A stretch of 61,657 bases of DNA. Origin: Christensenellaceae bacterium. Its GTDB lineage: Bacteria > Bacillota > Clostridia > Christensenellales > DTU072. Below the pieces are notes generated by a model, which saw only the letters and a program-made list of their open reading frames with translations, did no database searches and was not told the DNA's origin. Both the position numbers and the translations under genes were made by a program. Shown in pieces: positions 1 through 61,657 of the stretch. Within the stretch, counting starts at the first letter, position 1. Every line of letters starts with the position of its first letter. The stretch is from contig JAIRMA010000099.1 of NCBI GenBank assembly GCA_031259085.1, forward strand, positions 1-61,657, given 5' to 3'.

Positions 1-69
1 AATCGGTTTATTTGAGTTCTCATGCTCTGCTTGTTTTATTGTTGTTGCTGTTGTGTATTGGGCCTTCAT
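1..69 (-). CDS. 5' end of an unidentified gene running off the left edge
   Basis: An ATG (complement of 67-69) follows a GGGGGA ribosome-binding site at a 6-7 nt distance and opens a frame of 23 codons that is still open at base 1. The N-terminus reads MKAQYTTATTIKQAEHEN, which I do not recognise. It has the low-GC composition of the host rather than of the GC-rich patch to its right. The inverted repeat at 92-151 sits in its promoter region and could be its operator. The call rests only on the start site and the open frame, so it is weak. Confidence 0.4.
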   Translation of the reverse strand, partial: MKAQYTTATTIKQAEHENSNKPI

Positions 70-91
70 GGGTTGTCCCCCAACAAAGTAG

Positions 92-151
92 ATTGATTCG
101 ATCAGTATAAAAGTGACAAATTTCTAGATATACTGATCGTTTCAAATCAAT
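92..151. repeat. long inverted repeat at the edge of the GC-rich patch
   Basis: CGATCAGTATA at 99-109 is the exact complement of TATACTGATCG at 129-139, and an outer pair ATTGATT (92-98) / AATCAAT (145-151) extends it. It lies just where composition changes from AT-rich to GC-rich and next to the methyltransferase relic. It could be an operator of the leftward gene, an end of a mobile element, or a recombination site. Confidence 0.6.
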
Positions 152-893
152 TATACATCAACACCCAGAGGCGATAGGCCGCCCCGTCCGAATAGGGATT
201 TTGCAGCCATTTGACGATTTGCTTTTCTGACTTCGGCTTGCTGGTCTTTCTGATAACAAGGCGATGGATCTCCCAGACCTCCGACCAAAAAGCAATAACC
301 TCATCAGTAGGTTCTGGCGTTGCCAGCTCCGCACACCAATCGGGCGGGAAGCCTTGAAGCAAGGCACATTCAATCGGGGTTAGTCTGCGAACAACATATC
401 GTGACCGCTGCGGCAAAGCCACAGCCCCCAGACCCTTGGCTACAATGGTCGGCTGTTGCTCCTCTCTGACCGATGGCGTGAACTGTGCGTTCTCTCCCTG
501 GTTCATCACGGTCAATACCGTAGGCAGGGCTGTTTACAATGGGCGCGTCCTTGAAATCACGCGCTTGCAATGTCGGCGCTCTTTCCTCGCAGACCTGCGT
601 GTAGCAACCGGTGGTCATAGCGTAGGCGACTTGGTGCTGCTCCACGCCGTTGAGCGTCGGGCTGACATCTTCACTTACGCCGCTGCCTTTGCCTTTGTGG
701 CTGGGTTGCTGGCCGTTGCCCTCCAGCGCATAGCATGGGGATGTCTGGGCTATATAGGTCTGCTGTTTTGTGCCTCTACCAACAGTAAGTGCGCGGTTCT
801 GCCTTCCAAATCACGAACCTCATCTCTTTGATTTTGTGTGAACGCTACCAACACCTGACCGCCGTTGCCGGTTTGTTTACGCACAGAGATCTA
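147..893 (-). pseudogene. C-5 cytosine DNA methyltransferase, C-terminal relic (frameshifted)
   Basis: Read on the minus strand, three frames carry consecutive pieces of one protein. First comes a piece with RKQTGNGGQVLVAF and NQRDEVRDL. Then, after a shift near 790, GRGTKQQTYIAQ through VAYAMTTGCYTQ to PAYGIDRD. Then, after a shift near 510, NQGENAQFTPSVREEQ through RRLTPIECALLQGFPPDW, which is the conserved motif IX/X region of phage-type cytosine-5 methylases. The catalytic PCQ part is absent. The 5' end is cut at about 890, next to the toxin-antitoxin promoter. The GC-rich composition differs from the rest of the window, so this is a remnant of a transferred phage or conjugative element. 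It is not expected to be functional. Confidence 0.75.
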
Positions 894-912
894 CATCCCC
901 CTACCCTTTGAA

Positions 913-957
913 AATCGAACGATTTCTATTGACAATATCGTGCGATTGGCGTATAAT
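913..957 (+). promoter_or_regulatory. toxin-antitoxin promoter with two palindromic operators
   Basis: TTGACA (929-934) and TATAAT (952-957) are separated by 17 bp. Two copies of the palindrome ATCG-NN-CGAT occur at 914-923 and 937-946, spaced 23 bp (about two helical turns) and flanking the -35 box. This is the arrangement expected for autorepression by a Phd-type antitoxin. The leader also has a TTCGGA/TCCGAA inverted repeat. Confidence 0.8.
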
Positions 958-1018
958 AACATTAAATTCGGAAATCATAAATCATAAATATTGTCCGAAA
1001 TTAAAAGGAGGAATGGAT

Positions 1019-1249
1019 ATGTTAGTGACTGCCACAGAGTTCAAAAGCAACATCGGCAGGTATCTCTCGCTGGTGTCCACCGAGGACATCTTTATAACCA
1101 AGAACGGCAAAACCGTTGCGCGGCTTTCCAGTGCCAAGCAGAACAAGGTGGACATCATCAAGTCGCTGCTCGGTTCCGTCCCGGACGGCGGCACAACGCT
1201 TGAACAGACCAAGGCGGAACGGAGGGCGCGTTATGAAACTGCTGATTGA
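1019..1249 (+). CDS. Phd/YefM-family antitoxin
   Basis: This is a 76-aa protein beginning MLVTATEFKSNIGRYLSL, which matches the Phd/YefM DNA-binding fold: a short beta strand, a helix, then ITKNGKTVARL. It should bind and neutralise the PIN toxin encoded just downstream and repress its own promoter through the two ATCG-NN-CGAT sites upstream. The start at 1019 is preferred over the ATG at 1013 because the AAGGAGG site at 1005-1011 is 7 nt from 1019 but only 1 nt from 1013. A longer frame open from 908 would read through the promoter and is rejected. Its last 17 bases overlap the toxin start, which suggests translational coupling. GC content is higher than in the host genes, consistent with acquisition. 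Confidence 0.85.
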   Translation: MLVTATEFKSNIGRYLSLVSTEDIFITKNGKTVARLSSAKQNKVDIIKSLLGSVPDGGTTLEQTKAERRARYETAD

Positions 1250-1643
1250 CACGAACGTCATTCTTGACGCGCTCATGCACCGCGAGCCGTGGGCGGACTC
1301 CGCCGGGGAAGTATTGCTTGCCGTGGCGGAGGAAAAGGCGGATGGGTTTGTTACCGCAAGCTCCTTCACAGACCTGTACTACATTTTGCGCAAGCACACC
1401 AAAGACGACGAGCAAACCCGGCAGACGCTGCTCGGACTTCTTGCCGTCATCAACGTGCTAGATGTAAACGGCAGCGATTGCGAAAAGGCGTTTGAGCTGC
1501 CATTGGGTGATTATGAGGACGCGCTGCAAGCCTCCTGCGCCAAGCGGCACAGGGTAGACCACATTGTCACCCGCGATGAAAAGCATTACGAAGGCTCGCC
1601 CGTTAAGATTATATCGCCTAAGGACATCCTTAAAAAACTATAA
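1233..1643 (+). CDS. PIN-domain ribonuclease toxin (VapC-like)
   Basis: The 136-aa product starts MKLLIDTNVILDAL, the usual opening of PIN nucleases. The metal-binding acidic residues can be placed at D6 (IDTN), D47 (SSFTDLYY), D96 (YEDAL) and D115 (TRDEKH). Proteins of this type cut RNA, often tRNA or rRNA, when freed from their antitoxin. The start overlaps the antitoxin end by 17 bp, the normal antitoxin-first order of Phd/PIN pairs. The frame is full-length and undamaged, unlike the methylase relic upstream, so the pair is probably still functional and may stabilise the region. The target RNA cannot be told from sequence. Confidence 0.85.
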   Translation: MKLLIDTNVILDALMHREPWADSAGEVLLAVAEEKADGFVTASSFTDLYYILRKHTKDDEQTRQTLLGLLAVINVLDVNGSDCEKAFELPLGDYEDALQASCAKRHRVDHIVTRDEKHYEGSPVKIISPKDILKKL

Positions 1644-2055
1644 CCCGCAATGCAGTGTCTCTTCAATCGGTTTGACATTCGCCAATGCGCCTTTTTACGC
1701 TCTCATCAGCTTTGACTCATACCACTCTTTTGACACAGGCAAAGACTCTCTTGAGCCATATCTCACCGCTCAAAAAAAAACTGGCGTTCTCGCTGTATCA
1801 AAGCAGGGGGTTTATAAAGGCTTTTGGCGGCAATATGCCAAAAGAAAGACTTGGTAGTTGATGTCAGCCGCCCAGACGGCAAAGAGGGGTGACTGTGCGT
1901 GGTTAAAATCAACTGTTATCGCCACCCTCCCATTCTGTTAACCTATTTGTGTCAGGGGTTTGCCTTATCATTTTGTGGTAGGTTTGCTCTTAAAAATCAT
2001 AAGGCTTATGAGTTTTTTTTCTTTTTTTTTGCGCTCCTTTTTTTTAAGTAATCTT
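1644..2055. other. intergenic stretch, no supported gene
   Basis: Some open frames occur but none has a start site or a recognisable product. Composition falls from GC-rich to AT-rich across it, so the right edge of the imported patch lies here. A small TCATAAG-G-CTTATGA inverted repeat (1997-2011) followed by a T run at 2013-2020 could act as a weak plus-strand terminator for the toxin transcript. Confidence 0.5.
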
Positions 2056-3726
2056 TTATAAAAGCTCCCCCGCCGTTTCTCCTGTTTTAATATTAAATTT
2101 TAGTGTCTTTTCCATTGGGCTTTCTGATTCTGTATATGTTATTTTTATTGTTTCTTTGTCTACAAACTCGGCAATAATCACCTTTGTTTCTGTTTTTGTA
2201 AAAGCCTTTTTTAAAAAGGAGATTTCTCTATCTTCATATTTTCCTGCATCATCTGATATAAATAACACATTCCCAAACATATTGTTAATTTTTGCAAGTA
2301 GATGTTTTTGCTTCTGTGTGAATTTAAGATTAATGTCTCTCAAGAAAAACACATCTGGGTCATTTACAAAAAATCTATTATTTAAATGCCGTCTGAAAAT
2401 TGTATTTGTTATTGCGTTTTTGGCACTTGGTATTTCACAATTTATATGTAGCTTATTATAATACCTGCCTTTAAATGACAAATCTACGTCACAACTGATT
2501 CTACAGGCATCTACATAACCAAAAGCAGATCCTAGTGGTACACCACAGCCTAACATTAATTTATCACCTACACATTCTCTTAAAAAAGCCATAGCATAGT
2601 CCATTATAGCGCCTCTTGATTTGCCATTGCGTGGTTGCATACATTGACTATATAAGAAATCTAGTTTTACCATGTCGTATTTCCAATCGTCTAGAACTAC
2701 ATTAAAAACATTTTTAATGTGCTGTCTAACTTCTGGATTATATATGTCTAGTGTATAAGCTCCGCCCCAACCTGCACAACCCAAAAGAGGTTTGCCAGAC
2801 TTGTTTTTTATAAGCCAGTCAGGATGTTCCTTCGCTGTTTTTGATTTGCGTTGAACATTGAATGGAGCAAGCCAAATTCCTGCTAAATATCCTTTATCAT
2901 GTATCTTATCCGCTATATATTTCATCCCCCGCGGGAACTTTTCAGACTTGTCTAACCAATCCCCTACAAAGGTCTCGTATCCATCATCTATTTGAAATAT
3001 AGAAACTTTTTCTTTACAGCGATCTAAGCCATCTAAGTCTCGCAGTATAATATTTTCATCTATTTTTTGAAAATAATTGTACCAGGACGTATAGCCCGTT
3101 AATAAATTAATTCTCGGCTTTTTATATCCTGCTTCTTTTACATAGCGATCAAATGCGTTTTCATAATTATCTTTATATATACGAACATTAATTATTTCTG
3201 TAGGCTCTTTAATAACTAATCCATCTATATCTTTTGATAGAGTTAGTGTGTCTTGATTCATATCTGCAGTTATTAAAGTAAATCCTTCTTTTTCTGATAA
3301 TGAACCTATTAATTCAATTTCTGAACCCTCTCTTATATAAGCATAAGTATAACTAGTAATTACACCAGGCTTTTTTGAATGATGCCTAAATAAATAATCC
3401 CCAGAAATTGCGGCTAATGGTTTTAAAGGCCTTAATATATCTGCTATTTTTGTTAATCTGTCTTCCTTATCATTCATGGAATACTCTCGACTTGTGGTCC
3501 ATGACTGATAACCGTTTGCAAAAAATTTAGACTCTTTTTTAAATACTCTTTTAAACTCGAGTGATAAATTGCTGAGTTTTATTTCGGTTTTTGGGATTAT
3601 AAAAAGACTAATACCTTCTGAAATTTTACAAGTGACTTTTAACTGTTCTGTTTCAAACGTTGTCTGTTTTGTTTTTTCATCTCCCACATAATATTCGATT
3701 TTAAAACTTCCTTCTTTAAAGTCCAC
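2056..3726 (-). CDS. alpha-galactosidase-like glycoside hydrolase (GH36)
   Basis: The 556-aa protein, without a signal peptide, is a probable cytoplasmic retaining alpha-galactosidase that hydrolyses terminal alpha-galactosyl groups. Diagnostic segments are NGYQSW (about 71-76), LLTGYTSWYNY (about 208-218), FQIDDGYE (about 244-251), GIWLAPF, KLDFLYS with the likely nucleophile D356, and RISCDVD with the likely acid/base D413. It is shorter than the roughly 700 residues of many GH36 enzymes. The start is a GTG with AAGGAGC 7-8 nt upstream. It is divergent from a sodium:solute symporter at 4085, so uptake and cleavage of a galactoside could be linked, though the symporter substrate is unknown. 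Other alpha-glycosidase specificities within clan GH-D are possible. Confidence 0.85.
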   Translation of the reverse strand: MDFKEGSFKIEYYVGDEKTKQTTFETEQLKVTCKISEGISLFIIPKTEIKLSNLSLEFKRVFKKESKFFANGYQSWTTSREYSMNDKEDRLTKIADILRPLKPLAAISGDYLFRHHSKKPGVITSYTYAYIREGSEIELIGSLSEKEGFTLITADMNQDTLTLSKDIDGLVIKEPTEIINVRIYKDNYENAFDRYVKEAGYKKPRINLLTGYTSWYNYFQKIDENIILRDLDGLDRCKEKVSIFQIDDGYETFVGDWLDKSEKFPRGMKYIADKIHDKGYLAGIWLAPFNVQRKSKTAKEHPDWLIKNKSGKPLLGCAGWGGAYTLDIYNPEVRQHIKNVFNVVLDDWKYDMVKLDFLYSQCMQPRNGKSRGAIMDYAMAFLRECVGDKLMLGCGVPLGSAFGYVDACRISCDVDLSFKGRYYNKLHINCEIPSAKNAITNTIFRRHLNNRFFVNDPDVFFLRDINLKFTQKQKHLLAKINNMFGNVLFISDDAGKYEDREISFLKKAFTKTETKVIIAEFVDKETIKITYTESESPMEKTLKFNIKTGETAGELL

Positions 3727-3839
3727 TGTTGTAGCTCCTTTTTGTTTGCTTTTATTGCTTTTTTGTTAATAAAACTTTGTCTTTTTTTACAAGACACAAT
3801 AAACTATTATTACGGCTTATTCATTCTGCATTGTTTAGA

Positions 3840-3868
3840 ATTATATCATAACAACTAGCTTTTTTCAA
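3840..3868 (-). promoter_or_regulatory. promoter of the GH36 gene
   Basis: On the minus strand TTGAAA (complement of 3863-3868), a 17-bp spacer, then TATAAT (complement of 3840-3845). The start codon is about 115 nt downstream. Confidence 0.65.
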
Positions 3869-4000
3869 GATACATCTCCTGTGCCTGTTCTCTTAAAAGC
3901 TCTTTCTTTTACTCTTATTTACTAATTATTTACAATTTTTTAGATTTCCTCTTTTATATTGAAAAAACGCGCTTTTTATTTTATAATTATGTTTGCTATT

Positions 4001-4029
4001 TTGACTTTTTAAAGAGTCTATTGTAGAAT
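4001..4029 (+). promoter_or_regulatory. promoter of the symporter gene with overlapping palindrome
   Basis: TTGACT (4001-4006), 17 bp, TAGAAT (4024-4029). An imperfect palindrome GACTTTTTAAAGAGTC at 4003-4018 overlaps the -35 box and spacer and could be an operator. Confidence 0.6.
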
Positions 4030-4084
4030 ATTTTAAAAGCATTTCTGGTGTTCACCGTTTGTTTTAGTTTATAGAGGAAAACAT

Positions 4085-5692
4085 ATGGCTTCTTTAATTG
4101 CAGCAACTGATTCATGGTCTGCATTCTTAATATTAACATTGTATCTTGCGTCTATGGTCGTTATAAGTATTGTTTCTCGCAGACGCTCAGCTTCCTTGGG
4201 AAGTTTTTATCTTTCTAATCGGGGTTTAGGCGGGTGGATGTCTGCCTTCGCATACGGAACAACCTATTTCTCCGCTGTTGTTTTTATTGGTTATGCAGGA
4301 CGCTTTGGCTTAAGCATGGGTCTTTCTTCTTTCTGGATTGGTGTTTCAAATGCACTAATAGGCGCTCTTTTAGCATGGGTTATTCTTGCAAAGCGCACAA
4401 GACGCATGACAATAAACCTCAACACCTCAACAATGCCAGAATTTTTTGAAAAGCGCTATAATCATCCCAAAATAAAGCTGTATAGTTCTGTTGTTATTTT
4501 TATCTTGCTTATCCCTTATTCTACATCTGTTTACCAGGGCCTAGGGTACATTATAGAATCTGTTTTCAATATTCCTTTTGAATGGTGTGTCATTATCATG
4601 GCGGTTATAACAGCCTTGTATCTTTTTACAGGTGGATACTTTGCAGAAGCTCTGTCTGATTTCATACAGGGCATTATCATGATACTAGGTGTAGGTCTTT
4701 TATTGATTTTTATGTTTTCCTCAAGCCAAGTTTCTGGAAACACTGGTATTCAAAAATTAACAGATCTCGGGTATGGATTTTTTCCTTCATATAACTCCGC
4801 CTCAGGAAAAATTATAGACTCGCCTGGCTTTAATTTGATTATTATGATCCTTCTTACTTCATTTGGAATTTGGAGTCTACCCCAGGCTATACACAAATTC
4901 CATACAATTAAAAGTAATTCTGCGATTAAGAAAGGCACGATAGTTAGTGCTGTTTTTGCTTTAATTATAGGTGGCGGTGCTTATTTAAATGGCGGTTTTG
5001 CTCGTCTCTTTTTCCCAAATGGTGCGCCAGAAAATAATACTGATCTCGTTATAACAGGCATGTTTGATTTAGCAAATTTCAATCCTGCTTTATTAGGACT
5101 AATCGGTGTTTTAGTTCTTTCTGCTAGCATGTCTACTCTTGCTGCCCTTTCCTTATCTAGCGCTTCAACTGTTTCTATAGACATATATAAAGGCTACATT
5201 AAAAAAGATGCAAGTGACCAAAAAGTAAAGTCTCTCATGAGATTACTTTGCTTGTTCTTTATATTCCTATCAGCCATACTTGCAATAAAACGAATTGACG
5301 CCATTGTAACACTTATGTCTCTTAGTTGGGGTACTATTGCTGGTTGTTTTATTGGCCCTTACATTTATGGTTTGTATAGTAAAAAAACTACGGCGACGGC
5401 GGCACTCGTGTCTATCTCGTCTGGCTTAATAGTTACACTCACCCTTGTTTTAGTCTTTGGTTTTACTGAGTCCCCATCAAACTCAACTTTTGGGGTTGTT
5501 TTGAAAACAGGGGTTTCCAGAGCTCCGTTAATTGGTGTTATTGCAATGGCTTTGTCTATGATCATAACGCCTATTGTTAGTCTTTTCACAAAAAAACCAA
5601 GTGACTCTTTGTTAAGGAAAGCCTTTAATTTAAAAGAACCTATTCCTGACGATGATCCATATTTTATTGAAGATGCGGTAGATTTAGATTAA
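4085..5692 (+). CDS. sodium:solute symporter (SSS family)
   Basis: A 535-aa polytopic membrane protein of the SSS/SGLT type with about 13 hydrophobic segments. The family signature region around SAFAYGTTYFSAVVFIGYAG (about residues 54-73) and the stretch YLFTGGYFAEALSDFIQG (about 179-196) match sodium-coupled transporters of sugars, amino acids or carboxylates. AGAGGA lies 6 nt before the ATG. It is the first gene of a likely three-gene run (symporter, DUF421, DUF4363). It diverges from the GH36 gene, which makes a sugar substrate plausible but unproven. The hydrophilic C-terminus is acidic (DDDPYFIEDAVDLD). Confidence 0.85.
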   Translation: MASLIAATDSWSAFLILTLYLASMVVISIVSRRRSASLGSFYLSNRGLGGWMSAFAYGTTYFSAVVFIGYAGRFGLSMGLSSFWIGVSNALIGALLAWVILAKRTRRMTINLNTSTMPEFFEKRYNHPKIKLYSSVVIFILLIPYSTSVYQGLGYIIESVFNIPFEWCVIIMAVITALYLFTGGYFAEALSDFIQGIIMILGVGLLLIFMFSSSQVSGNTGIQKLTDLGYGFFPSYNSASGKIIDSPGFNLIIMILLTSFGIWSLPQAIHKFHTIKSNSAIKKGTIVSAVFALIIGGGAYLNGGFARLFFPNGAPENNTDLVITGMFDLANFNPALLGLIGVLVLSASMSTLAALSLSSASTVSIDIYKGYIKKDASDQKVKSLMRLLCLFFIFLSAILAIKRIDAIVTLMSLSWGTIAGCFIGPYIYGLYSKKTTATAALVSISSGLIVTLTLVLVFGFTESPSNSTFGVVLKTGVSRAPLIGVIAMALSMIITPIVSLFTKKPSDSLLRKAFNLKEPIPDDDPYFIEDAVDLD

Positions 5693-5741
5693 ACACAAGA
5701 ATCTTTAGCATAACTATTTTTTTTATGGTTATACTATGTAA

Positions 5742-6416
5742 ATGCTTGTGTTTATTGCGAGAACAGCGTTTATATTCGTTTTCTTTCTCATTATAATCCG
5801 CTTGATGGGAAAACGTCAGCTTGGAGAATTACAGCCTATAGAATTTGTTATAACACTAATCTTAGCTGAGCTTGCTTGTGTTCCTATGCAGGAAATATCA
5901 ATACCCCTTTTGTATGGACTTATTCCTATTTCTGTAATTTTTGCAATTCATTTCTTTATTAGCGCTTTCTCTTCAAAGTCTATCAAATTCAGAAAGTTTT
6001 TAAATGGCTCTCCAATAGTTGTTATTGATAAAAATGGGCTTAACTACAAATCTATTAAAAAATTAAACATGAGTGTAAACGATATCTTAGATAGTTTAAG
6101 AGATCGCGATTGTTTTAGTATAGAGCAGGTTTCCATCGCAATTGTCGAAACTACTGGAAAGTTATCTGTTTTGAAAAACCCTAATGTTTTGCCCCCAAAA
6201 ACTCTACCTATTACTATCATTTTAGAAGGTATCTTCTTAAATAATAATGCTCTTCTTGTTAATACTACAAAATGTGAGATTTTAGCTTTTCTCACTAATG
6301 AAAATTTGAAATTAGAGGATGTTCTGTTGTTAACAATTGAAGAAGCAAAAATTTTTATTCAACCAAAACATCAAAAGTTTTTTTCTTTCCAGATTGGGCA
6401 GTCTTATGAAATTTAA
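5742..6416 (+). CDS. DUF421 membrane protein (YetF family)
   Basis: The 224-aa protein has three N-terminal membrane helices (about 1-80) with the family hallmark LMGKRQLGELQPIEFVITL. A cytoplasmic DUF421 domain follows, including GSPIVVIDKNGLN, NDILDSLRDRDCFSIEQVSIAIVE and LSVLKNP. Family members occur widely in Bacillota, some linked to sporulation or stress, without a known reaction. No clear Shine-Dalgarno precedes the ATG, and a TATACT hexamer lies only 5 nt upstream of it. This gene may therefore be read by coupling to the symporter or from a near-leaderless transcript. It overlaps the next gene by 11 bp, as DUF421-DUF4363 pairs commonly do. Confidence 0.85.
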   Translation: MLVFIARTAFIFVFFLIIIRLMGKRQLGELQPIEFVITLILAELACVPMQEISIPLLYGLIPISVIFAIHFFISAFSSKSIKFRKFLNGSPIVVIDKNGLNYKSIKKLNMSVNDILDSLRDRDCFSIEQVSIAIVETTGKLSVLKNPNVLPPKTLPITIILEGIFLNNNALLVNTTKCEILAFLTNENLKLEDVLLLTIEEAKIFIQPKHQKFFSFQIGQSYEI

Positions 6417-6780
6417 GCTCCTCGTTGCTGTTTTATTAACCTTTGTTCTCCTTTTTGGAGGACTCCTACATGATTTCTACATTAAACATGTTTTTACGGA
6501 AATGAGTGATGCCATTTTAAAGATAGAAAATGTTTCTGATAATAATTATAATTTAGACGCCGTTAATGAGGCTCTCCATATATGGAGGAAACATTCTAAA
6601 ATTCTTATTTCTATATTGCCTCATAATAATCTCTTCGAAATAGAATATATCTTTGGAGAAATCATTGGAGCTCTTGAGGCAAAAGATTTAAAATCAGCCA
6701 CAGCTCAAATTAATAGACTAAAGCATGCTTGTCTCATTATTTCTAATATGTTTATTTTTAATATGGAAAACTTGCTGTGA
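6406..6780 (+). CDS. DUF4363 family small membrane-anchored protein
   Basis: The 124-aa protein has one N-terminal transmembrane helix (about 4-20). A helical extracytoplasmic part follows, including EALHIWRKHSKILISILPHNNLFEIEYIFGEIIG in two blocks, typical of DUF4363. It starts inside the end of the DUF421 gene (11-bp overlap, different frame), and that pairing is itself part of the evidence. The likely Shine-Dalgarno is weak, so translation probably depends on coupling. An in-frame ATG at 6337 exists but would add residues encoded inside DUF421 and would bury the membrane anchor. Function is unknown; it probably works with the DUF421 protein in the membrane. Confidence 0.75.
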   Translation: MKFKLLVAVLLTFVLLFGGLLHDFYIKHVFTEMSDAILKIENVSDNNYNLDAVNEALHIWRKHSKILISILPHNNLFEIEYIFGEIIGALEAKDLKSATAQINRLKHACLIISNMFIFNMENLL

Positions 6781-7394
6781 TTTTAAATCTAACTTTTTTC
6801 ATTAATAACTATTTAAAACCTTTTCAGATTAACAATTTTCACACAATCTTTATTATTCCCTGATAGCTCTTTTCTGACCTTTTGCCAATGTAATTAATAC
6901 CTTTAACATAGTTTTATATAACCCAAATTTATATCCATGTTCAGCGATGCTGCGAGTTTAAAGTGTGTTGGCAATCCTCCCTTTTAAATCACTATATCAA
7001 CAGATACTAAACCCGTATTTACCTGTAGTAGAATTCTTTGAGCGCTTTAAGCATTAAATTAATAGAGAGCACAAAAACAATGCTGATGAGACACGTAGAA
7101 GGCTCAAAAAAACTTCAATGTGGCTAACCGTGTACAATTTTTGATATTTGTTTTTTAAAGTTTGATTTGCCCTGTTTTTTGCCGCTTTTAAAGGTTCACC
7201 CGCAAAGACATTTATAGCGGCGTGTGAATAATAAAATGGTGCGAAGGATTGTCACTCATTTCTGTGCGGGTTTCGCTTTTTTTCGCAAAAATTAAATTTT
7301 TTTACTTCGTTATTATAGTTTAAGACATAATAATCTAGGTTTTTTTTTGCTTTTTTATTATTCCTTTGGAAAACCTATTTTTAAAAACCTATTT
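6781..7394. other. intergenic stretch, no supported gene
   Basis: About 610 bp between convergent genes. No open frame with a start site is seen. A TAGGTTTT / AAAACCTA inverted repeat lies at about 7336-7380 near the folT stop codon, without a clear terminator shape. Slightly GC-richer pieces at 7080-7280 may be remains of a lost gene, but I recognise nothing. Confidence 0.5.
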
Positions 7395-7946
7395 TTATGT
7401 TTTCATGACGCTCTTATATCCTGTGAAAGGTAATACTTTATTTTTTATAGGGTGATAAATTGCTATTGAAACTACTATATTTAAAATTAACACAGGTGCT
7501 TGGGTTGCAATTCTAGTAAGTAGATATATATCAAAGGCCTTAGATCCTGACATGTATATATAATATATTGCTGTAGAATTAATAGCTATAGTACAAATGA
7601 AAAAAATTAAAATATAGCTCGCACAAATCTTAACATTTTCTTTTAGTCCTGTATTTTTAAAAACCACACCAATTATTAAACCCATTAAGCCTGATGCTAT
7701 TGTGAAAACTGGATAATAGATCCCTTGTGGCGCTATTATAAATCCAACGGTGTCTCCAATAATACCTGTTAAAAGACCAGACATTGCTCCGAATAAGGAC
7801 CCTGCTAAAAAAATTGGTATGTATGAAAATGTTATCTTTGCTATCACTATGTTTATTTCAATAGCGTTTAAAGCCACACTTAATGCTGATAATAACCCTG
7901 TGTATACTATATTTTGTAGATATTTTTTTGTGTTTGTTTTCTTCAA
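7395..7946 (-). CDS. folT: ECF transporter S component, folate-type
   Basis: The 183-aa integral membrane protein has about six hydrophobic segments. It has the S-component layout, with SYIPIFLAGSLFGAMSGLLTGIIGDTVGF and an APQGIYYPVFT loop that fits the FolT group. It should bind folate and pass it across the membrane with the shared EcfA/A'/T module, which is not in this window. A tetrahydrofolate riboswitch at 8038-8136 in its leader strongly supports folate as the ligand. The start is a TTG (complement of 7944-7946) with an AAGGAGG site 6 nt upstream. That site is partly paired in a hairpin at 7953-7986, so translation is the likely point of control. Confidence 0.88.
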   Translation of the reverse strand: MKKTNTKKYLQNIVYTGLLSALSVALNAIEINIVIAKITFSYIPIFLAGSLFGAMSGLLTGIIGDTVGFIIAPQGIYYPVFTIASGLMGLIIGVVFKNTGLKENVKICASYILIFFICTIAINSTAIYYIYMSGSKAFDIYLLTRIATQAPVLILNIVVSIAIYHPIKNKVLPFTGYKSVMKT

Positions 7947-7952
7947 AAAAAA

Positions 7953-7986
7953 CCTCCTTTCTCTGAGTTTTTCTCAGGCAAAAGAG
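7953..7986 (-). promoter_or_regulatory. hairpin sequestering the folT ribosome-binding site
   Basis: On the minus strand CTCTTT, then CTGAG-AAAAA-CTCAG, then AGAAAGGAGG. The inner stem CTGAG/CTCAG is perfect and the outer CTCTTT can pair with the AAAGGAG Shine-Dalgarno. This is a plausible translational expression platform for the riboswitch upstream. Confidence 0.55.
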
Positions 7987-8037
7987 AGTTCCATAGCAAA
8001 CTAAAATAGATGTGTAAAACATCTAAAATAAAATTTT

Positions 8038-8136
8038 ACAACGGATGCAATTGGTTACCGCAACTCTTTTATTTTTAGTTTTCGTCTGAAAACAACATCC
8101 CATTTTTCAGCACTTAACGCAACCAATCTACTCTGA
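8038..8136 (-). ncRNA. tetrahydrofolate (THF) riboswitch
   Basis: The minus strand carries the conserved core of the folT THF riboswitch in order: AGAGTAGATTGG, GCGTTAAGTG, GGGATG, GTTGCGGT and CCAATTGCATCCG. The pairing ATTGGTT...AACCAAT closes the long-range stem. The element lies between a minus-strand promoter (8144-8172) and the folT start. Binding of reduced folates is known to reduce expression of downstream folate uptake genes. Here the ligand-responsive step is probably exposure of the ribosome-binding site. Confidence 0.9.
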
Positions 8137-8143
8137 TTTTTTA

Positions 8144-8172
8144 ATTATAATCTTTTTTGTTTTTTAAGTCAA
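8144..8172 (-). promoter_or_regulatory. promoter of folT and its riboswitch
   Basis: Minus strand TTGACT (complement of 8167-8172), 17 bp, TATAAT (complement of 8144-8149). The riboswitch begins about 8 nt downstream of the -10 box. Confidence 0.75.
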
Positions 8173-8198
8173 ATTATTCTTATAACAAACTATTTCTC

Positions 8199-8227
8199 TT
8201 GTTTAAATGTTTTTTATATGCTATTAT
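8199..8227 (+). promoter_or_regulatory. promoter of nagB
   Basis: TTGTTT (8199-8204), 17 bp, TATTAT (8222-8227), about 53 nt before the ATG. Confidence 0.55.
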
Positions 8228-8280
8228 TAAGTATCTTCTAATACAAAATTTTTATACTTGCGGTTTTTTGGGGTTTTTAA

Positions 8281-9000
8281 ATGGAAATAAAAATTTTTGA
8301 TACTTATAATGACGTTTCTATAGAAGCAGCAAATATTTTTATAAGCACTATTAAAAATATTAAATTCCCTGTTGTTGGTTTAGCTACAGGTTCTACTCCT
8401 GAGGGTTTATATAAAATTTTATCTGATTCTTATAAAAAAGGTATTGTATCATTTAAAAATGTTAAATCTTTTAATTTAGATGAATACATAGGTCTATCTA
8501 AAAATCATCCTCAATCGTATAGATCTTTTATGAATGAAAACCTTTTTAAAAACATTGATATTTCTCTAGAAAACACTTTTTTTCCCGATGTTTATGATGA
8601 AAACTTAAGCTCTTGTTGTCATAACTATTCTTCTCTTTTAAAGGCTAATAAAAGGGACATTCAAATATTAGGATTAGGTGTCAATGGACATATTGCTTTT
8701 AATGAACCTGGGACTAGTTTTGATAGTTTAACACATGTTGTTAATTTGACAGAAGAAACAATTATTTCTAATTCCAGGTTTTTTGAAAGTTTGGAAGAAA
8801 CTCCTACTAAAGCTATAACGATGGGTATTCATGAAATTTTAGACTCCTCTTTAATAATTCTTCTCGTTTCTTCAAAGAATAAATCAGCTGCCCTTAAAAA
8901 AATCTTAGACCAACAAATTTGTATTGATTGCCCAGCGACCGCGCTTTTATCCCATCCAAATTTTATAATTCTCTGTGATAAAGAAGCATACCCTTATTAA
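8281..9000 (+). CDS. nagB: glucosamine-6-phosphate deaminase
   Basis: The 239-aa cytoplasmic enzyme converts glucosamine 6-phosphate to fructose 6-phosphate and ammonia, feeding amino sugars into glycolysis. Family motifs are GLATGSTPEGLYK (about 33-45), FNLDEYIGL with catalytic D67, LGLGVNGHIAFNEPGTSF with H137, and ITMGIHEIL. The protein ends soon after CDKEAYPY, about the normal length for NagB. It has its own promoter and appears monocistronic. A SIS-domain sugar isomerase-like gene at 56384 may act on related sugars, but nagA is not in the window. Identification is by motif and length. Confidence 0.93.
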   Translation: MEIKIFDTYNDVSIEAANIFISTIKNIKFPVVGLATGSTPEGLYKILSDSYKKGIVSFKNVKSFNLDEYIGLSKNHPQSYRSFMNENLFKNIDISLENTFFPDVYDENLSSCCHNYSSLLKANKRDIQILGLGVNGHIAFNEPGTSFDSLTHVVNLTEETIISNSRFFESLEETPTKAITMGIHEILDSSLIILLVSSKNKSAALKKILDQQICIDCPATALLSHPNFIILCDKEAYPY

Positions 9001-10166
9001 AACCAATTTGATAAAACAATTTTATTTCTTTATTTAAATTACAAATGCATGTTAAGACTTTCTTTCAATCTTTTATTTTGTTTGAACAAATTATTTCTCC
9101 GCGCATTCGTCCAATTTGTCCGCTCCTTTCACTTCTAAAAGTTCCTTGTTTTGGGCTTTTTCTTTATAACTCACTTTGACACCCTTCTTTAACTCGTATT
9201 CGTTTTAGAAAAGATGGATACATGCCCGCCATTTTTAAGGCACTCCTTCTTTCTCATTCAGACCTTACGGTTTTTCTACTTTTCTAAGCGTTGTCTTCTT
9301 AAACCTCTGGCATATTAAAAACAAGCTCTGTATTTGTCATGTTACCTCTCAGGTTTTCTTTGGTTATTCCTTTTTAATCTGTAATCCGCGTCTTTATTAA
9401 AGACTACTCCTTTCCTTTTTCTTCTGTTAATATAGCTTAAGTCTTAGCATTTAACCGCGCCGCTCTCTTTCTATTTGTATTTCAGTTCCTCTCTTATATC
9501 TATTTTTTTTTAAGCCGTTTTTTAATACACGCTTTTTTACACCCTTTTATTTTAAAAATTTATACCAAAATTAATAGCCAAGGGGGGTCTTTTATTTTCT
9601 CTATCCGTTAGGCTCAGACTTTGAATTAAAACCTTTAACGGTTCAGAGTTCGTGCTTAATATAGACTTAAACGAGCTTAAAACTCATTTTGTTTTGATAA
9701 CGTCAGTTTAGTGTTTTTTATCTTCGAGTGCACTTTTTAAACTGTCCTCATTTTTCGGACAGTTCACTTTTCTCTTTCTCTAGTTTTTTTTTAAGTCTCC
9801 TTAATTTGTGAGCATCTAACAGCCCCCACTCAACACCGCTAATACTCCCACAACTGAAAACAGCAGGTCCTCTTTTTTTATTCCATCTCTAGCGCATTCT
9901 TTATTTTTAAAAAGTTTTATAATATTTCTAATTCTGTTGCTCCTTTATGCCGTTTTTTATTAAATCTTTTCACACTAAAATCAAAGAAAAATGACCTTTA
10001 ATTCAATTATATTCTGGCTTAACGAATAGATTAACTTACCACCTAACTTCGAATTTGGCTCGTTGTCAAAAACTTCGAACGCCCGACTTTATCATTTTAT
10101 ATTTTTAAAACGTTTGTCATAAATATTCTCGTTTTTATTCTATTTAAAAACAGTACTCTTTAGTTT
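9001..10166. other. 1.17-kb stretch without an intact gene
   Basis: Both strands are interrupted by stops. On the minus strand a ribosome-binding site and ATG precede MTNTELVFNMPEV (about 9305-9343). Pieces such as YELKKGVKVSYKEKAQNKELLEV follow in another frame, which looks like a decayed short gene. A perfect hairpin AACTGTCC/GGACAGTT (9739-9764) is followed by a mainly T/C tract and could be a plus-strand terminator. Nothing else is recognised. Confidence 0.4.
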
Positions 10167-11279
10167 TTATTTTAATCTCACTGGTAAAATAATGTGTTTA
10201 AATTTATCACCAACAACTGGTGTTATTGTGACAGGTTTTATATTTGAAATAATAGAAATTTTTATTTCTTTTTCTTTACATTTTTCTAGTGCTTCTTTTA
10301 TATATTTACAATTAAACGAAATTTCTATATCTTCTCCTGTTTTTTCACATTTTACAGTTTCCTTTATTTCTGCTATTTCATTTTTTGATTTAACACAAAT
10401 TTCATTATCTTTAATAAAAATATTTATTGCCTCATACCCTTTTATACACATAAGATCTACTCTATCAATACAATTTTCGAAATCCTCTTTTGAAATCAAA
10501 ATTTCTATTGTTGTTTCCTTTGGTATTATTGATTGATAGTCATAAAAATCTAATTCCATTAGTCTTAATATTATTGTTGTATCAGAATTTTTTAAATAAA
10601 GTTTGTTATTTACATTTTTTATTTTTAATAATTTGTCCGATTTTTCCAAAACATTAACTACATCATCTAAAGTCTTTCCTAATATCAAAGCTTTAAAATC
10701 ATTTAATTTTTCTATTATTTCATTTTTAACTATTGCCATTCGATATCCATCAAGAGATACAGCAACGAGCTTATTTTCAATTATTTCAAAAAAACAACCT
10801 TTTAGATAAGCTCTAGAATCTTCTTTAGAAACACAATACATAGCAGATTCTGCAACTTCTTTAAAAAGATCTTCAGACATTATAAAATCAAAATCTTCTA
10901 TATTGTCAATTATTGTTGAATATTTGTCAGGAAGACACTCTAAATAAAGAACATTAAAAAAATCATATGTTATTTTTAGTCTCTTGCCTTCATACTCATC
11001 TACAGTAGAAGCGTTTTCTTCTAATATTATTTCCTCACTAGTTACTATTCTAATAAATTCTGCAAAAGTCTTACCATTAACAATAACTAACCCTTCCTCA
11101 AAAATTATTGCATCAACCTTTTTTATTATAGTAAATTCATTATTACTAGCAGTTATAGTAACTTTTCCATTTGCTACATTTATAAAAATGCCAGAAAAAT
11201 TAATGGATTTTCCATGTATGGCTTTACTAACAGTATTAACTGCATTTTTTAAATCTTTAGTATTAAATTTAATTTTCAT
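10167..11279 (-). CDS. dnaN2: second DNA polymerase III beta sliding clamp (DnaN paralogue)
   Basis: The 370-aa protein aligns from end to end with the dnaN product at 11652. Shared blocks include NGKTFAEFI, EDSRAYLKGCFFE, SLDGYRMAIVK and the C-terminal PVTITPVVGDKFKHIILPVRL, the usual clamp ending. All three clamp domains are present and no domain is truncated, so it is probably a working ring-forming processivity factor or a heteromer partner. It has AGAGG upstream and its own promoter containing a DnaA-box-like site (11314-11345). It is separated from dnaN by a terminator and the probable origin. It is more diverged and AT-richer than the first copy, which suggests the first copy is the housekeeping clamp. 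Its special role is unknown. Confidence 0.88.
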   Translation of the reverse strand: MKIKFNTKDLKNAVNTVSKAIHGKSINFSGIFINVANGKVTITASNNEFTIIKKVDAIIFEEGLVIVNGKTFAEFIRIVTSEEIILEENASTVDEYEGKRLKITYDFFNVLYLECLPDKYSTIIDNIEDFDFIMSEDLFKEVAESAMYCVSKEDSRAYLKGCFFEIIENKLVAVSLDGYRMAIVKNEIIEKLNDFKALILGKTLDDVVNVLEKSDKLLKIKNVNNKLYLKNSDTTIILRLMELDFYDYQSIIPKETTIEILISKEDFENCIDRVDLMCIKGYEAINIFIKDNEICVKSKNEIAEIKETVKCEKTGEDIEISFNCKYIKEALEKCKEKEIKISIISNIKPVTITPVVGDKFKHIILPVRLK

Positions 11280-11313
11280 AATTGCAAAACCTCTAAATTA
11301 ATATTTATTAATT

Positions 11314-11345
11314 ATTATAGTAATAATAATAAGCACTGTGGATAT
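11314..11345 (-). promoter_or_regulatory. promoter of dnaN2 overlapped by a DnaA-box-like site
   Basis: Minus strand TCCACA (complement of 11337-11342), 17 bp, TATAAT (complement of 11314-11319). The -35 box lies inside the 9-mer ATATCCACA (complement of 11337-11345), one base off the DnaA box TTATCCACA. DnaA binding here would be expected to block transcription. Confidence 0.5.
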
Positions 11346-11583
11346 GTTTATAACTTCTAAAATTATAATATAAAAACAAAATAATTATAAAGTTATAACA
11401 AAATAAAATCTTTTTTTTTGTGGATAGTATGTGGATATGTAAATAGAAGTTATCCACATTGTCCACACTATTTTTAAGTTAATAAATTATAACACAGAAA
11501 TTAAATAAAAAACAATATAAAATGTTGATAAAAAAAATTAATATTTTTTAAGTGTTTTATAAAAATATTAAATATTATAAAAA
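11337..11583. other. oriC: probable chromosomal replication origin (oriC)
   Basis: Five DnaA-box-like 9-mers lie within 131 bp: TGTGGATAT (11337-11345), TGTGGATAG (11419-11427), TGTGGATAT (11430-11438), a perfect TTATCCACA (11450-11458) and TTGTCCACA (11459-11467). They are flanked on the dnaN side by about 110 bp that is almost pure A/T (11470-11583), a suitable unwinding element. No boxes are seen in the dnaA upstream region or the dnaA-dnaN gap, so this is the best origin candidate in the block. Confidence 0.7.
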
Positions 11584-11586
11584 AGG

Positions 11587-11617
11587 CAAAAAAAATGCCA
11601 GTATTAAAACTGACATT
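11587..11617 (-). terminator. intrinsic terminator of dnaA-dnaN
   Basis: Minus strand ATGTCAGT - TTTAAT loop - ACTGGCAT followed by eight T. It lies about 35 nt after the dnaN stop codon and separates dnaN from the origin region. Confidence 0.8.
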
Positions 11618-11651
11618 AAAAAAGGAATTTGTGTAATATGAACAAATCAAA

Positions 11652-12767
11652 CTATAATCTAATTGGTAAAACAATGTGTTTAAATTTATCACCAGATAAA
11701 GGTGCAATAGTTACTGGTTTTACTGGAGAAGGAATACAAATTCTGATTGTTTGGTCTTTACATTTTGCAAGCGCATCTTTTAAAAAGCGGTTATTGAAAG
11801 CTATTATTAAGTCTCCACCAGTTTTTTCACAAGAGACAACTTCTTTTATATCCGCAACATCAGTTTTTGTAGAAACAGTAATTTTATTTTCGCCCACTTC
11901 AATTTTTAAGCAATCATTCCCTGTCTTACACATGAGAGAAACCCGGTCTATGCATTTTTCCAGCAATTCTTTTGAAATAGTAATCTCAGTAGCAACATCT
12001 TTTGGTATAATACCATCAAATTCATAGAATTCTAATTCCATGACACGAATGATTATAGAAGTAGATCCATTTTTTAAGAAAAACATGTTTTTAGTTGCTT
12101 TTATTTTAAGTTCTTCTTCATTATTATCAATAACCTTTACTATTTCAGATAATGTTTTTGCAAAAATAAGAGCTTTTAAATTGTTCTTCTTTTCTTTTAT
12201 ACCACATTTTACAATAGCCATTCTATATCCATCAAGAGACACAGCAAGTAATGAATCGTCTCTTGTCTCTAAAAAACAGCCTTTCAAACTTGGTCTAGAA
12301 TCTTCAGTGGAAGCACAATACATTCCGCGTTCTATAGTTTCCTTGAAATCGCTCTGAGAAACCTCAAAATCATAATCATCTGTGTTATCTTCTATTATTG
12401 GATATTTGTCTGTCAAACAATAAAGATAGAGTACATTTGTATCATTATAGGTAATTTTCAATCTTCTCTCGGTGTTTTCATCATGAGTAGAAGAGTTTTC
12501 CTCTAATTCCACATCAGAACAAGAAACTTTTTTAATAAACTCAGCAAAAGTTTTTCCATCAACTAATACTTCTCCTTCAATTTTAACAGAAGCGTTAATT
12601 TCTTTTTTAATTGTAAATTCATAATTACTAGCTGTTAGAGTCACGGTTTTTCCGGAAGCTTTTAAAAAGATGCCAGTTGACATAGGTGGAATAGCTCTTG
12701 CAGGAAGTGCTTTACTTACAATAGTAGCAGCATTTGCTAAATCTGTTGTAGAACATTTAAAATTCAT
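11652..12767 (-). CDS. dnaN: DNA polymerase III beta sliding clamp
   Basis: The 371-aa protein forms the ring that holds the replicative polymerase on DNA. It starts MNFKCSTTDLANAATIVSKALP, carries DGKTFAEFI and SLDGYRMAIVK, and ends GDKFKHIVLPIRL, the canonical clamp C-terminus. GGAGGA is 7 nt before the ATG. It follows dnaA in the same direction (172-bp gap), the classic dnaA-dnaN order, and is closed by a terminator at 11587-11617. A diverged paralogue lies directly beyond the terminator. Confidence 0.95.
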   Translation of the reverse strand: MNFKCSTTDLANAATIVSKALPARAIPPMSTGIFLKASGKTVTLTASNYEFTIKKEINASVKIEGEVLVDGKTFAEFIKKVSCSDVELEENSSTHDENTERRLKITYNDTNVLYLYCLTDKYPIIEDNTDDYDFEVSQSDFKETIERGMYCASTEDSRPSLKGCFLETRDDSLLAVSLDGYRMAIVKCGIKEKKNNLKALIFAKTLSEIVKVIDNNEEELKIKATKNMFFLKNGSTSIIIRVMELEFYEFDGIIPKDVATEITISKELLEKCIDRVSLMCKTGNDCLKIEVGENKITVSTKTDVADIKEVVSCEKTGGDLIIAFNNRFLKDALAKCKDQTIRICIPSPVKPVTIAPLSGDKFKHIVLPIRL

Positions 12768-12939
12768 AAGTTTGTCCTCCAGGACTACAGTATATAGATT
12801 TTAGTTATTTTTTTTACTAATAACAACACTCAAATAAACAATTTAACCATTTCATGATCAAATATGATAAGAAAAGAGATCATTATTAATTTAAACACTT
12901 TTTAAGTTTTTATAAAAAGAGGATTTATTATATCACACT

Positions 12940-14319
12940 TTATCCTTTTGATAAAAGCGATTTAATATCATTTACTTGAAACAATGTCTCTTTGTTATCT
13001 TTTATTTTTTGCTGTATTTTGTCTCGCGAATGTATGATAGTTGTATGATCCCGCCCTCCTAACAATTGTCCGATTGTGACAAGAGGAGTAGATAATAAAT
13101 CTGTTATTAAGAAAACAGCAATCATTCTAGCTTCCACAAGCATTTTGGTCTTTTTCTTACCAATAATATCAGATTTAGAAACTCTAAAATAAGAACAAAC
13201 AGCATTTATAATGTCTGTGGGATCTATTACATCCTTTTTTTGAGTATCAACCTTTAATGCCTCTTTAGCAACAGAAATATCAGGTGATGGTTTATTCAAA
13301 AGATTAGAATAAAAGACAACTTTTGAAAGAGCACCTTCTAATTCACGGACGTTTGAGTCAATTTGTTCAGCTAAGAAAGTAACAACTTCATCATTTGCTG
13401 CAATTTTTTGTTGTAGCATCTTGTGTTTTAATATAGCAATCCGCATTTCCAGCCCGGGAGGCTGAATGTCAGCTAATAAGCCACCCTCAAATCTAGATCT
13501 TAATCTATCCTCAAGAGTACCAATTTCTTTAGGAGGTCTATCACTAGATAAAACAATTTGCTTGCCAGATTGATAAAGTTCATTAAAAATATGAAAAAAA
13601 ACATCCTGCATTCCAGCTTTTTTTTCAAGAAATTGAACGTCATCAATCATTAAAACATCCACGCTTCGATATTTTTTTCTGAACGCTTTAATATCTGTCG
13701 ATTTAGTAGCTGAACTAATAGAATCTATGTAATCATTTGTCATTTGTTCAGTGGGCACGTATAAAACATTCTTTTCAGGGTAATTTTCCCATATGTAATT
13801 ACCAATTGCATGCAAAATATGTGTTTTACCAAGGCCTACGCCACCATAAATGAAAAGTGGATTGAATTCAATATAATCACCAGCACTGCCTGGACATTTA
13901 GATACAGCAAGAGCTGCGTGTTTAGCAAGCTCGTTATTATCACCTTCTATTAAATTACCAAAAGTATATTTGGAAATAAAAGGACATGCCTTTTTAACAG
14001 AATCTGCAGAGGTGTTTATTACAATTTGATCATCATGGATATCATCAGAGTACGAAGAGTTTTGAGGAATATCAGATTCCAAAACAAATTTCACATCAGA
14101 AAAAGAAGAATGTAAACTCGTTAAAGCGTTCTTTATGATATCGTAGTAATTTCTGTTAATCGTGTTTTTTGAATTTAAGGAAGGAGTTATAAGAATTAAG
14201 ACATTGTTTCTTACAGAATGAGGGGTAAGAGGTTCTATCCACATCATGAAAGCAATTGAACTAATTTTTATTGATAGTTGGGTCTTAACTTCACTCCAAA
14301 CACGATTTATATCAATCAT
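12940..14319 (-). CDS. dnaA: chromosomal replication initiator DnaA
   Basis: The 459-aa initiator has domain I (INRVWSEVKTQLSIKISSIAFMMWIEPL), a variable linker and an AAA+ domain. The AAA+ part has Walker A FIYGGVGLGKTHILHAIG (about residues 155-172), Walker B VLMIDDVQFL and the arginine-finger region RSRFEGGL. Domain IV has the DnaA signature GGRDHTTIIHSRDKI near the C-terminus. The ATG at 14319 is chosen because the conserved N-terminus begins there; the frame is open to 14388 but that extension is not conserved. No Shine-Dalgarno is present. A TTGATA-17-TATAAT promoter lies so close that transcription would begin at the start codon, pointing to a leaderless mRNA. Confidence 0.96.
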   Translation of the reverse strand: MIDINRVWSEVKTQLSIKISSIAFMMWIEPLTPHSVRNNVLILITPSLNSKNTINRNYYDIIKNALTSLHSSFSDVKFVLESDIPQNSSYSDDIHDDQIVINTSADSVKKACPFISKYTFGNLIEGDNNELAKHAALAVSKCPGSAGDYIEFNPLFIYGGVGLGKTHILHAIGNYIWENYPEKNVLYVPTEQMTNDYIDSISSATKSTDIKAFRKKYRSVDVLMIDDVQFLEKKAGMQDVFFHIFNELYQSGKQIVLSSDRPPKEIGTLEDRLRSRFEGGLLADIQPPGLEMRIAILKHKMLQQKIAANDEVVTFLAEQIDSNVRELEGALSKVVFYSNLLNKPSPDISVAKEALKVDTQKKDVIDPTDIINAVCSYFRVSKSDIIGKKKTKMLVEARMIAVFLITDLLSTPLVTIGQLLGGRDHTTIIHSRDKIQQKIKDNKETLFQVNDIKSLLSKG

Positions 14320-14325
14320 TAATTT

Positions 14326-14354
14326 ATTATAGCAAAAAAGATAAAGAGTATCAA
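14326..14354 (-). promoter_or_regulatory. dnaA promoter positioned for a leaderless transcript
   Basis: Minus strand TTGATA (complement of 14349-14354), 17 bp, TATAAT (complement of 14326-14331), then six bases and the ATG. The normal start site, about 7 nt after the -10 box, coincides with the A of the ATG. Confidence 0.65.
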
Positions 14355-14485
14355 GAAAATAGTGTCTAAAAAATCTGAGAAAACACAAAAGCCTTTAAAA
14401 ATAAACGTTTTTAAATCAGTAAAAGAAAGAAGACTAAAGGAATTCTAAGAAGGCAAAAAAAACATTTATAAGCGCAAATTTGCAA

Positions 14486-14550
14486 TGGAATTAACTATAA
14501 TAAAAGAAAAGGCTAATTACAATAGAAAGAGTTAATTATAATAGAAAAAG
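14486..14550. repeat. three AT-rich degenerate direct repeats upstream of dnaA
   Basis: Three near-copies of a 19-22-bp motif of the form TTAATTATAATAGAAAAAG follow one another (about 14486-14509, 14512-14531 and 14531-14550). They contain TATAAT-like hexamers and precede the terminator at 14560-14593. Their role is unclear. Confidence 0.45.
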
Positions 14551-14559
14551 CAGGCGAAA

Positions 14560-14593
14560 AAGTATTCAAATTTTGAAATACTTGCTTTTTTTT
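14560..14593 (+). terminator. intrinsic terminator in the dnaA-lipoprotein gap
   Basis: AAGTATT-CAAA ... TTTG-AAATACTT forms a long stem with one bulge, followed by T8 (14586-14593). No annotated plus-strand gene precedes it, so it may end a short untranslated transcript arising in 14400-14550. Confidence 0.65.
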
Positions 14594-14610
14594 ATGTAAT
14601 TTAGTATAAT
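14582..14610 (+). promoter_or_regulatory. promoter of the 2484-aa lipoprotein gene
   Basis: TTGCTT (14582-14587), 17 bp, TATAAT (14605-14610). The -35 box lies inside the T run of the preceding terminator, so upstream transcription and this promoter are closely juxtaposed. Confidence 0.6.
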
Positions 14611-14760
14611 AGAATGGATAGTATAGAGTTGTTAAAAATATTAAATTGAGAAACAAATAGAAATAAATCATTAAAGCTCGCTTAAATACACAGTTTATGC
14701 GAAGCTTTTGTTGTCTAGAAAAAGTTTTAATAATGACTTCTTAACTATTAGAGGTGTTTT

Positions 14761-17700
14761 ATGTCAAAAACAAGAGGGTTATATGCTGTTATTGCAATAA
14801 TTATGGGAATGCTCATGCTAATATTTTTTGCGTGTGCAGAACCAATAGTTGCAAATAATATAGAGCTAATTCTAGATGGCGTTAAAACAGAATATGTGGT
14901 AGGGGACGAGTTTTATACGGATGGAATGGTTTTTAAAATAAGCTTTTCTGACAGCACAAACGAATCATACACTTATGAACAAATTAAAGAATATTTAGAA
15001 ATTTCTAATTTTAGCACGATGAAAGAGGTTGCTTCTTTAAGAGTCACCATAACATATAAAAAGCAGATTTCTACATATTTTGATATTTCTGTTTCAAACG
15101 TAGAAGGAGCGCGTTCAACATATACTGTCAAATTTGAAACAGACACTGATACAAAAATAGATGATATAAAAGTTGCAGTTAATAATACAATAGAACCTCC
15201 AGAAGATCCTGTGAGAGAGGGATATTACTTTGACGGATGGTATTCTGATAATGAATCATTTGTAAATTTGTGGGATTTTAATACCACAGAAGTAAAAAGA
15301 AACATTACATTATATGCAAAATGGGGTAAGTACTTAACAGTTATATTCAGACCAGGAAATGATTTAGCAGATATTGAAAGAAAAGACATTAGACCAAATA
15401 CAACATATACGAACGTTCCCTTAGTTCCAGAAATAACAGGAATGCAAGGCGTTTGGAATTATGCAGGGGAATGGGATGATCTAACGAACAATCAGATAAT
15501 AGAAGCCATATATTCACCAATTTTATACAAAGTATATTTTCATTTCAAAAACCAGTCTGGAACCGACGTAGATAGTGTTTTACCGTATAATTTTAAATTA
15601 AATGAAGATGCCTATATGATTGCAAAAACGTTCATTGATGAACTTGAAATCCCTAAGCCAAACTATAAAGAAGTGGCAGGGTGGCGAATTAGAGGAATGG
15701 CAGGGGATCCAATTTCTAAAATAGAGGACATTATCGAAATAAGAGAAATAAAAACGGAGTTGCATATAGAGGCAGTTTATGAAACCGTGAAATATGATGT
15801 TCTATTTGATTTTGGCTTAAGTTTACCAGATGCTAAGAGATACTACACCGCAGAAGATATAGAATACGATCAAATTATAACTCAAGAAAAAAGACCAGAT
15901 AACGAAACGCTTTTAGAAGGTTTAGACATTCTTGATAAGTATATTTTCAAAAGCTGGTATTTAGACAATAACACATTCCAAGAGGAATGGCTATTTGAAA
16001 GTGATAGAGTATTGAGAGCTGACATTGTATTGTACGCTAAATGGGCAGAAGTTTTAACGGTTGCGTTTTATGGAAGTGGTGAATATGCGCCCCCCACGAA
16101 CACTTATTATGTAGAGAAGGGCGGGAGTTTAATAACAATCCCTGATCCTCCATACATTGAAGGAAAAACCACAAAATGGGATATAGAATCAGATGGATTT
16201 CAAAACATAACCACTAGCTTTAAAGTATTCTTCGTAGAAAACATAAAGTTATATACAATTGTTTTTCAAATGCCAAATGGTGAAGTTTTAGAAGTTAATG
16301 GCAATTATGAGCAAGTATTGAATCACGGGAGTAGCATTCAATATTATCCAGAAACCCCGACACTTGAGCACAACGAATTTGTCGAATGGAAATGTTCTAT
16401 GGCTGGCGCAGATTTTCAGAATGTGACTATGGATATGACTATTTTTGCTGTTTTTACAAGGATTATATACGCTGTTAAATTCGAGGTTAAAGGCCAGTCA
16501 TACTTTCAAATAGCAGTTCAATCTGGAGATGTAATTCCACAATCAAGCATACCGTCAAACCCAGACTTAGGGGAGGACACGATGTTTGTGGGTTGGATTA
16601 ATCAATCCACGCAATTGCCCTGGAATTTGAATGAAGATGTAGTTGTGAATGATTTAACGTTGATAGTCGAGTCCACACCATTGTATTTAGTGGAATTTAA
16701 AGACGAAAACGGAGAGACTTTAACTTCACCAATTAGAGTGAGGAGTGGTCGTTATATTGCAAATAGTGATATACCCACAATAGCCACAAAAGTCGGTCAT
16801 GTTGGATCTTGGGAAAATGAGGGATTTATTGTAGATATAAGAGCCACATTTATTACAAAAGACACCGAATTTATTCTAAGATATGAAAAAGAGACATACA
16901 CAATAGAATTCATTTTTCCAGATGCACAAATAGAAAAAATAAATGGAAAATACGAGGTTAATGTAAAATATGGAGAAACGATAAATTCACCAGGAACGCC
17001 GACGAAGACAGGTTATGATTTTGATTATTGGGAAGGATACACCATAGACATGATAGCCACTCATAGTCAAACAATCAATGCACGTTTTACCCCATGGAAA
17101 CTTACGGTTGTGTTTGTGGTGGACGATGCAAACGTAGAAGAAGTTGAAAAAGTTATAGGCACGGTTTCTGGGGCAAGTTATGGACAGGCAGTGACAGTCC
17201 CAGGCTCAGTTGAAAATTACGAGGCCTCTAAAGGATACAAATTCATTGGATGGGACACGGACATAACCTTTTTAAAAGGCGACAAAAATTCAACGATTAA
17301 AGTGCGTGCGCAATTTGAAAAAATTTACTATATTGTTGATTTTTTAATAAACACAAAAGTCAGTGAGTTGTTAATAGGCAGTATCTCGATAGGGCATGGG
17401 GATAATATTGCATATAGCACAATAGAAACCATAAACGAGACAAAAGAGCCAGATTTAGTTCTCTCAGGACATACATTTAAAGGCTGGAATTTTGAGTTAA
17501 ATGCAATAGAGTCTTTAACACAAGAGGAGATAGAAGCGGTCAAAATAATAAAAGAAACGCGTATTTATGCCGTGTTTACATTAAACAGCCACACTATAGA
17601 ACTAAAGAATAAAGAAGAAACAATTATACAAAAGGAAATGCAATACAGTGAAGTTTTATTGAGTAGTAATCTAAAGATTTGGCTCAATGAGTATAAAGAA

Positions 17701-20700
17701 AGTAATACGGACTTTATGAAAGACAAAGCTTTCATGGGATGGTATACAGATCCTGCCACCACGGAAAAATATGTGGAGGGTCCGATAAATGAAGATTTAA
17801 TACTATATGGGCAATGGATAGAAATGACAAGTGGGGATGAAAACGTAATATACGAGGTTGATGCAAACAGGAACATTGCAAAAGTAACAGGATATAACGG
17901 AAATAAAACTGAAGTAGAGAGTATAACCGTGGCCTCACATTATACTCCAGGTGGAGAAGTAATATCATATGAGGTAAAGGAAATAAGTGATAGTTCGTTT
18001 AGTGGGTTAATAAACTTGAAGAGCGTCACCTTCTCGACAACAATTGAAACAATAGGATCTTATGCTTTTAATGGATGTAAAGGTCTAACAGAAATAGAAA
18101 TCCCAGGGGCAGTCTCTGTAATAGCGGCCAACGCTTTTAAGAACTGTACGAATCTAGAAACTGTAATATTTTCTGCAAGAGGTGTTGTTGCCTTGACAAT
18201 AGGAGATAGTGCATTCCAGGACACAATAAAACTGACCCGAATCTACGTAATGGCAAGTGAAACTAATCCTGCAAAAGAAGGAATACCAGAGGGCACGTAT
18301 TCCATTGGGACATATGCTTTTAGTGGAGCGACATCTCTAGAAAGCATAATAATACCATCAACGATACAATCGATAGGAAACAGCGCATTTTATGGAGCTA
18401 GCTCGCTTAGATATGCAATATTTAATAAAAGCATGCCTCCACAACTAGGAAATAACGTATTTCTTGACACAGAGCCAGGTTTTAGAATATATGTAGAAAT
18501 ATTAAATAACTATGAAAACGAAGTAACATCAAATGACGGGTGGGACGAGTACAAAAACAAATCTAAAATTTATGCATTTAGTAATATTAGTTATGATGGA
18601 TTATGGGCGTATGATGTAGTGATGCAAGGCACTAATAAAAACGCAAAAATAATACAGTATTTAGGAACAGAAGAAGAAGTTGTAGTAGACACAATAAAAA
18701 TTACTGAAGAAGACAATATGAAAGTTGCAATCCTGGCATCATACGTATTTAATAAAAAAATCACTAAACTTACAATTCCGTCAGACATAGAGATCGTATC
18801 AGACTCATTGTCAGGGATGTCATCCCTCAAGCATTTAATTTTTATAATCAAAGCCAATGTAGAATCATACATTGAAAGAAGTTACATTAAACAATTGTTT
18901 GATTCAAACCCATTGTTAACAGAATTGTCTGTCACGGCTGTTGAGAACATACAAGATGTTTTTAAAGTAGGACTTCCAGTTATGTTAAAAACAGTCAATA
19001 TAATAGGTGGAGAAAGCACATCTTTGCCAGAAAAGATGTTTTATAATGTATCAAGCATCACAAAAGTAACACTACCATCAGATCTTGTTAATATTGGGGC
19101 ATATGCTTTTGCAGGTTGCACAAACCTTACAGAAGTGGTTTTTTATGACCTTACCAGTAGTGCTACCCTTAAAACCATAGGAGAGTATGCTTTTTATAAT
19201 GCCCTTAAACTAGTGCCAATTGATAAAAACACTATTTTAATTCCAGCAAGTGTTACAGAAATAGGACTATTTGCCTTAGAAAAGACAAAATATCTGAGCA
19301 ATTTAGAGAATAATGCTCAAGAAAAAGCCATAGTAACTGTTGGGGATGGGATATTATATAAATATGTTGGGAGTCAGAGTGTCGTCACAATAGATAGTAA
19401 CATTAAAAAGATAAATGACCGTGCATTTTATGGAAACACGACAGTTGTGACTGTAGTGAGTCCAAACAACTACGCAAGTGCTACAACAGAGCTAACAGAG
19501 ATAGGAGCAGAAGCGTTCTCAGGGATGACAAGTTTAGAGAACGTTATAATAGCAACAGGAAACTTAACATTGATAGACACAAAAGCATTTGCTGGATCTC
19601 CAAGGTTTAACAAGTTAGCCTTTCTCACTTTAACGCAAAACATTGCGCATTCTCTAATAATAAAGAGTGACGCATTCCAAAACACAAATGAAGCATTTGT
19701 AATTTACTTAAAAAGCGACGCAATGGAAGAGGCCGTCTGGGATAAAAAGTCCACAGCGGTTATATCAGCTCCAGCCATTAACAATGAAGGTTGGTTAGTA
19801 GACAATAATACTGGAAGCGCCACATTCAATGTAATAGCATATTTAGGGAGTGCGACGCAAATAGAAATACCATTAACGTTTACATATTCTTCTGGAACAG
19901 GCGACCATACCCCGACAGAGATTGGAGCGTTTGTTTTCCCACAATACATAGAAAGAATTACCGTTGATGTAAGTGCCCCGCTAAACGAACTAGCGTTTGA
20001 TGGATTAGCAAAAGTGAAGGACTTCAAAATAGTTGATAAAAAAGGAAATGAAGGACTAGCAAAGGGCGCTTTAACAGCGAATAACAAAAAGGTCTTTGAA
20101 AAGATATTAAAAAACAATTTAAGCATCACTCAAATAGAGATACCTGGTAAGTGGACCTTAGAAGAGTTATTTAACGGTCCAACACCATCGCATTTGACGG
20201 CTGTCAAAATAACAGCAAGCGGTACCAACAGTCAAAGTTTTGAAATAAGCCAGGAGATGTTTAAAGATGCAATATATGTGACAAATATCACTGCGGAATC
20301 AAACTTAAATGCCCGAACATCAATAGGAAAAGATGCATTTAAAAACAGTGGCTGGCTCAAGAAATTTAGCTCAGAGGATGGTATTGTTAGTTTAAAAACA
20401 AGCTCCGATAAAAAAATTGCAGTGGGGTATATAGGAGATTCTTATTATTTAAAACTAGACGACACTTATATAGCAATATCAAAATATGCTTTTGCTGGCA
20501 ATGAAACAATAGAAATAATCGATCTGGGGACAAACATAGAATTTGTGGATGAATATGCATTTGCAGACATGCCGAGTTTAATAAAAATCTTTATAAAAAA
20601 AGAGGACAAATTAATTGAATATGGCGCCGCTAATATTTTAAACAACAACAAAAATTATCAGTTGTTTAGTTATAATAAATTTGTTGTGGGGGCTGGCGGC

Positions 20701-22215
20701 AGTAATTATACACCTTTGCTAAATGAAGGGGCAACGCTTAAAGCAATTGATAATGTTGCCTGGTCATCTATATACATCTTTGATTATTCCATTCAGACGG
20801 AGCAATACACACTTTTGCAAATATTGGAACCCACTACTGTAGAAATTCCAGACAGTTATGACGCCGTTCATTTTAGCGCGTATGGTGTTAATATCTTATT
20901 AAAGACGGTTGTTGATCTCACAATAAAGGCCTCGCAAGAATTTGACTCACGCTCTTTTGAAAACACTAAAAATCTGACAAGATTTGCGATACTTAATGTA
21001 GAGGGCAAAAATTTTGCGGACAACAAACAAACCACTATAAATAATTTAATCAAAAACAATTCAAAACTCCAAATTCTTGCATATGACGCGAGTATTAAGC
21101 TAAAGGATTTATTAGGGAAAGAAAACGGCTCCGATATAGTTTTACAAAGCCATGTAAGTACTCTCGAAATATTAAACGGCACAGTAAAAACAGTAGAATT
21201 TTTATTAGAAACTGCGGGGAAGAACATTTCTACTATGATAATGCCACAGAGTCTCACAGAGTTTGGGATAGGCTCTTTTGAGGGGACAAACTGGTATAGA
21301 TCCTTTTCTGACTACATAATTATCCAGGACGGCATTTTATATAAATACAAAGGTACTTCTACACAGGTCACTGTCCCTGCAAATGTAAAGATAATAAATG
21401 AGCGAGCCTTTTCAAGACTCGATTATAATCAATCTGGAGAGCCCACATGGAGTAGTTATATAGTTTCCATCAGATTTGCTGCAAATTCAAAACTAACACA
21501 AATTCGAAGTGAAGCTTTTTACAAGGCTATGGGGCTAATGTCGATGGATTTGCCTGGGACAATAAGAGTAGTCTCAGACACTGCCTTTGCTGAGTGCTAT
21601 TTTTCTCAGGAGAGTATTATAATACAAAACAACGGAGCCATAATAGTCAGAGGCTCCACGACAAGTACATATGTAGCATATAAATCGAGCACACAAACTG
21701 TGACAATCCCGGCAGACATAAAATACATATTGCCAAATGCATTTAAAAACAATACTATTTTAGAGACTATAATCATCCCGGAAGGCTCGTTATTAGTCTC
21801 AATTGGTAGCGAGGCCTTTAGTGGTTGTACAGCGCTTACAACAATTTCTGTGCTTCCAGACGGGTTAGAATACATAGGAGGAAATGCGTTCAAGAACACT
21901 CCTTGGGATGGAGCAAAATCCAATATTATTACTAAAGAGCAGACTAGATTAGTTTACTATTATGGAGAAGCAGGTTCTACTCTTGATATAACTGAGGAAA
22001 GCTTATCTAGTATAAGGCAGATATCGGGCGGGGCCTTTGCTTCTTTGGAAAACGCTAACATTACAATTTCAATTGAAATCATTGATTTAATAGAAATTGA
22101 GACGGAAGCGTTTAAGGACATAAAAGAGATCTTTGTACCAGATCAGTTAGTGGATTATTATAAAACAATATGGAGCGATTGGGCAGAAAAAATCAAGTCG
22201 CAGAACGAAAAATAA
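14761..22215 (+). CDS. giant surface lipoprotein with InlB-type and BspA-type repeats
   Basis: The 2484-aa protein starts with a lipoprotein signal (hydrophobic residues about 8-24, lipobox FFAC with C25), so it should be lipid-anchored outside the membrane. Residues about 28-110 look like a bacterial Ig-like domain. About twelve InlB/Listeria-Bacteroides repeat modules follow (roughly 118-1020; typical pieces GYYFDGWY and LYAKWG). From about 1030 to near the end come BspA-type LRR_5 leucine-rich repeats, such as GSYAFNGCKGLTEIEIP. Such proteins bind host or bacterial partners. AGAGGTG precedes the ATG. There is no wall-sorting motif. A second lipoprotein sharing an InlB-like segment lies 79 bp downstream, so the two may work together. 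Confidence 0.85.
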   Translation: MSKTRGLYAVIAIIMGMLMLIFFACAEPIVANNIELILDGVKTEYVVGDEFYTDGMVFKISFSDSTNESYTYEQIKEYLEISNFSTMKEVASLRVTITYKKQISTYFDISVSNVEGARSTYTVKFETDTDTKIDDIKVAVNNTIEPPEDPVREGYYFDGWYSDNESFVNLWDFNTTEVKRNITLYAKWGKYLTVIFRPGNDLADIERKDIRPNTTYTNVPLVPEITGMQGVWNYAGEWDDLTNNQIIEAIYSPILYKVYFHFKNQSGTDVDSVLPYNFKLNEDAYMIAKTFIDELEIPKPNYKEVAGWRIRGMAGDPISKIEDIIEIREIKTELHIEAVYETVKYDVLFDFGLSLPDAKRYYTAEDIEYDQIITQEKRPDNETLLEGLDILDKYIFKSWYLDNNTFQEEWLFESDRVLRADIVLYAKWAEVLTVAFYGSGEYAPPTNTYYVEKGGSLITIPDPPYIEGKTTKWDIESDGFQNITTSFKVFFVENIKLYTIVFQMPNGEVLEVNGNYEQVLNHGSSIQYYPETPTLEHNEFVEWKCSMAGADFQNVTMDMTIFAVFTRIIYAVKFEVKGQSYFQIAVQSGDVIPQSSIPSNPDLGEDTMFVGWINQSTQLPWNLNEDVVVNDLTLIVESTPLYLVEFKDENGETLTSPIRVRSGRYIANSDIPTIATKVGHVGSWENEGFIVDIRATFITKDTEFILRYEKETYTIEFIFPDAQIEKINGKYEVNVKYGETINSPGTPTKTGYDFDYWEGYTIDMIATHSQTINARFTPWKLTVVFVVDDANVEEVEKVIGTVSGASYGQAVTVPGSVENYEASKGYKFIGWDTDITFLKGDKNSTIKVRAQFEKIYYIVDFLINTKVSELLIGSISIGHGDNIAYSTIETINETKEPDLVLSGHTFKGWNFELNAIESLTQEEIEAVKIIKETRIYAVFTLNSHTIELKNKEETIIQKEMQYSEVLLSSNLKIWLNEYKESNTDFMKDKAFMGWYTDPATTEKYVEGPINEDLILYGQWIEMTSGDENVIYEVDANRNIAKVTGYNGNKTEVESITVASHYTPGGEVISYEVKEISDSSFSGLINLKSVTFSTTIETIGSYAFNGCKGLTEIEIPGAVSVIAANAFKNCTNLETVIFSARGVVALTIGDSAFQDTIKLTRIYVMASETNPAKEGIPEGTYSIGTYAFSGATSLESIIIPSTIQSIGNSAFYGASSLRYAIFNKSMPPQLGNNVFLDTEPGFRIYVEILNNYENEVTSNDGWDEYKNKSKIYAFSNISYDGLWAYDVVMQGTNKNAKIIQYLGTEEEVVVDTIKITEEDNMKVAILASYVFNKKITKLTIPSDIEIVSDSLSGMSSLKHLIFIIKANVESYIERSYIKQLFDSNPLLTELSVTAVENIQDVFKVGLPVMLKTVNIIGGESTSLPEKMFYNVSSITKVTLPSDLVNIGAYAFAGCTNLTEVVFYDLTSSATLKTIGEYAFYNALKLVPIDKNTILIPASVTEIGLFALEKTKYLSNLENNAQEKAIVTVGDGILYKYVGSQSVVTIDSNIKKINDRAFYGNTTVVTVVSPNNYASATTELTEIGAEAFSGMTSLENVIIATGNLTLIDTKAFAGSPRFNKLAFLTLTQNIAHSLIIKSDAFQNTNEAFVIYLKSDAMEEAVWDKKSTAVISAPAINNEGWLVDNNTGSATFNVIAYLGSATQIEIPLTFTYSSGTGDHTPTEIGAFVFPQYIERITVDVSAPLNELAFDGLAKVKDFKIVDKKGNEGLAKGALTANNKKVFEKILKNNLSITQIEIPGKWTLEELFNGPTPSHLTAVKITASGTNSQSFEISQEMFKDAIYVTNITAESNLNARTSIGKDAFKNSGWLKKFSSEDGIVSLKTSSDKKIAVGYIGDSYYLKLDDTYIAISKYAFAGNETIEIIDLGTNIEFVDEYAFADMPSLIKIFIKKEDKLIEYGAANILNNNKNYQLFSYNKFVVGAGGSNYTPLLNEGATLKAIDNVAWSSIYIFDYSIQTEQYTLLQILEPTTVEIPDSYDAVHFSAYGVNILLKTVVDLTIKASQEFDSRSFENTKNLTRFAILNVEGKNFADNKQTTINNLIKNNSKLQILAYDASIKLKDLLGKENGSDIVLQSHVSTLEILNGTVKTVEFLLETAGKNISTMIMPQSLTEFGIGSFEGTNWYRSFSDYIIIQDGILYKYKGTSTQVTVPANVKIINERAFSRLDYNQSGEPTWSSYIVSIRFAANSKLTQIRSEAFYKAMGLMSMDLPGTIRVVSDTAFAECYFSQESIIIQNNGAIIVRGSTTSTYVAYKSSTQTVTIPADIKYILPNAFKNNTILETIIIPEGSLLVSIGSEAFSGCTALTTISVLPDGLEYIGGNAFKNTPWDGAKSNIITKEQTRLVYYYGEAGSTLDITEESLSSIRQISGGAFASLENANITISIEIIDLIEIETEAFKDIKEIFVPDQLVDYYKTIWSDWAEKIKSQNEK

Positions 22216-22294
22216 AGATATTAAAAAAAACAAGTGCATATATTTGTTAGATTTGCACACATATGATAAAATATTTTAGGATAGGAGTGTGTTT

Positions 22295-24868
22295 ATGAAA
22301 AAAACATTTTTGAGAATAACTATAAGCTTGATAATATTATTGCTAGCAATTATGACAGTAACTGCTTGTACAAATGATAAAGTTCAAACTCCAACAGATA
22401 GTGTAAAAATACCAACTTTACCAAACCTAGTAGATTATAGCACGAGTGCTACATACTATAATCCCACTGCTGTTGTATATACAGGCGATGTTAAGATTGC
22501 TAAAGAAGAGTTGTTAGCAAATAAAATCAAAGAAGAAAAAGAAAACACGGGATACAATTCAACAACATTTACGTGGAATGAGGATGTTAGTACTGTAAGA
22601 AAGATTTTTACATTATCTAGTGCAGGCGACATATTAAACCGATTCGCAAAAGCGGCATTAAAAGAGCAAAAGATGAGTTTATTAGTGGATTATATAGTGC
22701 GAACTAACACAGGAAACTCAACACCTTATGAATTAGAAATAGGGAAAGGTGATTTTTTAAACGACTACGATGAATTAGACCAGTTAAACGATATTTACGA
22801 TGATGATGATGAAGCAAAAATAACAATAGGCGGTAAGGAAAAATTTATTACAGAAGTACTGCGCTTGAAAGAGTATAAGATGATGGGGGAACTTGCTAAA
22901 ATCTTTGGTGATTCTGGTGATGAGCTTGCGAGGACTGCCGTTGAAATGGTTGCATATTCTCAAGAGGTAGTAGATGTAAATATGCGGGAAGCATACGAGG
23001 AGGCTACAGAGAAGGATTATATACCAGACACGGTTGCGGCATCAGGGAAAGAATTTGATTTCTTTATGAAGGAAATAATATTCGATTATGAAATATTATC
23101 ATATTATAAAGCGTTTAATAAAAATGTATTGCTAAATGATTCATATGAACCAACGGACAGACAAAAAATGGTTCAGCTTTATGGATGGCATTACTTATAC
23201 CAATTAAAGGATTATTTATTTTGGTCAGAAAAATATACCAGATCTAATTATGAAGAATATCTAGCATTAGGTGTGAAGGATTATTTTGATACACCTGAAG
23301 AAGCGTTGAAATACACTAAATATGATAGAGAGCATTATATTTACGCCTACCGTTATACATCAGCTTTTTATGAGACCTATCATAACGCGCATTTCACATT
23401 CCAAAATGACATTGAAGTCCTGGAATTAACTGTATATCAAGAAAAAGTTTCTGATGATACTTATATTGACATGGGGTATGCTATTTCGTCACTAACAGCA
23501 GCAACTGGTGGTAAAACATACTCAGAACAAATGAAAACGGCAATTAGTGCAGGCAGAATGGAAGCAATATTGGTGATGAGTGATGTAAACTATGAATACA
23601 CAGGGGTAGAAGCCAATGTAAAAGCATATCAACAAAAGAGCAAGGCATACTTGTCTTTATCAGAGAGGATTAGAGATGATATAGAAGGGGATCGTGTTGA
23701 AACGACATACTATGTAGAGCACATAAAATATGTTGAATATCAAGTAGAACGAATTAAACCACAGACATACTTTTTAAGTCACAGCAAAGTAGAAACTGCA
23801 AAAAGCTCAGCGGGAATTTATGTCGCTAATAACATTGTATTGTATCAGATATACTCATACAACGCAGACACTATACGCGGGATGCAATCTATAAAAAAAG
23901 AAAATGTAGTATTAAGTGCAGAAATAGCAAGAGAAGAGAAAAGAGATGAAAGAAAAGATTCAGTTATTGCACAAAAGACAGACGAAAAGGGAAGGAATGA
24001 GATAATAACGGAAAACATAACGACCAATTATGGAAACGCAGGCATTACTAGTCAAATTGATTCTGCGAAAGCAACAGATTTCAATCAAATAAACAGAGAT
24101 TTGACTAGTGTGCAAAGTGCCAATTATAATGCCTATCACAATGAATACACTTCTGGTCAAAAAAAGCGTTATGAAGACTGGCAGGCAAACCAAGTGTCCA
24201 CTTATTTCGATGATTGGTTGATTAAAAGAAAATGGGTGGCGGTAGACGACAATACAATAGATATTCCTGAGGAAGATAGGAATGAAAGCAACGGATATAA
24301 AAAAGAATATGACACGTCGTGGAGCATATCAAGATTTTTAAACGAACATGAAACAATAATGAGATATGCAAACAATCAAGTAAAAATAACATATAATTAT
24401 CTAAAAAACATAGGGACAGAGTTCTCACTTGAAAAAACAACTGCCACACAGTTTGTTGCTGCAACAGACTTTACAATAACAACAACAGATAATTATGTAA
24501 CCTGGGAGTGTGCCGCATTCCCAACAAATAGTACCGCGTATACAGGGGTCTTTTCTGGAGCGGTAACGGCAAAACCTGGAAAAACTAAATATGCAATGCA
24601 TAAGGAAGAAACATTAGATAGCGGAGATAAGCTAACTATTGCAATCTGGGATCTTGTAACAAATGGATTTGTAGGTGTTGGAAAACCCACGGCTATAACT
24701 ATTACCACAAATAAAAACGGATATGTCAATTCTAAAGGTGAACAATATTATTTTGAGTTTGTCGGATGGTTTATAGACGCTGACTTTAAATATATAGTAA
24801 GGCCAGACGATAAATTTGATTATGATATGCAATTGTATCCAGCATTCTATATAACAAGAACAAAATAG
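22295..24868 (+). CDS. large lipoprotein of unknown function with a C-terminal InlB-type repeat
   Basis: The 857-aa protein has a lipoprotein signal with lipobox VTAC (about residues 22-25) and a long, mostly charged extracytoplasmic part that I do not recognise. One InlB-type repeat lies near the end (EFVGWFIDADFKYIVRPDD ... LYPAFY). A region at about 520-620 is rich in K, E and R and may be coiled. The ATG at 22295 is preferred over the GTG at 22289 because the TAGGAG site is 7 nt from the ATG and too close to the GTG. It follows the giant lipoprotein by 79 bp on the same strand and is closed by a strong terminator at 24875-24900. Both are probably surface-exposed. Confidence 0.75.
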   Translation: MKKTFLRITISLIILLLAIMTVTACTNDKVQTPTDSVKIPTLPNLVDYSTSATYYNPTAVVYTGDVKIAKEELLANKIKEEKENTGYNSTTFTWNEDVSTVRKIFTLSSAGDILNRFAKAALKEQKMSLLVDYIVRTNTGNSTPYELEIGKGDFLNDYDELDQLNDIYDDDDEAKITIGGKEKFITEVLRLKEYKMMGELAKIFGDSGDELARTAVEMVAYSQEVVDVNMREAYEEATEKDYIPDTVAASGKEFDFFMKEIIFDYEILSYYKAFNKNVLLNDSYEPTDRQKMVQLYGWHYLYQLKDYLFWSEKYTRSNYEEYLALGVKDYFDTPEEALKYTKYDREHYIYAYRYTSAFYETYHNAHFTFQNDIEVLELTVYQEKVSDDTYIDMGYAISSLTAATGGKTYSEQMKTAISAGRMEAILVMSDVNYEYTGVEANVKAYQQKSKAYLSLSERIRDDIEGDRVETTYYVEHIKYVEYQVERIKPQTYFLSHSKVETAKSSAGIYVANNIVLYQIYSYNADTIRGMQSIKKENVVLSAEIAREEKRDERKDSVIAQKTDEKGRNEIITENITTNYGNAGITSQIDSAKATDFNQINRDLTSVQSANYNAYHNEYTSGQKKRYEDWQANQVSTYFDDWLIKRKWVAVDDNTIDIPEEDRNESNGYKKEYDTSWSISRFLNEHETIMRYANNQVKITYNYLKNIGTEFSLEKTTATQFVAATDFTITTTDNYVTWECAAFPTNSTAYTGVFSGAVTAKPGKTKYAMHKEETLDSGDKLTIAIWDLVTNGFVGVGKPTAITITTNKNGYVNSKGEQYYFEFVGWFIDADFKYIVRPDDKFDYDMQLYPAFYITRTK

Positions 24869-24874
24869 AACTTT

Positions 24875-24900
24875 AAAAAAGCCCCGATAGGGGCTTTTTT
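24875..24900 (+). terminator. strong intrinsic terminator (bidirectional)
   Basis: AAAAAAGCCCC-GATA-GGGGCTTTTTT, a perfect 11-bp arm hairpin with a T run on one side and an A run on the other. It ends the lipoprotein transcript and can also stop the convergent serC-serA transcript. Confidence 0.9.
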
Positions 24901-25067
24901 ATTGTAAAAAAACTAACTAAAACAATACAAAGCAAAAGGAAATAAATATCACACGAATATTAGAGTTAAAGAGAGTCAACAGACAGATTTTAAAAAACTG
25001 TAAATATAAAAAAAGTAAGGTACAGAATTAAGACAATAAAACTAAAGGAACCCTTAAACTAAAGAAC

Positions 25068-26234
25068 TTAATAAACCATATTAACTTTTATAACGCCAGG
25101 CATTGTCAAAAGTTTAGCAATTGCTTTTTTAGTAGCATCAGCTAGGACAGACTTATAATCGATTAAAGCATATCCCAAATCATCCTTTTCAGCACAGTGT
25201 ATTATCACACTAGGAAGTGTAGCAAGAAGCGCGCTTGCCTCGGTTCTCAAGTCCAGACTAGTTTTTTTATATAACACAGACAATCTGTGTTCAAAAGTCC
25301 TAGCTATAGTTAATTTAGGAAAGTTGACACTATTAACAATATTCCCGTTTTCGAGGAAGTCCTTTAATTGAGAGGCCGCCATCACAGCGCAATTATCCTC
25401 TGCTTCTTCTGTACTAGCGCCAAGATGTGGGATTGATATAACACCTTCTACCTTGATAAGCTCAGAGGTGGGAAAGTCAACTACATATTTTTTTAAAGTC
25501 TTAGAAGCAAGGGCAGCTTTAATGTCATCAGCGATTGCAAGTTCAGCACGGCTCATATTTAGAATAACAGCACCAGTTTTAAGTTTTTTTAGAAACGCTT
25601 TATTAATCATACCCCGAGTTGAAGGAATTAATGGAACATGGAATGTTATATAATCAGAATTTTTCAACAACTCATCCATAGTAGAAACTTTTACAGATTC
25701 ATTTAGCTCAGTATTCGGTCTGCCTGAAAAATTCGGATCGTATGCCAAAACTTTCATGCCTAGAGCCACCGAACAATTTGCGACTTTACGGCCGATTGCA
25801 CCAATCCCCACAATTCCTAATGTCTTTCCAAGAATTTCAGTACCAGCATATGCCTGTTTTTGTTTTTCTACAGTCTTAGGTAGATCAACAGCCGTTTGAT
25901 CAAATGAAGAAGCCCATGTTACACCACCAATAATATCTCGCGCTGCAAGAAACAATCCGCATAGTACTAATTCTTTAACGGCATTTGCATTAGCGCCTGG
26001 CGTATTAAAAACGACGATGCCGTTTTCTGACATCCGTGGAATGGGTATATTATTGACCCCGGCTCCTGCTCTCGCTACGGCTTTAAGTGATGGTGTAATA
26101 GGATAATTTGCCATAGCAAAGCTCCTAACTAATATGCCATCAGGATCAGGATGGTTTTCAGATACACAAAAATCAGAAGAAAAGATATCAGCGATTTTTG
26201 GGCTTATAGAATTCAGTTTAACAATATTATACAT
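25068..26234 (-). CDS. serA: D-3-phosphoglycerate dehydrogenase
   Basis: The 388-aa enzyme makes 3-phosphohydroxypyruvate, the first step of serine synthesis, using NAD. The nucleotide-binding motif is LGIVGIGAIGRKVA (about residues 138-151), followed by YDPNFSGRP. The catalytic region includes MSRAELAIADDI and the histidine in SIPHLGASTEEAE. The short C-terminal part (DLGYALIDYKS ... VIKVNMVY) is a compact ACT-like regulatory domain, as in clostridial SerA. The ATG at 26234 is 1 nt after the serC stop codon and its AGGAG site lies inside serC, so the two are translationally coupled. An upstream in-frame start at 26270 lies within serC and is rejected. Confidence 0.93.
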   Translation of the reverse strand: MYNIVKLNSISPKIADIFSSDFCVSENHPDPDGILVRSFAMANYPITPSLKAVARAGAGVNNIPIPRMSENGIVVFNTPGANANAVKELVLCGLFLAARDIIGGVTWASSFDQTAVDLPKTVEKQKQAYAGTEILGKTLGIVGIGAIGRKVANCSVALGMKVLAYDPNFSGRPNTELNESVKVSTMDELLKNSDYITFHVPLIPSTRGMINKAFLKKLKTGAVILNMSRAELAIADDIKAALASKTLKKYVVDFPTSELIKVEGVISIPHLGASTEEAEDNCAVMAASQLKDFLENGNIVNSVNFPKLTIARTFEHRLSVLYKKTSLDLRTEASALLATLPSVIIHCAEKDDLGYALIDYKSVLADATKKAIAKLLTMPGVIKVNMVY

Positions 26235-26235
26235 T

Positions 26236-27324
26236 TTAACTCCTAAGTGCTGTTTTATTTTGCATTTCAAACTTCTTCATAAATAAAATGAGCTTTTCAA
26301 CACCTTCTACAGGCATTGCATTATATATGCTCGCTCTCATGCCACCGACTGATCTATGTCCTTTAAGCGAAACAAGGCCGTTCTGTGTGGCTTGGGATAC
26401 AAACAACGAATCTAATTCCGCTGAAGGTGTAATAAAGGGCACGTTCATAAGAGAGCGATCCTTTAAGAAAACCTTGTTTGAATAAAACGAAGAATTATCT
26501 ATATAATCATAAAGCAAAGAGGCTTTATGCAGATTAGTTTTGTAAACCTCTTTTACACCACCTAGAGCTTTAATCTCTTTAAAAGCAAGCATCGCCATGT
26601 ATATACAAAAACAAGGAGGGGTGTTATATAAACTATTTGCATCTGCATGCGTAGAATATCTAAGCATTGTAGGGCAAATAGGCATAGGGGTGCGCATGAG
26701 CTCTTTTTTTACGATAACCACAGTTAAACCAGCAGGTCCAATATTCTTTTGTGCTCCGGCATAAACTAAGCCATACTTAGATATATCTATTTCCTCAGAC
26801 AAAATCATACTTGAAACGTCCGAGACTAAAGGAGCTTCAGTTTTTGGGAGGGATGTGTAGCGTGTGCCAAAAATAGTATTATTCTGTGTAATATGAACAT
26901 AATCCAAATTCTCTCTAAAATTAATACTATCAACATTTGGTATATAAGTGTAATTTTTATCTTTTGAAGAAGCAGCAATGACTACATCCCCGTACTTTTT
27001 TGCCTCCGTTGTAGCTTTTGCAGCAAAACTCCCAGTTACAATATAATCGGCTCTGCCCTTAGCAAAAAGATTTAATGGAACTGCATCAAATTGTTGTGAG
27101 GCCCCACCCTGTAAAAACAAAACTTCGTAATCATCATTGATGTTCATTATTTCTTTCAATAATGTTATGCCTTGGTTGTGGACATCCTCGAAAAACTTTG
27201 AACGATGACTCATCTCAACAATAGACATCCCTGAATTTGAAAAATTCAAGAAATCACGCTGAACCTCAAGTTTAACAGCCTCGGATAACATTGATGGCCC
27301 TGCAGAAAAATTATATACTTTCAT
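26236..27324 (-). CDS. serC: phosphoserine aminotransferase
   Basis: The 362-aa PLP-dependent enzyme converts 3-phosphohydroxypyruvate to phosphoserine using glutamate, the second step of serine synthesis. It opens with VYNFSAGPSMLSEAV and EMSHRSKFF. The PLP lysine lies in VYAGAQKNIGPAGLT, and RSVGGMRASIYNAM near the end matches the family. AAGGAGC precedes the ATG. It is the first gene of a serC-serA operon. The phosphatase serB is not in the window. The leader has an AGAAAGG/CCTTTCT inverted repeat (27350-27384) that might be regulatory. Confidence 0.95.
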   Translation of the reverse strand: MKVYNFSAGPSMLSEAVKLEVQRDFLNFSNSGMSIVEMSHRSKFFEDVHNQGITLLKEIMNINDDYEVLFLQGGASQQFDAVPLNLFAKGRADYIVTGSFAAKATTEAKKYGDVVIAASSKDKNYTYIPNVDSINFRENLDYVHITQNNTIFGTRYTSLPKTEAPLVSDVSSMILSEEIDISKYGLVYAGAQKNIGPAGLTVVIVKKELMRTPMPICPTMLRYSTHADANSLYNTPPCFCIYMAMLAFKEIKALGGVKEVYKTNLHKASLLYDYIDNSSFYSNKVFLKDRSLMNVPFITPSAELDSLFVSQATQNGLVSLKGHRSVGGMRASIYNAMPVEGVEKLILFMKKFEMQNKTALRS

Positions 27325-27389
27325 ATATTGCTCCTTATTTTAACTTTATAGAAAGGCCTATTAGCAAAAGACATAACCTTTCTCTCTAT

Positions 27390-27418
27390 ATTATAGTATC
27401 TTAGTAAAAAAAAGTCTA
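27390..27418 (-). promoter_or_regulatory. promoter of serC-serA
   Basis: Minus strand TAGACT (complement of 27413-27418), 17 bp, TATAAT (complement of 27390-27395), about 65 nt before the serC start. Confidence 0.55.
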
Positions 27419-27584
27419 ATAAAATGTGTATGATCAACAAAACATCACAGAATATCAAGAGTTAAACCCACAACAAAACTTGAGCAAAGCAATACTTATT
27501 AGAATAATATAAAAACAAAAAAAAATTTGTAATTAAGTAAAAATTTAAAAGGATATACAATGAAAAAAACACTTGTTAAATTAT

Positions 27585-27613
27585 TTGACAATAGAGCAAA
27601 ATTTTATTATACT
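27585..27613 (+). promoter_or_regulatory. promoter of rpmF
   Basis: TTGACA (27585-27590), 17 bp, TATACT (27608-27613). It gives an unusually long leader of about 200 nt. This promoter lies inside a 23-codon open frame at 27560-27631, which is therefore unlikely to be a gene. Confidence 0.75.
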
Positions 27614-27736
27614 AATATCAATAAACAATAAATATCTCTAGCAATTCAAAAGCAGAGCATATTTTAGTTAAAAGTCTCCTTAGTTAAGGTAAAAAAGTGC
27701 ATTTTAATGGTTAAGGGGTCAACAAAACAACAAGTC

Positions 27737-27802
27737 CACCAAAGAATGGTGGGGAAAGCTGATAAAGAGTAGAATATCAAAGAAAAGATATACTCTTTTA
27801 AG
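27737..27802 (+). promoter_or_regulatory. structured leader of rpmF
   Basis: Two hairpins lie in the untranslated leader. One is CCACCA-AAGAA-TGGTGG at about 27737-27753. The second is a longer stem AAAGAGTA-G-ATATC / GATAT-ACTCTTT at about 27765-27800, followed by a few T. The second could attenuate transcription or carry an L32-binding site. The ribosome-binding site GGAGGAG follows about 10 nt later. Confidence 0.5.
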
Positions 27803-27822
27803 AAACAGCGGAGGAGAAAAAA

Positions 27823-28014
27823 ATGGCGGTACCAAAAAGAAAAGTTTCAAAACAAAGCGGAAATTCTCGATTTGCAAACTGGAAAATCAAAGCACCAAAT
27901 CTTAGTTCGTGTTCACAGTGTCACGAATTAATAGAGAGTCATACAGTATGCCCAAATTGTGGTTATTATAATGGCATAAAGGTAGTCGAGAAGAAAGTAA
28001 AAGAGAAGAAATAG
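27823..28014 (+). CDS. rpmF: 50S ribosomal protein bL32
   Basis: The 63-aa ribosomal protein has the conserved start MAVPKRKVSKQ, followed by a zinc ribbon: CSQC (about 37-40) and CPNC (about 50-53). This is the four-cysteine, zinc-binding form of L32. GGAGGAG precedes the ATG at a good distance. The usual partner gene yceD (DUF177) is not directly upstream; a long structured leader takes its place. It is convergent with gyrA and shares a terminator with it at 28101-28133. Confidence 0.95.
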   Translation: MAVPKRKVSKQSGNSRFANWKIKAPNLSSCSQCHELIESHTVCPNCGYYNGIKVVEKKVKEKK

Positions 28015-28100
28015 TTTTTAAAAAAACATTTCATATATTTATTGCGAAGGAGCGGGTCAACAAACAGGTTGGGTCGTTTTTTTGCGTTTATAGGAAAACA

Positions 28101-28133
28101 AAAAGAGCCCGTATTATTAATATGGGCTCTTTA
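28101..28133 (+). terminator. bidirectional terminator between rpmF and gyrA
   Basis: AAAGAGCCC-GTATTATTAATAT-GGGCTCTTT is a perfect stem with A and T runs on either side, lying 87 nt after rpmF and 25 nt after gyrA. Confidence 0.8.
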
Positions 28134-28157
28134 ACAGAAAATATTCAAAAGTTATAT

Positions 28158-30671
28158 TTAGCTCTCTTGTGATTCGTCTTGAGATAAAATGTTTGAAGTC
28201 TCAGCCTCGTTATCACGAGGGGCAATGGCAAAGCAAACGACCTTGCTAGCCTCTCTCATGCGCATAAGTTTAACTCCCATTGTGGCTCTACCATGTTTAG
28301 AAATTTGATCGGCGTGGAAACGTATCATCGTACCAGTATCTGAAATAATAATAATATCATCATCTTTAGTCGACACGGTTTTTAAGTTGACAAGCCCACC
28401 AGTCTTCTCATTAAAGATTCCAGCTTTAACGCCCATAATCGCGCGGCTTTTTACCATGAATTCTTGAGGATCACAAAGTTTACCATAACCGTTTTCAGTG
28501 ACGCTCATTATAAGGCATCCGTCTCTAACCACAGCCATATCCACCATTTTATCAGTGCCCTGTAGTTTCATGCCTCTGACCCCATGAGCCGTTCTGCCAG
28601 TTCCTCTAACCTCTGACTCGTTGAATCTTACAGATTTCCCATTCGAAGCGGCAAGAATGATTTCGTCTGCCCCTGAAGTGATTTCAGTTGCAATTAATTC
28701 CTCATTTTCGGCTAGGCTGATCGCAATTTTACCCCCTGGTAAAACCCTGTTGAAAACAGAAATTGGACATTTTTTGATAACACCGCAATTGGTACTCATT
28801 ATTATAAATCCAGAGTCATAAGACTTTACAGTGAGAAGAGATGTAATTTTCTCATCAGGTGCTAGCCTCAACAGATTAACAATTGCCCGCCCTTTTGCGG
28901 TCTTTGTAGCCTCTGGTATTTCATAGGCCTTTAATTTATACACTTTTCCTTTGTTACTAAAGAACAGAAGATCATCATGGGAATAACTGATGAACATCTT
29001 TGTCACAAAATCCTCATCTTTTGTTTTATGTGCATAAACGCCAATACCCCCACGTCCTTGTGCTTTATATTCAGACATTGGCATTCTTTTAATATAGCCT
29101 TGATAAGTTAAAGAGATGACAACGTCCTCTTTTTCTATTAAGTCAGCCATATTGATCCTAGACAAATCATAGCTAATCTCAGATTTTCTAGGTGATTTAA
29201 AAGTAGTTCCAACTTCACTTAGTTCGTTTTTCACAATAGTTTGTACTCTTATGTCTGAAGCTAATATGTCTCGGTAGTCTGCAATTTCTAAAGAGAGTTC
29301 AAGCAATTCTTGACGCGTTTTATCAACTTCTAGGCTTGTTAATCTAGAGAGCCTCATGTCCAGGATTGCATTAGTTTGACGGTCAGATAAAGAAAAAGTT
29401 TCCATCAGGTTGGTAAAAGCAACAGTCCGGTCTTTTGATTTTTTTATAATCTCAACCACATCATCTATATTATCAAGAGCTATAACCAATCCTAATAAGA
29501 TGTGTTCGCGTTCAAGAGCCTTGTTTAATAAGAATTCAGTGCGGCGGACAATAACCACTTTTTGATGGGCTACGTATGCTGAAAGCATCTCTTTTAGATT
29601 CATGATCTTTGGTACGCCTTCATGCAGGGCTAAAAATGTAATCCCGGTAGAGATTTGTAAATCTGTTTGTTTATATAAACTATTGAGCACGACTTCTGCA
29701 TTAGCGTCACGTTTTACATCTATAACCATGCGCATCCCAAACCGGTCAGATTCATCATTTAAATGTGAAATCCCAGTTAATTTCTTAGCACGCACTTGTT
29801 CACCCATCGCTGCTAAAAGGTTTGCTTTGTTGACCTGGAAAGGTAGCTCTGATACAATGATTCTACTATGGCCATCGTGTTCTACGATCTCACATTTTGA
29901 TCTGATTACGATGCCGCCTTTGCCTGTTTTATAGGCTTGCCAAACCCCGTCACAGCCCATTATAATGCCGCCTGTTGGATAATCTGGGCATGGTATAAAT
30001 TTAATCAGTTCATCTATAGAAATATCAGGGTTATCGATTAACGCGACGGTTGCATTAATGACTTCTCCTAAGTTATGTGGAGGGATACTAGTTGCCATTC
30101 CAACAGCGATGCCTTCACTACCATTAACTAACAGGTTAGGAAATCTAGCTGGTAATACGACTGGTTGTGTTAGCGTGTCATCAAAGTTTGGATATACATC
30201 AACTGTATTCTTATCTAAATCACGCAGTAATTCTCCAGCGATCCTCGATAATCGAGACTCCGTATAACGCGCAGCGGCTGCAGTGTCACCATCAACAGAC
30301 CCGAAGTTACCATGTCCATCGATTAGTGGCATTCGCATTGTGAAGTCTTGGGCCATTCTTACAAGGGCGTCATAGATTGAAGAGTCCCCATGTGGATGGA
30401 ATTTACCTAAAACCTCACCCACCGTTCTAGCACATTTTTTATAGGGTTTATCATGAGTGTTTCCAATCTCACTCATTGCATAAAGAATTCGTCTATGCAC
30501 AGGTTTAAGTCCATCCCTCACGTCTGGGATTGCGCGACTCACATTAACTGCCATAGCATAACTAATAAAAGATTTAGTCATTTCATCTTTTACTGTTATT
30601 GGTACAATTTTTGTTTTAGATAGAGCCTCTTGAATACGCTCCATATCCAAACCTTTTCTGTCTTTTGCCAT
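28158..30671 (-). CDS. gyrA: DNA gyrase subunit A
   Basis: The 837-aa breakage-reunion subunit of gyrase introduces negative supercoils with GyrB. The active-site tyrosine is Y136 in [10 protein letters not shown]. The quinolone-determining region reads [10 protein letters not shown] (about 92-101), with serine and aspartate at the usual sensitive positions. The C-terminal DNA-wrapping domain carries the GyrA-box-like QGRGGIG, which marks gyrase rather than topoisomerase IV. It lies 39 bp after gyrB on the same strand and ends at a terminator shared with rpmF. The start has an AGGTAAAA region rather than a strong Shine-Dalgarno. Confidence 0.96.
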
Positions 30672-30710
30672 TTTTACCTCGTGGTTTTAAATTTATCAGT
30701 TAGTAGAAAA

Positions 30711-33034
<2,324 letters not shown>

Positions 33035-35650
33035 TCAAAGTTGCTTTTCATCATTTCTTATAAACAAATTTTCAACAACAGGTGTTGAGACAACTGAAAA
33101 GCTAGCCCTCTCGCGGGTAGCGGAGATTAAGAAGCATGAGCCCTGAGGATTACTCGTTATTTCATCTTGTTCTGCTGTATTTATGCCTCCAGATTTTTCA
33201 TAAAGAGTTACAAGTCTATGGATATCTTGAGGAGGTAAATTAAAGATGAAAGAATACTGGCAGTTTGCAAAGATTGCTTGAGTTTTAGAAGATACTTCTT
33301 GGTTTGCTGTGCCGTCTCCTAGATTTTGTGTTATAAAGAATAACGATCCTGCATATTTTCTAATGCGTTTAGCCATTTGGAATAGGAAGTCTAAAGCAAT
33401 AGGAAATTTTGGATCTGTAAAGGCATGTGCTTCGTCTGCTACTATAACCGTTCGCACAAGTTTTTTCCTGTCACGGTTTTTGTCTCTGGTGTTAATTATT
33501 TCTTGCTCTAAAAAACGCATGACTAAAAGCATTTGTGCGTTAGCCACGATCTGATTTTTATTAGCAAGCAGTGACTGAAAGTTGAAAACTGTAAATTCCC
33601 TGTCCGCACTGAGCGTAGAAAACCCATTCCACAGTGATGAATAACGTCCACCAGTTGCGAATTTTGAGATGTAAGTCTCTGCGCGTTGCAAATTTTGTGT
33701 TAGGTGTGGGTTTGAAGTTGTTTTTACGTTTCTTAACTTGGACTGCACCACACTTAACAAATCATCAAAGACAGGAAATTGATCTGGTCTAAGGGTAGTG
33801 AAATCAGTATTTTCACTAATTCCTCTTTTTGAGTAACTCTCTATTATAAGATTATTAACAAGCTCAAGCGTATCTGGGGAAATACCCTCTAATGTAATTT
33901 TAAAGAAACTCTCTAAAGCTATTAAATGATTTGTAAAGACACTTTCGCTTGTGGCAGTTTTTCCGTCATCTGTTAAGAGTCCATATATATGAAAAGGATT
34001 AATTCGGCCTTGAGTCGCCGCTCCCACATCTATTTTAGCCCCGCCCACATTATTGCAAAGAGTGGAAAACTCGTTTTCGACATCCAATATAAAGACCCGC
34101 CAATCGTCTGCAAAAAGGTTTGTAATAATAGTCTTTGCAGCATAGGATTTTCCGCTCCCAGGTTTTCCTAGGATTAAACAATTAGAATTTGTGTGATTAC
34201 CATCGCGCTTAGATATATCTAGCGCTACGGGATACTGATTGCAACCTAATACAATCCCATCTGGCATATCTATTATTGAAGTTGAGACAAAAGGGAAAAC
34301 GGCAGCTAGAGATGAAGAATTGATCCCGCGTTCAAAGCGTTTAAGAACTCGGGTAGCTGATATGTTTGAAGCTAAAAAGCCTTGCATCTGCATGGATCTA
34401 AGGAGAGATAATTTAAAGCCACAGCTGATGATTTTGTGTCGAATAGCGCGGCGGACCGCCACAGATGGTTCTTTATTGTTATTAAAAGCTGTTATTGTAA
34501 TGGAACAATCAAAGAGGGATTCATTTTCATTTTGTATTGCTTGCAGGGTAGATGCCATTGTTTCAAGATGGCTCTCATTTGCAACAACCTCACTAGCTTT
34601 AGCGATATCAGATTCTCTACTGCCGATTTCGTTTACTGCTTTATCGATGCGTCTAATTGCTTTGATCCTGTCGATTGGGCGGATCTTTAAGACGACTTTA
34701 GTGTTGTTTATGTTAAACATATCTGCGCCCCAAGCGTTGCTAACAGATAAAGGATAATCTGATATTGCTACACTAAAGGCCTCGACATCATCTGCTGTGT
34801 AGGAGGAGGATGAAAATTTGATTTTTTTAGGGATAATATAGTCAATAAAGTTTTCTGGCTTAACGTCCAAAATTTCACGCTCATCAAAGAATCTGGTGTT
34901 ACAATATTTTAGAAAGTTTACTGTCTCTCTAGCATTAGTAGCCTCTGCTACCAATTCGCACTGATGGAGAATTGATACGGCAAGCGATACAGTTTCTTGT
35001 AAGCGTTTTTCAGTGGATCCATAAAAAACAAAATAGAAGAAAGGCCTATATTGTTTATCTAGATTATTAAGTCTATCAATTTGTTCTATTCTCGATTTAA
35101 GAATAGACCGTTTCACATCAGCAGTAGCAAGATTTACTTTTTCAAAAAGCGAAGCGGAAAAAGGATCAAGATTTAAAGGTCTATCAATCTTTACTAAATC
35201 CAATGCCCCATCGTCATCTACTAGTCTTAAGAGCCTCTCTAGAACAGAAATTTTGTTGTTTTGAGCGTGCTCAGTCAAGAGAGAAAATTCGATTTGCCCA
35301 ACTGAGATGACTTTAGAAAAGTAGTCAGGATAAACGATAGTTCCATCGTCAAAGATTTTTGTATAAGGAATGAGTCTTTTGATTTCATTGCCCGTATAGT
35401 TTTTTTGAGCGAACAAAAATTGGATTACAGAACCAACGTGGGTATAGAATCGGCCTTCTCCTGTAATTGGGGCAAACAGAAGACCTAAGGGAATTGCTAA
35501 ACCAATTACGATGAAGATCTTGCCAGGGATTGAAGAAAAAGCTATTATGCCAAGGAAGAGTAGGCAAAACCCAGCCACAACAAAATCTGACATTGTGAGT
35601 CCTTTTATAATAGTAGCTTTAACCTTTGTGTTTTTTGGAATTACTCTCAT
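33035..35650 (-). CDS. VirB4-family ATPase fused to a VirB3/PrgI-like membrane segment
   Basis: The 871-aa protein combines two N-terminal transmembrane helices (about residues 22-60: FVVAGFCLLFLGIIAF and KIFIVIGLAIPLGLLF), resembling the small PrgI/VirB3 protein, with a complete VirB4 ATPase. Walker A is GKPGSGKS (about 495-502) and Walker B is VIVADEAHAF (about 735-744), followed by FFITQNLGD. It should power assembly or transport in a type IV secretion machine at the membrane. The start at 35650 is chosen because it has AAAGGA upstream and follows the previous stop codon by 4 nt. Upstream in-frame ATGs lie inside the VirB6-like gene. It is the last gene of the island and has the only intact ATPase motifs in it. 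Confidence 0.88.
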   Translation of the reverse strand: MRVIPKNTKVKATIIKGLTMSDFVVAGFCLLFLGIIAFSSIPGKIFIVIGLAIPLGLLFAPITGEGRFYTHVGSVIQFLFAQKNYTGNEIKRLIPYTKIFDDGTIVYPDYFSKVISVGQIEFSLLTEHAQNNKISVLERLLRLVDDDGALDLVKIDRPLNLDPFSASLFEKVNLATADVKRSILKSRIEQIDRLNNLDKQYRPFFYFVFYGSTEKRLQETVSLAVSILHQCELVAEATNARETVNFLKYCNTRFFDEREILDVKPENFIDYIIPKKIKFSSSSYTADDVEAFSVAISDYPLSVSNAWGADMFNINNTKVVLKIRPIDRIKAIRRIDKAVNEIGSRESDIAKASEVVANESHLETMASTLQAIQNENESLFDCSITITAFNNNKEPSVAVRRAIRHKIISCGFKLSLLRSMQMQGFLASNISATRVLKRFERGINSSSLAAVFPFVSTSIIDMPDGIVLGCNQYPVALDISKRDGNHTNSNCLILGKPGSGKSYAAKTIITNLFADDWRVFILDVENEFSTLCNNVGGAKIDVGAATQGRINPFHIYGLLTDDGKTATSESVFTNHLIALESFFKITLEGISPDTLELVNNLIIESYSKRGISENTDFTTLRPDQFPVFDDLLSVVQSKLRNVKTTSNPHLTQNLQRAETYISKFATGGRYSSLWNGFSTLSADREFTVFNFQSLLANKNQIVANAQMLLVMRFLEQEIINTRDKNRDRKKLVRTVIVADEAHAFTDPKFPIALDFLFQMAKRIRKYAGSLFFITQNLGDGTANQEVSSKTQAIFANCQYSFIFNLPPQDIHRLVTLYEKSGGINTAEQDEITSNPQGSCFLISATRERASFSVVSTPVVENLFIRNDEKQL

Positions 35651-35654
35651 AATA

Positions 35655-37082
35655 CTAATCCTTTTTGTTTGAATCAACAGATCCAGATGGTGTATTTTTC
35701 TCAGGTAGTGCAAGAGATTTTTGAGCGGACTCTTTATTTTGTGTTTGATTTGATGAATTTGAGGCATATCCACTTGATGTATTAGCCCCGCCTTTTAACG
35801 CATATTTTAAGGATTTGTCTGTCAGTTTTGCCATTACTTTTAGTCCAGCATATCGAGCTAGGCCAGTAGTCACGTTACTAAGACCTGCGGCAAACTTTCC
35901 GGCACTAGATAAGGTTGAAGCGTTCATACCACCTTGTGTTACTGAAGTGCCGTTTGCAATAGCAGTTTGTTGTTTTTTGTGAGCAACGCTTCGTATAGAA
36001 TCTCTCATTTGAGTAATAGCGCTAACACCCCCTCCATTATTAGAATTGACACTAGCTTTCACGTTTTGGGTCTTGCCAAGACCAATGACTGATGAAAACA
36101 ATGTTGAAGCACCGGCAGCAGAAAAAACGCCACCTATTATCAATAAAAATGAGAGTATTGTATTAGCTGACGAATTCTCCCCAGCGGCAGTCAAACTCTC
36201 TAGAGCCGTTCCAAACATATTAAAAACATTGAATGATATAACTGTGCCATAGATAGATAAAATTTTGCCAGTGAGATTCTCCCGCCAGGATTTGAAGCGT
36301 TCTCCATCATCAAGAGGCATAGAAGATATAGTAAAAGGCATGACGAGATACAGTAAAATAACATCGAAAATCCGTCGCGTTAGTTTAAGTAGCATTGAAG
36401 CAATAATGATCACAAGGATCAATGACACAATAAACAAAAGGAAGATATTAGTTTTATATAGATCTACGATCCCACCGCCTAGATAAGTCTCCCCGTGAAG
36501 AAAATATTCAATAGAACCATCCTCTCCCTCTTTCTCTATAGTAGTGTTAGGTGCAATTTCGAAACCCGCAGGAGTAGATATATAAAAGCCAAACACATCT
36601 AAAGCAAGAGAGTTAGGATTAAAATCTTCTGGACCATATCCATCTCTCCACCCTGACTCTGCAACACAGAGCTTCATAATACGTTGAGAAAATGTCATGT
36701 TATATTCAAAAGTTGTTGCATTATCAACAGTCTTTAGAAGAACGTTAGATACAGCAATCCCACCAAAAACTACAGCTTGGGTTATAAACATTGATAAAAC
36801 TGCGCCAAAAAAAGTGCCGATGATTTTTGTTTGACGACGTTTAGGATCCGACATTGTCTTTATTAGGGCTACAACTGTCAGGATTGCAAGAGAAGCCAGA
36901 GATATTATTACAATGTAGATCCAAGCAGAAGAGATAGCATCATTTTTAATGAAGGATGAGACTAAATCTGTATCACCACTGCCTAAGCCTGCTAGGAATC
37001 TAAACAGAACATTCATGCCGTCGAGCAAACTCAACATCGCAAAAGAAATTTGCGCAAAGAATTTTTTAATCATTACTTCCAT
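35655..37082 (-). CDS. VirB6/TrbL-like polytopic channel protein (Mbov_0396-like)
   Basis: The 475-aa protein has about seven hydrophobic segments. Its core, RRIFDVILLYLVMPFTISSMPLDDGERFKSWRENLTGK in consecutive pieces, is typical of the VirB6-like proteins of Gram-positive and mycoplasma conjugative elements (called Mbov_0396 family there). It should form part of the inner-membrane channel. The last 130 residues are polar and low-complexity (S, N, K, Q rich) and probably cytoplasmic. It lies 59 bp after the pilin-like gene, with a strong hairpin between them, and 4 bp before the VirB4 gene. A second in-frame ATG at codon 4 with GGAAG upstream is an alternative start. Confidence 0.8.
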   Translation of the reverse strand: MEVMIKKFFAQISFAMLSLLDGMNVLFRFLAGLGSGDTDLVSSFIKNDAISSAWIYIVIISLASLAILTVVALIKTMSDPKRRQTKIIGTFFGAVLSMFITQAVVFGGIAVSNVLLKTVDNATTFEYNMTFSQRIMKLCVAESGWRDGYGPEDFNPNSLALDVFGFYISTPAGFEIAPNTTIEKEGEDGSIEYFLHGETYLGGGIVDLYKTNIFLLFIVSLILVIIIASMLLKLTRRIFDVILLYLVMPFTISSMPLDDGERFKSWRENLTGKILSIYGTVISFNVFNMFGTALESLTAAGENSSANTILSFLLIIGGVFSAAGASTLFSSVIGLGKTQNVKASVNSNNGGGVSAITQMRDSIRSVAHKKQQTAIANGTSVTQGGMNASTLSSAGKFAAGLSNVTTGLARYAGLKVMAKLTDKSLKYALKGGANTSSGYASNSSNQTQNKESAQKSLALPEKNTPSGSVDSNKKD

Positions 37083-37097
37083 ACTTAAACCAGCCTT

Positions 37098-37121
37098 TGC
37101 GGGCTCTTAATAGAGCCCGCA
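37098..37121 (-). promoter_or_regulatory. operon-internal hairpin after the pilin-like gene
   Basis: TGCGGGCTCT-TAAT-AGAGCCCGCA is a perfect 10-bp GC-rich stem in the short gap after the pilin gene. No T run follows on the minus strand, so it is more likely a 3'-end stabiliser or processing site than a terminator. Confidence 0.7.
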
Positions 37122-37140
37122 CAAATAATAGACTATTAAT

Positions 37141-37458
37141 TTACATAGTAGTTTCCATCCAGTTGCCTAACCAGCTTATAAGACCGACTACGACCACAGA
37201 TAAAACGAATATAAGCACAACACCGAGTATAAAGTTCTTTAAATAGGCTTTTGCCTCACGTTGCTTTTCCTGGTTGCCAGCCTGCCACCATTTAAGACCT
37301 ATATAGGCTGCCCAGAACACTACTAGTGCAGATATGACTGCAATTATGTACGGATAGAAATTTTTAAGCAACTGGGTTAAATTGTTAGTCAATTTATCCA
37401 GGGCTTGTGCATCATTAGATGCTAGCGCAGAGAGCGCTGATAAAAATGAATTTTTCAT
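37141..37458 (-). CDS. VirB2/pilin-like small membrane protein (Mbov_0395-like)
   Basis: The 105-aa protein has two transmembrane helices (about residues 35-58 and 77-97) separated by a short basic, hydrophilic loop (QAGNQEKQREAKAYLK). This is the architecture of VirB2-type pilins and of the Mbov_0395 family found next to Mbov_0396 in conjugative elements. It should assemble into, or line, the secretion channel or a surface fibre. AAAGGAGAT precedes the ATG. It lies directly before the VirB6-like gene and after the giant surface protein gene. A hairpin after its stop could raise the stability of this part of the mRNA, which would fit a pilin needed in many copies. Confidence 0.78.
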   Translation of the reverse strand: MKNSFLSALSALASNDAQALDKLTNNLTQLLKNFYPYIIAVISALVVFWAAYIGLKWWQAGNQEKQREAKAYLKNFILGVVLIFVLSVVVVGLISWLGNWMETTM

Positions 37459-37474
37459 TTTTGTATTGATCTCC

Positions 37475-37514
37475 TTTGTTGATATTTATTTTTGTTTGTT
37501 GATACTTATTTTTG
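37475..37514. repeat. two tandem 20-bp repeats upstream of the pilin-like gene
   Basis: TTTGTTGATATTTATTTTTG (37475-37494) is followed at once by a copy with one change (37495-37514). The core CCTTTGTTGATATT also occurs at 51687-51700, upstream of the VirD4-like gene. This may be a shared regulatory or processing site of the island. Confidence 0.55.
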
Positions 37515-37583
37515 TTTGGCGAATAAGCCTTGTATAATAATTGGTTATGATGAATTAATGTTAGTCATAGATTAAAGCCTCCT

Positions 37584-40500
37584 TTATGATGCTTTTACGA
37601 ATCTTCCACGAATAATAAAGAATACAGCTAAAGCTAAGAGGACACCTCCTACACAGATTAAAACAATTGTAAAGGGATTCAACTGCTTTATAACCGCAAA
37701 CTCATATACTCTTACATTACCAAGCTCATCAGTCAAGATTATTTTATATGAACCGCTCTCTTCTATGGCCCCTGGGATCAAGAAATCTTCTATTAATGTA
37801 CCGTCTTTGTATAGCTCGGCAGTTACATTACTCTTTGAAAGATTTGATAGCGAAACCACACCGTTTTTCTCTGTGATTTTTACTTCAGGAGGGGTGCAGT
37901 CTACGGTTTGTACTAACTGATACTCTTTGCCGCTTGATAATGATTTTAATGTGATATAGTAAGTCCCAGAGTCGATAAAATTTATTTTGTTACTAGTCAC
38001 AGGACACGAAACTAATCCTAATGTAACACTTTTTATTTCAAATTGTTCTGGGATGACAAGAGACAGTTCCTTAACACGTGTGGGCAGTATAGTAAAGTCC
38101 AAAACAGATACATTTTTAGCAAGATCAGTAGCCGTTACGATATAGCGCCCCACTGCCTCAAATCTATCGTTCATTTGAATGGCCTCCCCATTCAAGAGTG
38201 CCGTCGCTTTAACAGGCTCATCGTATGATAATTTTACGGCTGATGTAGTTAACAGGTTGTTTTCAACAGAGGCAGTCATGCTAACGCTCTTGTCAATTGT
38301 GATGGATATTGTTGCAATATTGCCAGCAGGATCAACTGCTTTGAAATAATATAAGCCTTCTGCAGAGTAAGTACTGCCATGTGTTATGTATTGTAGTGAA
38401 GTTTCGTAATTGAATGACGTCTCAGATATAATTGCAGTATTGTCATCTGTAGTTATGTTGATGTCCTCATTTGTTAAACCATTTTCTATATTAGATATAG
38501 TGAACTTAGGTGTTACCAAATCTATTATCAAAGTAAAATCAATCATATTTCCAAACAGGTCCTCAATAATTACTGAGTATGTCCCATGCTCTTCTAAAAC
38601 AGAGCCTTGTGGGAGGGAGACTCCATTAAGTAAGCAATAATAATTTTTAGAGTCCTCTAAGACCTTAATCATTATGGATTGATTAGTTATAAAGGAACCG
38701 TCTGCCAATTTAACTACTTGCTTATTAAAGTCAAAGGAAACTTCGCTGTCAAGGTAAATCTCAAAGGTCGATTCGTTGCCAACTTTATCTTTTACTGTGA
38801 ATGAATGTAATCCGTTAGCAGTAATAAGCGTTCCATTAATGTAAGAGTTAGTAACACCAGAATCCTTAGAAACATATCCCAGGACAGAAACCTCTGCCCA
38901 TTCAATTTTGAATGGTGTATTAATAGAGCTGCCCGCAGAAATTTCTGTCTGCCCTGTTAAAATGCGATATAATGGGGGCTCGGCATCTAACTCAAAGGAA
39001 TATTCTAAATATATACCAGGATCAGTCTTAGATGCTAATACCAAAAGGTATTTAATGGTTTTGCCAGATTGTGGATTAAATGTTGCAATATAGGTGTTTA
39101 TAGGAGAGTCGTAGACAGGGAATATTTCCGAGGTTGGAATTTTCGCCCCAGATGGAACTACTGTATATATAGTTAAGTTGAACTCATCAGCATAAGAGAA
39201 AGTGACAGTTTTGCCAGACACACCCTTATTTGAAACACCAGAGAGCAACCCTGACGGCATGTCTTTTTCGAAGAAAATAGGTTCAAATTCTGTGGTTCTA
39301 CCATAGATATCTGTGATTATAAAGGTATATTTGCCACCACTGGTGATTTCGTAATATGTATTGTAAATATCAATTGCTCTACCCTCAGAATCTGTTTCTA
39401 AATATTCTATACTGCCATCAGAGAAAATTTTTGCAAGTTTTAAAGAGGTGAAAGCGTTATATTGATCATTTTTGTAAATGTAAACGGTTAATTTGTTTTC
39501 TGATGCCGATAGTGATGAATATAACCACGATGGAATTTTCCCAGCCACGATAACATTAAATCTAAGAGTGTTGTATGATCTATCAAATATTGTGACAGTA
39601 TATAATCCTGACCCCAGCGTGGAGTTCAAGACAGGAAGGGTGTCGCCTTTTGTGTAAAGGCCATAGAAACTTGTAGAGGTAATAGAAATCCCGATGAAAT
39701 CAGAATCCATATTATCAAACAACTCAACGACACTAAACTCATTAACATAGAATACCCCACTCATGACCCCTATTAAATCTTTAGTTATAACCTGAACTGA
39801 ATTGCCGTCATCTCGCAGGATCGATGCTGATATAGTAGGCTCTGCAAAATCTATGAATAAAACAGCTGATTCCTCATTGCCACAAAGATCACGTTCAGAA
39901 TAAAGATAATACCCCTCATAAAGATGGCCATTTTCGTTGAGCAGAGATTCTAAAGACACCCCATATTTAATTGCAAATTGAACGGGAGTGACTAAACCAA
40001 CACTTGAGGCTATAAAGGTAAGCGTTGCACTGACTGGAGACAAGGCGGAGTTTGAGACAGGAACATATTCTTTTCTAACGAGATAGAGTGGAGTTTTGGA
40101 GTCTATAAAGAGAGGTTTAATGGGCGAGTTAGCAGTGAGTGATGAATAAATCGTATCATAGGTGTTTTGATAATCACTAAATGAAAAAGTTTTTCTGCTT
40201 GATATATATTTTTTAGCATAGTACTCAACAGCAAGGTCTAAAGCCTCGTATGAGTCGTATTTGAGTATTACAGTTTCATTTGAAGTAGAGACATACGTTA
40301 TGACATCGCCTACCATCACAACACGATACTCTTTTTCTTGAGCCTTAGCAAAAGCTAGGGCCTCCTCCCAATTAGGGAAACTATATGACCCTGCTATATT
40401 AGGTTTAGAAGTTACTGCAAAAATGTTATATGGCAGATCCACAGTGTACCATGTGCTCTGTTTAAAACTCTCTTCGATTAAATCTATGTTTTTAAAGTTA

Positions 40501-43500
40501 TGTGTGAATGAAAGAATTATCACATAAAGTTCACTTGGTCTGTTAAATGCATCAACCACATATATACTATGCTTGCCCTCATTAGATTCAATAGCTTCAA
40601 TTATCAAAGTATCTTGAGAAGGATAAAATGAATGTTCATTAAAAATATATACATAGCGGGAATAAGGATCTTTTACTATAGTGACCTCTTGATTAGTGTA
40701 AAGAGTTGAATCAGTAACTGTCACAATGCCAGTAATATCAACAGATGGTGGCCAGAAGTATGCTGTTACGGAATAAACATCAGAAGTATAACCCGCATTA
40801 TCTTCAGCATAGAATTGCCAATAACCAGCATTACGATCAAATCCATAAAGAATAAAGGAAGAGACGCTGTAATAATAGAAATCCGCATCATCATGTTTTA
40901 GCCATAATTTAACGGTTGATACATCAGACACAGTAATAGTTAAATCTCCATATGTTTCTGTAACAAAAGAACTTATGAAACTACCATCTGGAGAAAAACC
41001 CGATAGATTCAAAACAGGTGCTGACAAATCTACAAGGAATGAGGATTGGAAGTTGTTGTTAGCTTGATCTGTTAAAACTATGTTATGAGTGCCTTCTTCT
41101 AATGAGTCTGCAGTTAAGACAGCATCACTTATTTCAACACCATCGAGTAGCACTGTAACTGTTGTTAAATCAGAGACCGTTAAATTAATAGTTTCTCCTG
41201 CTATGTAAAATTCCTGTAAATCAAGAAATGGTGCTGTCATATCTACTGTTAAATATGCTAATGTACAATTGCCTGCAAGGTCATATACTTCAATGGTGTG
41301 TACTCTTTCATCTAGAGCCTCACTTTTCCACAGTCTAGTAGAAGTGAATTCTCCATCAAACAAGACTCTCTCAAGGAACAGGTCATTAACAAAAATACTG
41401 AAAGTATCAGAAGCTTTAATAAAGAACCCACTCTCAACCACTTGAGAGTTTTTATAAAGAACAAGGGTAGGATTAGTGAAGTCTATGATAAATTGTATTG
41501 AGGAAGTATTCCCAGCCTTGTCTTTTGCATATAATGTGTGTGTACCTTCTTCTAATGAATCATACGGTATATAAGAGGACTTAACACTATTGCCGTCGAT
41601 AGTAAAAACATCAAGGTTTTCATCTGCTACATAAACATCAATAATAGAGTCAAGGTTATAATAACCCTGTACATTAAACTCTGGCGGTGTGTTGTCTACA
41701 TGAAATGTAATAGAAGTGTAATTTTTAGCCACGTCAATGACCGATATAATATGAGTACCATCTGATAATGTGTTACTAGCCCAACTTCGCAGAACAGTCT
41801 CAACCCCATCAAGAGATACAGACTCAATACTAGATCCCACATCTGAGCACGCAATTGAAATAATATCACGAGCGTTGTAGTATTCATTCTCAAGGAGAGC
41901 ATCAGTGCCATTTTTCTTGAGAGTAAGAGTAGGATTTATGTTATCTAGAATAAAGGTTATTCTAGTAAAGTTATTTGCAAGATCATAAGCTTCTAAAGTG
42001 TTAGTTGTGGTGGTCAACAGGGATGTGGAGATTACTCCCTCCACTTCGACTCCGTTTAATAAAACATAAGTAAAATTCACATCGTAATAATAATAGTTAA
42101 CGACATCATCCCCATTATAATAGAAATTATTATTGTATGCAGTTTTAGAAAACAAATAGAAAACAGGAGCATCTTTGTCCACAGTAAAGGTAGATACTGA
42201 ATAATTCCCAGCCTTGTCATATCCAATTAAGGTATGCAAACCATTTTCCAGGTTTGATGGCTGTGGGAAACTGTCCATTCTAGTCCCATCCAACATCCAG
42301 TAATCTTTATTAGCGTCATTAAAAAGGACATATAATGTAGAAGAACTTGAGGCAAACAAACCTTCAGTCATAGGGGTTCCGGCATAACCATTTCTGACAG
42401 CGACCTCAGGGGCGGTCTTGTCTATTACGATATGACGAGTGATGCTATTACCAGAATAATCCGCTATTACAATTGAGTAAGTACCATCCAGGCGGGAGTT
42501 TGTATCAAAGTAAAAGTTGTTTATTAATGTGCCATTCACTTTGATGTAAGCTAAATTTGCTTCTATCACATCAAATTCTACAATTTCATCAGCTTGATAA
42601 TAAAGCACGCCGTTGCTACTTGCTGTTTTGTTAAAAATGATTTCTGGCGACGTTCTGTCCACAACAAAAGTTATTACAGAATAATTTCCCGCAGCATCGT
42701 AAGCTTCGAATTTGTGGACTCCCTCGTAGCGGGTTTTAACATCCCATTCGGCCACCCCATCGAAAGGGAGATTGTTATAAAGCAGTAGATAATAATCAGC
42801 CACATTGATAGTGATATAAGCATCAAAATCGTTGTAATGTGTTCCATCTGGCATTATTATACCACCCTTATATAGACTTATAATAGGCGGACTTTTATCA
42901 ACAAGCAGAGTGATGAATGTTTTGTTGCCAGCAATGTCTAATGCTTCATAGCTAATGAGTCCAGGAGCTTGATCTGATCCATACACAATTATTTCAGAGA
43001 AGGGATCCTCTAAAAAAGCGAATGATTTTAAGTGTAAATCAGTTGCACTGATTGTCAAAACGTCACCATTCGTTATTACAATTGAATCACTGGAAATAGA
43101 CACATAATCAATTTCTGTCAGAGGTCTTCCGTTTTTCCTAACTATTAAGACGGGACAAACATCATCATATTCAAATGAAAAAGAAAGTTGATTGCCCGCA
43201 GCATCAATCATTTTAATAGTGTGTGTGCCATTTGAAAGAGTCAAAGCATCTTCAAATTTAAAAGAGCCCGCTATTTTCTGTTCATCCAAATAAAAAGTGG
43301 AAGAAAGCGATGATGAGGAAACTTCAAAAGACATGTAATCGTTAGGCGCGAAATAAATGCCTTCTTCTGCTAGAACTTCGTTTTTATATACTTTAAGTGA
43401 TGGCAGTTGCGAAACTATATAAAACAGCATATTTTCAAACTGGCCAGACTTATCACGTGCAGTTAACATGATAACATCGTAATCAAAAGAAAGTTCTAAA

Positions 43501-46500
43501 AGCGAGCTAGGATAAAAAGATGTTACAGCCAAATTAGAGGTAAATATAATCTCATCATTTGAGCTCAACTCAATTGATTCAAAGAAACGATCCTGAACAG
43601 ATATGCTTATAAGCTCAGTGCTTTTGTAAACAGGTGTAATGTGAAAAGTTTTATTCCAAGAGATTACAGGACGATCCCAATCTGTAAAAAATTGATACTC
43701 AGTAATGTTTCCAGCCTTGTCTGTCGCGGTTATAAGATGTGCGCCCTCAGACAAACCTGCACAAACAATTGTGCTAGTTGTATTAATCGATTGTGAATCT
43801 AGAAGATATCCAGATAGTTTATTTGTATCAGTTATAGTGACTGATAATGAAATGTCTTTTGTGGCATAAGGTTTTGAGGCAAAATCAACATCTGGTTTAG
43901 ACGTGTCTATTAATAAAACATTTGGTGCAATTTTATCTATGACGAAAGAAACGCTAGAAACAGACCCTACGGGATCAACGAGTTTAAAATTATAGACGCC
44001 ATCAAACATAGTAGACGCCTTGAATGTCGAAGCTAAGACAGGTTGGTATTCTCCGCCATCCAAATTATAGGTAAATTCAGACAAATCAAGGAAATTTTCG
44101 TTAACAGTAATAATAACAGTATCATTCACATTGTAATAAGCTAAAGCTTCTGTTTCGTATAGTGCTTTATTTAAAGTAAGCACAGGGGTTTGTAAATCGA
44201 GATAGAATGTGACAATTGAAATATTACCTGCTTTATCTACAGCCTTAAACGTGTGCTTGCCGTCATAAAGAGTGCTACTGTTGTAATTTAAAGCAGTTGT
44301 TAAACCCTCATTAAAATAAAATGTGCAGTTTGAAAACTCATCAACTTGAAAAATAATAGATGTGTTAGATGGAAACCAGCTATCAGATTGGACAGAAACG
44401 CCATTTTTTAGTAATTTTACTTCAGGCGGAACGGAATCAATAAAAAACGCACCAGATGACGAATTTTCAGCGAGGTCAAAAACCTTAATTTCATAGTTCC
44501 CGTCTTGCAAATTGTTTATAGATGACAAATCTAAAAGATTCTCACCGTTAATCAAAATGCGTGAGAAATTCATGTCAAAATAAGATACTTCAAGAACATC
44601 ATTGCAATTAGCAGAAAAGCCTTTTCCTATAGAAATCCCATTTTTTGTAAAAGTGATGGTAGGGGCTGTTTTGTCTATTATAAAATAGAAAGATGTAGAG
44701 TTCCCAGCCTTATCAAAAAATGTATAGGAATAGGTATTATCTGTAAGTTTGGAGGTATTGGTTATTTCTAAGCTCCAGTATAAATTAAGAATATTTTCTC
44801 TAACACCATTTAATGTTAGATGACTAAAATTATCATCTGTTACCTTAATCGAAAGACATCTATCTGAGCTTGCATAAAAACCGTTAAGCACAGGAAGAAG
44901 ATCTAAAGAAAATTGTTCTATTGCGGGTGGAGCTGTGTCTACAATAAAATTGAGTATTGAATACTGTTCGCTACTATTTGTGACGCGCACAGCGTATTTT
45001 GCGTCAGGGAGCGATTTCACATCAAATTCATATGAGTAAAAGCCATCTTCATTAGCTACTTGGGTTATATTCAACGTTGTCTGGCCTAAAAAGGCTTCAC
45101 TATAAAATGAAGAGCCTACAAACAAGATCAGTTCATCCGATGCGGATAGGTAAATGTCAGAATAATGTTTAATATTGTTTTTTAAGAAAAAGATGTCAGG
45201 GGCAGAAGTCCCATAAAAGAAACTTTTCTCAGTTATGTTTCCTGCTCTATCTGTGACCATAACAGTATGAGTGCCGTATGCCGCTGAGGGCGAGGAGAAA
45301 TATAAGATATCGTCCTTTATTGAATAAGTAGATTTATCAGAAAGGAGTACTATTTTGTATTCAGTAGCTTCAATAATATTTAGAGGAATAGTTGAACCCA
45401 TCGGATAGGTGTCGGCTAATGTGAAGCTAGGAGGAGTTTTATCTGTTGTGATAGCAATTTCTGTGGCATTACCACTACGATCTACGACTTTAATGGTGTG
45501 CGATCCATCCTTTAATTCAGTGGTTAAAAAGCTTCTAGAAGAACCTTTGTTTATATCATCAATGAAGAGACTGTCCATGTTGATTTCACCAATAATTATA
45601 TCAATTGTATCAAGGGCATTGAATATAGTTTTTGATAAAGAAATAACAGGAGCTGTGTAGTCTACAACAAAATAAACATAGGATGAATTAAGTGCTCCGT
45701 CATATACAGTAAAGATATGTGTGCCAGCAAGGAAAGTTTGAGAATTAACAGTAATATCGCACCAAGATGAAATCTTAGAATTATCTAAATAAACGCATGA
45801 AACATACACATCATTAATAATTAGAGATAACAGGTCCTGGTTTTTATAGTAATACTTGCCATCTAAAAACTGGATATTATTCATAGTCAACACGGGTGCT
45901 GTTACATCCACGTCAAAAGAATACTCACTAAAGTTGCCAGCTTTGTCAAAAGCTTTTAAATTATGGCGACCGTTACCTAAAGTTAGTGCTGATATAGTAT
46001 AGGGCGATTCAAAAAGTTGATCGTTTAATAAGAGTTTTGAAAAGTTTGAATCTTTTACACTAATTGTTAGTGTGTCATCAATGCCATACATGGTTTGGTT
46101 TAAGGCCAATACAGGAGTTACAATTGTTATTATTGGGACCTCTGTGTCTAGGACGAAATGCTTGACCGCAATATTTCCTGCGCTGTCATATACTATGACC
46201 TCCCAATCACCATTTTCCCAAAAGTAATTAGTTGCTTGATAGCCTAAAAAATCATAAACAATAGTATTTGTAATAAAACTAATGAGACGATCGAAATCGA
46301 AGAATATGTAATTAGTTATTTCATTATCGATTGCCTTATATGCATAAGTATAAAAGAGTGATCCTTGAACAGCATAAGGACTCTCACTATCTAAAATAAT
46401 ATAACCGTCCGAGCTGTGCCAAGCGCCGCGATATCCTATAGTCTTTTTCTCCGTTTCAATTATTGCATTTATAGCATCCTCACGATTATAGAAAATGGTG

Positions 46501-49283
46501 TGCGAAGGATTTGAGGAAATATTATAATAGCGCTCATCAAAATATATATATTGTGCCTTGAATGAATCCCATTCTGGTATATGGATATATTCGCCAGAAA
46601 CCTTTTTCGAAAACACGAAATAGCTATCAGTGTCCTCTGTTATGGAAAAAGATACATACGAGGTAGTATAGTCACCATCAAGTACTGCGCTACGATCTGA
46701 CATTCGTGACATATTAAACATGGGCGGCGTAAAATCAAGATAGATGTTAAATAACAGAGACGGGTTTTTAGCTTTATCAACAGCCAAAAACGAATACCAA
46801 CCATTACTGAATGAGTAATCAAAAGAAATGGAATTAATATTATCATCTGTGCTCATTGTAGCGTTATAAATGGTACATTCAACCAAAGATTTCTGAGAAT
46901 AATACCAATAAATTTTATAACTATTAACATCATTGCTAGTTATAGTAAAAGACTCATTTACATAGTCCCCAGATTTAATTTGATTTGATGAAGAAAGCAC
47001 TGGAGGAACAGAATCTATAATAAATATTTGGCTTCCACTGCTATTGCCGCTCTTGTCAAAAACAATAACAGTATGTGGTCCATCAGCAAGTCCTGAGGCT
47101 AAAAAGCTTTTTATTGGGCTATAAATGTAAAAATCATCAATAGTTGCGTGTGAATAATCATCATTATCATAATTTATAGTAACGGTTTCATTTTTATTGT
47201 AATAAGGATTTATCTCAAAAACAGGCGAGACTCTGTCAACTGTGAAATAGATTGTTGTTGTGTTTCCCGCTTTATCCACTACTTTGATTGGATATATGCC
47301 ATCATTAAGAGATTCAACATAAATATCACGGGTTGTGAGTTCCTCTGATTTAGAGGCAACTGTTAATGAAGATAAATATGGTTCTTTAATGGAAATCTTC
47401 AAATAGCCAGTTTTATTAATATAAGTAGTATCACATGATAGTTCTGGCGGAGTTCTATCTATATAGAACGTGAGGGTAGTTATATGTCCCGCGTAGTCAG
47501 TGGCGCTGAACAAATGAGAACCTTCGCTGAGTGCAGCAAGAGTAGCGCCTGACAAAGTATAACTAGAGCCTGTAATATTTATCTCATCCTCGTCTAGAGA
47601 CAGTAATTGTATATCTGAGCTAGAGCATGATAACAAGACGTTTTGATTATCCCTGAAATAGTTAGAAGAATTGCCAGCTGGAGTATTAACAGATAAAGTT
47701 ATTGCAACTGTGTCTAACACAATAGATAGTATGTCACTAACGTTTCCAGCTTTATCTGTAGCCATAAACTCCCACTTTCCGTTGTTATTTAAAGAATCCT
47801 TGATTGTTACATAAGAGTCTGTGGTAATGTCCCAGGCGCCACCGTCTTTTCTGTAAGAGATATTTGCTATTGCTGAATTATCAGAGGCTGAAATAGTTAT
47901 TGCCTCGTTAGAATATAATTGGTTATTATAAGTGGTGCTAGCAGTATTTGATAATGTGGGATTTGTAAAATCTAGAACAAAATACTTTTCGATAGAGTAG
48001 CCCACCGCATCGGTAGCACAAACTTTCCAAGAGCCTTCCTCCCAAAAATAATTCAGACTAGAATAATTCCTTAGATTAGCTACAACATTTTTAATATAGT
48101 TTTTTGCGCGTTGAAGATCAAAAAAAACAGCATACGTAGTTGTTTCAGAAACTGTGGAAGCATATACATAGTACGTCTTTCCGCTTTGAGACGCATTCAT
48201 TTCTGTTTCATTTGCATACTCGTGATTAGCGGGAAGTCCTGTGAAGTTTGAACGCGTAGATAAATTAACTAATTCTTTATTAAGCATATAGGTTTCATAT
48301 TCGCTGGCACTATAAAAAATATTATGTGAATATTTTTTAGCAGTAAAATCAAGCTCACGCGAATCATAATAGAATCCAGCAATCTTAAATGACTCCCAGG
48401 CGGATTGTAGATAATAAGTATCCCCGCTTAAGCGATAAAAAGAGAGTGTTACCTTTTCATTTGACGAAAATGATAGCACTTGATTAAGGGAGCTCCCAGA
48501 CGCCACAGGCAACCCATCAAATGCTTTGATATCTAACGAAGGAGTGGTTTTATCAATTTTAAAAGTACAAGAAGACATATTTCCCGCTCTATCGATCGCA
48601 GTAATGGTGTGTTCCCCCTCTTTATAGTTGCTTGTTAAGATAGACCCCGCGGAGCCGAATGGCAAAGCAGTATCATCTATTAGGACGGAATAAAGATGGT
48701 TTTCTTTTATAGTATAGTTAACTCGCTGAGAATTGGCATAAGAAGAGGCAACACCCTCAATAATTGGTGCAGTAAAGTCTTTAATAACAGAGCCAGAAAC
48801 ATCATAATAATTATATTGCTCTCTTCCATGATTTGCTGGAGTGTGGATGTTTACAATTGACATTGAGAAAATCCCCTCAGAGGGAAACTCATACAAATTA
48901 TGAATTACATTTTTTTCAGAATCTTTAATAATTATGGAAAAGGTAGATATATCCGAACCGTTAATTCTTAATTTAAAACTAATTTTATAATCAGTATAAG
49001 TGTAGTTTTCCTCCGCAATATAAAAATATAATTTTGATGAGTCAGTAATTCTGTACGGAGCTGTACTTACATAGGGCTTTTTTGCATTACTCACTTTAAA
49101 ATAGCCTGTTACAAATTGAGAATCTTTGTTTGAAACCGCAAGCTCTCCAATGTATAATGTAAAAGTCTCGTCATCTGCTACAGCCACCGTGGTATCAGGG
49201 GTAGCTGAAACAAAAGAAATTACAATAAATGCAAAAAACGCACACAATAAAATAATGAATTTATGAGGGAAAAATTTAGACAT
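37584..49283 (-). CDS. giant Ig-like-repeat surface protein of the secretion island
   Basis: The 3899-aa protein has a signal peptide (about residues 8-27, FIILLCAFFAFIVISFVSA) and a C-terminal transmembrane helix (last ~30 residues, FTIVLICVGGVLLALAVFFII) with a short basic tail. It should span the envelope with nearly all mass outside. The body is about thirty diverged repeats of 75-110 residues. Each ends in a pattern like YDKAGNYSVSTF-VDKDAP, resembling bacterial Ig-like or Big domains. A few inserted segments (about 330, 950 and 2,900-3,000) break the pattern. There is no LPXTG motif. It lies 5 nt after the VirD4-like stop with GGAGG inside that gene, so it is part of the operon. It is probably an adhesin that brings a partner cell into reach. 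Confidence 0.82.
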   Translation of the reverse strand: MSKFFPHKFIILLCAFFAFIVISFVSATPDTTVAVADDETFTLYIGELAVSNKDSQFVTGYFKVSNAKKPYVSTAPYRITDSSKLYFYIAEENYTYTDYKISFKLRINGSDISTFSIIIKDSEKNVIHNLYEFPSEGIFSMSIVNIHTPANHGREQYNYYDVSGSVIKDFTAPIIEGVASSYANSQRVNYTIKENHLYSVLIDDTALPFGSAGSILTSNYKEGEHTITAIDRAGNMSSCTFKIDKTTPSLDIKAFDGLPVASGSSLNQVLSFSSNEKVTLSFYRLSGDTYYLQSAWESFKIAGFYYDSRELDFTAKKYSHNIFYSASEYETYMLNKELVNLSTRSNFTGLPANHEYANETEMNASQSGKTYYVYASTVSETTTYAVFFDLQRAKNYIKNVVANLRNYSSLNYFWEEGSWKVCATDAVGYSIEKYFVLDFTNPTLSNTASTTYNNQLYSNEAITISASDNSAIANISYRKDGGAWDITTDSYVTIKDSLNNNGKWEFMATDKAGNVSDILSIVLDTVAITLSVNTPAGNSSNYFRDNQNVLLSCSSSDIQLLSLDEDEINITGSSYTLSGATLAALSEGSHLFSATDYAGHITTLTFYIDRTPPELSCDTTYINKTGYLKISIKEPYLSSLTVASKSEELTTRDIYVESLNDGIYPIKVVDKAGNTTTIYFTVDRVSPVFEINPYYNKNETVTINYDNDDYSHATIDDFYIYSPIKSFLASGLADGPHTVIVFDKSGNSSGSQIFIIDSVPPVLSSSNQIKSGDYVNESFTITSNDVNSYKIYWYYSQKSLVECTIYNATMSTDDNINSISFDYSFSNGWYSFLAVDKAKNPSLLFNIYLDFTPPMFNMSRMSDRSAVLDGDYTTSYVSFSITEDTDSYFVFSKKVSGEYIHIPEWDSFKAQYIYFDERYYNISSNPSHTIFYNREDAINAIIETEKKTIGYRGAWHSSDGYIILDSESPYAVQGSLFYTYAYKAIDNEITNYIFFDFDRLISFITNTIVYDFLGYQATNYFWENGDWEVIVYDSAGNIAVKHFVLDTEVPIITIVTPVLALNQTMYGIDDTLTISVKDSNFSKLLLNDQLFESPYTISALTLGNGRHNLKAFDKAGNFSEYSFDVDVTAPVLTMNNIQFLDGKYYYKNQDLLSLIINDVYVSCVYLDNSKISSWCDITVNSQTFLAGTHIFTVYDGALNSSYVYFVVDYTAPVISLSKTIFNALDTIDIIIGEINMDSLFIDDINKGSSRSFLTTELKDGSHTIKVVDRSGNATEIAITTDKTPPSFTLADTYPMGSTIPLNIIEATEYKIVLLSDKSTYSIKDDILYFSSPSAAYGTHTVMVTDRAGNITEKSFFYGTSAPDIFFLKNNIKHYSDIYLSASDELILFVGSSFYSEAFLGQTTLNITQVANEDGFYSYEFDVKSLPDAKYAVRVTNSSEQYSILNFIVDTAPPAIEQFSLDLLPVLNGFYASSDRCLSIKVTDDNFSHLTLNGVRENILNLYWSLEITNTSKLTDNTYSYTFFDKAGNSTSFYFIIDKTAPTITFTKNGISIGKGFSANCNDVLEVSYFDMNFSRILINGENLLDLSSINNLQDGNYEIKVFDLAENSSSGAFFIDSVPPEVKLLKNGVSVQSDSWFPSNTSIIFQVDEFSNCTFYFNEGLTTALNYNSSTLYDGKHTFKAVDKAGNISIVTFYLDLQTPVLTLNKALYETEALAYYNVNDTVIITVNENFLDLSEFTYNLDGGEYQPVLASTFKASTMFDGVYNFKLVDPVGSVSSVSFVIDKIAPNVLLIDTSKPDVDFASKPYATKDISLSVTITDTNKLSGYLLDSQSINTTSTIVCAGLSEGAHLITATDKAGNITEYQFFTDWDRPVISWNKTFHITPVYKSTELISISVQDRFFESIELSSNDEIIFTSNLAVTSFYPSSLLELSFDYDVIMLTARDKSGQFENMLFYIVSQLPSLKVYKNEVLAEEGIYFAPNDYMSFEVSSSSLSSTFYLDEQKIAGSFKFEDALTLSNGTHTIKMIDAAGNQLSFSFEYDDVCPVLIVRKNGRPLTEIDYVSISSDSIVITNGDVLTISATDLHLKSFAFLEDPFSEIIVYGSDQAPGLISYEALDIAGNKTFITLLVDKSPPIISLYKGGIIMPDGTHYNDFDAYITINVADYYLLLYNNLPFDGVAEWDVKTRYEGVHKFEAYDAAGNYSVITFVVDRTSPEIIFNKTASSNGVLYYQADEIVEFDVIEANLAYIKVNGTLINNFYFDTNSRLDGTYSIVIADYSGNSITRHIVIDKTAPEVAVRNGYAGTPMTEGLFASSSSTLYVLFNDANKDYWMLDGTRMDSFPQPSNLENGLHTLIGYDKAGNYSVSTFTVDKDAPVFYLFSKTAYNNNFYYNGDDVVNYYYYDVNFTYVLLNGVEVEGVISTSLLTTTTNTLEAYDLANNFTRITFILDNINPTLTLKKNGTDALLENEYYNARDIISIACSDVGSSIESVSLDGVETVLRSWASNTLSDGTHIISVIDVAKNYTSITFHVDNTPPEFNVQGYYNLDSIIDVYVADENLDVFTIDGNSVKSSYIPYDSLEEGTHTLYAKDKAGNTSSIQFIIDFTNPTLVLYKNSQVVESGFFIKASDTFSIFVNDLFLERVLFDGEFTSTRLWKSEALDERVHTIEVYDLAGNCTLAYLTVDMTAPFLDLQEFYIAGETINLTVSDLTTVTVLLDGVEISDAVLTADSLEEGTHNIVLTDQANNNFQSSFLVDLSAPVLNLSGFSPDGSFISSFVTETYGDLTITVSDVSTVKLWLKHDDADFYYYSVSSFILYGFDRNAGYWQFYAEDNAGYTSDVYSVTAYFWPPSVDITGIVTVTDSTLYTNQEVTIVKDPYSRYVYIFNEHSFYPSQDTLIIEAIESNEGKHSIYVVDAFNRPSELYVIILSFTHNFKNIDLIEESFKQSTWYTVDLPYNIFAVTSKPNIAGSYSFPNWEEALAFAKAQEKEYRVVMVGDVITYVSTSNETVILKYDSYEALDLAVEYYAKKYISSRKTFSFSDYQNTYDTIYSSLTANSPIKPLFIDSKTPLYLVRKEYVPVSNSALSPVSATLTFIASSVGLVTPVQFAIKYGVSLESLLNENGHLYEGYYLYSERDLCGNEESAVLFIDFAEPTISASILRDDGNSVQVITKDLIGVMSGVFYVNEFSVVELFDNMDSDFIGISITSTSFYGLYTKGDTLPVLNSTLGSGLYTVTIFDRSYNTLRFNVIVAGKIPSWLYSSLSASENKLTVYIYKNDQYNAFTSLKLAKIFSDGSIEYLETDSEGRAIDIYNTYYEITSGGKYTFIITDIYGRTTEFEPIFFEKDMPSGLLSGVSNKGVSGKTVTFSYADEFNLTIYTVVPSGAKIPTSEIFPVYDSPINTYIATFNPQSGKTIKYLLVLASKTDPGIYLEYSFELDAEPPLYRILTGQTEISAGSSINTPFKIEWAEVSVLGYVSKDSGVTNSYINGTLITANGLHSFTVKDKVGNESTFEIYLDSEVSFDFNKQVVKLADGSFITNQSIMIKVLEDSKNYYCLLNGVSLPQGSVLEEHGTYSVIIEDLFGNMIDFTLIIDLVTPKFTISNIENGLTNEDINITTDDNTAIISETSFNYETSLQYITHGSTYSAEGLYYFKAVDPAGNIATISITIDKSVSMTASVENNLLTTSAVKLSYDEPVKATALLNGEAIQMNDRFEAVGRYIVTATDLAKNVSVLDFTILPTRVKELSLVIPEQFEIKSVTLGLVSCPVTSNKINFIDSGTYYITLKSLSSGKEYQLVQTVDCTPPEVKITEKNGVVSLSNLSKSNVTAELYKDGTLIEDFLIPGAIEESGSYKIILTDELGNVRVYEFAVIKQLNPFTIVLICVGGVLLALAVFFIIRGRFVKAS

Positions 49284-49288
49284 AAGGT

Positions 49289-51586
49289 TTATACCTCCAT
49301 AGTATTAATGTAACTAACAGTTTTCAGTTTTGGACATTCAGGATGCTTTATTTGATAATTAGCGATTAAATCATTGAGCTCATTTTCAGCAGAAATGATA
49401 CGCTCACAGAGTGCTGACAAAGTCGCCAAATTCAAACGGGCAAATAATAACAAATCAGTGTGGGATTCTAGAATCTCTCTGATTAAGCCAGGCATTAATT
49501 CAGAGGGAGTATTTAAAAGTTTGTCCCCCAAAGTGGTATCTGGTAAAAAGTTTTTTATGTTAAGAATTGATTTATTCTTGGCAATTTTCAGTGACTTCAC
49601 TTTTTTTTCAGTTTTTTCTATACAATCCAACATGTGTTGATCAAACAGCATATTAGATTCCTTTGAAACTGACAATATCTCTTGGGATATAGGATTAAAA
49701 CAACTTTGATTTGACACAGTATTCTTAAAGAAGGCAAGCGATGTTTCATGAGGTTCTGTCTCGAAAATGAAGTTTTTATTTACTTCAGGCAACACTTCAT
49801 TTATCTCCTCATTAGAAACAGAGCACTCTGTATTGTTTAAGAGTGTTATTTTAAAACAAAGTTGATTGATATTACAAACAAGCAAATTCTTTGATTGAGC
49901 TAATATTGACTCTAGTGATAAAAGATCATCTAAAGGGTGATGTGCATTTGGGATGCGTTTTATCACATCAGCCTCTTTTGTGATCTCATCACTGTCAACA
50001 TTCGGTTTGCCTTTAATCAAGGGAATGAATGACTTGAGAGATTCATGATGCGTTGGATCTGCTATTATCGTAATCCTAAAGAAATCCAAAAGTTCAGGAA
50101 GTGCTGACGCACCATAAGTATTGGATAAAGTTTCATAGCTTTCAACAACACTCACGAACACGATACCTTTAGCGGGGGCAGTGCGTAAATTTTTATCAAA
50201 GACGGAAAGCGCAGGTATTGATCCAAAATCGTTTACGATGATAAAGCAGGGATTAGTCAGCTTTTCGACCGCTGAGTTTTGAAATAGTTTGTTATGTGTT
50301 GATAATTTGTTTAGTGAAAAATAGGCTTGATTAATCAGAACTGTCACCAAATTGCTTTGAAACGGCTCTTGAGAATATGATACAAAAAGCACATGAGGTG
50401 ATTCGTCATATTCCATAAAAGAAAAATCGCTAGCGGATGTTATAAATCTTATATCTTCTGACTTTAACATATTTAAAAAGCGTTTGATAGACGATAAATA
50501 TAATTTAAAATCTAGAGAAGACGCAGTTAGCAAGGGTTGGACAAAAGAGTTAATGAGCGGATTGTTTTTATGTCGATCGAAATAATCTTTTAAACAGACT
50601 ATTGCATCTGGTCGCATGTAGTTATATAACAAGTTATATATGTTATGTAAACACAAGTTTGATTCAGTTAATACCCCGTTTGATACATCATCAACAAGCG
50701 CGATTAGAATAGCAATTATAAAGTTTCTAACTACATCCAAATTAACTTGTTGTAATCTATTGGTGTCAGGCAAAAGAGCTCTAATCACGCTTTTTAAATA
50801 GCTTTGGCATTCATTGAGTAACACCTCTTTAAATAATTTGTCATTAGCCTCAGCTTCAGGAAACGTTTCAAAAGATTCACCATTGACGATATATTTTCCT
50901 AAATTGTTTTGAATTGGAGCATTAAGCTTTTTAATAATATCAAGAGCTGGCTCAAATGGATTAAGACGCATAGATTGATTAGCCCGGTTATAATTAATAT
51001 AATCTATTTTATAACCAAGCGCCTTTAACAGCCCACCATGTTTTTTATATAAACTACCATCTTGATCAATAATTACAAATGAAGGGGTGTTTTTAAATTT
51101 AGATGCGGTTTCAATAAAAGAGTCTATGAAGCGGGCAGTTTTGTCATGATTCTTTGACCCTATAATGTTAACGTGAGAGAGCGACTTTGTTAACAAAACA
51201 GTAAGCTTTCCGTTATTGTTAACAAAGGACAGAGGGATTCCTTTTTCTGTTTTGCTGATTTTTTTAATATCCGATCTTATAAAATCGCTAGACTTGTCTA
51301 GAACTTTATTAGGCATAAAAAACTTATTAATTTTCATATCGGCATTGGATGGATGGCGACTTTTTAGGGTACCGCGCAACAAGAAAATCAGAAATAGAAT
51401 TAAGACGCCAATGAGTATTGATAGAAACAAATTAGAGGTCATTATATCTAATAAGATAAGGACTTGATCCATAAAAAAAGAAATAACTAAAACACAGGAA
51501 GAAAATAATAAGAGAGAGAAAAAAAAAGCAAAAGGAAACTTGCGTTTGTTTTTAAATTCAGTTGATTTACTAGAATGATTAGACAT
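49289..51586 (-). CDS. VirD4/TraG-like coupling protein with degenerate ATPase motifs
   Basis: The 765-aa protein has two N-terminal transmembrane helices (about 18-38 and 51-71) and the TraG/VirD4 layout: FVIIDQDGSLYKKHGGLLKALGYKI followed by RLNPFEP. The Walker A site is eroded to IGSKNHDKT (about 142-150), where functional relatives have GxxGxGKT. The Walker B site is FIIVNDFGSIPAL (about 448-460), where DEF is usual. The sensor glutamine region reads VSVVES. ATP hydrolysis is therefore doubtful. The start at 51586 has TGGAGGT upstream. The last 200 residues are acidic or mixed and unfamiliar. It may be a scaffold that recruits substrate without turnover. Confidence 0.75.
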   Translation of the reverse strand: MSNHSSKSTEFKNKRKFPFAFFFSLLLFSSCVLVISFFMDQVLILLDIMTSNLFLSILIGVLILFLIFLLRGTLKSRHPSNADMKINKFFMPNKVLDKSSDFIRSDIKKISKTEKGIPLSFVNNNGKLTVLLTKSLSHVNIIGSKNHDKTARFIDSFIETASKFKNTPSFVIIDQDGSLYKKHGGLLKALGYKIDYINYNRANQSMRLNPFEPALDIIKKLNAPIQNNLGKYIVNGESFETFPEAEANDKLFKEVLLNECQSYLKSVIRALLPDTNRLQQVNLDVVRNFIIAILIALVDDVSNGVLTESNLCLHNIYNLLYNYMRPDAIVCLKDYFDRHKNNPLINSFVQPLLTASSLDFKLYLSSIKRFLNMLKSEDIRFITSASDFSFMEYDESPHVLFVSYSQEPFQSNLVTVLINQAYFSLNKLSTHNKLFQNSAVEKLTNPCFIIVNDFGSIPALSVFDKNLRTAPAKGIVFVSVVESYETLSNTYGASALPELLDFFRITIIADPTHHESLKSFIPLIKGKPNVDSDEITKEADVIKRIPNAHHPLDDLLSLESILAQSKNLLVCNINQLCFKITLLNNTECSVSNEEINEVLPEVNKNFIFETEPHETSLAFFKNTVSNQSCFNPISQEILSVSKESNMLFDQHMLDCIEKTEKKVKSLKIAKNKSILNIKNFLPDTTLGDKLLNTPSELMPGLIREILESHTDLLLFARLNLATLSALCERIISAENELNDLIANYQIKHPECPKLKTVSYINTMEV

Positions 51587-51706
51587 AATGACCTCCATTA
51601 AGATTTGCGAATTTAGTTCTCGCATGGAACGTTTAAGTGAGCACTTGTCAGTGCAGTAATTAGCTAAAAGAATTATATTAAGAAATCCTTTGTTGATATT
51701 TTTTGT

Positions 51707-51746
51707 TTACCAAGCTGGATAGGATTTTGCATATCCAGCTTGGTAA
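51707..51746 (-). promoter_or_regulatory. operon-internal 15-bp hairpin before the VirD4-like gene
   Basis: TTACCAAGCTGGATA (51707-51721) and TATCCAGCTTGGTAA (51732-51746) are perfect complements with a 10-nt loop. They lie in the 201-bp gap after the 142-aa gene. No T run follows on either strand, so this is more likely an mRNA stabiliser, a processing site or a protein-binding site than a terminator. Confidence 0.75.
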
Positions 51747-51787
51747 GAGGAGCTAATAAAAAATCACAGTAATTATGGTTCAATACT

Positions 51788-52216
51788 TTAACGATTTCGC
51801 CATTTGTTAAGAAATTCAGCTGTTAACATAGCATTCTTTTCTGCAACCAGATATTTTGGTAATTGATCTAGAGTCCCATCCTCAAGTTGCTCGCTAGTGA
51901 CTTCTAGCCCGCCCATCTTCGTTGCTTCTAAATTGTACAAAACGGTCAGTAAACGTTCGCACATAGATAAAGATACGGCATTTTGATCAATTGTCATTTT
52001 TAATGACTCGAGTTCCTTCATGCTTTTCTTGACTACTGATTCACTATAGTTACCAAATTTTTTATAACAAAGTTCTTGTAGCCCAAGGTATACAGCATTG
52101 TTTATCAGGTTGTTAACATTATCACAATTGTCGTTAGACAATTGCGACAAATAACCAATTATGTTTTTGTCTTTAATTGAAATGTCAATTTGCTCTTGTG
52201 CGTTTTCAGAATTCAT
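51788..52216 (-). CDS. 142-aa protein of unknown function in the secretion island
   Basis: I do not recognise the family. The protein is hydrophilic, without signal or membrane segment, and mainly helical by composition. Blocks such as NNLINNAVYLGLQELCYKKF and SVVKKSMKELESLKMTI look like an alpha-helical DNA- or protein-binding fold. It starts MNSENAQEQIDISIKDKN with an AGGAGG-type site (complement of 52219-52224) 5-6 nt before the ATG. It lies 18 bp after the ArdC-like gene and clearly belongs to the same transcript. Its place between ArdC and the VirD4-like protein would suit an accessory or regulatory role, but that is inference only. Confidence 0.7.
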   Translation of the reverse strand: MNSENAQEQIDISIKDKNIIGYLSQLSNDNCDNVNNLINNAVYLGLQELCYKKFGNYSESVVKKSMKELESLKMTIDQNAVSLSMCERLLTVLYNLEATKMGGLEVTSEQLEDGTLDQLPKYLVAEKNAMLTAEFLNKWRNR

Positions 52217-52234
52217 TTGGTCCTCCTATCGTGA

Positions 52235-53248
52235 TTATATAGCGATTATTTGTTTTTGCTTCTCTTGAGGCTTAGACTTAGCCTTAACAAACCCCTCAAC
52301 ATATTGTGCTATTTTGCAGGCGTCTTTTAAAGCATTGATAAGAGATAAAGGATCTTTTATAATGCATTCCCGCCAGTTTGCAATATACGCCGCATGGTTT
52401 TTAATATGCTCATCAGTTAAGGAAAGACCATATTTTGCCCCAATAACGATTGAAGCAAATTCTGCACGCAATTCTTCTAGTGCATATGGCTCACTGTTCT
52501 GAGGATAGCCTAAGTTCCTTTTAAGTCTAGAACCATGCCCTGTGCTGTGACCAATTTCATGAAGAGCAACACCATAAAAATCACTGGCTGATTTAAATGT
52601 GCCTCTGGGTGGCAAGTGAATAGTGTCACTATTCAATGAATAATAGGCGCCTTTATATCCGTCATAATAAATTGGGGCTTCTGAGGCAGATAGAATTGCT
52701 TCGAGAGCTTCATCGCGTTTGATTTTATTTGCATTGGTGACGATAAAAGGAGTTATGTTCTCTAAGAGAGATGCATTATATACTGTATAACTCCTAAACG
52801 GGCGTACTACATTTTCCCTAATGTATGCACTGCGGTCTTTAGGCGACATGGTTGCAATATTAGACGCGCCTTGATCAAACGGCTTTTTTGTTTGTCTATC
52901 ATAAAACAAAGAGAATTCGATTTTAACACCTCTTTTCAAAACCTCGTCAGATAAACCATCTCTAAATATGTATCCAGCTTTTTCTATCTGTTGCAAAGTC
53001 AGCCACCTAGGATCGCTATATCCTTGTGTGGTGAGACATATCGAATTAATGCCACTGTAGGTCACTTTTGTAATTGGATTCATAGGAGAACCATAGCAAT
53101 CGGGATTGTTACCAAAGCTCCAACCCTGTTTCCACATTAAAGAGTTGTTCTTTTCTAGATTTTCCAGGACGTTTAAAACGGTCGCCTGCTGGCGTTCTGT
53201 TAAACGCATCAACATTTGATTAAAAGTCCCATCATTGATTTCATTCAT
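52235..53248 (-). CDS. ArdC-type antirestriction/zincin protein
   Basis: The 337-aa protein joins an N-terminal ArdC single-strand-DNA-binding region (about 10-160; WKQGWSFGN, NPITKVTYSGIN, FRSYTVYN) to a zinc-metalloprotease-like domain. That domain has HEIGHSTGH (HExxH at about 230-234) and the downstream YALEELRAEF that supplies the third metal ligand. Plasmid ArdC proteins protect incoming DNA from restriction. The ATG at 53248 has TGGAGGT upstream; in-frame codons up to 53302 run into the DnaA-box leader and are rejected. It is the first gene of the secretion-like operon. Its presence points to a conjugative ancestry even though no relaxase is seen. Confidence 0.85.
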   Translation of the reverse strand: MNEINDGTFNQMLMRLTERQQATVLNVLENLEKNNSLMWKQGWSFGNNPDCYGSPMNPITKVTYSGINSICLTTQGYSDPRWLTLQQIEKAGYIFRDGLSDEVLKRGVKIEFSLFYDRQTKKPFDQGASNIATMSPKDRSAYIRENVVRPFRSYTVYNASLLENITPFIVTNANKIKRDEALEAILSASEAPIYYDGYKGAYYSLNSDTIHLPPRGTFKSASDFYGVALHEIGHSTGHGSRLKRNLGYPQNSEPYALEELRAEFASIVIGAKYGLSLTDEHIKNHAAYIANWRECIIKDPLSLINALKDACKIAQYVEGFVKAKSKPQEKQKQIIAI

Positions 53249-53292
53249 TTTAATTACCTCCAGGTAAAAGAAATTATATGTTTTGTGGAGAG

Positions 53293-53342
53293 TTATCCAC
53301 AATTAACAGAGAGTTATCCACATTTTAGATTAGTTATCCACA
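53293..53342. promoter_or_regulatory. three perfect DnaA boxes in the secretion-operon leader
   Basis: TTATCCACA occurs at 53293-53301, 53314-53322 and 53334-53342, all in the same orientation and spaced 21 and 20 bp (about two helical turns). They lie between the promoter array and the ArdC start, inside the transcribed leader. DnaA could act there as a roadblock, or the cluster could be part of an element origin or a titration site. Confidence 0.8.
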
Positions 53343-53570
53343 ATTTTAACGAGTTTGTAAACATTTGTTCCACTATAAATCATTAAAGAATGATAGAAAT
53401 GTACTGAGTCTAATGTTTATCTAAGAGTCATGAAGTGCAAAGAGACATCATTTCTAATTTTGTAACCATGTTTATAAGTTAAGCAACAAAAACAATACAT
53501 GGAAGTTGTATCGACTATTTAAAATATGGGAGATGTAAAGGAACACGATCACTAATACTTTTTACAAAAC
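53343..53570. other. untranslated leader between DnaA boxes and promoter array
   Basis: About 230 bp downstream of the most operon-proximal promoter on the minus strand. No open frame or clear hairpin is seen. The right end (53550-53570) is a partial copy of the repeat unit. Confidence 0.5.
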
Positions 53571-53618
53571 GTATCTAAGCGATACATATATTATATAACA
53601 TAAAATTTTGGATGTCAA
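53571..53618 (-). promoter_or_regulatory. consensus promoter plus operator, copy 1
   Basis: Minus strand TTGACA (complement of 53613-53618), 17 bp, TATAAT (complement of 53590-53595). The palindrome GTATCGCTTAGATAC (complement of 53571-53585) lies over the expected start site near 53583. A repressor bound there would block initiation. Confidence 0.85.
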
Positions 53619-53727
53619 CTGTTTTGAATAAACTTAATCAAAAATTTATTTAAATTCAATTAACTATCTGTTCAATGGTATATAAAGTTTTTAAAGGAGC
53701 ACACGCAAGTGATACTTTCTATAAAAC

Positions 53728-53775
53728 GTATCTAAGCGATACGCATATTATATAACATAAAATTTTGGATGTCAA
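53728..53775 (-). promoter_or_regulatory. consensus promoter plus operator, copy 2
   Basis: TTGACA (complement of 53770-53775), 17 bp, TATAAT (complement of 53747-53752), operator palindrome at 53728-53742, identical in layout to copy 1. Confidence 0.85.
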
Positions 53776-53885
53776 CTGTTTTGAATAAACTTAATCAAAT
53801 ATTTATTTAAATTCAATTAACTATCTGTTTAATGATATATAAAGTTTTTAAGGGAGCCACACGCAAGTGATACTTTCTATAAAAC

Positions 53886-53933
53886 GTATCTAAGCGATAC
53901 GCATATTATATAACATAAAATTTTAGCTGTCAA
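53886..53933 (-). promoter_or_regulatory. consensus promoter plus operator, copy 3
   Basis: TTGACA (complement of 53928-53933), 17 bp, TATAAT (complement of 53905-53910), operator palindrome at 53886-53900. Its spacer differs at a few bases from copies 1 and 2, yet both hexamers are kept perfectly. Confidence 0.85.
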
Positions 53934-54042
53934 CTGTTTTGAATAAACTTAATCAAAAATTTATTAAATTCGAATGACTGTCTGTTTAATGGTATATAAA
54001 GTTTTTAAAGGAGCCACACGCAAGTGATACTTTTTACAAAAC

Positions 54043-54460
54043 GCATCACTAAACACGTATAGCAAATTTAACTAGAATATGAATGTCAAAGGTTTATTAT
54101 AGATTAAAATAACTGTATAAATACTCATTTGAGGTTAAGGATAATCTCTGTACAGAACGAAAATAGTTCTTAAGATGAGGATTCTTTTACTCCTGTTTAA
54201 ACAGGATGAGAAATATTTCTTTAGAGTATATATTCTTCTTTAGATACTAGAGATAAACTAAATAGTATTAGATTAAAATTAAATGAAAGGGTTCTTCGTT
54301 ACAAAAAGTATGAGAAATATAGAAAATAAATTTTACAAAATTGACATAAGTGTATAAAATATATGTACGCTATTTATAAAAACATTCAACGTAGCAATGT
54401 TATACTGTAAAGAGAGGCATATAAATTCCAAAAGTAAATTACTTTAAGGGTGGTGATAAT
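54043..54460. other. gap between the repeat array and the Pr6Pr genes
   Basis: It has a decayed fourth repeat at 54043-54110, including a minus-strand TTGACA but no matched -10 box at 17 bp. A perfect 16-bp palindrome TCCTGTTTAAACAGGA lies at 54191-54206 and could be an operator. No good plus-strand promoter with 17-bp spacing was found, although TTGACA occurs at 54341-54346. Confidence 0.55.
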
Positions 54461-55198
54461 TTGAATGAATTGATAAAAAACAATAGAATCACAGCATTAG
54501 TTTTTCGTATCGTAGCTACTTTGTTAGCTACATTTGGTGTTCTTGATGGGGTTGGTTTATTTAGTAATAATATGGCGCCTAATATACTGTTGTATTACAC
54601 GACACAGAGCAACATATTAGTGATCGGGATGTTTGTAATACTAATTGTTTTCTCTATTAAAGACATTAAAAATAATGGTATTAAGGGGTCTTCAAGTTAT
54701 TGTGAAAGAGCTACGGGTATAATAATGCTAGCAATTGTTGTTACCATGCTTGTGTTTTGGCTTGTTCTAGCTCCAGTGATGAGCGCAAGTTCAGTAATGG
54801 GAATGAGCGCGCCATCGCTACTATCGTTTCAAAATTTCCAATTGCATTTAATAACACCTCTTTTAATAATCGTTGATTATTTTGTTTTTGAGAAACCAGG
54901 AAAATTAAAAAAACAAGATCCCTGGATTTTTGCTGCAATTCCACTTTCATACTTTGTTCAGGCTACCATTTTAGGCTTTTCCGGGGTGGTTTATATGACA
55001 CTAGAGAATGGAGATGTTCAACATTTTCCATATTTTTTCATTGACTATTATGCAATGGGATGGAAAGTTGCACTGTTTGTAGTAGGAATTTTAATTGTAT
55101 TTTTGGCATTGGCGTACGGTTTATTACTCCTTGATAAAAAAAGGGCGAATACTGTTTTAAGGACTAAGGTGATTGATGCGATAGAGACTAATGACTAG
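54461..55198 (+). CDS. Pr6Pr-family membrane protein, copy 1
   Basis: The 245-aa protein has about six to seven transmembrane helices and matches the Pr6Pr family of uncharacterised membrane proteins. Hallmarks are YYTTQSNILV, SSYCERATGIIML, LQLHLITPLLII and FSGVVYMTLENGDVQHFPYFF. The start is a TTG at 54461, with AGGGTGGTG upstream; no ATG fits the conserved N-terminus NNRITALVFR. It is divergent from the secretion-like operon and lies beyond its promoter array. A paralogue follows at 55427. The biochemical role of the family is unknown. Confidence 0.72.
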   Translation: MNELIKNNRITALVFRIVATLLATFGVLDGVGLFSNNMAPNILLYYTTQSNILVIGMFVILIVFSIKDIKNNGIKGSSSYCERATGIIMLAIVVTMLVFWLVLAPVMSASSVMGMSAPSLLSFQNFQLHLITPLLIIVDYFVFEKPGKLKKQDPWIFAAIPLSYFVQATILGFSGVVYMTLENGDVQHFPYFFIDYYAMGWKVALFVVGILIVFLALAYGLLLLDKKRANTVLRTKVIDAIETND

Positions 55199-55426
55199 TT
55201 TAATAGGAGCAAGTCTTGCATTTTTAGAAATTGTAGCGGTTTTATTCAATTCAAAAATAATTCTACATTATTGCAATCTTTTAAGAAGAGAGGGTTTTTT
55301 AAGTAGAACGCCGTAGAATTTAATTCCTAAATTGAGTAGCAATAAATATTTAATTATTTCAAGGGACTAATGAGCTGTTGACTAAGACTATGATAGCAAA
55401 AAAATCAAAAAATCATTGAGGTGAAA

Positions 55427-56134
55427 ATGAATGAGATTATTAAAAACAACAGAATTACAGCAATTGTTTTTCGCGGTGTTGCGATTATCCTTTGCCTATT
55501 TGGACTACTTGACGGCATGGGCCTCTTCAGCGGGGGAACCAACGCTACAGCTTTGCTCTATTATACAAACCAGAGCAATATTCTCGTGCTGGGGATGTTT
55601 ATTGTATTAATCATTTTTTCTCTTAAGGACGTTACAAAAAATGGAATAAAAGGGTCCTCAAGCTATTGTGAACGGGCAACAGGCATTATCATGTTAACGA
55701 TATCCGTTACCATGATCATTTTCTGGTTGGTCTTAGCTCCAGTAATGATAGCTGGGGGCATGGGTACCTCATACATGTTGTCATTTGCAAACCTGCAGTT
55801 GCATTTGATTACACCGCTTTTGATAATAATTGATTATTTTGTTTTTGAAAAGCCTGGAATGATGAAAAAACAGGATCCATGGTATTTTGCCGCTATTCCG
55901 CTACTCTATTTAATTCAAGCTACAATATTGGGCTTTTCTGGTGTGGTATATTCAACACTTGAAAATGGTGAAGTTCAACATTTCCCCTACTACTTCCTTG
56001 ATTATAATACACTTGGTTGGAAAGTCGGAGTATATATTGTTGTAGTTTTGATCTTTTTTGTATCATTAGCTTATGGGCTTTTATTCTTTGATAAAAAAAG
56101 AGCTAAAGCAGTAGCCAAAAAACAAATGAGTTAA
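55427..56134 (+). CDS. Pr6Pr-family membrane protein, copy 2
   Basis: The 235-aa paralogue of the preceding gene aligns along its full length, for example NNRITAIVFRGV, YYTNQSNILVLGMF, GIKGSSSYCERATGIIML and GVVYSTLENGEVQHFPYY. Base composition is slightly GC-richer than copy 1, so the duplication is not recent or one copy was imported. The ATG at 55427 has GAGGTG just upstream; a GTG at 55421 overlaps that site and is rejected. The 228-bp gap between the copies has no gene and no clear terminator, so co-transcription is possible. Confidence 0.72.
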   Translation: MNEIIKNNRITAIVFRGVAIILCLFGLLDGMGLFSGGTNATALLYYTNQSNILVLGMFIVLIIFSLKDVTKNGIKGSSSYCERATGIIMLTISVTMIIFWLVLAPVMIAGGMGTSYMLSFANLQLHLITPLLIIIDYFVFEKPGMMKKQDPWYFAAIPLLYLIQATILGFSGVVYSTLENGEVQHFPYYFLDYNTLGWKVGVYIVVVLIFFVSLAYGLLFFDKKRAKAVAKKQMS

Positions 56135-56277
56135 TTGATACTTCAAATCGTGATGAGATAGACAAATCCTAACCCAATGGGGCTAGGTTATCAGATTAAC
56201 AAGGGAAGGGTTAATGATCACAATACGACACAAAACAGGTAAAAATTAATATGGTGCAGTTTTTTAAGAAAAATTAT

Positions 56278-56306
56278 TTTACAAAAACTTGATAATTAAA
56301 TATAAT
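56278..56306 (+). promoter_or_regulatory. promoter of the SIS-domain gene
   Basis: TTTACA (56278-56283), 17 bp, TATAAT (56301-56306), about 78 nt before the ATG. Confidence 0.65.
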
Positions 56307-56383
56307 ATTAATACCAACTAAAAATATTCAGCAAAAGCATAAAATGCAAACTGTGCAGGATTTAATTAGAGAGGAGTTGTCAT

Positions 56384-57415
56384 ATGTCAGTAATGCTAAA
56401 TGAATTTCTTTCCGCACCAGCGGCCATGAGGAAAGTTTCAAAAAACAACAAGAAAGTCATTGAAAAAATAGCTGAGGCTTTTAAGGCTCGGAAAATAACA
56501 AACATAACAACAGTTGCAAGAGGGACTAGCGATAATGCCGCGACTTATTTTAAATATTTGATAGAGGCAATAGGGGGAATAATGGTTTCGAAATTTTCCC
56601 CATCTATTAATACCATATATGGTTCAGTAGTCAATTTAAAAGATAACATGCTAATTGCAATATCTCAGAGTGGAATGTCTACAGACACACTAATGGTAGT
56701 AGAGAATGCAAAAAAAACAGGGGCATTAGTGGTAGGGGTTACAAATAATTCAGAGTCGCCTTTAGCAAAAGCCTGTGATTATCATATTGATTTATTAGTA
56801 GATGAGGAGGCTAGTGTTTCTGCCACAAAAACTTTTATAGCTGAATTAACCGCGATGTATATGCTAGTCAATAAGTTAAGCGCAACAAGCGCTAAAACAA
56901 ACATCGATGGAATTCCGCCATTATTAGATTCTTTTATAACAAGAAAAGATGACATTAAAGATTTTGCGGACAGAGTTAAACACATTGATAATTTTATAAT
57001 ACTATCACGAGGATTGCTCCAGTCAGTAACAAATGAGCTTTCACTAAAATTGATGGAAACGAGTAATAAGTTTTCAAGACCCTTTTCAACAAGTGAATTC
57101 ATGCATGGACCAATTTCGATGGTAAGAGAAGGGACAGTTGTACTTATGCTAGCGCCTGATTCTGAATTCTCACAAGAGTTTATAAGTATGGCAAGAAGAC
57201 TATCCTTGTTAGGAGCTGAAATAATAGCATTCACAGATATTCCAGATGTTAAAAACATCTCTAAAGAATGCCTGGAAATGCCTTCTGGTAGGGGGATGGA
57301 ATCTCCTTTTATATATACAATGGCAGTTGAATTATTTGCTGCATATTTAGCTGAGTGCTTAGGAATTAATCCAGATGCGCCGAGGAATAGAAAAAAAATA
57401 ACAATAACAAAATAA
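56384..57415 (+). CDS. SIS-domain sugar-phosphate isomerase/deaminase-like protein
   Basis: The 343-aa cytoplasmic protein has two SIS domains like the isomerase half of GlmS. The first has TTVARGTSDNAATYFKY and AISQSGMSTDTLM (about 36-103). The second has ILSRGLLQSVTNELSLKLMETS and FMHGPISMVREGT (about 208-252). It lacks the glutaminase domain of GlmS. Members act as glucosamine-6-phosphate deaminases (NagB-II) or as AgaS/FrlB-type sugar amine isomerases; the substrate cannot be told here. AGAGGAG precedes the ATG by 8 nt. A classical NagB is also present at 8281, so this one may serve a different amino sugar. It is convergent with trmK, 8 bp away. Confidence 0.8.
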   Translation: MSVMLNEFLSAPAAMRKVSKNNKKVIEKIAEAFKARKITNITTVARGTSDNAATYFKYLIEAIGGIMVSKFSPSINTIYGSVVNLKDNMLIAISQSGMSTDTLMVVENAKKTGALVVGVTNNSESPLAKACDYHIDLLVDEEASVSATKTFIAELTAMYMLVNKLSATSAKTNIDGIPPLLDSFITRKDDIKDFADRVKHIDNFIILSRGLLQSVTNELSLKLMETSNKFSRPFSTSEFMHGPISMVREGTVVLMLAPDSEFSQEFISMARRLSLLGAEIIAFTDIPDVKNISKECLEMPSGRGMESPFIYTMAVELFAAYLAECLGINPDAPRNRKKITITK

Positions 57416-57423
57416 AACAAAAA

Positions 57424-58071
57424 TCAGCATTTATATTTTTTCAAAAGTTTTTTAGCCGTTGACGCGCGCTCTAACGCAGAGGTTGTTTTTTTAGAAAACT
57501 TCTCGATTTTCATTAACTCGTGCTCTAAGTATAATACAAATTCATTCGAAGAAGGGTCATTTTTGCCCCAAATTAATTCTTCATGGGAATAAGGGATCCC
57601 ACTTAATGTAGTATCAACTAATATAATTGTATAAAAACGCCTATGGGACTCAACAATATAATCTTTCTTGATATGCCATTTAGATTTATTCAAGAACTCT
57701 CTTAATGCTTTAGCACAGCTATTTGGGGACAAAATAAGATTCATTGGGAGTCGAGGTGTTGTTAAAATGTTTATAATGGTATGCGCGCCCAAACCAGCGA
57801 TCACAGCACAATCTGGGAGAATTGGAAGGGCTACAAGCCCATTCCCACAGATAAAGTCTATATGATCCGAAATTCCATATTTTAAAGAAAGCTCTTTTAC
57901 CTTGTTGAGTGAATTAATGCTAATATCAGAAGCTATTACATGGCGCGCTCTGTTTTCAAGAAGGGCAGCTATAGCGACCTTTCCATGATCACACCCGATA
58001 TCGGCTAGTGAGTTACAGTTTATTTCTTTAACGATAGATGCTAACCGGTTGTCGAGTGTTAGAGAGATCAT
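57424..58071 (-). CDS. trmK: tRNA (adenine(22)-N1)-methyltransferase
   Basis: The 215-aa SAM-dependent methyltransferase of the TrmK (YqfN) family methylates A22 of tRNAs. The SAM site is [16 protein letters not shown] (about 22-37), followed by [12 protein letters not shown] and the family-typical [15 protein letters not shown] and [16 protein letters not shown]. The start codon overlaps the rpoD stop in an ATGA arrangement, so it is translationally coupled. The dnaG-rpoD-trmK order is common in Bacillota. Confidence 0.92.
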
Positions 58072-59132
58072 TTATCAAAGAAATCTCTTAAACGTTTTGA
58101 TTTATTAGGGTGTTTTAATCTGCGGAGTGCTTTTGCCTCTATTTGACGGATTCGTTCTCTAGTGACATTAAACACCTTCCCAACCTCCTCTAAGGTTCGC
58201 GGACGATTGTCTCTTAAGCCATATCTTAAAATAAGCACCATGGCTTCTCTAGGGGCTAGGGTATTTAAAATTTCGTCAACTTGCTCTTTTAACATTTTTG
58301 CTTCAGCAGTTTCCATCGGTGCCGTTACATTCGTGTCTTCAATAAAATCTCCAAGATGGCTATCATCTTCTTCACCGATTGGCGTTTCAAGAGAGACAGG
58401 ATCTTGAGCAATTCTCTGAATTTCCATGACTCGCACCTCACTGATACCCATGGTTTCAGCTAATTCATATTGTGTAGGCTCCCTTCCTAATTGTTGTAAT
58501 AATAAACGCTGTGTTTTAACTAGTTTATTTATAGTTTCAACCATATGCACTGGAATACGAATCGTACGCGCTTGATCTGCAATAGATCTTGTAATAGCTT
58601 GTCTTATCCACCATGTAGCATAAGTTGAAAACTTAAAGCCTTTTGTATAATCGAATTTATCGACAGCCCGCATCAATCCCATGTTACCTTCTTGTATAAG
58701 ATCTAGAAAATGCATGCCGCGCCCGACATAACGTTTAGCAATACTTACTACCAGTCTCAAGTTAGAGTTGATTAGTCTGTCTTTTGCATCACAGTCACCT
58801 TCTACCATGAGTTTTGAGAGCGCTTGTTCCTCATCAGAGGTAAGCAAGGGAACCCGACCGATATCTTTTAAATACATTTTAACTGAGTCATCAATGTTAA
58901 CCTCATTTAACATTTTTGCTAAAAGTTGATCACTTTTGTCAGGTGTTGTTATATCGTTAACTTTAATTGAATTTTTTTCTAAGGCCTTATGAATGTCTTC
59001 CATTTCATTAGGGTCTATATTAAGTTTTTCGAAACGAGTTATAAGATCCTCCTCGTTTATAAGCCCGATAGGGCGATATGTTTCAAGAAGTTTCTCAAGC
59101 TCAAGCTTAATTTTTAGTTCTCTATCTGTCAT
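58068..59132 (-). CDS. rpoD: RNA polymerase primary sigma factor (SigA)
   Basis: The 354-aa housekeeping sigma factor has a short region 1.1 and then [13 protein letters not shown]. Region 2 carries [37 protein letters not shown] in consecutive pieces and [15 protein letters not shown]. Region 3 follows, and region 4 has [26 protein letters not shown]. It should recognise the TTGACA/TATAAT promoters seen throughout the window. AGGAAC is close to the ATG. It lies 24 bp after dnaG and overlaps trmK by 4 bp. Confidence 0.97.
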
Positions 59133-59156
59133 AGTTCCTCCAAATGTTTTTAAAGA

Positions 59157-61001
59157 CTATTTTATATTAGTGTTGTTGTTTAAGACTTTTTTGATTTGTA
59201 ATAGTGACATATATTCCTTGTGCGCTTTTTCTTTTTCCTCAGGGTCTTGCGTTGTTCTTAGTATAGGCAGAATTTCTTGTATGCGCCTATCTGTCACACG
59301 TACGTTTAAATTGGCTAAACTATCGCGATATTTTTTACCACGCTCAGAGGCAGGGAGTGAATCAACAGCGGTTATCATTTCGTTCGGTTCGTTAGGATAA
59401 TCCCTTATTAAGTCAAATAAATCTCCTACCTTAGGTGTTTTCTTTTCATCTATGGACTTCACAATGTATTTATATATTTCCACATGAGGCTCATACTCAA
59501 AAAACTCTTCTCGAATGTCATTTAATATAGCAGCAGATTGTTCTGCAAAAAACATTGAAAGAACAAAACGTGCGGAATCAATTAAAGATGTATCCTCCTC
59601 AGGGACTGTTTTGTCTTGAGCTTTATTTTGAGAAGGGTCTACTGAGACATCTTTTTTGCCTTGCCTAGCAGGAGCTGATAGTGATCTTAACGTTGTCTTT
59701 ATAGATTCATCAGATATATTACTAATCTCTGCAATTAATTTAATGTATGCATCCTGGGAGATAGGGTCTAAATTCACAAGCAAGACAGTAGCCTCTTTTG
59801 TAAATTTTCTAATATCATCAGGCAAGTTAAGATTAAATTTTGCAGCAATGGATTTTATCATAAAATCATACATTGGCATAGCTATAGTTATTAAATTCAA
59901 AAAATAATCAAGACCTTTTTGTTTCACTACATCATCAGGATCCATCCCGTCAGGGAGAGAAATTACGCGGACATCAATCTTTGCTTCCTCGAGTTTCGAG
60001 AGACTCTTCCAAGTAGCTTCCCTGCCAGCTGTATCCCCATCAAAACAAACATAAACAGTATCAATTAGTTTTTTCAAAGCCTTGCATTGCTCAACATGAA
60101 GTGCAGTTCCCATAGACGCTACTACGTTTCTAATTCCAGCTTGATACAAACTAATTGCATCCATATAGCCTTCTACAAGGATGACAAATTTGAAATTTTC
60201 TTTTGTGCGGTTTCTTTTGAATAGATTAACACCAAACAGTGTATTTCTCTTGAGAAACAACGGAGTTTCCTCAGAGTTTTTGTATTTGCCGCCACGTGTA
60301 GCTTCATCTAAAGCGCGACCACCAAAAGCAATAACTTTATCAAAAGGACTCATAATTGGGATAATGAGACGCTTAGCAAAGAAATCAATTAAATTTCCAT
60401 CATTACTTTCGTGGACTAGCCCCACATATTTTAATTGCTCCCTCGTATAACCTTTTGACATTAGATGCAAGACAAGAGATGTATAGTCAGGAGAATAACC
60501 AATTCCAAAGTTTTTAATAATCTGTTCCGTTATGTTTCTGGATTTAAGATATTCGCGAGCAGTGGCGCCTATGTTATCAGTCACAAGACACGCATGATAA
60601 AAGAGAGCAGCAACGCGCAGAACCTCATAGCCTTCTTCTTTTTTAAGTCTATCCTGTGATTCTCCGTGGGTTTCATTTTCTGGCAACTTCATATTAGCAT
60701 ATTTTGCCAAACTCTCTAAGGCTTCTGGGTAGGATAGACGTTCATGTTCCATCAGAAAAGAAATAACATTACCTGATTTTCCACAACCAAAACAATGATA
60801 ATAGCCCTCATCTGGATTAATAATGAACGAGGGCGTTTTTTCCTGGTGAAAAGGACAGCAAGCTTTGTATTTATTACCAGCACGCGCGACAAACATATAT
60901 TTGCCCAAAAAATCAACTATATTTATGCGATCCTTAAGAGATGCAATCCAGTCATCGGTGAATTTAATGATAAGGTTATCCTCTAGTTTTATACAAGCCA
61001 A
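59157..61001 (-). CDS. dnaG: DNA primase
   Basis: The 614-aa primase makes RNA primers at the replication fork. The zinc-binding domain is CCPFHQEKTPSF ... YYHCFGCGKSGN (about residues 48-76). The TOPRIM catalytic core has FVILVEGYMDAI and VYVCFDGDTAGRE. The C-terminal third is the variable helicase-binding part. The start shown is a TTG without a good ribosome-binding site. The conserved domain begins near FTDDWIASLKDRINIVDFLG (about residue 14), so the true start may be slightly further in, at a non-ATG codon after AGAGGA. It is the first gene of dnaG-rpoD-trmK. Confidence 0.94.
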   Translation of the reverse strand: MACIKLEDNLIIKFTDDWIASLKDRINIVDFLGKYMFVARAGNKYKACCPFHQEKTPSFIINPDEGYYHCFGCGKSGNVISFLMEHERLSYPEALESLAKYANMKLPENETHGESQDRLKKEEGYEVLRVAALFYHACLVTDNIGATAREYLKSRNITEQIIKNFGIGYSPDYTSLVLHLMSKGYTREQLKYVGLVHESNDGNLIDFFAKRLIIPIMSPFDKVIAFGGRALDEATRGGKYKNSEETPLFLKRNTLFGVNLFKRNRTKENFKFVILVEGYMDAISLYQAGIRNVVASMGTALHVEQCKALKKLIDTVYVCFDGDTAGREATWKSLSKLEEAKIDVRVISLPDGMDPDDVVKQKGLDYFLNLITIAMPMYDFMIKSIAAKFNLNLPDDIRKFTKEATVLLVNLDPISQDAYIKLIAEISNISDESIKTTLRSLSAPARQGKKDVSVDPSQNKAQDKTVPEEDTSLIDSARFVLSMFFAEQSAAILNDIREEFFEYEPHVEIYKYIVKSIDEKKTPKVGDLFDLIRDYPNEPNEMITAVDSLPASERGKKYRDSLANLNVRVTDRRIQEILPILRTTQDPEEKEKAHKEYMSLLQIKKVLNNNTNIK

Positions 61002-61505
61002 ACTAATAATTAGTATGTGTTAAATTAAGAAGTAAAATGAGAGTAGTAAATTGAATTTACACAATTGGTAATAAACAACGGCACAAACATTTTTAGATAA
61101 GGTAAACGGCCCATGAAGCTAAAGCATCTAAAGACAGTTTATATCGAATACTCAATATTATAGCATTTTAAGTTAAATTTGTACATTAAATTTAGAATAA
61201 AAACTGAGTTTGTTCATTCATTATAACAAGAAAGTTAATTAAGATTAATTAAAAGAAAACTAAAAAGCAAAACACACAGGTAATAAGAATTTTAGGATAA
61301 TACCAAGTGAAGGATTAATAAATAAAAGAAAAGGCGGGATGGCACTAAAGATAACAAATCAAAAAAACTAATATTTATGAATTTAAAAAAAAAACAATAT
61401 TTGAAAAAACACAGCTTAGCAAAGGATGAGAAGCTATAATAAGCCCAATTAAAAAGTAAGGAGCAAAGAAATTTCAAATTTTTCGAAAATTCTTATTAAA
61501 AACGT
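61002..61505. other. gap upstream of dnaG, no supported gene
   Basis: It is AT-rich with short open frames lacking start sites. Short AT-rich palindromic stretches near 61477-61492 lie just before the rRNA-type promoter and could act as an UP element. Confidence 0.5.
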
Positions 61506-61534
61506 TTGACAAAAGGCAAACTCTACTTTATTAT
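61506..61534 (+). promoter_or_regulatory. strong promoter of a probable rRNA operon
   Basis: TTGACA (61506-61511), 17 bp, TATTAT (61529-61534), preceded by a very AT-rich stretch suited to an UP element. Confidence 0.7.
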
Positions 61535-61657
61535 TATAAAGCTGTCAAAAACAGCGAACGAACCTTGAAAACTGAATAGACGAATTAAGAACGAATGAAC
61601 ACAGTCATTTAGTTAAGAAGTTGAGCGATTGACAAATTGATTAAATGAGAAGCAAAG
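61535..61657 (+). other. leader of a probable rRNA operon starting beyond the right edge
   Basis: The leader contains ACCTTGAAAACTGAATAGA (61561-61579), a sequence typically found in the leaders and spacers of Bacillota rRNA operons, and no open frame. The 16S gene itself is not inside the window. Confidence 0.6.

Follow-up and report, generated by a model that had tools for sequence, protein, structure and literature searches.

A gyrB-linked island in Christensenellaceae that may be a conjugation machine turned contact organelle

An island of type IV secretion system (T4SS) genes beside gyrB in a genus of Christensenellaceae is best explained as a conjugation machine turned contact or adhesion organelle, a reading to which we assign a probability of about 0.55. 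That the island has been domesticated and is no longer conjugative seems highly probable, and adhesion or contact as its main role is close to an even call. The initial annotation had suggested that this is not a self-transferring element, a view supported by the missing relaxase, a VirD4 without its ATPase motifs and a fixed chromosomal site.

The window, the whole 61,657-nucleotide stretch of DNA analysed here, is an entire contig (G000:C7) of a 2.35-Mb MAG that is 92% complete. As it carries dnaA, two dnaN genes, gyrB/gyrA, rpoD and dnaG, the window was placed in the origin region. The named relatives nearest to this genome are the Christensenellaceae MAGs Cc175_bin14 and Pcl387_bin85, which, going by their isolate codes, we take to come probably from termite guts. 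The genus was compared through three species, G000 (the genome of the window), G001 and G002, with G003 as the sister genus, all four being incomplete MAGs (85-92% complete). The order-wide sample comprised 396 genomes, 65 of which contained VirB4 relatives, and gene order was read at about 30 loci.

Seven minus-strand genes had been described as lying in a row, and all seven open reading frames were confirmed (Table 1). The true start of VirB4 is M42; the longer frame would overlap VirB6. VirB3, assigned by position and topology, consists of two transmembrane helices fused to VirB4. As in monoderm (MPF_FATA-like) T4SSs, the Walker motifs of VirB4 are intact and VirB3 and VirB6 homologues lie beside virB4. 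The 142-residue protein (U142) has ribbon-helix-helix-like helices plus a long C-terminal helix, and in Foldseek it gave Arc/ParD matches, none of them significant; it is probably a relaxosome accessory protein or a regulator.

Table 1 Positions of the island genes and adjoining features in the window
Feature	Position	Strand	Characteristics
Tandem promoter array	53590..53933	-	Three perfect TTGACA-17-TATAAT (predicted sigma-70) in direct repeats upstream of ArdC
Three exact DnaA boxes	53293..53342	+	TTATCCACA; spaced 20-21 bp, lying between the promoters and ArdC
ArdC-like protein	52235..53248	-	PF08401 (ArdC N-domain) and PF18818 (zincin), HEIGH motif
142-aa protein (U142)	51788..52216	-	Relatives encode its homologue immediately before the relaxase
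Missing-relaxase site	51626..51787		162-bp intergenic gap; 395-440-aa MobL relaxase at the same place in relatives
Motif-dead VirD4 (coupling protein)	49289..51625	-	PF10412 (4e-8); Walker A GSKNHDKT, Walker B VNDFG
3899-aa Ig-repeat surface protein	37584..49283	-	Signal peptide, Big_13/BiPBP_C repeats, C-terminal TM (membrane anchor)
VirB2-like pilin	37141..37458	-	T4SS_pilin PF18895, above cut-off
VirB6-like polytopic membrane protein	35655..37082	-	NF045848 (1e-41) and NF045889, both above cut-off
VirB3-VirB4 fusion ATPase	33035..35650 (start approximate)	-	PF19044 (2e-18), NF045975 (4e-171); motifs intact, GKPGSGKS and VADEAH
gyrB	30711..32657	-	Next after VirB4; conserved beside the island, in this genus alone

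The common gene order in the Christensenellales is ArdC, a ribbon-helix-helix-like homologue of U142, MobL relaxase, VirD4, giant Ig protein, VirB2, VirB6 and VirB3/4. A MobL-type relaxase gene lies directly before virD4 in at least 21 loci of relatives; the four representatives tested from 21 such relaxases all passed PF18555, and most of the 21 carry the HxD...HxH motif. The closest outgroup locus, G025:C75, which is the sister lineage in both the VirB4 and VirD4 trees, shows the full ancestral order including the relaxase. When the 21 relaxases were used as tblastn queries no remnant was found in the window's gap, the best match (E 0.007) falling at an unrelated place outside the U142-VirD4 interval. 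Profiles PF18555 (MobL), PF03432 (Relaxase) and PF02486 (Rep_trans) gave no match in G000-G003; neither did PF01076 (Mob_Pre), a result that proves little since its controls gave no signal either. The reported absence of a relaxase therefore holds in the island by tblastn and, for the first three profiles, in the four incomplete genomes. Chimeric assembly was considered as a cause of the gap and rejected, the U142-VirD4 junction being contiguous in three MAGs.

It had been proposed that relaxases in all homologous islands would mark an ordinary conjugative element. This proved half right, as a MobL gene before virD4 is usual but is absent from the window lineage. Because homologous islands usually carry the relaxase, the window lineage represents a derived loss from an ancestor that was an ordinary conjugative element. 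Relaxase-bearing relatives also have the giant surface protein, at about 1,500-4,500 residues, so it is not peculiar to the window island. Nor is the absence of VirB1 and VirB8 distinctive, because no gene lying between those for VirB2 and VirB6 in the tested relatives scored above the cut-off of any known family. A second lineage of five loci (G025:C73, G347, G330, G243 and G172), a supported clade of its own in the VirB4 tree, has an intact VirD4 and lacks an adjoining MobL relaxase gene. MobL searches found no match anywhere in four of these five genomes, and the MobL relaxase of G025 lies in its other island. As the window's sister, G025:C75, still has its relaxase, the loss in the window is independent of that in the second lineage.

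The other change concerns VirD4. At the Walker A position G002 has GSSIDNNS and the G001 orthologue (contig C14) has GNRSSQRA, with VNGFE and LTDFC, respectively, at Walker B; two VirD4 copies in G003 likewise have neither motif. Both motifs are intact in all 28 VirD4s outside the clade and in the G001 paralogue on contig C187. A functional T4CP with Walker A and B motifs and a relaxase, by which conjugative elements are recognised, are thus both missing from the window island. Misplacement of Walker A by the alignment was rejected: the columns on either side are well aligned, and the frames of the dead copies contain no Walker A pattern at any point. The window and G002 lie 0.13 apart on the VirB4 tree and 2.0 apart on that of VirD4, which gives a ratio of about 15 (15.6), compared with 1.3-1.9 in five comparison pairs with intact VirD4. 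Although long branches make the topology of the VirD4 tree unsure, this rate contrast is unaffected. These data suggest that the window VirD4 has lost ATPase activity. Delivery, adhesion and DNA traffic had been offered as options for the machine; adhesion is the better supported, whereas delivery and DNA traffic are weakened by the loss of Walker A and B in every VirD4 orthologue.

Missing functions could be supplied in trans by a paralogous island, so that transfer of DNA or protein would continue with a relaxase and/or VirD4 from elsewhere. The intact VirD4 on G001:C187 and a second VirB4 on G000:C87 (71%, beside a DnaB-type helicase gene), with flanks hidden by contig ends, make such help conceivable and count against a domesticated organelle. 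The latter gene indicates that the window genome held more than one island; in G003 a paralogous island (C85) adjoins thrS. However, G000 and G002 yielded no VirD4 besides the dead one, the MobL, Relaxase and Rep_trans searches of the four genomes were negative (as was Mob_Pre, with its silent control), and VirD4 inactivation is common to all three species. We consider this explanation distinctly unlikely.

ComB is a T4SS that imports DNA without VirD4 and relaxase, and a DNA-uptake machine of this kind would fit the pattern of loss, in which VirB4 is kept and the VirD4 and relaxase functions are gone. No competence gene was recognised in the island, however, and the giant surface protein would be left unexplained, which makes DNA uptake very unlikely.

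Selection has maintained the remaining machine. Synonymous sites are saturated between the window and G002, so NG86 dN and position-wise differences were used; dN is 0.077 for VirB4, 0.086 for VirB2, 0.072 for GyrB, 0.54 for VirD4 and 0.42 for the giant protein. VirB4 is thus about as conserved as GyrB, and the VirB2 pilin is 90% identical in G002. The last 1,000 residues (membrane-proximal) of the giant protein are 58-71% conserved versus 26-59% in the distal part. Wherever dS was computable dN/dS is below 0.2, and every frame is open in both species. For VirD4, dN/dS is about 0.18, and a neutral frame of 765 codons would be expected to contain about 54 in-frame stops; its retention as a long open reading frame at this ratio argues that some role remains. 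An island that had lost its relaxase and VirD4 motifs might also be a dying ICE relic heading for loss, and such decay is seen in G046, where the island is in fragments and the VirB4 frame is joined to ParA-like sequence. Against this, no reading frame is broken in either the window or G002 at saturated dS, VirB4 and VirB2 are constrained like GyrB, DnaA boxes are maintained in three species and the promoter array in two. The relic explanation is therefore highly improbable.

The island was said to adjoin gyrB, and whether it is fixed there had been raised as a question; it is orthologous at the same site in all three species of the genus. The arrangement U245/U237/SIS, island, gyrB is common to the window and G002, and in G001 the halves lie on two contigs, C14 (SIS, U237, ArdC, the 142-residue protein, VirD4 and the surface protein) and C15 (VirB6, VirB4 and gyrB). 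None of the nine other genomes of the family, sister genus included, has a T4SS beside gyrB. No integrase was recognised among the annotated neighbours in the window.

The promoter array lies within three 146-bp direct repeats that recur every 157/158 bp (53555-54015), and in each a GTATC-N5-GATAC palindrome closely follows the promoter. Perfect TTGACA-17-TATAAT sites number four in the window, three of them in the array, against 0.09 expected, and in G002 a comparable array of 156/157-bp period contains four perfect copies. In each of the three species of the genus, three exact DnaA boxes with 20-21 bp spacing lie upstream of ArdC; the reversed control pattern gave no match in 58 genomes. Similar triplets occur once each in 11 further sample genomes, and a further one is present elsewhere in each of G000, G001 and G002, adjoining hemW in G000 and G002. 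The T4SS copy thus represents an additional site specific to the genus. We hypothesize that it is tied to island expression.

We propose that the island originated from a conjugative element of the MobL type, integrative or plasmid-borne, in the order Christensenellales. Before the three species split it would have become fixed beside gyrB, with deletion of the relaxase gene from the operon, and VirD4 would have lost the motifs for nucleotide binding and hydrolysis but remained full-length. Selection would then have retained the part that builds a surface structure: the VirB3/VirB4 motor, the VirB6 platform, the VirB2-like pilin and the giant Ig-repeat protein. VirB4 may drive a short pilus to assemble on VirB6; held by its C-terminal transmembrane helix, the giant protein may extend to bind a partner (a gut bacterium, a protist or a surface). 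The machine would then serve as a contact or adhesion organelle and not as a DNA pump. A more specific version, possible rather than probable, is that of a vertically inherited contact organelle outside the Patescibacteria, in which the coupling ATPase is a catalytically dead structural subunit, the promoter array drives the operon and the DnaA triplet could link expression to replication. Note that ArdC and the 142-residue protein, DNA-transfer accessories by homology, are retained, as is the long VirD4 frame, which sits poorly with a domesticated organelle.

Protein secretion requires separate consideration. Ptl and Brucella VirB secrete proteins without VirD4 (PMC12857230), and a dead VirD4 is compatible with such a role, since machines without VirD4 can secrete. 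The island could thus be a T4SS like Bordetella Ptl or Brucella VirB with no active coupling ATPase, in which VirB4 exports the ArdC-like zincin or another effector; VirB4 is intact and strongly conserved, and ArdC keeps its zincin HExGH motif in all three species. We regard secretion as unlikely, though less so than help in trans: the operon encodes no candidate effector in which a toxin domain was recognised, ArdC occurs in relaxase-bearing elements too and is hence ancestral, and the known secretors without a T4CP are diderm and use a two-step pathway.

Among known systems, the MobL conjugative elements of Christensenellales (for example G025:C75, G035:C1, G094:C12 and G190:C4) share with the window the operon order from ArdC to VirB3/4, but have in addition a MobL relaxase, an intact VirD4 and, where looked at, ParA, SSB and an integrase. 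The match to mycoplasma conjugative machinery (ICEA/ICEB; Mbov_0395-0397) noted in the initial annotation was upheld: VirB6 passes both mycoplasma-ICE profiles and VirB4 scores 570.8 bits with that of the ATPase, just below the curated cut-off of 590. In contrast to those elements, in which VirD4/TraG is essential for transfer (PMC6030558), the window VirD4 is motif-dead and no DDE transposase was seen in the island. One order offers a graded series of relaxase-bearing elements, a lineage in which VirD4 is intact and no relaxase was recognised, and the window lineage, in which the relaxase is gone and VirD4 is motif-dead, making the steps from conjugation machine to other organelles directly comparable. 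The loss of Walker A and B in the window VirD4 is new here, and a search of the available literature for pseudo-ATPase coupling proteins found none; such a pseudo-enzyme would provide T4SS biology with a natural separation-of-function mutant.

A recent review treats pilins as absent from Gram-positive T4SSs except those of Patescibacteria (PMC12857230); contrary to this, VirB2-like pilins and giant surface proteins do occur in Firmicutes T4SSs. The Patescibacteria T4SS, which is relaxase-less, monoderm, chromosomally fixed, equipped with a VirB2-like pilin and often near dnaA/dnaN (PMC12102498), can be considered the nearest monoderm parallel, as the window island is likewise chromosomal, without relaxase and with a VirB2 pilin. 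It differs in having no VirB3-VirB4 fusion, no detected adhesin and a VirD4 usually not near virB4 (PMC12102498), whereas the window has the fusion, the giant protein and, within the operon, a VirD4 without ATPase motifs. The nearest relatives in our VirB4 tree, which contained no Patescibacteria VirB4, are from Christensenellales. For the mechanism, the nearest precedent would be Bartonella Trw, which lacks a coupling protein and mediates adhesion (PMC2883598). In both systems the coupling function appears lost and pilus genes are kept. Trw, however, is diderm, with amplified VirB2/VirB5 and no coupling protein left (PMC2883598, PMC12857230), whereas the window has a dead but present VirD4, only one pilin and, in addition, a giant surface protein.

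Exact DnaA-box triplets with 20-21-bp spacing head the type IV secretion system (T4SS) operon in all three species of the genus (the window; loci L201 and L202; G001:C14:6895-6944). Separate chromosomal triplets, both adjoining hemW, occur at G000:C69:17326 and on contig G002:C116, and G001 carries an additional triplet on C127. The DnaA-box cluster at 11337-11523, flanked by both dnaN genes, is probably oriC.

Within each 157/158-bp repeat, one perfect sigma-70 promoter is accompanied by a GTATC-N5-GATAC palindrome. The counterpart array of G002 has a similar period and four perfect copies, with the palindrome altered. The array and its palindrome form a possible operator, at which the 142-aa RHH-like protein perhaps acts as regulator.

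Features of the window
Feature	Position	Context
THF riboswitch	8037-8137	upstream of ECF-type transporter S component
ECF-type transporter S component	7395-7946	
Two neighbouring dnaN genes, DnaA-box cluster between	10167-12767	
2,484-aa BspA-type leucine-rich-repeat protein and 859-aa lipoprotein-like protein (family unknown)	14761-24868	
VirB2-like pilin	37141-37458	
DnaA-box triplet, three exact boxes, 20-21-bp spacing	53293-53342	T4SS operon head
Tandem repeats, 157/158-bp	53555-54015	

The BspA-type and lipoprotein-like proteins are conserved and adjoin dnaA in all three species. Positions 1-2000 have a GC content of about 50% (24-39% in the rest of the window) and encode a PIN-domain protein with a short ORF upstream, a toxin-antitoxin-like pair; this segment may be a recent acquisition or a chimera at the contig end.

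A decayed relative lies on G046:C57 and C81 (L103, L104). There a ParA-like sequence continues the VirB4 reading frame, only the last 375 codons of the surface-protein gene are left and VirD4 is a fragment in which Walker A is still present. G000:C87 (L032) carries a second VirB4 (71% identical), and the genes that come after it encode a DnaB-type helicase and a transposase.

A second and separate T4SS lineage is present on G347:C2, G330:C5, G243:C23, G172:C21 (L161-L164, L167, L168) and G025:C73 (L046-L047). It encodes an intact VirD4, a giant surface protein, VirB6, VirB4 and often a small lipoprotein. No relaxase is adjacent to these five islands, and a MobL search of the whole G347, G330, G243 and G172 genomes gave zero matches. 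The G347 island adjoins molybdenum-cofactor genes, and on G025:C73 VirB4 is followed by two proteins of ~2,000 aa. This relaxase-less lineage is a candidate protein-exporting T4SS.

VirB2-like pilins are common in the Firmicutes conjugative elements related to the window island. In contrast, a recent review describes Gram-positive T4SSs, Patescibacteria excepted, as lacking VirB2-like pilins (PMC12857230).
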